A stretch of DNA of 24,316 bases. Source: a virus. Of this stretch, positions 1-24,316 are shown piece by piece. How positions within the stretch are numbered: position 1 is the first letter of the stretch; each line of letters starts with the position of its first letter. Under the pieces are notes generated by a model. It did not search any database. It had not been told where the DNA came from and saw only the letters and a program-made list of their open reading frames with translations. The stretch covers positions 1-24,316 of IMG/VR virus record IMGVR_UViG_3300041809_001097. One strand, given 5' to 3'. The translations under genes were made by a program, and so were the position numbers.

Positions 1-1
1 C

Positions 2-1726
2 ACCCCTGTTGCCCCTACTCCTATTAGAAACAGCCCCAATTTACTTGCCAGGGCCATTAACACTGTTACAGCTGCTAGACAGGCCGTAGAACAAACATTG
101 AAGCAAGCTGTATTAGGGGATATTGATTATGTGCTTACTCCCTTCCACGATACGGTTTTATTGTGCAAGGATACAGTGGGTGCTACGCTTTCGTTGTCGG
201 ATGTACCTCTTTCAATAAAACAGCAATTAAGTGTTGACGTTTCCAATATTAAATACAGTTCGCCGCAGTTGTGGAATACCTTGTCTTCTGGGCAAACTTC
301 GGACCCTTCTTCGATAGCTTTTAGATTTGCGTTACAAGACACTACTTCAATTCAAGATACTCCTACCAGCAACAGTCGTTATGTTACCAATACGGGTTTA
401 AATTCTACTAGGGCTACAGCAACTACCGCAGCTGGAATCAAGCCCAAGAAGGTTGCGTTAAAGGACATTCCATTTGAGCTAGCGACACAAATACCCCTCT
501 CTGCGTTAAATTTGTCTCAAGATGTCAAGAAAGATGTCCAAAGTGATTTAACCAGAGTAAGAAACCTAAGACGAATTGATTTTGAAAACTACGCCAATAC
601 CACCAGAAGTACCGCAGACAAAATAGCTTTCCTGGTAGGTGCTGGAGACCCTACTTATGCAGATGTCTATGGAATCAATGTAACCCCTATTAAAACAACT
701 CCTACTCAGTCTGATTGGGATACTCTTAACGCACTTGAAAACACCATTACCATATTGCAACAATTTGCTGCTACAGCCGATGGAGAACCCGCTCAGCCTC
801 CTACTACTTTGGAAATGTTTGGGGGGCTTGCTGTTGCATCTGGGATAGCCTGGCAACAACCTGTGAGTAAGTTTGCAATTCCATTCCCTTATAGTGCTAC
901 CTTGGAAAACTTGGCTTCCAGGTATTTAGGCGACCCCAATAGGTATATGGAAATTGTGGCGCTGAATGGGTTGAGAGCACCTTATATTGACGAGACGGGT
1001 TACCAGATACCCTTGTTGGTTAATGGTAAAGGGCAAACTGTTGTAATTAACTACAACTCAGATTTGTTTGTGGGCAAGGCGGTGTGGCTTAGTAGCAATA
1101 CAGCAAACAGGGTGCAGTACAGCATTGAAAGCATTGTAACGCAAAACAATATTTCCACCATCAAAATGAACGCAGACGTTACGCCTTATATGGTGAATGA
1201 CGGAGCTGTTCTAGAATCGTTCCTAACCGGCACCATTTGCAGTAGGAACTTGATTTGGATTCCTAGTGATGTAGAACCATTAGACCCTGATTCTGTTGTA
1301 ACCAAAGACATCCCAGGCGTAAACGTAACAGACCCTATGGTATCGATTGGTGGGGTAGATTTGCTTTTAGGGGCGGATAATGATTTGGCGTTGGTGGATG
1401 CAGAAATACGGTACGCTATTGGGTTGGCTAATATTGTGCAATGGGTTAAGATTGTTTTGGCAATTCAGCAAGGAGAATTGGTACAACACAAGTCAATTGG
1501 ATTGCCTTTAAGTATTGGGTTGTCTCTAGCGGATTTTAGTGCCCAGGATGTGTTGAACGCCATAAGGAAGCAATTGACGCAAGACTCTATGTTTAGCAGT
1601 ATTGATAAAATTAGTGTGGTTCAGAATGGCCCAGGGGTGAACATTTCAATTAACGCAGTGGTTGCCGGCACTTCACAGCCTTTGCCACTTAACTACGCGA
1701 TGGCTCTTAGTCAACCTTCGTCTTAA
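2..1726 (+). CDS. LysM-containing baseplate/tail structural protein (5' partial)
   Basis: The reading frame is open from the first bases of the window, so the gene starts upstream; the TTG at 98 is only the first start-like codon inside it. Counting from that TTG, residues about 264-296 form a LysM-like segment (hydrophobic, then ENLASRYLGDPNRY, then EIVALNGL), a fold used in phage tail and baseplate proteins to bind peptidoglycan or partner proteins. The last 120 residues contain a D-L-x-x-x-D start, then a helix with QW.KIVLAIQQGEL and a short Gly-containing end. This resembles the gp25/gpW-type baseplate fold, but that is inference. Its place near sheath and tube genes fits a tail assembly role. 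Its 3' end overlaps the leftward gene at 1707 by 20 bases. Confidence 0.65.
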   Translation, partial: TPVAPTPIRNSPNLLARAINTVTAARQAVEQTLKQAVLGDIDYVLTPFHDTVLLCKDTVGATLSLSDVPLSIKQQLSVDVSNIKYSSPQLWNTLSSGQTSDPSSIAFRFALQDTTSIQDTPTSNSRYVTNTGLNSTRATATTAAGIKPKKVALKDIPFELATQIPLSALNLSQDVKKDVQSDLTRVRNLRRIDFENYANTTRSTADKIAFLVGAGDPTYADVYGINVTPIKTTPTQSDWDTLNALENTITILQQFAATADGEPAQPPTTLEMFGGLAVASGIAWQQPVSKFAIPFPYSATLENLASRYLGDPNRYMEIVALNGLRAPYIDETGYQIPLLVNGKGQTVVINYNSDLFVGKAVWLSSNTANRVQYSIESIVTQNNISTIKMNADVTPYMVNDGAVLESFLTGTICSRNLIWIPSDVEPLDPDSVVTKDIPGVNVTDPMVSIGGVDLLLGADNDLALVDAEIRYAIGLANIVQWVKIVLAIQQGELVQHKSIGLPLSIGLSLADFSAQDVLNAIRKQLTQDSMFSSIDKISVVQNGPGVNISINAVVAGTSQPLPLNYAMALSQPSS

Positions 1727-1985
1727 CGTGCAAGCGACGACGGAACCCACCGACATCTATAGACTGGACCTTTTCGTTTTTGCGCATTGGGCCGGTTTTT
1801 AGCCAAAGATCTTTACAACAGCGCAATTCGTCGCCATCTTTAATGACTTCTCCAGCCTTTAGAAGACGGTACTTGGGCTTGTACTTGGTGAGGCGTTTGT
1901 AATTTACCCAATCACCATTTACATCTGCTACAACGTCTCCCGCTTTGATGACCGTGTTTTGGTTTAGTATCCTGTAGCGTGTCAT
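1707..1985 (-). CDS. Two-copy GD-repeat protein, unknown function
   Basis: A 92-residue protein. The start at 1985 was chosen because that ATG lies two bases after the TGA of the upstream gene, and the family motif begins there (MTRYRIL). A longer frame upstream would overlap the previous gene by about 75 bases. It has two copies of the repeat seen across this window: YRIL..NTVIKAGD..GDW, then YRLLKAGEVIKDGDEL..W ending in FRRRL. The same module occurs at 1988, 13440, 20795 and 23442. It is the last gene of the leftward unit starting at 3812. I do not recognise a function; the aromatic, Gly-Asp-rich build suggests a small beta-rich binding domain, which is inference. Confidence 0.75.
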   Translation of the reverse strand: MTRYRILNQNTVIKAGDVVADVNGDWVNYKRLTKYKPKYRLLKAGEVIKDGDELRCCKDLWLKTGPMRKNEKVQSIDVGGFRRRLHVKTKVD

Positions 1986-1987
1986 TG

Positions 1988-2200
1988 TCACACCCTGCGT
2001 CGTAGTTCCTTGCGGTTTGCTGGGATTACCTTTTCGCCAACACAAATAAAACAAGTCTCCCACGTACCAGAAAAACTCATGTACTGATCCCCTTCCTTAA
2101 TAACCTCTCCCACTCTTAGGAAGCGATACTTGGGCTTGACCTCAATTGCTTTTAGCTCAGGGATTCCGTTCTTGCCGTGTGTCTGCTTTAGTGTGTTCAT
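1988..2200 (-). CDS. Single GD-repeat protein, unknown function
   Basis: A 70-residue protein with one GD-repeat: KYRFLRVGEVIKEGDQY, then GTWE, ending in ELRRRV. The ATG overlaps the TGA of the upstream phosphatase gene as ATGA, which suggests translational coupling. It also has its own promoter inside the end of that gene (TTGACA at 2230-2235, TAAGAT at 2208-2213, 16-bp spacer), with only seven bases between the -10 and the ATG. It could therefore be made both from the operon mRNA and from a leaderless transcript. Function is unknown. Confidence 0.75.
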   Translation of the reverse strand: MNTLKQTHGKNGIPELKAIEVKPKYRFLRVGEVIKEGDQYMSFSGTWETCFICVGEKVIPANRKELRRRV

Positions 2201-3036
2201 GGTTTATATCTTACTCCCCTTTTCAAATTTGTCAAGTTTTCAAACAGCTTAGACTTTACTTCTACAAAATACGAATCGCCCCTACAAGGCTTTACCCAGG
2301 CTCTCAGAACCCCTCCAAAGGAGCAACCCCCGTCGATTCCAATGCAATTATTTTTGACAAAAGGAGTTTCGTGTACAGAGTGGCCAAACACAACCGTCCA
2401 ATGGCCATCCCAGAAATCGTACCAAGGATAAGACAGTTCCGGCACGTGCCAAATTCCATCTATTTCGATAGACTTTACAGGAGTGAGTCGGTTAGTTTTT
2501 TCGTTTCTGATAAAATACCTGTTCCTGATGAATTGTTTTGGGTCTTGGTTAAACAAAGAAGGAGATATCCCAGCATGAACGCAAACCACATCATAGGGCT
2601 CAACTGTCCCTTCCTTAGAGAAAAAGACAGCGTGTGGGGCTTGGGCTAGAAACTCCAAACTTGACTCACTAAGTTGCAAGTAAGATTCGGGCAGCTTCAT
2701 TGGTACTTTGTACTTAGGATTTTCTTTGGCCTTTAGCTGGTGGTAATGGTAGCGAATGGGGCGTTCATCATGATTCGATGCAACATTATATATATTTAGT
2801 TCTGGCGTCAAATTATGGATAAACCGTATAACACCCTCAGAATCAGGCCCTCGATCCACCAAATCTCCAAGGAATACAACCGTGTCCTGTATGGTAGGGT
2901 TGATTTTACTCCACAACTCTTTTAGCTCTTCTAGGCAACCATGCACATCTCCAATGGCTACGATTCTTCCTGTGGGGAAGGGTAACTTAAGGACTTGTAC
3001 GGTTTTAGCCGGTTGGAAGAGTTGGGTGTGGGGCAT
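2197..3036 (-). CDS. Calcineurin-like (PPP/ApaH-PrpE type) phosphatase
   Basis: A 279-residue metal-dependent phosphoesterase. The whole PPP signature is visible: GDVHGC (29-34), GDLVDRGPDS (57-66), SNHDE (87-91, where most relatives have GNHE), VHAGISP (153-159), FGHS (217-220) and IDGGCSFGGVLRA (234-246). These supply the two-metal site and the GH histidine. Known relatives remove phosphate from proteins, dinucleoside tetraphosphates or RNA ends; which applies here cannot be told. The start at 3036 is supported by AAGGA five bases upstream, and it overlaps the upstream gene by 32 bases. The adjacent P-loop kinase in the same unit suggests the pair acts on nucleotide or nucleic-acid phosphates (inference). 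Confidence 0.9.
   Translation of the reverse strand: MPHTQLFQPAKTVQVLKLPFPTGRIVAIGDVHGCLEELKELWSKINPTIQDTVVFLGDLVDRGPDSEGVIRFIHNLTPELNIYNVASNHDERPIRYHYHQLKAKENPKYKVPMKLPESYLQLSESSLEFLAQAPHAVFFSKEGTVEPYDVVCVHAGISPSLFNQDPKQFIRNRYFIRNEKTNRLTPVKSIEIDGIWHVPELSYPWYDFWDGHWTVVFGHSVHETPFVKNNCIGIDGGCSFGGVLRAWVKPCRGDSYFVEVKSKLFENLTNLKRGVRYKP
2208..2235 (-). promoter_or_regulatory. Sigma70-type leftward promoter, leaderless geometry
   Basis: The -35 TTGACA (2230-2235) and -10 TAAGAT (2208-2213) are separated by 16 bp, with seven bases from the -10 to the ATG at 2200. It lies inside the 3' end of the phosphatase gene. The -10 and its spacing to the ATG are identical to those of the promoter at 3820. Confidence 0.75.
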
Positions 3037-3307
3037 CTAGATCCTTCAAAATAAGAGCAATAGCTCCAGAGGTTAGTTCAAAATTGTCGCAAGTCTGATC
3101 TGCCAAGTAATGACGCGAAAACTTTTCATAGTATTGGTCGGCTGTTTTAGGGCCATATTCCTTTTCTAGGATAATCCAGGCCGTGTAGTTTGTGGCGGTT
3201 CCATACCAGCCCCACTGGAAATCCATGGGCCAGGGTCTAAGGTCGACGCCATTGCAGGTGATGTGTTTAAATTCATCTCTGGTGCTGAATTTATAAGTGT
3301 TTGACAT
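3005..3307 (-). CDS. DUF6166-like small protein
   Basis: A 100-residue protein with an F.WGW.G motif (about residues 30-35), then an A.IIL helix, G..TA..YY.KF, and a FELTS ending. From memory this order resembles the phage and bacterial DUF6166 family (F.WGY.G, then A..IL, then FK, then a W/F-E-L-T end); no search was run. It begins four bases after the stop of the kinase gene with no clear Shine-Dalgarno, so coupling to the upstream gene is likely. Its end overlaps the phosphatase start by 32 bases. No biochemical role is known to me. Confidence 0.7.
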   Translation of the reverse strand: MSNTYKFSTRDEFKHITCNGVDLRPWPMDFQWGWYGTATNYTAWIILEKEYGPKTADQYYEKFSRHYLADQTCDNFELTSGAIALILKDLDAPHPTLPTG

Positions 3308-3311
3308 GGCT

Positions 3312-3812
3312 TTACATTAGCATTAAGGGGGTCTCGGTGTCAATAACAAAATTGTCGTATTTTCTCGGAATGTTGCAGCTAGCAAAGCGCAGGAACATGT
3401 TTTCAATTGTCTTTTTGGGAACGTTATGGGTGTTCCGTGCAAGGCTAGTTTCTACGCTAACGTTCAAAGTTATGACAACTACCTTATAACCATATGCTTC
3501 AGCGATTTTGATGTAATGCGAAAATTCGTCGTAGGCGGTGTTGGTGTTGTCGACGAAGATTACGTAAACGGAGTTGTTGTGCATGTATTGTATAAATTGA
3601 CGCAAGCATTGGTGGTGGTTTTCTGGCACTAGATTTGCATCAAACTTGTAAGAACCGTCTTTCTGAATCCAGAAAAAATCGGCGCTACAAACTGCCCAGG
3701 AATGGTAAACGTCTTTAACTAGAGACTGCACCAAGGTGCTTTTCCCAGACCCAGGTAGGCCACGAAGAATAATAACAGTTGGTTCCGTTGTATCAATAGC
3801 TATGTCGTTCAT
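3312..3812 (-). CDS. P-loop kinase (AAA_33 / N4BP2-like polynucleotide-kinase type)
   Basis: A 166-residue NTP-binding kinase. The Walker A is GLPGSGKST (18-26). CSADFFW (42-48) occupies the place of the acceptor-site Asp, VDNTNT (87-92) follows a hydrophobic strand as in N4BP2-type kinases, and ARNTHNVP (125-132) supplies the lid arginine. The family phosphorylates polynucleotide 5' ends or small substrates; specificity here is unknown. It heads a leftward unit with a phosphatase two genes on, which recalls kinase/phosphatase end-healing pairs (inference). The ATG lies seven bases from a strong -10 and has no Shine-Dalgarno, so the mRNA is probably leaderless. Confidence 0.88.
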   Translation of the reverse strand: MNDIAIDTTEPTVIILRGLPGSGKSTLVQSLVKDVYHSWAVCSADFFWIQKDGSYKFDANLVPENHHQCLRQFIQYMHNNSVYVIFVDNTNTAYDEFSHYIKIAEAYGYKVVVITLNVSVETSLARNTHNVPKKTIENMFLRFASCNIPRKYDNFVIDTETPLMLM

Positions 3813-3819
3813 AATTCGT

Positions 3820-3847
3820 ATCTTAGCATAATTTTAAGCCCTGTCAA
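3820..3847 (-). promoter_or_regulatory. Sigma70-type leftward promoter, leaderless geometry
   Basis: TTGACA (3842-3847), 16-bp spacer, TAAGAT (3820-3825), then seven bases to the ATG at 3812. The -35 overlaps the first three bases of the rightward CAACAACAATCTT motif at 3845-3857. Confidence 0.8.
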
Positions 3848-3857
3848 CAACAATCTT
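3845..3857 (+). promoter_or_regulatory. CAACAACAATCTT motif, candidate phage late promoter
   Basis: One of three copies embedded in the 16-base block TGTCAACAACAATCTT. The next gene must start at 3858 or 3864 to keep its first strand, so any transcript start must lie inside or just after the motif. That limits how far downstream initiation can be, if this is a promoter. Confidence 0.5.
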
Positions 3858-3863
3858 TTGAAG

Positions 3864-6110
3864 GTGAGTAATTTATACGTAGCTTGGGACGCTGATCATG
3901 CGGGCCGTCAAATTGGTCAAGCGCGCCTTAATGACCAGCCAGAGGAACTTCGTAGAATATCAAATCTAATAGACTCTGGCAACAAGATTTTCGAAGCTTG
4001 GGCTGTTGAACACGGTGGGTCAATGGTTTCCTGCGGCGGGGACGAAGGGGTGGTAGAAGTAAACCCTAAGGCCCTTCAAGACCTCCCTAAAGTAAAAGAG
4101 AAATACGAAAACCTCCTGCAACTTACTGTCTCTATTGGTATAGGGGTCAAGATGTCAATGGCCTTCGAAGCCCTTATGGCCAGCAAGTTAAGGGGCCGCA
4201 ATAGAATAACGTTTTATGACAAGGAAGTCCAAAAGGAAATAGACCAGGCCAAAACAGGCGAAGATGACGGAAAGAAGAAGATCGTAGATGAATATTTGGC
4301 CAAGCACCAACCGATACATCATACGGGCGAAGGCGGAAGTCAAGAGAGGCAACAGGAGAAATCGTCCAATCCAGAAATTCAAGCCCAGCACTATATTGAC
4401 GAAATGCCCGAAGTACCAGAGGTTCCAGAGGACAAAAGCTTTGAGGACCATTTTAGAGACATTGCGTCAGACCAAGAAAAGAAAGACCAAGCCCTAAAGG
4501 CCTCCAAATCCAAAGATCTTAACGCAATAAAACAAAAAGTAGCTACAGCATTACAAGCCGTCCACAAACAACTTCCTGTACTGGCCCAAATAAAACAAGC
4601 TTCTCCTGATACTTACTCTGCTGTTTTAGGGGTTGTACAAGGATTAATTGCTATGGGCAGGCAATTAAGTGACACAGACCAGCAATTAGCAAAAGCCATT
4701 GGAAGCAACAAAGTGTGGGTCGGTGGTGGTTCCAGAATTCCTGCTATCAATACTCCTGAACGCAAAACCTGGGATAACAACTACAAACAAGCCGTAGCTA
4801 ATTATTTTACTGAAGGCAAGCCGCATTTACTAAAAGAGATTCAAGTTCCTGTAGCTAAATTACTACGTAATCACATGGTAGTTGGGAACGAGCCTAAGAC
4901 CAGACTATATCACAGAATGGTCGCAGCTGGGGATAAAATGCCCCCCATGGTTGTTTCAAAAGAAAGAGGCGGCTACAGGGTTATAGATGGTAACAGACGC
5001 CTAGACGTTGCTCTGGCTAATGGTTTAACTCACGTAGATGCCTTAGTGCCCATGACTAGAAGTGAATTGACTAAAGGGCAAGTGAACATTTATCATAACA
5101 CAAATTTACCCCCTGCTGGTATGTTGGCTACTTCTGAAGGCGGATTGTGTACTTATGATTTGGGAATGGACAAAAGCGATTTGATTTCTGGGGGTGCAGC
5201 TCAAGGAATGTCTCCAGAACAATTTGACCAAGAGCAGCTGGCAATTGGTACTAGCATTGAATTACAAGAGCACACAGACGATGAAGAGCTAGCTCGTGAA
5301 ATTGCAATGGACCATTTGGCCGAGGACCCTGATTACTACAGGGATGAAATCGCAGAAGAGACAGAAGAGAGCAGTGATAAGCCAGAGCCACTAGAAAAAA
5401 TGGCCCTTATTCATAACGACCCTAAAAATCCATTAGTGGTGTATAGGGTCCAGAATGAAAAGGGTGAGGGGCCGTACAGTGGAGAAATATTTGACACAGC
5501 CTTTCAAGCCACTTCAGGTAAGCCCTTTAGTGAAATTCCTGGGCCTATGGTTGATTTTACTTCAAAAGAAAGAGAAAATGAAAGTCCAAGGTGGAGAACA
5601 GGATTAGACCCTGCCTTACGCTTTGCTTTTGAGACTCCACAACATGCGGTTGATTGGTTTGGAGAAAAAGGAATTAAACAGCTAACAGATAAAGGCTACC
5701 CTATCACCCCTGTAAAGGCTAAAAAGGTGTTTAGAGGAAAATCTGGCAAGCAAGTGATGTTTATTCCACATGAGTCAGAAAAGGCACTTCTAATGGCTAA
5801 GTCTGATTGGGATATGTCAGAAGACAAAGAAGAACTAGACCCTTCTGCCCCTGTTCCTAATAATAAGGTATTGAATAAAGACGCAGTACCAGAACATATA
5901 AAGTCAATTAGAGCCCATCATAATTTGGTACCCGGAGAGGTATTAGATAGCCGACATATTGTAGTTAGTACCCCATCGGGTAAGAACGCGGTGCGTGAAG
6001 TTGCTAGCGGTATGGTCAGGGATTTGTCTGACACTGTATCTAATCCTATTGGCCCAGGGCAGGGTAACCCTACTAGTGCTAGGAACAAACCTTCTAGAGG
6101 CGCTAAGTAA
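3864..6110 (+). CDS. Multidomain protein: GGDEF/mCpol-like palm, ParB-like, DUF5661-like and YRV/GPY domains
   Basis: About 748 residues (numbers below count from the TTG at 3858). Residues 6-120 read as a palm of the GGDEF/Cas10/minimal CRISPR polymerase class: a strand then DADHAG (D11, D13), SCGGDEG (58-64), LTVSIGIG (89-96) and KLRGRNRITFY (110-120). Residues 325-400 resemble a ParB N-domain: a PPMVV strand, YRVIDGNRRLDVA, then HVDALV. Residues 456-497 resemble DUF5661 (EHTDD...REIAMDHLAEDPDYY). Residues 525-640 hold VVYRVQNEKGEGPY, RFAFET and a terminal VMFIPHE; I know this arrangement from small phage ORFs but not its role. Residues 130-215 are charged and probably disordered. GTG 3864 and TTG 3858 are both possible starts. 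Position in the virion block suggests a structural or injected (polyvalent) protein. Catalysis is not proven. Confidence 0.7.
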   Translation: MSNLYVAWDADHAGRQIGQARLNDQPEELRRISNLIDSGNKIFEAWAVEHGGSMVSCGGDEGVVEVNPKALQDLPKVKEKYENLLQLTVSIGIGVKMSMAFEALMASKLRGRNRITFYDKEVQKEIDQAKTGEDDGKKKIVDEYLAKHQPIHHTGEGGSQERQQEKSSNPEIQAQHYIDEMPEVPEVPEDKSFEDHFRDIASDQEKKDQALKASKSKDLNAIKQKVATALQAVHKQLPVLAQIKQASPDTYSAVLGVVQGLIAMGRQLSDTDQQLAKAIGSNKVWVGGGSRIPAINTPERKTWDNNYKQAVANYFTEGKPHLLKEIQVPVAKLLRNHMVVGNEPKTRLYHRMVAAGDKMPPMVVSKERGGYRVIDGNRRLDVALANGLTHVDALVPMTRSELTKGQVNIYHNTNLPPAGMLATSEGGLCTYDLGMDKSDLISGGAAQGMSPEQFDQEQLAIGTSIELQEHTDDEELAREIAMDHLAEDPDYYRDEIAEETEESSDKPEPLEKMALIHNDPKNPLVVYRVQNEKGEGPYSGEIFDTAFQATSGKPFSEIPGPMVDFTSKERENESPRWRTGLDPALRFAFETPQHAVDWFGEKGIKQLTDKGYPITPVKAKKVFRGKSGKQVMFIPHESEKALLMAKSDWDMSEDKEELDPSAPVPNNKVLNKDAVPEHIKSIRAHHNLVPGEVLDSRHIVVSTPSGKNAVREVASGMVRDLSDTVSNPIGPGQGNPTSARNKPSRGAK

Positions 6111-7156
6111 TGGGTCTAGATAGTCTTTCCCCACAAGATCGGCCGTTAAATGCGCAAGCGATATTGCCGGCCGTTCAGGGGGTGTTTCAGTCTGATATTT
6201 TGATTAGACAGGCCCTAATCATTGGATTCAACGACTTGCGTCAAAATCCGTGGCAGTTACAATTAGTCTTTAACGGATTGCGTTATGACAATTTCACTAA
6301 AGAACAGTACGGCGAAAAGGAAATAACTAAAGCTGTCAATTGGTTTTTGAAGACAGAAATCCCGGTGGTTATGGACTACAATTTAACTAGCAGTCCTGCA
6401 ATGCCTATAGTCGTAGTTTCATTGGATAGTTGTACAGAGGCTGAGGCAACATTAGGGGACCTCCATTACGAAACTGAAGAATCAACTCCAGCAGAATGGC
6501 AACCTCTGACGCAAAAGTTCGTAGGCAATTACAATGCTACCACAGGGGTGTTGATTCCAAGCATTCCAGTAATAGTCAATACCCAAATGGTGTTGGTTGA
6601 TGGTGCTGGGAATAGGTACCCGATTCTAGACCTTTTCACAGATCCAATTACAAGTAACTGTTATCCTATAATACAAAAGGGCCTCAACACTGATTTTAAC
6701 AATTGTGTTTTGGAATGGGCCTCTAGCAAACTGTCTGTGCAACTGGAATCCTGCAACTTCAAGGAGACTTACAACATAATCTGCAATGCTAAGGGAGAGG
6801 CCTCGGAACTATTGTATTTGTGGTCTATTGTAATGTATTCTTTGATGCGGTACAAGAAAACCTTGTTGGAAGGGCGCGGTTTTGAACGTACAGTCATTTC
6901 ATCCACTAAGGTAATGACTAACAACTCTTTGGCTCCTGTGGGGTCGGAGAACGTGTGGAGTCGCGTCATTAGTATCACTGGCTTTAACAAGATGACCTGG
7001 GCACGCACTGTATCAGACAAAATTACCCAAGCTTCTTTTGGCCCAGACAGCTTGAACGTGAGTCAAATCAATTTTCTGCCCAATCAATTTGAAACTGATT
7101 CTAGCTTGATTGACCCTGGATTCCTGACTGGTGACGGAATAGGAGTATCTGTGTAA
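6110..7156 (+). CDS. Conserved virion-like protein, unknown function
   Basis: A 348-residue protein starting in a TAATG overlap with the gene before it, with AGAGG upstream. The N-terminal third is helical (LIRQALIIGFNDLRQNPW, then YGEKEITKAVNWFLKTEIPVVM). The middle contains repeated short strands with CTEAEATLGDLHYETEE and FVGNYNATTGVLIPS, as expected of a beta-rich virion component. A central helix (EASELLYLWSIVMYSLMRYK) precedes a second strand-rich part. No enzyme motif is visible. Being between the large multidomain gene and the sheath, a neck, tail-terminator or connector role is possible but only inferred. Confidence 0.7.
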   Translation: MGLDSLSPQDRPLNAQAILPAVQGVFQSDILIRQALIIGFNDLRQNPWQLQLVFNGLRYDNFTKEQYGEKEITKAVNWFLKTEIPVVMDYNLTSSPAMPIVVVSLDSCTEAEATLGDLHYETEESTPAEWQPLTQKFVGNYNATTGVLIPSIPVIVNTQMVLVDGAGNRYPILDLFTDPITSNCYPIIQKGLNTDFNNCVLEWASSKLSVQLESCNFKETYNIICNAKGEASELLYLWSIVMYSLMRYKKTLLEGRGFERTVISSTKVMTNNSLAPVGSENVWSRVISITGFNKMTWARTVSDKITQASFGPDSLNVSQINFLPNQFETDSSLIDPGFLTGDGIGVSV

Positions 7157-7332
7157 TGTTTACCAAAGAGCAAATACTGGGGAAGTTTTTGGCAGCACTG
7201 CGTAAAGATGTAGCCAATCCTTTCCCAGAATACAAAGAAGCGTTACCAGAATTAAAGGACCATCCTATTTTTAGTGGTGCGCAGTCTGTGGGGTTCATCT
7301 CAGGAGAAAGTCCCAAGTGGTTACAGCAATGA
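7156..7332 (+). CDS. Small hypothetical protein (58 aa)
   Basis: An open frame with its ATG overlapping the previous stop (TAATG), starting MFTKEQILGKFLAALRKD and ending with WLQQ. It has an amphipathic N-terminal helix and a Pro/Glu-rich middle. The tight junctions on both sides and translatable composition favour a real gene. Function unknown. Confidence 0.6.
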   Translation: MFTKEQILGKFLAALRKDVANPFPEYKEALPELKDHPIFSGAQSVGFISGESPKWLQQ

Positions 7333-7409
7333 AAGAAGTGACCAAGAAGGAAGTAATTGATTTATTGCTACAGGCGTTAAGGAAAAGTATTGGTAGAGCG
7401 GTTCGGTAA
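7329..7409 (+). CDS. Micro-ORF (26 aa)
   Basis: The ATG overlaps the TGA of the 58-residue gene as ATGA. It encodes a single basic helix, MKEVTKKEVIDLLLQALRKS then IGRAVR. AGGAG lies about 30 bases upstream, too far to be its ribosome site, so translation would depend on coupling. The repeated MxTKEQIL / VTKKEVIDLL theme in both small ORFs hints that they are related or that a frame was split. Real but uncertain. Confidence 0.4.
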   Translation: MKEVTKKEVIDLLLQALRKSIGRAVR

Positions 7410-7425
7410 TTTGTATCTTTGTGCG

Positions 7426-7436
7426 ACAACAATCTT
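7426..7436 (+). promoter_or_regulatory. ACAACAATCTT motif, candidate late promoter
   Basis: A close match to the CAACAACAATCTT element, 27 bases before the ATG at 7464, which has its own AAAAGG ribosome site. It is followed by an AT-rich ATATAGTAA stretch. Confidence 0.5.
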
Positions 7437-7463
7437 ATATAGTAACAAAAGGCTCAATAACAC

Positions 7464-9020
7464 ATGCAAGTAAAAGACTTCAACCTCCAGTTAGCTAAGG
7501 CCATTAAAGACGGTATTGCTAAATCCCAAGCGGTTATTGCAAAACATAACGCAAAAGAACAAAACGGTCTGGCTAAGCTAAATAAAACACTTGGCCAAAA
7601 CGACCCTGCTCTTACTGGAGCTGGTGGTGAATTGAGCGCTGGAAGTGCCATGACCGGGGTGCCTAATTTAGCTAGAAATGAATACAAGCCAAAGATAGGA
7701 CGTGGAGAAGACAAGGGAATTAGTTGGAGGAATCTTTTTTTGCTATATCCCTCTTCATTGGCTGCCAAGAAAAACAACACTAGAGCAGAATACGAAGCTC
7801 AAAAGATTGAAAAGGGCGTACTTCCTGAGGGTGGTGGACCAGGGGTGCCAGGTGGTATTTCAGATATGAACAACAATGCAGACGCTGGGTTTGGGGCTTC
7901 TGAAAAGAAAATGTCTAAGGGCGAATTGGATGGAGATGTAGGTTCTTGTAGTATGTGTATGGGACCACTACACGCTTTAGGCACGTTAGGCAATTTGCTG
8001 CATGTCGTCTGCCGTAATTGTGGGACCATGTCTTCAGTTAGTCAACCCAGAGAAGAAAACACTGAAGCCAAGGAAAGCGAAGCGGTTGATCCGACTGTTT
8101 CAAAGGCCGAGCTAGCTAAAGTGTGCCCTCCTGGGGAAAAGAAGCTCACTGATAAGCTAAAGGACGAATACGGTCATTCTGGCGCGGGTGAAGGTAAAGC
8201 TATTGCCACTGCCTGGAAGATTCACGACAAGAAGGTAGAAAAGGGCGAGTCCTGTGCTTCTACCCCAATGAAAAAGGAAGAGATTTCTAATACAGGCAAA
8301 GAAGTCCCCATGACCAATACTATAGCCCCTGAAAAGGTAAAGGGAGCCAAGACTGGTACTGAAACTATCCCAGATGCGATTAAGACAGATGGGTCTGGAG
8401 ATATTACCAAAGGCAAGGTTGCAAAAGGGGCCTTGGTAGAACACGTTAAGAATGCCGCCAAGAAAGCTGGAGTGCCTGTAAAGGATGTTCTAGGCTATAA
8501 GGTGCCAAAAACTCTACAAACAGTTTCCCCTCCACACAATCCTAATTTCAATAAGGGGGCACTAGATGGCGGCGTAGCTAGGGAGCCTGCAATTAAAACT
8601 GGTCGCCCTGTAATCCCTGGGAAGTTTCCTCCTAAAATTGGTGGCGGTGTTCAAACTCAAGTAGCCGCTGTCAAAAAGCCTCTCATCCCAATGGTAAATA
8701 CTGGAGTTGTGGCTAAGGCAGAAAAACATCCTTGCACCTGCTGGCACTGCAAGAGTTGGCCAGGGGGCGCGTCCACTCCATCTGTATATGCAGAAGCTAA
8801 GACAGGACATAAAAAGCCGTTTAGTACAAAAGCAGCTAAGGCGTTTGTCCATAAAGAGCGCAATGACAAAAGAGCAGAATACGAGGCTTCCAAAGTAGAA
8901 AAAGCCGAATCCCCAGCAGCCAAGCCAATTGCTAAATCGCCCGCTTCTGGTTCTGCTGCTAAAGTATCTGCACCAAAAATGCCCACAACCAACATGGCCC
9001 CAAAGGCACCAAAACTATAA
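7464..9020 (+). CDS. Lys/Ala-rich virion-associated protein with zinc-ribbon cysteines
   Basis: A 518-residue, mostly low-complexity Lys, Ala, Gly and Pro-rich protein, probably largely disordered. C162-x2-C165 and C183-x2-C186 form a likely zinc ribbon; a second Cys/His cluster, HPCTCWHCKSW, lies at about 422-432. Residues 228-257 (KLKDEYGHSGAGEGKAIATA then WKIHDKK) resemble a short EYG...A.ATAWK helix common in phage head and scaffold proteins. A 12-residue motif occurs twice (RAEYEAQKIEKG at 107, RAEYEASKVEKA at 470). It has an AAAAGG ribosome site and a late-type motif upstream. It sits directly before the sheath gene, so a scaffold, internal or DNA-associated virion role is plausible but not shown. 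Confidence 0.7.
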   Translation: MQVKDFNLQLAKAIKDGIAKSQAVIAKHNAKEQNGLAKLNKTLGQNDPALTGAGGELSAGSAMTGVPNLARNEYKPKIGRGEDKGISWRNLFLLYPSSLAAKKNNTRAEYEAQKIEKGVLPEGGGPGVPGGISDMNNNADAGFGASEKKMSKGELDGDVGSCSMCMGPLHALGTLGNLLHVVCRNCGTMSSVSQPREENTEAKESEAVDPTVSKAELAKVCPPGEKKLTDKLKDEYGHSGAGEGKAIATAWKIHDKKVEKGESCASTPMKKEEISNTGKEVPMTNTIAPEKVKGAKTGTETIPDAIKTDGSGDITKGKVAKGALVEHVKNAAKKAGVPVKDVLGYKVPKTLQTVSPPHNPNFNKGALDGGVAREPAIKTGRPVIPGKFPPKIGGGVQTQVAAVKKPLIPMVNTGVVAKAEKHPCTCWHCKSWPGGASTPSVYAEAKTGHKKPFSTKAAKAFVHKERNDKRAEYEASKVEKAESPAAKPIAKSPASGSAAKVSAPKMPTTNMAPKAPKL

Positions 9021-9022
9021 TG

Positions 9023-9034
9023 AACACCAATCTT
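9023..9034 (+). promoter_or_regulatory. AACACCAATCTT motif, candidate late promoter of the sheath gene
   Basis: A variant of the CAACAATCTT element placed 17 bases before the sheath ATG, which has a GGAGAG ribosome site. Position before the most abundant tail gene supports a late-promoter reading. Confidence 0.45.
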
Positions 9035-9051
9035 ATAACGGAGAGTAAATA

Positions 9052-11583
9052 ATGTCTTTATCATACACTACAACTGACGGCCAGACCCTAATTGTTCCTG
9101 GTGCATACGCTGAAGCCCAAGTCGTTTCAACTCCTTCTACTCTAGCCGCCAACGGTATTCTAATGGTAATTGGCGAAGCTAACTCTGGTCCCGATTTCAC
9201 CCTTGAGTCTGACCTAAGCAAGAACACCTTTGGCCCAGACCAACAGTCAGACATTATCGCCAAGTATGGTTCGGGTAGATTGGTAGACGCTTTCGTAGGT
9301 GCTGTATCTGCCTCTAATGACAACAACATCATGGGCAGCTTTACTTCTTTTGTGCCTGTAAAGACCAACGTATCAGTACAGGCTTCTGGGACTCTTACAA
9401 ACTTCCTTAGCGGCGTGTATTCAAATGTGGTTGCAATTGCCGGAGGCGCTAATGGCAACCTAATCACTACTACTGTTACCTCTCCTCAAGGTGAACTGTC
9501 TCCTTCTACCGGGAGTTTTATTCTAGCCTCTCCCCAAGTTGCCACTACCGTTTCTGCAGTTGTCAATGGTGGCGCAGTTGTAACGTCTAGCAGCATGAGC
9601 GCCGGGGCTACTCCAGCTACTCTAGTCACAGACTTAAGTCCCCTAACCGGCGTAACTGTTACAGGCGGTGCTGCAAGAGGCCTTCTAAATAGCACTGTGG
9701 CAATTACCCTTGGCAATGTTAATGGATACCAAGCCACTTTTACAATTACCACCGCTGCTACTAACTGGCACGTAGCTCCTTCTGTTGGAGATATCCTTTA
9801 TATTGGGTCTGGTTCTGGCTTTACTTCTGGTGGCCATGCTGGAAACGCTGGTACCTATGTTGTCCAAGCTGTTTCAAGCAATACACTGACTGCTCTGAAG
9901 GTAATTGATATTTCTGGTACTGGTGTAACAAGAACTGCTCCTGTGGGGGTTTCTGATGCTTCTACTACAAGCTCAGATATTGAGGCCTATTTGCCAGTTA
10001 ATATCAGTGTTACAAATACAGCAGTTGTTCCTGGACTTGGTAAATCGCTAGAGCTTGCTAACACTTCTACTGGTTCTTTTGCCAATTTGTGCTGGACTTA
10101 CAACACTTCAACACAGACTCTTGCTCAAGCCACTTTCGTTTCTGTTAGTGGTACCCCAGTAGTAATTGTTTCTTCTGAGGAATACCAAGTAGACTTAAAC
10201 GTAGTACTGCAAAAGACAGGGGTATCGGAAAACTGGACCGCTGGTGGAGGCCCTGTTCTTTCTATTGGATATCAAGGGACCACTGCGCAAGCTGTCATTT
10301 CCAATGGCGTCATGACAGTCACTCTTTCGGGTGGTAGTTCTGCCGCACTGTCTCCAATTGTAGTCACCCTAAGCAACTACCCCACTATCGGAGACCTTTG
10401 CCAATACTTTAGTTCCCTAGGTGGTTTTACTGCTGCTCCTACATTGGCTACTTACTCACAGCTAAGCTCAACCTACCTAGACCCAGGCACTTTCAATATC
10501 AATACTGTTTGGGGTGCCCAGACTGGTAGAATCAAGACCGATGGCTACGATTTCCTTACTACTGTAAATGGTGGCTCTACACTAGTTAATCTAGTTCCTA
10601 CTGGCACTCAGACTGCTCTAATCGGATTGCCCAATATTTCTTCACTAGCTTTCTTGTCTGGTGGCTCAAAGGGCTTCACTACTAACGCCATTATTCAAAA
10701 CGCTCTAAACGCTCTACAAGCTGTCAAAGGCAATCTGTTGGTTCCTTTGTTCTCTAATGACGCTACAGTTGATATTGCAGCTGGATTCACAGACCCCAAT
10801 TCAACTTATACCATTGCGTCAATCAATACAGCTGTAAGGGCACACGTATTGCAAATGTCTCAGCTAAAGAGACACCGTCGTAGAATTGCTATACTGTCTA
10901 ATTATGACACTTTCGCAAACAACCAGAACAATGCGGCAAATATTGCTTCATCGCGTTGCTGCATGACCTTCCAGTCAGTCCAAGACAATAACGCTCAAGG
11001 CACACTTACTACCTTTAGGCCCTGGATGACCGCTATTAAAGCTGCTGCAATGCAAGCCGCAGGCGTCTACAAGGATATCACCTGGAAATACACCACAGTT
11101 TCTAGCGCTACTGTTCCACTTGGCGGGTTCAATTACAATATAGAATCTAACTTGGAATCTGCTCTAGGAGCCGGTCTATTGCCTCTATTTTATGATGGTA
11201 GTGGCTGGTCTTGGGTATCTGACCAAACTACTTACAGCGTTGACAACAACTTTGTTTATAACTCACTACAAGCTATGTACTGCTTGGATATGATTATGAA
11301 TGCTCTGGAGCAAAGGATGTCCAGAGCTTTCGTAGGACAATCATTAGCAGATGTTTCGGCCACTACAGCCGTTACGGTGTTCAAGGCCATTTGTGATGAT
11401 TTGATTACCCAGAAGTTGATTGCTCCTAGTGATGATGCTCCAAGAGGGGTCAAGAACATTGTAATCAAGATTGTAAACGGGAATGCAATGGTGGTAGGAG
11501 CAGAAGTAAAAGAAGCTACGAGTTTGAAGTTTGTGGCAATTCAATTGCTTGTATCCGCGATCCAACAAACAGCTACGGGTTAA
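9052..11583 (+). CDS. Contractile tail sheath protein
   Basis: An 843-residue sheath subunit, which surrounds the tail tube and contracts at infection. The N-terminus (LIVPGAYAEAQVV, then a GEANSGPD loop and KYGSGRLVDAF) and the C-terminal part (RRRIAILSNYDTF, an FRPW segment followed by AAAMQAAGVY, then PRGVKNIVIKIVNGNAMVV and an Ala/Val-rich end) fit the known sheath architecture. It is longer than typical sheaths (T4 gp18 is 659 residues). The excess lies in a Ser/Thr/Gly-rich, strand-forming insert at roughly residues 110-440, likely a surface domain. It has a GGAGAG ribosome site. The tube gene follows after 19 bases, the usual order. Confidence 0.92.
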   Translation: MSLSYTTTDGQTLIVPGAYAEAQVVSTPSTLAANGILMVIGEANSGPDFTLESDLSKNTFGPDQQSDIIAKYGSGRLVDAFVGAVSASNDNNIMGSFTSFVPVKTNVSVQASGTLTNFLSGVYSNVVAIAGGANGNLITTTVTSPQGELSPSTGSFILASPQVATTVSAVVNGGAVVTSSSMSAGATPATLVTDLSPLTGVTVTGGAARGLLNSTVAITLGNVNGYQATFTITTAATNWHVAPSVGDILYIGSGSGFTSGGHAGNAGTYVVQAVSSNTLTALKVIDISGTGVTRTAPVGVSDASTTSSDIEAYLPVNISVTNTAVVPGLGKSLELANTSTGSFANLCWTYNTSTQTLAQATFVSVSGTPVVIVSSEEYQVDLNVVLQKTGVSENWTAGGGPVLSIGYQGTTAQAVISNGVMTVTLSGGSSAALSPIVVTLSNYPTIGDLCQYFSSLGGFTAAPTLATYSQLSSTYLDPGTFNINTVWGAQTGRIKTDGYDFLTTVNGGSTLVNLVPTGTQTALIGLPNISSLAFLSGGSKGFTTNAIIQNALNALQAVKGNLLVPLFSNDATVDIAAGFTDPNSTYTIASINTAVRAHVLQMSQLKRHRRRIAILSNYDTFANNQNNAANIASSRCCMTFQSVQDNNAQGTLTTFRPWMTAIKAAAMQAAGVYKDITWKYTTVSSATVPLGGFNYNIESNLESALGAGLLPLFYDGSGWSWVSDQTTYSVDNNFVYNSLQAMYCLDMIMNALEQRMSRAFVGQSLADVSATTAVTVFKAICDDLITQKLIAPSDDAPRGVKNIVIKIVNGNAMVVGAEVKEATSLKFVAIQLLVSAIQQTATG

Positions 11584-11602
11584 ATAAAGGAATAAATAAC
11601 AC

Positions 11603-12076
11603 ATGCCAGCATTAGTATTAAGTGGTGCAAGAGCGAAACTGGGTGTCTATGATGGCACTTCGGTTGACTACATTGGAATCTTTAGCGACTGTAGCTATGG
11701 GGTAACCTATGATGTACAGCCAGCCTGGATTTTAGGGCGTTACAGTGCGGCTAGCTTGGATTATACTGCTCAAGAAGTAGTACACGTGACTGCTAATGGT
11801 TTCCGCATTGTGTCACACGGGTGGTTCGCGGACGCACGTTTCCCTACATTGGCAGACCTGATGACAGCAAACTATATGACCTTGTCTGTACTCGATAGAC
11901 AAACCAACGTTGAAGTAGCTCGCATCGACTTCGTTCGGCCTGTAGGGGCAACTGGCGGTTTCAGTGCTAGACAGCTATCCACAAGCCAGCATAGCTATCA
12001 AGGAATTCTAGTTTCAGATGAGAGCGCAACTGACAATACAGAAGCTCCTGGCGCTATGAGCCTACCGACTGGGTAA
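11603..12076 (+). CDS. Tail tube protein
   Basis: A 157-residue protein of the size expected for a myovirus tube subunit (T4 gp19 is 163 residues), directly downstream of the sheath and preceded by AAAGGA. The sequence is almost all short beta strands: ARAKLGVYDG, SYGVTYDVQP, VHVTANGFRIVSHGWF, EVARIDFVRPVG and a flexible Ser/Thr-rich tail. The assignment rests mainly on gene order, size and strand pattern, as no single signature motif is diagnostic. It is the last gene of the rightward virion block and is followed by a terminator. Confidence 0.82.
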   Translation: MPALVLSGARAKLGVYDGTSVDYIGIFSDCSYGVTYDVQPAWILGRYSAASLDYTAQEVVHVTANGFRIVSHGWFADARFPTLADLMTANYMTLSVLDRQTNVEVARIDFVRPVGATGGFSARQLSTSQHSYQGILVSDESATDNTEAPGAMSLPTG

Positions 12077-12099
12077 TTTAACACAAGGAATAAGACAAC

Positions 12100-12131
12100 A
12101 AAGGTCCCTGAAAATGGGGCCTTTTGTTTAT
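12100..12131 (+). terminator. Intrinsic terminator after the tail tube gene
   Basis: The 9-bp stem AAAGGTCCC (12100-12108) pairs with GGGGCCTTT (12116-12124), including one G-U pair, around a 7-base loop, and is followed by TTGTTTATTT. It lies between the convergent tube and HNH genes. The A-run on its left side could also serve the leftward gene. Confidence 0.8.
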
Positions 12132-12656
12132 TTACTCCATAGCCCTTCCAAATCCCCAGCCCGCCATACTGACGTACTTCGTCAATTCAGGCGGGTCACA
12201 GGTGGCTAGCATTGTTGTAGGCAGTCCCACATCTTTTACTTTTGCCAGCATTTCCGCAAACGTAGCTAGCCCATTCTTTTCAAACTCAAACACTACAGGG
12301 CTTCCAAACTTTTTTAACGTATTAAGCCAACAATTAGGCAAGCGAGGCACTACAGGAATTTCAGGGTGCCGTTTTAAACTCCTTAGTTGCCTGTGAGTTA
12401 ATGTAGGTATAAAATTAGGGTCTAACCGTAATTCTATTGCTTTCCTGAATTCCTCCACATCCATGTTGCCTTTACACCTATTACAATCGTAGCAGGCAGA
12501 ACGCAGATTATAATACCCATCCTTGCCACCTTTTGCAATTGGCTTGATGTGGTCAATAGTAAGCTTGTTTGGCCCTGGTGCTGTACCGCAATAACAACAT
12601 TTCCCTCCAGACTTAGCGTGGACCTTTTGTTTTCCTAAAGACTTAAGTGAGGACAT
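12132..12656 (-). CDS. HNH endonuclease
   Basis: A 174-residue nuclease starting at the internal ATG at 12656 (MSSLKSLGKQKV), seven bases after a -10. The longer frame would run through the divergent promoter region. The HNH core is clear: GGKCCYCG (C20, C23), TIDHIKPIAKGG (DH at 35-36), N50, and CYDCNRCKG (C55, C58, N59). The zinc-knuckle cysteines and catalytic His are intact. A roughly 100-residue C-terminal part with Pro-rich and FEFEKNGLATF segments has no function I recognise and may recognise DNA or a partner. It is a free-standing single gene on its own promoter, as is common for mobile HNH genes in phages. Confidence 0.88.
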   Translation of the reverse strand: MSSLKSLGKQKVHAKSGGKCCYCGTAPGPNKLTIDHIKPIAKGGKDGYYNLRSACYDCNRCKGNMDVEEFRKAIELRLDPNFIPTLTHRQLRSLKRHPEIPVVPRLPNCWLNTLKKFGSPVVFEFEKNGLATFAEMLAKVKDVGLPTTMLATCDPPELTKYVSMAGWGFGRAME

Positions 12657-12663
12657 GTTCTTT

Positions 12664-12691
12664 ATGGTAACATGTTTTAATCGTTTGTCAA
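12664..12691 (-). promoter_or_regulatory. Sigma70-type leftward promoter of the HNH gene
   Basis: TTGACA (12686-12691), 16-bp spacer, TACCAT (12664-12669), seven bases to the ATG at 12656. No ribosome site is evident, so a leaderless mRNA is predicted. Confidence 0.7.
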
Positions 12692-12706
12692 GTAATATTT
12701 TAGGGC

Positions 12707-12734
12707 TTGACTTTTTGCGTTTTGGGAGTATACT
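12707..12734 (+). promoter_or_regulatory. Sigma70-type rightward promoter, leaderless geometry
   Basis: TTGACT (12707-12712), 16-bp spacer, TATACT (12729-12734), seven bases to the ATG at 12742. It is back to back with the HNH promoter and is the only rightward member of this promoter class that I found. Confidence 0.75.
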
Positions 12735-12741
12735 ATACCCT

Positions 12742-13350
12742 ATGTTCAAAACTAGTCCCTTAGCTCGTTTTCGTCGTTGGCTAGAGCACTGGCATATCTG
12801 GCCATTTAAGTATATTAGCACGGCTGTTTATTGGCTAAGAACGCACACCTACAACAAATATCACCTGGTAGATTGCCGCAACAAAAGGAATGGTTATGAG
12901 TGGGGCTACACCGATATTTCCGAAAAGGTGCTGCTAGCTAATATGGCCCTTTTGAATTATTTCATTGACAAAGAGAAGGGTCTTAATTGCCATGTAGATT
13001 GGAGGTCAGCAGAAGAGCACCAAAAGGCTGGGGAAGAGGTAGATGAAGGGAGTGCGCACATTTACGACGATCATGCTAAGGCTGCCCAGGAAATGCGAGC
13101 CATATACCATTGGTGGAATGTTGAGCGTAAGCAAGAACATGACGCATACGACAAAGCTTTAGAAGAGGCCTACCCAGACCCATTTAAATTCGCACCTTCT
13201 GCTACACATCCTGGAATGTTTGAGCTGAAGAATTCTCATATCTCTAAGGAATTGCACCAGAAGTTGTGGGATATGGAAAAGGCTTTGGATGACAAAGACG
13301 AAGAAATGCTTATTCGTTTTATCAAAATCCGGGGCTACCTCTGGACCTAG
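12742..13350 (+). CDS. Conserved phage protein, W-rich, unknown function
   Basis: A 202-residue protein. The start at 12742 (MFKTSPLARF) follows the promoter -10 by seven bases; the longer frame from 12655 would cover both promoters. It contains a YHLVDCRNKRNGYEWGYTDI segment, a helix VLLANMALLNYFIDKEKG, a charged middle, and a C-terminal signature DDKDEEMLIRFIKIRGYLWT. From memory, this arrangement (short aromatic N-part, L.HA.F..LV.FVE-type helix, EM.IRLIK.R..LW end) recurs in unrelated phage genomes as a protein of unknown function. No catalytic motif is visible. Confidence 0.8.
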   Translation: MFKTSPLARFRRWLEHWHIWPFKYISTAVYWLRTHTYNKYHLVDCRNKRNGYEWGYTDISEKVLLANMALLNYFIDKEKGLNCHVDWRSAEEHQKAGEEVDEGSAHIYDDHAKAAQEMRAIYHWWNVERKQEHDAYDKALEEAYPDPFKFAPSATHPGMFELKNSHISKELHQKLWDMEKALDDKDEEMLIRFIKIRGYLWT

Positions 13351-13351
13351 G

Positions 13352-13363
13352 ATAACAATCTAA
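13352..13363 (+). promoter_or_regulatory. ATAACAATCTAA motif, weaker candidate late promoter
   Basis: A degenerate copy of the CAACAATCTT element just after the stop of the previous gene, 76 bases before the ATG at 13440. A hairpin lies between the two. Confidence 0.3.
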
Positions 13364-13378
13364 TTTGTATCTGAACAA

Positions 13379-13421
13379 CTTGACTAACAGCTCAAAACGG
13401 CCTATTTAGTCAAGTATTTTT
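13379..13421 (+). terminator. Hairpin with T-run (terminator or leader attenuator)
   Basis: A perfect 9-bp inverted repeat, CTTGACTAA (13379-13387) and TTAGTCAAG (13406-13414), with an 18-base loop, followed by TATTTTT. It could end transcription of the gene at 12742. Because it lies after the motif at 13352 and before the ATG at 13440, it could also act in the leader of the next gene. The AT-rich stem makes it a modest terminator. Confidence 0.55.
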
Positions 13422-13439
13422 GAAAAGGGAAGAAAAGCG

Positions 13440-13880
13440 ATGAAGACAAAGAAGATTCCGTATTTATGCCCAGTGTGTCAAGGGAAGCCCCTACCGACAG
13501 AAACCAAGGAAGACTATGTGGAATTGAAGGCAGGGGATGTTCTTCAATGGGGAGACGAATACCTTACGACAACGGAGGCAATCCGAAATGATGAAGGGGA
13601 GTGGTACAAAACAGGTCGTGTAGGAGTGGCTGTGAGAGAGAAAGACCATTGTTACCGCCGCAAAACCGTAACTGTTAAACCAACTACATGTAAGGCCTGT
13701 GATGGTAAGGGAATCGTTTGGGGCGAGGAAAGGGATGACTCTATTCCTTTTACAGTTGCTCCAACGGCTCCAGCAACTCCCGATTATCCACTTGGCCCTT
13801 ATACCTATCCTACGATGGCCGCACCAATCGCCTGGTATCAAAATACCTGTAGCACCGATTGCCCTAATTTCGGTTTTTAA
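13440..13880 (+). CDS. GD-repeat inserted between two CxxCxG zinc knuckles
   Basis: A 146-residue protein with a GGGAAG ribosome site. An N-terminal YLCPVCQGKPL and a later CKACDGKGIVWG are DnaJ-like CxxCxG knuckles that would together bind one zinc. In the phage proteins I recall, these two knuckles are close together. Here one GD-repeat unit (YVELKAGDVLQWGDEYL, GEW, CYRRKT) lies between them. The Pro-rich C-terminus (PTAPATPDYPLGPYTYP) is probably disordered. The role is unknown; the knuckle pairing suggests binding to nucleic acid or protein. Confidence 0.75.
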   Translation: MKTKKIPYLCPVCQGKPLPTETKEDYVELKAGDVLQWGDEYLTTTEAIRNDEGEWYKTGRVGVAVREKDHCYRRKTVTVKPTTCKACDGKGIVWGEERDDSIPFTVAPTAPATPDYPLGPYTYPTMAAPIAWYQNTCSTDCPNFGF

Positions 13881-14177
13881 GTGCCGCAGCGTATCTTACA
13901 AATAATTCCAGCGCCTCCAAATGTAGGAGTAGCCTATTATGACCCCACACAGCAACCAGAGCGATATGTAGTCAATGCTATTACATGTTTGGCTCTGGTT
14001 GAAAACGGCAAGATCCAAGACGTAGTGTACATGGAAACCGTTGACAACTTAGTAAAAGAGGTAGATACTGGCAATGAAAAGTTCCTGGGGCTAATAGATG
14101 TTTCAGAGGCCTCACTAAAGGAAATTCAACGCACGGCAACAGAAAGGTACGAAAAGATTGGCAAACCAAACACTTAA
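13881..14177 (+). CDS. Conserved hypothetical protein (98 aa)
   Basis: It starts with GTG directly after the previous stop; the only ATG nearby is out of frame, and no Shine-Dalgarno is seen, so coupling is likely. RILQIIPAPPNVGVAYYD, then VNAITCLALVENG and a KFLGLIDVSE end, match a small family I recall from phages and bacteria (R.VQIIPA, then VCWALVE, then FLGY). It is probably a single compact alpha/beta domain. Function unknown. Confidence 0.7.
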   Translation: MPQRILQIIPAPPNVGVAYYDPTQQPERYVVNAITCLALVENGKIQDVVYMETVDNLVKEVDTGNEKFLGLIDVSEASLKEIQRTATERYEKIGKPNT

Positions 14178-14400
14178 GGGCTGGATTTATTGTGGTGATT
14201 TAGACAAAACAGATCATAAATGGGAATGTGCTGTCTGTGGCAAGGTTGTTTCTGGATATGGCATGGAACCGCCCGAAATATGCCCAAGTCGTCACTATTA
14301 CCCTGCAGTGAGTGAGCAAGCAAAAACCCTAAAGGAGTTGTTAGAGCAATTAGCAAAAACCCACAAACCATACGTCTGGGACATCCCGTTAATGTTCTAA
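14158..14400 (+). CDS. Small zinc-ribbon-like protein (80 aa)
   Basis: The TTG start overlaps the previous gene by 20 bases and has AAAGG ten bases upstream. WECAVCGKVVSGYGMEPPEI followed by C gives one CxxC pair plus single cysteines at YCG and CPS, a rubredoxin-like or half zinc-ribbon pattern. The C-terminal half is an acidic/basic helix (AKTLKELLEQLAKTH). Function unknown; it belongs to a run of small Cys-rich genes. Confidence 0.6.
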   Translation: MANQTLKGWIYCGDLDKTDHKWECAVCGKVVSGYGMEPPEICPSRHYYPAVSEQAKTLKELLEQLAKTHKPYVWDIPLMF

Positions 14401-14414
14401 TTAGGAGTAAGCAA

Positions 14415-14657
14415 ATGTCAAAGTGTAACCGATGTGATTTTGAAGTTCCTGCAGACAACCTTTGTACCAATTGCGGGGAGTTAAACAAGTTCCCTTACCA
14501 GTACTTCAGGGTAGATGCGCAGAACCAAATCAAATATTGGATAGAGCAAATGAGGTCAAATTACGTATATGACGCAGTAGAATTTGTTTCCCGCTATAAG
14601 AAAACCTATCCTAATGCGCCTGTGAGGATTCGTAGGGTAACGGAAGAGGAAGTCTAA
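14415..14657 (+). CDS. Small zinc-ribbon protein (80 aa)
   Basis: It starts with an ATG preceded by AGGAG. The N-terminus MSKCNRCDF...LCTNCGEL has two CxxC pairs 11 residues apart, a compact zinc ribbon. The remainder is a helical YWIEQMRSNYVYDAVEFVSR stretch and an Arg-rich end. Probably a protein- or nucleic-acid-binding adaptor (inference). Confidence 0.72.
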   Translation: MSKCNRCDFEVPADNLCTNCGELNKFPYQYFRVDAQNQIKYWIEQMRSNYVYDAVEFVSRYKKTYPNAPVRIRRVTEEEV

Positions 14658-14897
14658 TTGTACTATTTCCACATCTCTTTTAGCTCTCCCTTTGGCTTTG
14701 GAACATTTTTCTACAAGGGCAAGGAACACCCATTAATGCCCGAAGTGTACAAAGACAGAACCAAGAAGCTAGCAGATGATGTTTATTATCAAACCAAACA
14801 GCTAATTCGGCCAGAGGCCATTGTTTTTATTGGGCTACATGAATTGCCTTTGGAGGTAGCTAAGGCAAAGTGGCCCGAGGATTTCAAGGAGGGGTAA
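14658..14897 (+). CDS. Hypothetical protein (79 aa)
   Basis: It starts with TTG directly after the TAA of the previous gene, with GAGGA seven bases upstream. The N-terminus is strand-like and aromatic (YYFHISFSSPFGFGTFFYKG); a central helix is followed by EAIVFIGLHELP. It looks like a small alpha/beta protein with no recognised family. The next gene begins two bases after it ends. Confidence 0.6.
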   Translation: MYYFHISFSSPFGFGTFFYKGKEHPLMPEVYKDRTKKLADDVYYQTKQLIRPEAIVFIGLHELPLEVAKAKWPEDFKEG

Positions 14898-14898
14898 A

Positions 14899-15306
14899 AT
14901 GGGACACTGGTGTAAATACTGTAGGGAGATGTGCTACTGTACCTGCGATGTGATAGACTGTACTCATACTGAATGCCCTGAACGTATGTCTGCATATTAT
15001 GACCCACCTCCTCCGTTTCCAAAGCTAAAGTCTGGCATCTTAAGTTGGCGTTTGTTGGCGTTTTCTGCTAGTTTTGGTAAAGGGATAGCCCAGAATCTGT
15101 ACACAAAGCGTTATTTTATTGTAGACTGTTTGAAGGAACCTGAGCTGCTAGACGGCAAGAACATCAACACCATTTTCTATGACGCAATAGTGTATTCCAA
15201 TTACAGGTTGTGTAGTATTGCCTTCAGTAGAGTCGAGGACGTGGACAACTTCCTGAGGGCAGAAGTGTTCAAGAAGTATTGTCAGAGGCCTTGGGTAGTT
15301 CCTTAG
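14899..15306 (+). CDS. Cys-rich N-terminus hypothetical protein (135 aa)
   Basis: A strong AAGGAGGGG ribosome site precedes the ATG. The first 30 residues hold eight cysteines (CKYCREMCYCTCDVIDC, then C at TEC), enough for one or two zinc sites. The rest has no recognisable motif; it is a basic, mixed alpha/beta segment ending CQRPWVVP. Function unknown. Confidence 0.7.
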   Translation: MGHWCKYCREMCYCTCDVIDCTHTECPERMSAYYDPPPPFPKLKSGILSWRLLAFSASFGKGIAQNLYTKRYFIVDCLKEPELLDGKNINTIFYDAIVYSNYRLCSIAFSRVEDVDNFLRAEVFKKYCQRPWVVP

Positions 15307-15318
15307 TATCCTTCCCAG

Positions 15319-15327
15319 CACAATCTT
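15319..15327 (+). promoter_or_regulatory. CACAATCTT motif, weak candidate late promoter
   Basis: A partial copy of the CAACAATCTT element, 32 bases before the ATG at 15360, which has a strong AAGGAGGG site. Confidence 0.3.
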
Positions 15328-15359
15328 TAATGTAGTCTTCGTTTAAGGAGGGCTTACAA

Positions 15360-15797
15360 ATGCTAAAAGATATGCGCTGGAGGCGTGCTTGCTTCCCCTT
15401 GATGGTTTTGTACAGCCCTATTTTGCGCTTGCGTTACATATGTGCGTTAGACAAATGCTGCGATGAACTAAACGCCCTCCTAGACCTGCCTGTTTTCACC
15501 ACCCCCGCTAAGGCCTCTAACAAGCTCGCTGTTGATATAGAAGTCCACAAGGCTAGATTACCCTCCCAAGTAATTTATGTAGCGGACAGCGAAGCCCGTA
15601 AAGCTACAGTTGGGTCTATAGAGCTGTTTCGGGACTTGGGAGGAGATCTGGATTCAGGAATTGTTTATCTACCTGAGTCAGAAACAAACGCCTATTCGAC
15701 GCTAGACGTTACGATGCTGGAACTTTGTCATTTATTGGGCGATAAAGACGTTGGGGGACTAAAATTGGTGTATTCAACAACAATCTTAATGAGGTAA
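15360..15797 (+). CDS. Hypothetical protein (145 aa)
   Basis: It has a strong ribosome site (AAGGAGGG). The N-terminus is basic and hydrophobic (RRACFPLMVLYSPILRLRY), perhaps membrane-associating, followed by CALDKCCDELNALLDL and a mixed alpha/beta C-terminus. The final 20 bases overlap the CAACAACAATCTT motif that precedes the next gene, so the end of this protein (STTILMR) is written by the motif. Function unknown. Confidence 0.65.
   Translation: MLKDMRWRRACFPLMVLYSPILRLRYICALDKCCDELNALLDLPVFTTPAKASNKLAVDIEVHKARLPSQVIYVADSEARKATVGSIELFRDLGGDLDSGIVYLPESETNAYSTLDVTMLELCHLLGDKDVGGLKLVYSTTILMR
15775..15787 (+). promoter_or_regulatory. CAACAACAATCTT motif, candidate late promoter
   Basis: A full 13-base match lying inside the 3' end of the previous gene and 20 bases before the ATG at 15808. 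Unlike the copies at 3845, 19634 and 21076, it is not preceded by TGT, and no leftward gene starts here. Confidence 0.55.
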
Positions 15798-15807
15798 AGG
15801 TTGTAAC

Positions 15808-16248
15808 ATGACATATAAACCCAACGGCCCCCTTCCTATTGCCCCAAACGACAATAAGGCTTCGGAGTCCTTTTTCGTTGGGGATAGTGTTGGAAGGATA
15901 GGTCGTCTCGAAAATCAAATGAACCAAATCCTTATCGAATTTACCCCAGTCTTAGGAACAGTAGCTGAAGCTGTAAAAGGGCTGGGGACTTCTCTAGAAG
16001 ATATCAAAATTGATTTGAGAGAAGTAAGGAAAGATTGTAGTGAATTCAAGGTTAAGTCTAGCACGTTTGAAGTTAAGATTCAAGAGCTAGAGGCGGCTAA
16101 AACCAAAGGGGAGGATTACTACATAGGACAGCGAATAGATGAGCGCAAAGGGAGAATAGATCGCAGGAACAGGATTTTGGGAATTATAGGAACGGCTGTC
16201 GCAAGTGTTGCGGTAGCTGTTGTTGTGACTTGGCTCCATTTGAAATAG
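15808..16248 (+). CDS. Tail-anchored coiled-coil membrane protein
   Basis: A 146-residue protein. Residues 30-100 are helical with heptad-like spacing (RLENQMNQILIEF, EDIKIDLREVRKD, KIQELEAAK), residues 108-122 are very basic, and residues 123-143 form one membrane segment at the extreme C-terminus. This gives a cytoplasmic coiled coil anchored in the inner membrane. A spanin, lysis or membrane-scaffold role is possible, but nothing specific is visible. It is the first gene after a full late-type motif and is followed at 10 bases by the membrane HExxH gene, which may be its partner. Confidence 0.75.
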   Translation: MTYKPNGPLPIAPNDNKASESFFVGDSVGRIGRLENQMNQILIEFTPVLGTVAEAVKGLGTSLEDIKIDLREVRKDCSEFKVKSSTFEVKIQELEAAKTKGEDYYIGQRIDERKGRIDRRNRILGIIGTAVASVAVAVVVTWLHLK

Positions 16249-16257
16249 GAGTATACC

Positions 16258-16947
16258 ATGGATGAGAACCAAAAGGTATCGCAGACTTTAGCACTGATTA
16301 AGCAGTTCTGTCCCAACTACAAAATAGTTCTCAAGAGCCAGTCTACTGTAAACAAGGTCATTGGGTGGATTTTAAGCAAGGTAGGCAATAGTGGGTATAT
16401 GTCGGATTTCTTTACCACCCTGGGCCAAACCACCTATGTTCCAACCTGTTGCGAAAGTGCTTATATTCCTGGTATGTGGCAGATTTTGATGCATGAGGGC
16501 CAACACGCCCAAGACGCTGCTAAAATCGGGAACGTAACGTTTGGGGTACTTTACTTGCTTCCTCAATTGATTGGTGTATTGGGTATTGTTTACGCTATTG
16601 TTATGGGGATTCTGTTGCTGTGTGGAGGCCCTTTGTCTTTGCTGTGGGGTTTGTTAGCTTTAGTTTGTTTAGCTCCTATTCCAGCATTTGGCAGGGCTTA
16701 TTTGGAAGTTCGGGGATACACAGTTACTTTGGCTTCTATGTATTGGAGTGGGACTTACAATTCAAGCGTGATACCCTGGATTGTAGGGAACTTTACGGGA
16801 GGCGCTTATTACTGGATGTGGCCGTTTGCGTCATGGACTACCAGTTATTTTAACACAAAGCTCCAAGAACTGCAAAACGGTACTTTCGTGCTGACTCCTT
16901 ATTTGGCTGCTTGCAAGACCTTGTCGAAGCAGATTAATTCTCTTTAG
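16258..16947 (+). CDS. Membrane HExxH zinc-metallopeptidase-like protein
   Basis: A 229-residue protein with an AGGAG site. HEGQH at 79-83 followed by AQD fits the HExxH zinc site, and E150 in RAYLEVRGYT, just after the membrane segments, is a candidate third ligand. Two long hydrophobic stretches (about 94-120 and 124-142) lie between these, and a further aromatic-rich region follows. The active site would therefore sit at the membrane face. I recall similar HE..H..D membrane proteins from other phages without a known substrate. Candidate jobs are processing of a membrane or envelope protein during lysis or takeover. The stop overlaps the convergent gene by four bases. Confidence 0.65.
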   Translation: MDENQKVSQTLALIKQFCPNYKIVLKSQSTVNKVIGWILSKVGNSGYMSDFFTTLGQTTYVPTCCESAYIPGMWQILMHEGQHAQDAAKIGNVTFGVLYLLPQLIGVLGIVYAIVMGILLLCGGPLSLLWGLLALVCLAPIPAFGRAYLEVRGYTVTLASMYWSGTYNSSVIPWIVGNFTGGAYYWMWPFASWTTSYFNTKLQELQNGTFVLTPYLAACKTLSKQINSL

Positions 16948-17918
16948 AGCTTAATCGCTGTTACTTGAGGTTCTGGTGCGCCCTCTTCCCAGGAGACAAT
17001 ATGCGCATGCGGCGTAATTCCCTTGTTCCCATCATCGGTCCAGCCACCAGTGTTGATTACCTTGAATTTGTCTCCATAGCTAGAGGTAACTTCAGTGTGG
17101 CCTCCGTAATGGTCGTGCCCTAGAAAGAGGTAGTTTGGGACTGTGAACGACGGCTCTTCTACTCCATAGCTTTCTACCATCATGTCTATGAACCACAGTA
17201 AATTGTGTCCGTTTTGAGCTTGGAATGGTTCTGTGTCTGGAGTTAGTTGACAGTGTAATCTAGGATCGTCTTTTCTTAACAGGTCCCATTCTACTTCTCG
17301 GATTCTGGAATTAGGAGCCCACATCTTAGCCACAAATTCGTCTGTAGCTTCTGTAATATAGTCGAGACTGTTGTCTTTCTTTAAATTGATATTTGGCCTG
17401 GGTGGCATTTCTATTAGTTCCAGGGCGTCATATTCCACTTTGCTCTTTTGGCCAATAATCAAATCGTCTAGGAAGTGACCGTGGTGGAAGTAACAGTTAC
17501 TAAACGCATAAACGGGGAAGTGCAGGTAGGTGTAGTTAGGTGGAGGCACTCCTAGAATAGCAAGAGACATAGAAAGTGGAGAGCTGTTTTCCGTCTTAAT
17601 TAAATCTCTCCAATAGGCATAGTCGTGATTCCCAGGTACGATGTGGAGGTCTCTTATCTTTACGCGGCTAGTCAGTATTTTGAAAAAGCTCTGGCAAGTC
17701 TGCAACGTAAAAGGAGAAATCATATCATCCCCAATTAGCTCGGCATCCTTAGGAATACATCCTTCGAAGAAGTCCCCGTTTAGAATTAGCTTGTACACTT
17801 CTCCACCCGATACCTGTGCAATTTGGCTTGCTAAGTAGTCTTGGGCTTCTGGGGTGTTTAGCTTGGATCTATCGTATCCTAAATGGGTGTCAGAAAGTAC
17901 TATGAAATTGGATGGCAC
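16944..17918 (-). CDS. Calcineurin-like metallophosphoesterase
   Basis: A 324-residue enzyme with the full two-metal motif set: SDTHLG (9-14), NGDFFEG (47-53), PGNHD (95-99), HHGH (145-148) and GHDH (267-270). A roughly 110-residue stretch between the last two motifs is longer than in minimal family members. The start is GTG at 17918, chosen for AAGGA five bases upstream and for the strand that follows directly (NFIVLSDTH). It overlaps the end of the nucleotidyltransferase gene by 19 bases, so the two are translated together. The substrate is unknown; with an RlaP-type partner, a nucleic-acid 3' or 2',3'-phosphate is a reasonable guess. Confidence 0.9.
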   Translation of the reverse strand: MPSNFIVLSDTHLGYDRSKLNTPEAQDYLASQIAQVSGGEVYKLILNGDFFEGCIPKDAELIGDDMISPFTLQTCQSFFKILTSRVKIRDLHIVPGNHDYAYWRDLIKTENSSPLSMSLAILGVPPPNYTYLHFPVYAFSNCYFHHGHFLDDLIIGQKSKVEYDALELIEMPPRPNINLKKDNSLDYITEATDEFVAKMWAPNSRIREVEWDLLRKDDPRLHCQLTPDTEPFQAQNGHNLLWFIDMMVESYGVEEPSFTVPNYLFLGHDHYGGHTEVTSSYGDKFKVINTGGWTDDGNKGITPHAHIVSWEEGAPEPQVTAIKL

Positions 17919-18931
17919 TCTATTCCTTCTTTTATAATTGATTGAACAACTTCATTGATTACGTTTAGGTTTGGTCTTGCTGGTAGTGTAGTTTCCTTCA
18001 GGGCGAGTTGAATCAAAGAATCTACGTCACTAGCCCAGGCCTCAATTTTCTCGAATGGCCAGCTACCTTGACGGATTTCTAATAGTTCCTGGGCGTCGTG
18101 GCGTTTGATTTCTAGTGTGCCAGTTTTTAGACACTCCAGGCATTCTCTATACAATCTAACTAAGTGCATCAAATGCTTCGCGTCATAGCCACACTTTTCT
18201 TCTAGTGCCCGACGCTTAGGGTTCCTGCTCTTGGCCCAATTGTTGTAGGCTTCTTGTTCGGCTCTTAGAGCCGCATATCGCTTTTCTTTGTGTAACAGCT
18301 CAACAAAGTTGGTGTCAAATCCCAATCCCTTAGCAACTTCTCCATACATCTCTAATTGTTGGGTTTTGTCAATAGACCAATCACCAGCAATAGAGTCAAG
18401 AGATTTCTGAACAGAAGCATCAGCGGCGTGTAGCTTGGGAATTAGACTTCTAGCAGGCAATCCAAATTCCTCCCTGGTAGGAATGGATTTATGAGGGGTA
18501 AGTAAATAGGCGCGGTGCGTTCTTATACGGTGCAATTGACTCCGTGCGTAACCAGCGAATGTAGCTGCAATCCTCTTAGACAGGAACATCGACCTTATAG
18601 CCTTCAGCTTACCCCATGCTGGAGTAGTATAAACAATAGAGCTGTCGTCAACAAACAGCAATTCCAGAATGTTAGGATTGTTCTTGACCGCTAAATCAGC
18701 AAACTTCAAAATACTGTAAATTTCAACATCCTGCGGAGCATCACAGCGAGCCTGTTCAAATCTTTCTAAAAACCCAAACACAACACTTGGCGGTAATGTA
18801 CAAACCCCTCGAAAATCCTCATCCGAATCGGGTAAGTTTGTGCCGTAAGCATGACTGCCAGCCCTTGTCAAGAAAATGACATGGTCTTTTAGCCATTTAG
18901 GGTTGTTGGGAATTTGAACGATATCAGGCAT
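17900..18931 (-). CDS. RlaP-like Pol-beta superfamily nucleotidyltransferase
   Basis: A 343-residue protein. GSHAYGTNLPDSDEDFRGV (25-43) is the hallmark of the PF10127/COG3541 family, with D37 and D39 as metal ligands and VEIYSI at about 69-74 giving the third acidic residue. NNPNILELLF (84-93) and the helical C-terminal domain also fit. The family is known as RNA-ligase-associated nucleotidyltransferases, linked by genome context to RNA repair; no ligase is in this window. It has a good AGGAG ribosome site and a TATAAT about 40 bases upstream. It is followed by a metallophosphoesterase in an overlapping arrangement. Confidence 0.88.
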   Translation of the reverse strand: MPDIVQIPNNPKWLKDHVIFLTRAGSHAYGTNLPDSDEDFRGVCTLPPSVVFGFLERFEQARCDAPQDVEIYSILKFADLAVKNNPNILELLFVDDSSIVYTTPAWGKLKAIRSMFLSKRIAATFAGYARSQLHRIRTHRAYLLTPHKSIPTREEFGLPARSLIPKLHAADASVQKSLDSIAGDWSIDKTQQLEMYGEVAKGLGFDTNFVELLHKEKRYAALRAEQEAYNNWAKSRNPKRRALEEKCGYDAKHLMHLVRLYRECLECLKTGTLEIKRHDAQELLEIRQGSWPFEKIEAWASDVDSLIQLALKETTLPARPNLNVINEVVQSIIKEGIECHPIS

Positions 18932-18969
18932 GTGCTCCTGGGTATGGTTTGTGGAAGAAGACTACATAG

Positions 18970-18975
18970 ATTATA
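18970..18975 (-). promoter_or_regulatory. -10 element TATAAT upstream of the nucleotidyltransferase
   Basis: A perfect TATAAT about 38 bases before the ATG at 18931, giving a leader that includes AGGAG. No good -35 at 16 bp is present (TGAAAG), so it differs from the other leftward promoters. Confidence 0.4.
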
Positions 18976-19001
18976 AAGAAAACTAACAAGACTTTCATCG
19001 A

Positions 19002-19247
19002 CTACTCTACTTGCTTGATAGTGAGAACAAGATGTCGTGTAGTAAATTTACTATTGCCATAATTACGGTAAGGAGTCGATTTTCCGGCTTCTTCTTTAGT
19101 GGCGTAGCAAAAAGCTGGAAGATGTTGTAAGAGCTTTTTGAACAAGATTTGCCCATCTGGGATTCTAGTATCCGCGCTCACATACACATCTACTGTAGCC
19201 ATAGGAGTTAGCTTGCGTCGTTTGATTTTTAACAGTGTAGTTTCCAT
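19002..19247 (-). CDS. Small hypothetical protein (81 aa)
   Basis: A compact basic protein, METTLLKIKRRKLTPMATVD then strands VYVSADTRIPD and a KFTTRHLVLTIKQVE end. It lies eight bases behind a near-consensus promoter and has no ribosome site, so the mRNA is probably leaderless. A start at the internal Met (residue 16) is less likely because of the promoter geometry. No family recognised. Confidence 0.65.
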   Translation of the reverse strand: METTLLKIKRRKLTPMATVDVYVSADTRIPDGQILFKKLLQHLPAFCYATKEEAGKSTPYRNYGNSKFTTRHLVLTIKQVE

Positions 19248-19255
19248 ATTTTATA

Positions 19256-19283
19256 ATTATACTCCATTCCTCCAAGAAGTCAA
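19256..19283 (-). promoter_or_regulatory. Sigma70-type leftward promoter, leaderless geometry
   Basis: TTGACT (19278-19283), 16-bp spacer, TATAAT (19256-19261), eight bases to the ATG at 19247. It fills the gap between two leftward genes. Confidence 0.8.
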
Positions 19284-19598
19284 CTAGAAAGGTACTTCAC
19301 CACGTTGCACTGCTCCATAAAAATCTTTGTTGAGTGCTCCGTCTCTGGAGTTGCAATTATGACACAGCAAGTCCAATTGGCCATTCTCGTAATCTTCCTC
19401 GTACCTCTTCATTCTCATTTTAGGGCTTAGCTTTCGGGCCTCATAGTCTTTACCATTTGGGTGGTCTAATTCTAGTTCTTCTGTACTACCGCACATCCTA
19501 CACTTGCCACCCAATTTAATAACAAGGAATGCCCTACGTACCTGGAGCCTAGCCTTTAACTTGAGCCACTCTTTATGGTAATTACGGTTGCGAGGCAT
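19284..19598 (-). CDS. HNH-type nuclease-like small protein
   Basis: A 104-residue protein. GGKCRMCGS (C33, C36), LELDHPNGKDY (DH at 45-46), and LLCHNCNSRDG (C79, C82, N83) give the HNH frame with its zinc knuckle, much as in small bacterial and phage HNH proteins. The N-terminus is strongly basic. It lies ten bases behind a promoter -10 with no clear ribosome site. The core shows no close similarity to the HNH gene at 12132, so it is probably an independent acquisition. Whether it is catalytically active is not certain because the second catalytic residue is not obvious. Confidence 0.78.
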   Translation of the reverse strand: MPRNRNYHKEWLKLKARLQVRRAFLVIKLGGKCRMCGSTEELELDHPNGKDYEARKLSPKMRMKRYEEDYENGQLDLLCHNCNSRDGALNKDFYGAVQRGEVPF

Positions 19599-19608
19599 GG
19601 TTTGGAAT

Positions 19609-19636
19609 AGTCTACCACAACTTCAAAGCCTGTCAA
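19609..19636 (-). promoter_or_regulatory. Sigma70-type leftward promoter
   Basis: TTGACA (19631-19636), 16-bp spacer, TAGACT (19609-19614), ten bases to the ATG at 19598. The -35 overlaps the rightward motif at 19634. Confidence 0.65.
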
Positions 19637-19646
19637 CAACAATCTT
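19634..19646 (+). promoter_or_regulatory. CAACAACAATCTT motif, candidate late promoter
   Basis: A full match, within TGTCAACAACAATCTT, 26 bases before the ATG at 19673. It drives the two virion-like genes if it is a promoter. Confidence 0.55.
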
Positions 19647-19672
19647 TAGAATAGGAAAGTGAGATAACGCAT

Positions 19673-19978
19673 ATGGTCATTCCTGGCGATGAGGTTTCAT
19701 ATAAAAACGTAGTAGGCAAATGGGGCAACAAAGTCCTGTGGGCTATTGGAACAGTTGGAGGCCTTAACCTAATTGAAGCAAGGTCTCCTGGTGGCTCTAG
19801 AGAAATTTTAGGGGCTGGCTCCCATCGCGCAGTAGCCAGACATATTGCTAAAAGGGCCCACCCAGACATTGAATTTACCTTCCTGGAAAAGAGCCAAGAC
19901 GTCGACCCCAGGGACTTCCAGGATATCCTACCTTTTTGGGAGCAAGTTACTATTAGAGCCCAGCAAAAAATTAGCTAA
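19673..19978 (+). CDS. Virion-like hypothetical protein (101 aa)
   Basis: It begins after a GGAAAGTGAG ribosome region. The N-terminal strand pattern is IPGDEVSYKN; SREILGAGSHRAVARHIAKR then HPDIEFTFLEKS is the most distinctive part. There are no enzyme motifs. It ends in a TAATG overlap with the 274-residue gene, so the two are probably made together and may assemble in the same structure. Family not identified. Confidence 0.6.
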   Translation: MVIPGDEVSYKNVVGKWGNKVLWAIGTVGGLNLIEARSPGGSREILGAGSHRAVARHIAKRAHPDIEFTFLEKSQDVDPRDFQDILPFWEQVTIRAQQKIS

Positions 19979-20802
19979 TGGACAGATTCCCCCAAAACCG
20001 TATTCAGCCAATTGAATTCCCTACCGCTACCAGTGTAACCTTTGACTTACAAGGATTTTTGGATGGTATTAGGGCTCATGGGTTACGCTTCATTCATTTT
20101 AGAGCAATGCGCGACCCTTCTGGAATCGTTGACAAATACGACTCCAGAAAGCCTAATCCCCAGAATCCTAGAGCAATTAACGGAATGCATTATAGCAGGG
20201 GTGGTTTGGTAACGGCATTATGTTTAGGCAATACCAAGGAAACCAAGGCTTCCGATGCAGGAGTAGTTGATTCCAGTACGGCTCAGTTTACTCCTTTATT
20301 GCATTACGAAGACACAAACAAAAGGGTGTTTTTGGCTCCTTACGATAGATTGATTTTAGATGACGAAGCTGCGTTGGTGTCTAGGCATGAATTGGTAGAA
20401 AGCTCTCCTACAGGTATAGACCGGCCTAAATTCCCTGCTGTTGAAATCTTGGATTGTGTAGACGCCAGGGGAGTTGCATACCACCAGAACGAAGATTTTG
20501 ACTTAACGCAGGATGGATTGATTATTTGGAAGGATAGAAGGCCTGGACAGGATGTGGATTCGGGTAAAGGAGTGGTTTACTCAATACGTTATGTTTATAG
20601 GCCCTGTTGGTATGTGGTTAGACTAATCCATGAAATTAGAGCCATCCAGCAAGAAGATTATATGACTGGCAAGCGTTATATGGCCCAGGCCCCCCAAAGT
20701 GCTCTAGTACAAAGAGAATACGTGTTTGAAAGTGAAGCTGCCGATAGTGGTACTAGATTAGCCGCAGAAGGGCCAGCTAGCGGCCAAATCACGGCTAGCT
20801 AA
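19978..20802 (+). CDS. Conserved virion structural protein, possibly connector or neck
   Basis: A 274-residue protein. Diagnostic stretches are HGLRFIHFRAMRDPSGIVDK, VYSIRYVYRPCWYVVRLIHE followed by IRA, and QSALVQREYVFES. I recall this combination from uncharacterised virion proteins of other large phages; no search was run. It is strand-rich, with an R-P-x-W-Y-V-V aromatic patch. A role in the head-tail connector or neck is a guess from its type, not shown. The start is a TAATG overlap, and its last eight bases overlap the convergent GD-repeat gene. Confidence 0.65.
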   Translation: MDRFPQNRIQPIEFPTATSVTFDLQGFLDGIRAHGLRFIHFRAMRDPSGIVDKYDSRKPNPQNPRAINGMHYSRGGLVTALCLGNTKETKASDAGVVDSSTAQFTPLLHYEDTNKRVFLAPYDRLILDDEAALVSRHELVESSPTGIDRPKFPAVEILDCVDARGVAYHQNEDFDLTQDGLIIWKDRRPGQDVDSGKGVVYSIRYVYRPCWYVVRLIHEIRAIQQEDYMTGKRYMAQAPQSALVQREYVFESEAADSGTRLAAEGPASGQITAS

Positions 20803-21025
20803 TTAGTCGGCGATAGCGAGGGAAGTACTTGTTCTTTTGAGTCTTAACTTTGATATTGGAAGTGGCTGGATTGATTTTAAACCACCCTCTAGTAGACCTG
20901 TCGTAAGCTTGGTCTCCTGCTTGAAGCACATCGTCATCGCCTAGAATCCTGTATTGCTTCTTGGGCTCTACGATTTCTTTTGTTTGATAAATGCGTTCAA
21001 CTCCGTTGTATCCTTGTTCAGCCAT
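20795..21025 (-). CDS. Single GD-repeat protein, unknown function
   Basis: A 76-residue protein from the ATG at 21025, which has AAAGGA five bases upstream. The longer frame would run back across the promoter and the divergent gene. One repeat: YRILGDDDVLQAGDQAYD, GWFKI, and RYRRLIS at the very end. The 25-residue N-terminal part (MAEQGYNGVERIYQ) is charged. It differs from the other leftward genes in having a leader with a good ribosome site. Confidence 0.78.
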   Translation of the reverse strand: MAEQGYNGVERIYQTKEIVEPKKQYRILGDDDVLQAGDQAYDRSTRGWFKINPATSNIKVKTQKNKYFPRYRRLIS

Positions 21026-21050
21026 TTGTGTCCTTTCGGTTGATTTCTGA

Positions 21051-21078
21051 ATAATAGCATAGTTTAAAATTTTGTCAA
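21051..21078 (-). promoter_or_regulatory. Sigma70-type leftward promoter
   Basis: TTGACA (21073-21078), 16-bp spacer, TATTAT (21051-21056), then a 25-base stretch with AAAGGA before the ATG at 21025. The -35 overlaps the rightward motif at 21076. Confidence 0.8.
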
Positions 21079-21088
21079 CAACAATCTT
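21076..21088 (+). promoter_or_regulatory. CAACAACAATCTT motif, candidate late promoter
   Basis: A full match within TGTCAACAACAATCTT, 23 bases before the ATG at 21112, which has a GAAGGAAG ribosome site. Confidence 0.55.
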
Positions 21089-21111
21089 TGGAATAGCAGG
21101 AGTGAAGGAAG

Positions 21112-21825
21112 ATGCCAATAAATAGCGTAATACAAGAATTAAACGCCGCCAAGAGCGCGTTAGCAAAAGAGGATACAAAAGTTGTGCAGGCCGTCAATGG
21201 GGTAATAGAAGTGGTAGAACCGAAGGTAGAACACGCCGCAACAGAAGTTAAAACGCAAGTAGTCAAAGTAGTTGACGCAGTAGTCCCAGAAGTAAAGAAA
21301 GTCGTAGAGGAGGTTAAGCCAATGACACAGACAGTAGAAACAGAAGTAAAGTCCGTAGCCCAAACCGTAGAAACCGCTACTGTATCTGTAACTAAAACAG
21401 CTGCAGAATTAGCAGTAGAAGCGGTGCAGAAAGCCCAGGTTGCCCTTGATGCCGCCAAAGCTAAAGCAGCCAGTGTCAAAAAAGACCTGGAAAATGAACT
21501 AGCCCAAGAGGAAACCCGAGTCAAGGGCGAAATCCAGAAGGTGCTAGCTCTAGGAGTTGTACAGGAGACTGAGAAGGCGGTTGTTACTGTTGCCAAGGAT
21601 GTAGCCAAAGAAGCAGTAAAGGTGGGGGAGGATGTGCTAGCTGTACCAGAAGTAAAGGGTGTGGAGCAAGATGTGGTATCGGAAGGTAAGCGGCTAGAGA
21701 GCGATGTGGTAGATGTAGTGAAAAGTGCAGAAAAGGAAGCAAAGGCTCACAAGTACATTACTATTGTAGTTGGTGTATTAGCTGGCCTGGCAATTGGTGC
21801 AGTAACGGTTCTATTCCTAAAGTAA
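21112..21825 (+). CDS. Tail-anchored Ala/Val/Lys/Glu-rich helical protein
   Basis: A 237-residue protein built almost wholly of Ala, Val, Lys, Glu and Thr, in repeating amphipathic units (VEPKVEHAATEVKTQVVKVV, VVPEVKKVVEEVKPM, AVEAVQKAQVALDAAKAKA). This is the composition of LEA-like or apolipoprotein-like helices that lie on membranes or bundle. Residues 215-236 form a C-terminal membrane anchor. There is no enzyme motif. A membrane-shaping or lysis-timing role is inference. Start supported by GAAGGAAG. It is the second tail-anchored helical protein placed directly after a full late-type motif (compare 15808). Confidence 0.75.
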   Translation: MPINSVIQELNAAKSALAKEDTKVVQAVNGVIEVVEPKVEHAATEVKTQVVKVVDAVVPEVKKVVEEVKPMTQTVETEVKSVAQTVETATVSVTKTAAELAVEAVQKAQVALDAAKAKAASVKKDLENELAQEETRVKGEIQKVLALGVVQETEKAVVTVAKDVAKEAVKVGEDVLAVPEVKGVEQDVVSEGKRLESDVVDVVKSAEKEAKAHKYITIVVGVLAGLAIGAVTVLFLK

Positions 21826-22596
21826 ATGCTCCCCAGGTTCTTCAAGTCTCTTTTAGGTATACAAGGTGCGTCTGTAATGGAGCACCTTGCTAAGATGTCT
21901 GAAGAGCTGAAGACCTATCTTACCCCCAGAATTATAGTTAGTTGGCTTAGGCAGTCTGATTATGGTGCAATAAACGTACCAGAAGACTGCCCCCTCAAAT
22001 CACTTTCAAAAAGCGGCTACGGATACTCCGGTGTTTCTAATATACAAGGCTGTGACTACTCCTTTCATAACTCCCCCGAAGAACACGTAGCCGCTGTTAT
22101 TTCAGTCGCGTTAGATTACAATATAGCTCCTGTAGAAGTAAAAGACGTTGACTTAGCTAGATTGGCAAAAACAATCGATTTGCTAGTTAACAACATGTCT
22201 AAGTCTGCCCCTAAAGCTCCTGCCAATCAATTTGAACACATGGAGACGGGGCAAGCAATTCAGCCAGAAGAACCAATACAACCTGTACCTACTCAACCTG
22301 CCACAAACAAAACCAATAAAACAAAGTCTTTCAAAATACCCAAGACACCTGGTGCTAAACCTAAACCTAATACTCAAAAGCCGTTAAAGATAACCAAAGC
22401 TGAATCGCAAAAGAACTGTGAAATCTGTGGTCAAAAAATGTTTCTGAATGAGGTTTTTACTGGCTGTACTTGCTTTAGGCCTTTGGCTAAGAACTGTAAG
22501 GCTATCCCTGATAAGAATGGGTTTACAATTACATTTGACACTGAATGGGACGAGGATTCAGTTTTGAGCTTGATTGGGGCTTTCAAAAATGGATAA
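21826..22596 (+). CDS. Protein with C-terminal zinc-type CxxC...GCxCF domain
   Basis: A 256-residue protein. The N-terminal half is helical (EHLAKMSEELKTYLTPRIIV) with a SPEEHVAAVISVALDY segment. A Pro/Lys/Thr-rich linker follows (about 130-185). The C-terminal domain has CEICGQKMF, FTGCTCFRPLAKNCK, then FTITFDTEWDEDSVLSLIGA. I recall this C-terminal arrangement from several phage proteins of unknown role. Its ATG directly follows the previous stop with a weak ribosome site; an internal ATG at residue 18, behind AAGGTG, is a real alternative. The cysteines would bind one zinc. Confidence 0.68.
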   Translation: MLPRFFKSLLGIQGASVMEHLAKMSEELKTYLTPRIIVSWLRQSDYGAINVPEDCPLKSLSKSGYGYSGVSNIQGCDYSFHNSPEEHVAAVISVALDYNIAPVEVKDVDLARLAKTIDLLVNNMSKSAPKAPANQFEHMETGQAIQPEEPIQPVPTQPATNKTNKTKSFKIPKTPGAKPKPNTQKPLKITKAESQKNCEICGQKMFLNEVFTGCTCFRPLAKNCKAIPDKNGFTITFDTEWDEDSVLSLIGAFKNG

Positions 22597-23077
22597 GGAA
22601 GTTTCAAAGTGGCGTGACAGGTATGATGTCTTAGCCCCAGAAGACCATGATTTACTGGATTCTAATGCCGCTGTGCATGAATTTAGAGGCGGCATGTCAA
22701 AAGAAGCTGCTGAAACTAGAGCCCACCAAAACTATTTAAGAAACCATGCGTTAGACGCTTGTGCATTCCATTATTTAGGTATGCGTGCCGCTCTTGCCGG
22801 TCAAAACCAATCTGCCGCTAAACGCCATGGGGAAGCCTACAGCACCGCTATGAAACATTTAGGCTATAACCCCCTAGAAACCCCTCCAAAAGAGGTTCTA
22901 GACCGCGCTAAAGACTCAGAGAAGAACCCCTACAGCTTCAAGGCCCACCAGGCAGACCATTTCTTTGTGCCTGAAATTCCACAGGTAAAGGAACCAACAG
23001 AAAAGGAAAAGACTCTGGAGTTGATTGAAAAGCTAAAGGGGCTTAGAGCCAGTATTCCTAGCTCCGGTAACGGTTAG
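22589..23077 (+). CDS. Helical phage protein, unknown function
   Basis: A 162-residue protein. The ATG at 22589 overlaps the previous gene by eight bases; the TTG fifteen bases upstream is less likely. It is almost all helix: a His/Ala-rich AHQNYLRNHALDACAFHYLG, then GMRAALAGQ and AAKRHGEAYSTAMKHLGYNP, followed by PPKEVLDRAK and a C-terminal EKEKTLELIEKLKGL coil. I recall A...G...AA.KH...Y..A...LG proteins in phage structural clusters, but no role. Its 3' end overlaps the convergent gene by 45 bases. Confidence 0.68.
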   Translation: MDKEVSKWRDRYDVLAPEDHDLLDSNAAVHEFRGGMSKEAAETRAHQNYLRNHALDACAFHYLGMRAALAGQNQSAAKRHGEAYSTAMKHLGYNPLETPPKEVLDRAKDSEKNPYSFKAHQADHFFVPEIPQVKEPTEKEKTLELIEKLKGLRASIPSSGNG

Positions 23078-23449
23078 TTCTACCTGGTCTAGAGTGAACC
23101 ACTGAAGGTGCCATTCTATATTCCGTAGCACCCAAGGCCTAGGACAAGCTCCCTCACGTCCAGTTACGATTACATGGACAGATTCCTTGGGTCCACCTGT
23201 ATCTTCTCCTGTTTCGGCTGTTTCCGTAACCTTTACGTTCTTGACGCCCGGCATAAACTGAATGGCTTTCTTTAGATTGGCGCAGGTGGGGACATCTCTT
23301 AGATCTTCCAAAAGAGACCATAGTCTTAACTCCCTGCTCCATTCTTGTCTCGGTGCGTCTCTTGCATCTGGCCAAGCCCTAACCCTTCGTCGGTTCTTTT
23401 CCGTTGTTGGGTTTGCGTGCTCGTGTCGTGTTCTGTTACGTTTAGACAT
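23033..23449 (-). CDS. Arg-rich N-terminus hypothetical protein (138 aa)
   Basis: The ATG at 23449 has AAAGG six bases upstream and overlaps the end of the four-repeat GD protein by eight bases. The first 40 residues are very basic (KRNRTRHEH, EKNRRRVRAW). The rest alternates a helix (NLKKAIQFMPGVKNVKVTE), strands (VHVIVTG) and a CPRPWVLRNIEWHLQWF segment. It is possibly nucleic-acid binding from composition, but no family is recognised. The long 3' overlap with the rightward gene lowers certainty slightly. Confidence 0.6.
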   Translation of the reverse strand: MSKRNRTRHEHANPTTEKNRRRVRAWPDARDAPRQEWSRELRLWSLLEDLRDVPTCANLKKAIQFMPGVKNVKVTETAETGEDTGGPKESVHVIVTGREGACPRPWVLRNIEWHLQWFTLDQVELTVTGARNTGSKPL

Positions 23450-24302
23450 TTGGGGCCTTTCCGTAGTACTTTTCGATTAGTGCTTCTAGTTCCTTAATGA
23501 AAGGTGGCTTCGAGTAAGAAGTTGAAGGTGGTGGCTCAATCTTGCGACGATAGGGGTGGGGCTCCCAGGTATGTGTATCTTCATATAACCTATAGCCAAT
23601 GGCGTTACTAAGCTCCCATGTTCCGTCGAGGACTTGTAATTCATCCCCACACAAGATCTTTTCTCCCCGCTCTAGTTTACGATACCCTACACCTACATCA
23701 ACAGACTTGACTTCTTGTTCAATCTTGCGGCGATAAACGAGATTGTTTACAGCAAAACCAGGTTTACTTGTTTTACGCCAGTAACCGTCGAAATTAAACT
23801 CGTCTCCTTCTTGTACTTTCTCTCCTACTTTCAACTTCCTATACCCTACACCTACTCCGTCTGCTCCTAGGTCTGGCTTTGGGGGTTCAGGTTGAACAAC
23901 GGGAGCCGCTTTTTTAATTTCGGGAACCGTTTTTTCGATTGGTTTTGATGAAGGAGCTACTACACCAGCCTTCTTGTGGAGTCGACGGCGGAAGGTATAT
24001 TCTGGGTAATCTCGGCCAGGCCAGCCAACCCACCATGAGGGTACAGGTCCCCAACAAGTTAAACGAGAGGCCTTATGTTCATCTCCCTTACGTAGCGTCT
24101 CTTCAGGTCCCAAAACCCTGTACTTAGTTACGATAGGCCGACGATAGGTAGAGCTTTGAGCAGTTGGCGGATCTCCTACACAGTAGCCAGCGCTATATGT
24201 CTCCCACCAATCTCCATTCTTCAACTCAAACTCGTCCCCTTCCTTAATCAAATCGCCCGTCTTTAACGGCTTGTATCGGGTCTCGGTCATGAATTTACTC
24301 AT
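23442..24302 (-). CDS. Four-copy GD-repeat protein
   Basis: A 286-residue protein, start at 24302 with GGAGAG upstream. Repeats at about residues 10-57, 61-108, 154-193 and 208-255 each follow the pattern Y-[RK]-x-L, G-[ED]-x-[LIV], x-x-GDE, a central W, and a closing [YF]RR-x-[IL]. A Pro/Lys-rich linker (111-146) splits them into two pairs, and the last 30 residues form a helix (FIKELEALIEKYYGKA). Copies 3 and 4 share VGVGYRKL and a 15-base identical DNA stretch, so that duplication is recent. The regular array suggests a beads-on-a-string binding protein. No function is known to me. Confidence 0.85.
   Translation of the reverse strand: MSKFMTETRYKPLKTGDLIKEGDEFELKNGDWWETYSAGYCVGDPPTAQSSTYRRPIVTKYRVLGPEETLRKGDEHKASRLTCWGPVPSWWVGWPGRDYPEYTFRRRLHKKAGVVAPSSKPIEKTVPEIKKAAPVVQPEPPKPDLGADGVGVGYRKLKVGEKVQEGDEFNFDGYWRKTSKPGFAVNNLVYRRKIEQEVKSVDVGVGYRKLERGEKILCGDELQVLDGTWELSNAIGYRLYEDTHTWEPHPYRRKIEPPPSTSYSKPPFIKELEALIEKYYGKAPNV
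23682..23855 (-). repeat. Direct repeat marking the newest GD-repeat duplication
   Basis: The 15-base sequence ATACCCTACACCTAC occurs at 23682-23696 and 23841-23855 on the plus strand, 159 bases apart. It encodes VGVGY at the start of the third and fourth GD-repeat units. Confidence 0.7.
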
Positions 24303-24316
24303 TGTAGTTTCTCTCC

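Follow-up and report, generated by a model that had tools for sequence, protein, structure and literature searches.

The window analyzed here, a 24.3-kb viral contig, encodes contractile-tail genes interspersed with mostly leftward accessory genes, and it raises the question of how messages are begun and translated when a promoter ends only a few nucleotides before the start codon. The original prediction described seven TTGACW-N16-TANNNT sites, and all seven were found where they had been placed (6 on the minus strand and 1 on the plus strand; Table 1), compared with 0.59 expected from dinucleotide shuffles; none of 100 shuffles reached seven. The gaps between the -10 box and the ATG at these sites are 7, 7, 7, 7, 8, 10, and 25 nt, and the five sites said to have the ATG 7 to 8 nt past the -10 box do so, a combination with N16 that occurs 5 times versus 0.015 expected. 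An eighth site at 3314-3343 (TTGACA-N18-TAATGT), followed after 6 nt by ATG 3307, had been overlooked because the search pattern fixed the spacer length. The -10 box thus ends 6-8 nt before the ATG in six promoters of the window. Two generalizations did not hold: the "exact 16-bp" spacer is not a rule, given this N18 site and the N17 spacers that are as common or commoner in relatives, and the class is not uniformly leaderless, since the promoter at 21051-21078 is leadered (25 nt) and has the Shine-Dalgarno (SD) sequence AAAGGA before ATG 21025.

Table 1. Predicted early (sigma70-type) and late promoter elements of the window
Element	Position	Strand	Spacer, start codon, and context
Putative sigma70-type early promoter	2208..2235	-	N16; ATG 2200 after 7 nt; predicted leaderless
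Putative sigma70-type early promoter	3314..3343	-	N18; ATG 3307 after 6 nt; predicted leaderless
Putative sigma70-type early promoter	3820..3847	-	N16; ATG 3812 after 7 nt; left half of bidirectional module
Putative sigma70-type promoter	12664..12691	-	N16; ATG 12656 after 7 nt (HNH endonuclease)
Putative sigma70-type promoter	12707..12734	+	N16; ATG 12742 after 7 nt
Putative sigma70-type early promoter	19256..19283	-	N16; ATG 19247 after 8 nt; predicted leaderless
Putative sigma70-type early promoter	19609..19636	-	N16; ATG 19598 after 10 nt; left half of bidirectional module
Putative sigma70-type early promoter	21051..21078	-	N16; leadered; ATG 21025; left half of bidirectional module
Candidate late element GTCAACAACAATCTT	3843..3857	+	GTG 3864 6 nt after CTT; predicted leaderless start of gene 3864-6110
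Candidate late element CAACAATCTT	7427..7436	+	27-nt leader to ATG 7464
Candidate late element CACCAATCTT	9025..9034	+	Upstream of tail sheath gene 9052-11583; SD GGAG
Candidate late element ACAATCTT	15320..15327	+	32-nt leader with SD to ATG 15360
Candidate late element CAACAATCTT	15778..15787	+	20-nt leader to ATG 15808
Candidate late element GTCAACAACAATCTT	19632..19646	+	26-nt leader to ATG 19673
Candidate late element GTCAACAACAATCTT	21074..21088	+	23-nt leader with SD to ATG 21112

Named phages gave no megablast match to the window. Its tail sheath shares 37-40% identity with the counterpart in Myxococcus phage Mx1 (OR576727), and the sheath, tube, and neighboring genes are homologous to those of Mx1, with gene order kept only in part; on these homologies, we identify the window as part of the genome of an Mx1-related myovirus. 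A 107-kb contig (IMGVR_UViG_3300050025_000126, here referred to as G001) is collinear with the window, with an amino acid identity of ~50-73% for most conserved genes. It was retrieved with a DNA pattern consisting of AAGATTGTTG joined to TTGACA-N16-TANNNT, from which the ATG was absent. The same ATG-free pattern found three contigs (L010, L014, and L016, the last being part of G001), all of which have the ATG exactly 7 nt past the -10 box, a spacing that offers independent support for a leaderless geometry. The counts below come from 9 close-clade and 72 more distant sheath-related contigs and, separately, from 71 contigs found via a sigma factor, with open reading frames called at a minimum of 30 codons; the contigs share common ancestry, and the counts are therefore not independent events. 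The virion protein encoded at 19978-20802 retrieved no viral contigs when used as a probe, and the motif TGTCAACAACAATCTTT by itself, which gave mostly chance matches to viral contigs lying outside the clade, was dropped. A distant sheath was present in a single binned genome contig, labelled Elusimicrobia, which is too weak for naming the host of the window.

The sigma70-type promoters, referred to here as class E, recur throughout these relatives. G001 has 14 N16 and 15 N17 sites, each versus about 2.4 expected, and an ATG lies 7-8 nt past an N16 promoter in 7 cases (0.08 expected), alongside several class E sites that are leadered. The nine close-clade contigs contain 36 N16 sites (6.2 expected), with an ATG or GTG at 7 nt in 12 of them versus 0.10 expected. 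Among the 72 more distant contigs, N17 is dominant (92 sites versus 17.7 expected), and a start codon follows at 6 nt in 12 cases and at 7 nt in 11, each versus about 0.2 expected; in the 71 sigma-found contigs, N17 with a start at 6 nt occurs 10 times (0.2 expected). The preferred spacer is thus 16 bp in close relatives and 17 bp elsewhere, and G001 together with the more distant relatives rules out an exclusive 16-bp spacer. What appears to be invariant in class E is the distance from the -10 box to the start codon (6-8 nt), not spacer length. The consensus is degenerate, and certain individual N16 and N17 hits within genes must be fortuitous; taken together, though, the class withstands three controls (shuffled sequence, permuted -35 words, and the independently found contigs), which leaves chance as an explanation with a virtually negligible probability. 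The class first proposed, with sigma70-type promoters serving mostly leftward accessory genes and the ATG positioned at the expected transcript start, is replicated both in the contigs found without the ATG and in the wider set of relatives.

Leaderless transcription of class E is well supported by this geometry, and the transcripts would start at the ATG itself. A pyrimidine immediately precedes the leaderless ATG in 17 of the 20 close-clade cases (85%), as expected if the A of the ATG is +1, compared with 29 of 109 SD-led ATGs in the same contigs (27%). Just 2 of the 20 have an SD-like word in the region 4-13 nt before the ATG. The five leaderless ATGs of the window had been said to lack any usable ribosome site; two of them have no GGAG, and the other three (ATG 2200, 12742, and 19247) have one at 13-14 nt, inside the promoter just before the -10 box, which is too far away for a good SD. 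Were transcription driven by upstream promoters, such GGAG words before some -10 boxes might serve as distant ribosome sites, but this is very unlikely considering that GGAG is absent at the other leaderless sites, that an SD spacing of 13-14 nt is poor, and that a divergent promoter, not a same-direction gene, lies upstream of many sites.

We also considered that the -10 boxes are real and that translation starts from downstream codons with ordinary SD sequences, so that the messages are leadered. The start codons are predictions, and in 2 of 20 close-clade cases the next 24 codons do contain an in-frame start that has an SD-like word. It is missing in the other 18, however, the spacing between the -10 box and the ATG is sharply fixed, and ortholog alignment runs from the predicted ATG: L014 and G001 orthologs share the N terminus MENTSKI(V/I)DRI, and in three window/G001 pairs the orthologous starts coincide (window 12656, 12742, and 3307 versus G001 35754, 37112, and 18630). 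We thus regard leadered messages as quite unlikely. The corresponding promoters of G001 keep the arrangement, with N17 and an ATG after 6 nt at 18665 (counterpart of window 3314-3343), a likewise leaderless site at 35789 (counterpart of 12664-12691), and a leaderless site with a gap of 8 nt at 37076 (counterpart of 12707-12734). In bacteria, TANNNT adjoins the start codon of leaderless (TA-led) genes, for example in Actinobacteria and Deinococcus-Thermus (PMC3160421, PMC12340547). Such genes resemble those of the window in having TANNNT ~12 bp before the start codon, where the transcript begins (as predicted here), whereas the window is from a phage, has a strong -35 box, and pairs these promoters with a second promoter class.

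Mx1 uses the same element differently. TTGAC-N17-TANNNT precedes 37 of its 162 minus genes and none of its 85 plus genes, and this restriction to leftward genes helps the reading of class E as early and transcribed by the host polymerase, labels that we infer for the window. In contrast to the mostly leaderless early genes of the window, leaders of 18-41 nt are present in 36 of the 37 Mx1 cases, with SD-like sequences in most. The promoters are the same and the Mx1 messages leadered; judging from these arrangements, leaderless early genes therefore depend on the lineage, whereas the promoter architecture is common to both.

The original prediction also confined leaderless messages to one early class, which proved too narrow, as a putative late class often has equal geometry. 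Several rightward genes of the window are preceded by CAACAATCTT, which has a core of CAATCTT; the motif was noticed during exploration and tested afterwards on relatives. It lies before late-strand genes in the window, G001, and Mx1. In Mx1, 18 of the 85 plus starts have YAATCTW no more than 60 nt away, compared with 0 of the 162 minus starts, and genes 36563, 75289, and 121405 are predicted to have leaderless late transcripts. In sheath-related contigs, there are 258 distinct late-strand copies of CAATCTT versus 85 antisense copies, and a start codon is located at +6 in 39 cases, while every other offset from 0 to 12 has 7 or fewer. The highest count at any offset for ~150 permuted motifs was 12, from an overlapping word. 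Several sites in G001, L010, and L014 show this exact 6-nt spacing, as does GTG 3864 of the window. ACAATCTT-N5-ATG, with a spacing one base short, had 0 matches in seven contigs. The start-codon peak is weaker and blurred in the sigma-found contigs, with 7, 10, and 5 cases at 6, 7, and 8 nt. Alignment of 60 sites from the distant set gave the consensus YAATCTW with no -35 signal upstream, and the base before the start codon at distant-set late sites is mostly a pyrimidine. SD sites are often present at the window's late genes, so the host presumably uses both leaderless and SD-led initiation.

In the window's clade, the two elements are joined in a bidirectional module, in which a leftward TTGAC-N16/17-TANNNT abuts a rightward GTCAA-N3-CAATCTT. 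GTCAA, the leftward -35 box, is exactly 3 bases from CAATCTT in 15 of 16 divergent close-clade pairs; the gap is variable in distant relatives and in Mx1, which has no fixed module. CAATCTT (AAGATTG when read leftward) thus lies a constant number of bases upstream of TTGAC in nearly all close-clade modules, as it would be if it were an UP-like element of the early promoter, or the binding site of its regulator, and not itself a promoter. This reading is unlikely: CAATCTT occurs without any leftward promoter at 7427, 9025, and 15778 of the window, and its late-strand bias, its start-codon peak 6 nt downstream, and its restriction to plus genes in Mx1 all argue for a rightward promoter. The modules of this clade, of which the window has three (3820-3857, 19609-19646, and 21051-21088), mark the entrance to leftward accessory cassettes that are situated among late genes. 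In G001 and L014, the orthologs of window genes 3864-6110 and 6110-7156 are separated by a leftward cassette with a module, in gaps of 1440 and 1618 bp, respectively, whereas in the window the two open reading frames overlap. Most simply, a cassette that inserts into a late operon would bring its own early promoter together with a late promoter that restarts the operon. The early and late elements abut, and for this reason the two polymerase forms would be expected to exclude each other at the module.

A candidate for the protein that recognizes CAATCTT is a putative sigma factor encoded by Mx1 (WNM70309.1), with homologs in most long relatives. Pfam matches to these homologs cover region 2 only, and the proteins end at LRLKG-type sequences within region 4.1, as read from the alignment; ending there, before region 4.2, they should not read a -35 box. 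A Pfam sigma region 2 search of G001 and the window gave no match, and the gene is absent from the G001 contig, probably because that contig is a fragment. The exact GTCAACAACAATCTT module is present in two sigma-encoding contigs (L171 and L172), whose names place them in the datasets that also yielded G001 and L014. These observations suggest that the phage sigma may read CAATCTT.

Taken together, these data favor a two-class model that we consider probable. Class E (TTGAC-N16/17/18-TANNNT), on mostly leftward accessory genes, would be read by the host sigma70 RNA polymerase, with the RNA beginning at the A of AUG in most cases. Class L (CAATCTT at -13 to -7, without a -35 box) would drive the rightward structural genes and would probably be read by the host core polymerase with the phage's own sigma, which has region 2 and appears to end before region 4.2; some class L messages would begin at the start codon and others with an SD leader. 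An early/late timing of the two classes would follow this division. In the window's clade, the two classes are fused back to back, so that an inserted leftward cassette would supply a promoter from which transcription of the late genes on its far side restarts, and the two polymerase forms could not occupy one module together. The strongest form of this proposal, in which both temporal classes are leaderless, GTCAA-N3-CAATCTT is the standard cassette mouth and operon restart, and exclusion makes the module a local early-to-late switch, seems to us evenly balanced between right and wrong.

Several features of the model have counterparts in cultured phages. T4-type late promoters consist of a -10 element only, with the consensus TATAAATA, and are read by gp55, a sigma without a complete region 4. 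Class L resembles them as a -10-only element, given the lack of -35 information in the distant-set sites, and differs in its CAATCTT/YAATCTW sequence and in often having the start codon at +1; we know of no requirement of class L for a clamp or gp33, as opposed to T4-type late promoters. Phage AR9 likewise has two motif-defined temporal classes, and some of its genes have both promoters; unlike the proposed system, it relies on its own multisubunit polymerases, has AACA-N6-TA/G as its late motif, and carries leaders of 26-491 nt (PMC5312081). That late consensus was rejected as the identity of CAACAATCTT, because the distance to the start is incompatible with it. Among the papers searched, none combined CAATCTT with phage and promoter.

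Leaderless phage mRNA is known to us chiefly through isolated examples, lambda cI among them. The start-codon spacing described here suggests leaderless mRNA for whole gene classes across many uncultured phages, in a layout that recurs across dozens of relatives (~80 contigs besides G001). Mx1, which is cultured and has leadered early genes, offers a natural comparison of two initiation modes on one promoter. CAATCTT provides a simple sequence rule for locating the late genes of this group and directs attention to a conserved phage sigma. How accessory genes may settle inside late operons without silencing them could be explained, in a form open to testing, by the bidirectional module: if this is true, each cassette insertion would automatically restart the late operon that it interrupts, and every module would be a local early-to-late switch.

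Four leaderless promoters (window 2208, 12707 and 19256, and 102345 in G001, a 107-kb contig collinear with the window) carry GGAG immediately 5' of the -10 element, whereas others have TGN at that position. The window also encodes an RlaP-type nucleotidyltransferase (PF10127; 17900-18931), the G001 ortholog of which is 73% identical, and repeat proteins sharing the motif YRxLxxGExIxxGDE, with numerous paralogs in G001.

Window genes of the YRxLxxGExIxxGDE repeat-protein family, all leftward
Product	Window position	Direction
Repeat protein	1707-2063	leftward
Repeat protein	1988-2200	leftward
Repeat protein	20795-21025	leftward
Repeat protein	23442-24302	leftward

Surrounded by virion genes, window gene 3864-6110 encodes a product whose N-terminus (residues 7-120, numbered on the ORF as called from 3858) matches the mCpol (minimal CRISPR polymerase) family, PF18182, with E 8.5e-12, and related genes are present in G001 and Myxococcus phage Mx1. 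A distant tail sheath is carried by L148, a 165-kb binned contig labelled Elusimicrobia; the same assembly contains a sigma homolog, broken across two frames.

In Mx1 (positions 69001-118500, L067), AGATCC or GGATCT lies within or close to the spacer of many early promoters, a pattern that resembles an operator common to them.

Follow-up and report, generated by a model that had tools for sequence, protein, structure and literature searches.

Palm domains of the mCpol type (minimal CRISPR polymerase) have a fold used by bacteria for antiviral alarm nucleotides, and in 2025 mCpol was shown to guard bacteria against the counter-defences of phages. What, then, is such a palm doing in a long gene among the structural genes of a phage, and could it still work as an enzyme there?

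The palm gene and its setting

The DNA analysed here (the window) is a linear IMG/VR fragment of 24,316 bases with myophage structural genes aboard; its phage setting is certain, since sheath, tube and baseplate genes are present. The palm gene is a single open frame of 748-750 aa, running from TTG 3858 or GTG 3864 to the TAA at 6110. Residue numbers are counted from the TTG throughout, and the palm alignment favours the GTG start. The features of the region, with their counterparts in Myxococcus phage Mx1, are:

3864..6110, plus strand: palm gene, whole, from the GTG start (TTG 3858 also possible); the alignment to relatives begins at the GTG
6108..6112, plus strand: TAATG, palm-gene stop overlapping the neck-gene start; Mx1 has the same one-base overlap with its next gene
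6110..7156, plus strand: neck/connector-type gene, 348 aa, the syntenic partner; 33% identity to the Mx1 gene in the same place
7464..9020, plus strand: 518-aa gene in the neck-sheath interval, conserved in close relatives
9052..11583, plus strand: tail sheath, 37% identity to the Mx1 tail sheath
11603..12076, plus strand: probable tail tube, so judged because it follows the sheath; homologous to the Mx1 gene at the corresponding position
19978..20802, plus strand: phrog_1004 virion structural protein, displaced in the window; in most relatives it immediately precedes the palm gene

In the window, the palm gene is followed by the neck gene, and its neighbours on the opposite strand encode an AAA kinase and a metallophosphoesterase; no Panoptes-type effector (2TM-beta or 2TM-CARF/SAVED) adjoins it there. 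The structural block also holds a confirmed calcineurin-like phosphoesterase (2197-3036, minus strand) and, likewise on the minus strand, a phrog_388 nucleotidyltransferase (17900-18931), and the minus-strand ORF at 16944-17918 looks by eye like a second calcineurin-like phosphoesterase. Furthermore, a short motif of the YRxLxxGExIxxGDE type is repeated in the ORFs at 1707-2063, 1988-2200, 13440-13880, 20795-21178 and 23442-24302, and the ORFs at 12132-12821 and 19284-19598 have HNH-endonuclease-like cysteine/histidine patterns, possibly those of homing endonucleases.

Identity and active site of the palm

A preliminary description of the window had read D11/D13, GGDEG at residues 60-64, VSIGIG and GRNRI as marks of a GGDEF/mCpol/Cas10-like palm. 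All of these motifs are present in frame (TTG numbering), and Pfam, sequence matches to OptS and the AlphaFold2 fold place the domain with the mCpol/Cas10 kind.

3870..4223, plus strand: mCpol-type palm, residues 5-122; PF18182 above cut-off, OptS by sequence and fold, AlphaFold2 pLDDT 97
3888..3890, plus strand: D11, aligned with catalytic Asp6 of KpOptS; present in 12 of 12 intact members
4035..4049, plus strand: GGDEG, residues 60-64; D62 aligned with catalytic Asp57 of KpOptS

The Pfam mCpol family (PF18182) matches residues 7-120 over its whole profile (1-114 of 114) with 45.9 bits against a cut-off of 26.4 (E 8.5e-12), followed in rank by the Cas10 palm (PF22335, E 0.019). The NCBIfam mCpol model (NF033576) gives 34.7 bits, under its stricter cut-off of 40, so the window palm is filed as a divergent relative and not as a standard member. 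PF00990 (GGDEF) has no match in the window protein at E values up to 10 and the motif is GGDEG, not GG(D/E)EF; the assignment to GGDEF proteins was therefore rejected. The nearest solved structures by sequence are the Panoptes OptS cyclases (phmmer E 5e-9; family profile E 4e-15). The structure prediction that had been proposed as a check on residues 1-130 gave palm topology, the AlphaFold2 model of residues 3-132, built from 14 aligned sequences, having a mean pLDDT of 97. OptS was its top Foldseek match and its best fold match in VIA-align (Z 17.5, 1.8 A over 120 residues), ahead of the best polymerase palm (Z 13.2) and the best GGDEF palm (Z 12.9). An uncharacterised phage protein from the structure database, A0A6J5L1I5, has a nearly identical palm fold (TM 0.92). 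We regard the mCpol type of the window palm as practically certain.

The phage palm has in common with OptS/mCpol of Panoptes (PMC12657218, PMC12657230; PDB 9mnr, 9pd0, 9nwn) the full-length palm fold, the two catalytic aspartates, DxDxxGR and the conserved lysine region. It differs in lying in a neck block, in being fused to a long multi-domain C-terminus, in having GGDEG where OptS has AADG, and in carrying Asp in place of the adenine-contacting Asn34; moreover, it has no adjacent 2TM-beta, CARF or SAVED effector and falls in a separate clade. With the Cas10/Cmr2 palm2 domain (PF22335) it has the superfamily fold and a GGDD-type motif in common, and the palms of the distant relatives L058 and L060 pass the Pfam cut-off of that family, whereas the window match is weaker, HD, zinc and CRISPR partners are lacking and the clade is again separate.

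The preliminary description had also worried that EG in place of EF might alter or abolish catalysis. The F is a feature of the GGDEF family. At the position of GGDEG, the alignment has GGDD or AADG in bacterial mCpols and Cas10 palms, and AADG does not prevent OptS from being active as a cyclase (PMC12657218); the change should thus do no damage, and the proposal that it kills activity was rejected as unsupported. The metals of Klebsiella OptS are bound by Asp6 and Asp57, and synthesis is lost when either residue is replaced by Asn (PMC12657218). In the window palm, the two metal-binding aspartates are retained, as are the conserved lysine and E63, the second acidic residue, and by its sequence the palm is likely to be catalytically competent. 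Asn34 of KpOptS, which contacts the adenine N6, aligns with Asp39 of the window palm in an alignment read by eye, so that base choice and product may differ from those of OptS.

Descent of the phage palms

A palm tree was built from 40 sequences, comprising 20 phage palms, 11 bacterial mCpols and 9 Cas10-like palms. In it, each of the three sets forms one group; out of 200 bootstrap trees, 96% recover the phage branch (support 92/93). With a short domain and long branches, the tree does not settle the order among the three groups. In this short-domain tree, the window palm lies outside the bacterial mCpol clade, the bacterial mCpols forming a group of their own. PF18182 hits of 22-36 bits in bacterial genomes were rejected as mCpols, since they look Cas10-like (GGDD, with sequence around it unlike that of mCpols) and have their own group in the tree; they served only as outgroup. 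The phage branch does not stem from a recent Panoptes capture, and a phage-captured Panoptes operon was rejected as an explanation on the lack of an effector, the separate clade and the ancient synteny.

A lineage-wide gene beside the neck genes

The sole palm relative in the phage collection is Mx1 WNM70340.1, annotated as hypothetical. This 468-aa orthologue is 28% identical to the window protein over the first 270 residues and has the same gene order; it differs in that its catalytic residues are replaced by S and A and the middle modules are absent. The Mx1 sheath, tube and neck genes are homologues of the window genes and follow in the same order. Scans of viral contigs with the whole protein and with two sequences, and a first scan of genome contigs, found no relatives, and the lineage was reached through its sheath and tube genes, with which viral-contig scans yielded 31 distinct contigs, the window left out. 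A family-profile search found the palm gene in 14 of 32 whole records; among sheath-group records it is present in every one above 30 kb, save those with the sheath at the contig edge. Scans with the palm motif brought in more members, among them a distant group (L058-L060) as well as L063. All ten members scanned pass the Pfam mCpol cut-off, and the core palm family has no PHROGs entry. Palm matches in E. coli and Klebsiella phages (E 0.6-6, in phosphoheptose isomerase genes) were discarded as noise.

The preliminary description had called for a survey of the gene neighbourhood of homologues, and this places the palm gene in the virion block across the lineage. Where the block is covered, the usual order on one strand is phrog_1004 virion protein, palm protein, gp10-like protein, neck and sheath. 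The exceptions are the window itself, where phrog_1004 lies at another place and a gp10-like gene was not recognised, and L063, where phrog_1004 is downstream. The order is retained at sheath identities near 33%, and the connector-block location holds for all members examined, including the distant L058-L060. On gene position alone, we lean modestly towards the window palm protein being associated with the virion. In the open-access literature that was searched, we found no paper that joins mCpol with phage genomes or describes the phage palm protein.

Exchangeable modules behind the palm

Behind the palm, the window protein carries the following segments:

4500..4700, plus strand: conserved helical segment, residues 215-281, common to the family including Mx1
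4710..5069, plus strand: ParB/Srx-like module (IDGNRR), residues 285-404; also in the Mx1 1479-aa polyvalent protein and in the large protein of L054
5217..5342, plus strand: DUF5661 (PF18905), residues 454-495; 32.1 bits against a cut-off of 27
5430..5783, plus strand: phrog_1106 module (YRV...GEGPY), residues 525-642; E 2e-11
5883..6107, plus strand: family-specific C-terminal tail, residues 676-750; the tail profile matches only the palm family among the collected loci

The DUF5661-like domain and the YRV...GEGPY block named in the preliminary description were both borne out, the former by its PF18905 score and the latter as the phrog_1106 module. Its ParB N-domain stood in part: Pfam ParB_N scores 13.2 bits on the window module, under its cut-off of 26.3 (E 0.093), and a profile of four ParB-like sequences has six matches in the PDB, all to ParB/Spo0J chains (best E 0.005), which lends some support, at the level of sequence profiles, to a ParB/Srx-like identity of residues 285-404. 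Residues 525-642 have ADP-ribosyltransferase (ART)-like matches with best Z values of 2.4-2.5 (ParT, TreTu, Tpt1) in a low-confidence model; the model of the C-terminal half was made from four sequences (pLDDT 43) and is not used here to argue for a ParB or an ART fold.

Throughout the main group, the palm, the helical segment and the C-terminal tail are present, and the modules between them vary. L053 has the full module set of the window, L010 is without the ParB-like and phrog_1106 modules and keeps an intact palm, the ParB-like module is absent from most relatives, and the middle of L057 holds GNAT acetyltransferase domains. The palm protein of L063 (L063:8711-11503) consists of NUDIX, palm, TPR and a SAM-lyase/DUF3293-like end, and SAM-lyase-like segments related to it occur in the gene before the sheath in many relatives. 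In Mx1, the same gene block as that of the palm orthologue encodes a polyvalent protein of 1479 aa (L002:5439-9878; annotated NUDIX hydrolase) with ART-PolyVal, NUDIX, GNAT and ParB-like domains, and the gene next to it has HipA/PI3-kinase-like matches. The window protein likewise joins several domains that are unrelated to one another in a single chain, its gene lying with the late virion genes, and across the lineage these domains are exchangeable within the virion gene block, in agreement with the earlier suggestion of a polyvalent protein. Phage polyvalent proteins with GGDEF domains, encoded near virion genes, were described by Iyer et al. in 2017 (PMC5512222), whose text does not mention mCpol. 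The likeness extends to the cyclase-type palm, the multi-domain build, the location near virion genes and the company of ParB, ART, GNAT and NUDIX domains in the window's lineage; the difference is that the palm described here is of the mCpol type and belongs to a lineage-wide core gene rather than to a sporadic fusion.

These modules bear on whether the palm might be an NTP-binding switch or a template-free polymerase that controls assembly, packaging or the ParB-like module and makes no diffusible signal. ParB/Srx domains of polyvalent proteins are proposed to be NTP-regulated nucleases (PMC5512222) and Y-family polymerase palms are similar in fold (Z about 13), both of which favour such a role, but OptS stands well above every polymerase palm and the palm is intact in L010 and most relatives although the ParB-like module is missing. 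We consider this explanation improbable.

Intact and decayed palms

The preliminary description had held that homologues without the acidic residues throughout would reduce the palm to a relic of the fold. By this measure the outcome is mixed: the catalytic set is intact in 12 distinct phage palms and lost in seven (Mx1, L036, L045, L047, L046, L048 and L050), and L042 has lost half of it, the first aspartate being absent. The 12 intact palms are on average 43% identical (range 31-89%), yet none of them departs from D11, D13, G16, any residue of GGDEG or K110; distinct intact lineages are 31-58% identical, and most other columns change. The dead lineages differ in what replaces D11 (S, Q, H, A, K). 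Since L053-L063 were collected by motif patterns, only the set recruited through the sheath is unbiased; in it, the palms of the window, L010, L014, L016 and L027 are intact, seven are lost and one is half-lost. In the sheath tree, intact members belong in part to the distant group and in part to the window's group, and lie on either side of dead ones; the intact state is thus likely to be ancestral, with at least two changes, and the site has been lost repeatedly in sister lineages.

Seven relatives keep the gene without the catalytic residues, and catalysis is therefore not its sole role. The decayed pair L045/L047 has a dN/dS of about 0.12 and the intact pair L014/L016 one of 0.08, DNA-level selection tests being saturated for most pairs; purifying selection on the decayed pair points to a role of the palm beyond catalysis in some lineages. 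Could this role be structural only, the palm having become a domain for binding or assembly in a head-neck protein, with nucleotide synthesis lost or irrelevant even in palms that keep the residues? The persistence of gene and palm fold without catalytic residues in Mx1, L036, L045/L047, L046/L048 and L050, the purifying selection on the dead pair and the fact that the parts common to all members include the tail and the helix speak in its favour, whereas the catalytic motif is invariant at 31-58% identity in intact members, the replacements of D11 are as diverse as expected after release of constraint, and intact members lie on both sides of dead ones. A purely structural role is rather unlikely in our judgement. 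The comparison suggests instead that catalysis is under selection in other lineages and that the palm can persist elsewhere as a bare fold.

A second palm by the head-maturation protease

Mx1 also has a GGDEF protein, WNM70324.1 (OR576727.2 17173-17904), annotated as nucleotide cyclase and encoded between a putative prohead protease and the major capsid protein. A GGDEF protein was found in 9 of 21 lineage records (L109-L117), the motif being GGDEF in six and GGDEI, GGDEM or, for L117, not resolved by the motif scan in the others. In five records this second palm is the C-terminus of a long protein, the upstream part of which matches the Mx1 prohead protease gene. All nine records of at least 120 kb have at least one palm with intact motif: Mx1, G014, G024 and G029 have a GGDEF-type palm and have lost the mCpol site, both palms are intact in G010 and G427, and G429, G430 and G431 have the mCpol alone. 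In the smaller fragments G013, G026 and G028, the palm is decayed, and GGDEF was not found. The complementarity of GGDEF and mCpol site, seen in nine genomes without a statistical test and with exceptions among the smaller fragments, is a lead and not a rule. The second GGDEF palm is possibly as interesting as the mCpol palm itself.

The head location that the fusion to a head protease suggests for this sister enzyme argues against an unpackaged late enzyme, which would give a signal late in infection, e.g. for lysis timing or against superinfecting phages. The position of the palm gene and its stop/start overlap imply co-expression with late genes, as that explanation requires, and position is no proof of packaging; the family-wide C-terminal tail and the fixed place beside the neck genes, however, suggest a physical role, and we hold the late enzyme to be highly improbable.

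Proposed role and implications

The reading that we favour, with about an even chance of being right, is a head/neck-associated polyvalent protein that carries an active nucleotide cyclase, the palm being fold-only in some lineages. For packaging, catalysis, product and target, we infer the following course. The conserved helix and the C-terminal tail would probably dock the protein within the neck or close to it, and its variable middle would, like that of polyvalent proteins, carry interchangeable modules with enzymatic or binding functions. The intact window palm would most likely bind NTPs with Mg2+, and paired palms may join two NTPs into a cyclic dinucleotide, as OptS does. The active site of OptS is built from two protomers (PMC12657218), and ring-like neck assemblies, if they bring the palms together, would meet the same requirement. 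The product would act on host nucleotide-sensing proteins in the cell that is newly infected or producing phage, having entered it or been made there. An action of the palm protein on host nucleotide signalling is a tentative proposal, possible though on balance doubtful. In a still bolder version, which is a long shot, the neck-associated mCpol would provide a cyclic dinucleotide of the phage's own, pre-loaded or made late, that acts as the silencing ligand of Panoptes-type effectors or swamps CBASS-type sensors, other phage factors meanwhile depleting host signals; if true, it would be an anti-immune synthase rather than a sponge.

The palms described here form a phage-owned branch of the mCpol superfamily, located in the head-neck block and with the site intact in many members, which raises the question whether phages make signals too. 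Moreover, intact and decayed palms in syntenic orthologues offer a natural experiment, one of the decayed members, Mx1 (with its separate intact GGDEF), being cultivable. The analysis may also give a function class to a conserved hypothetical gene of large myophages.
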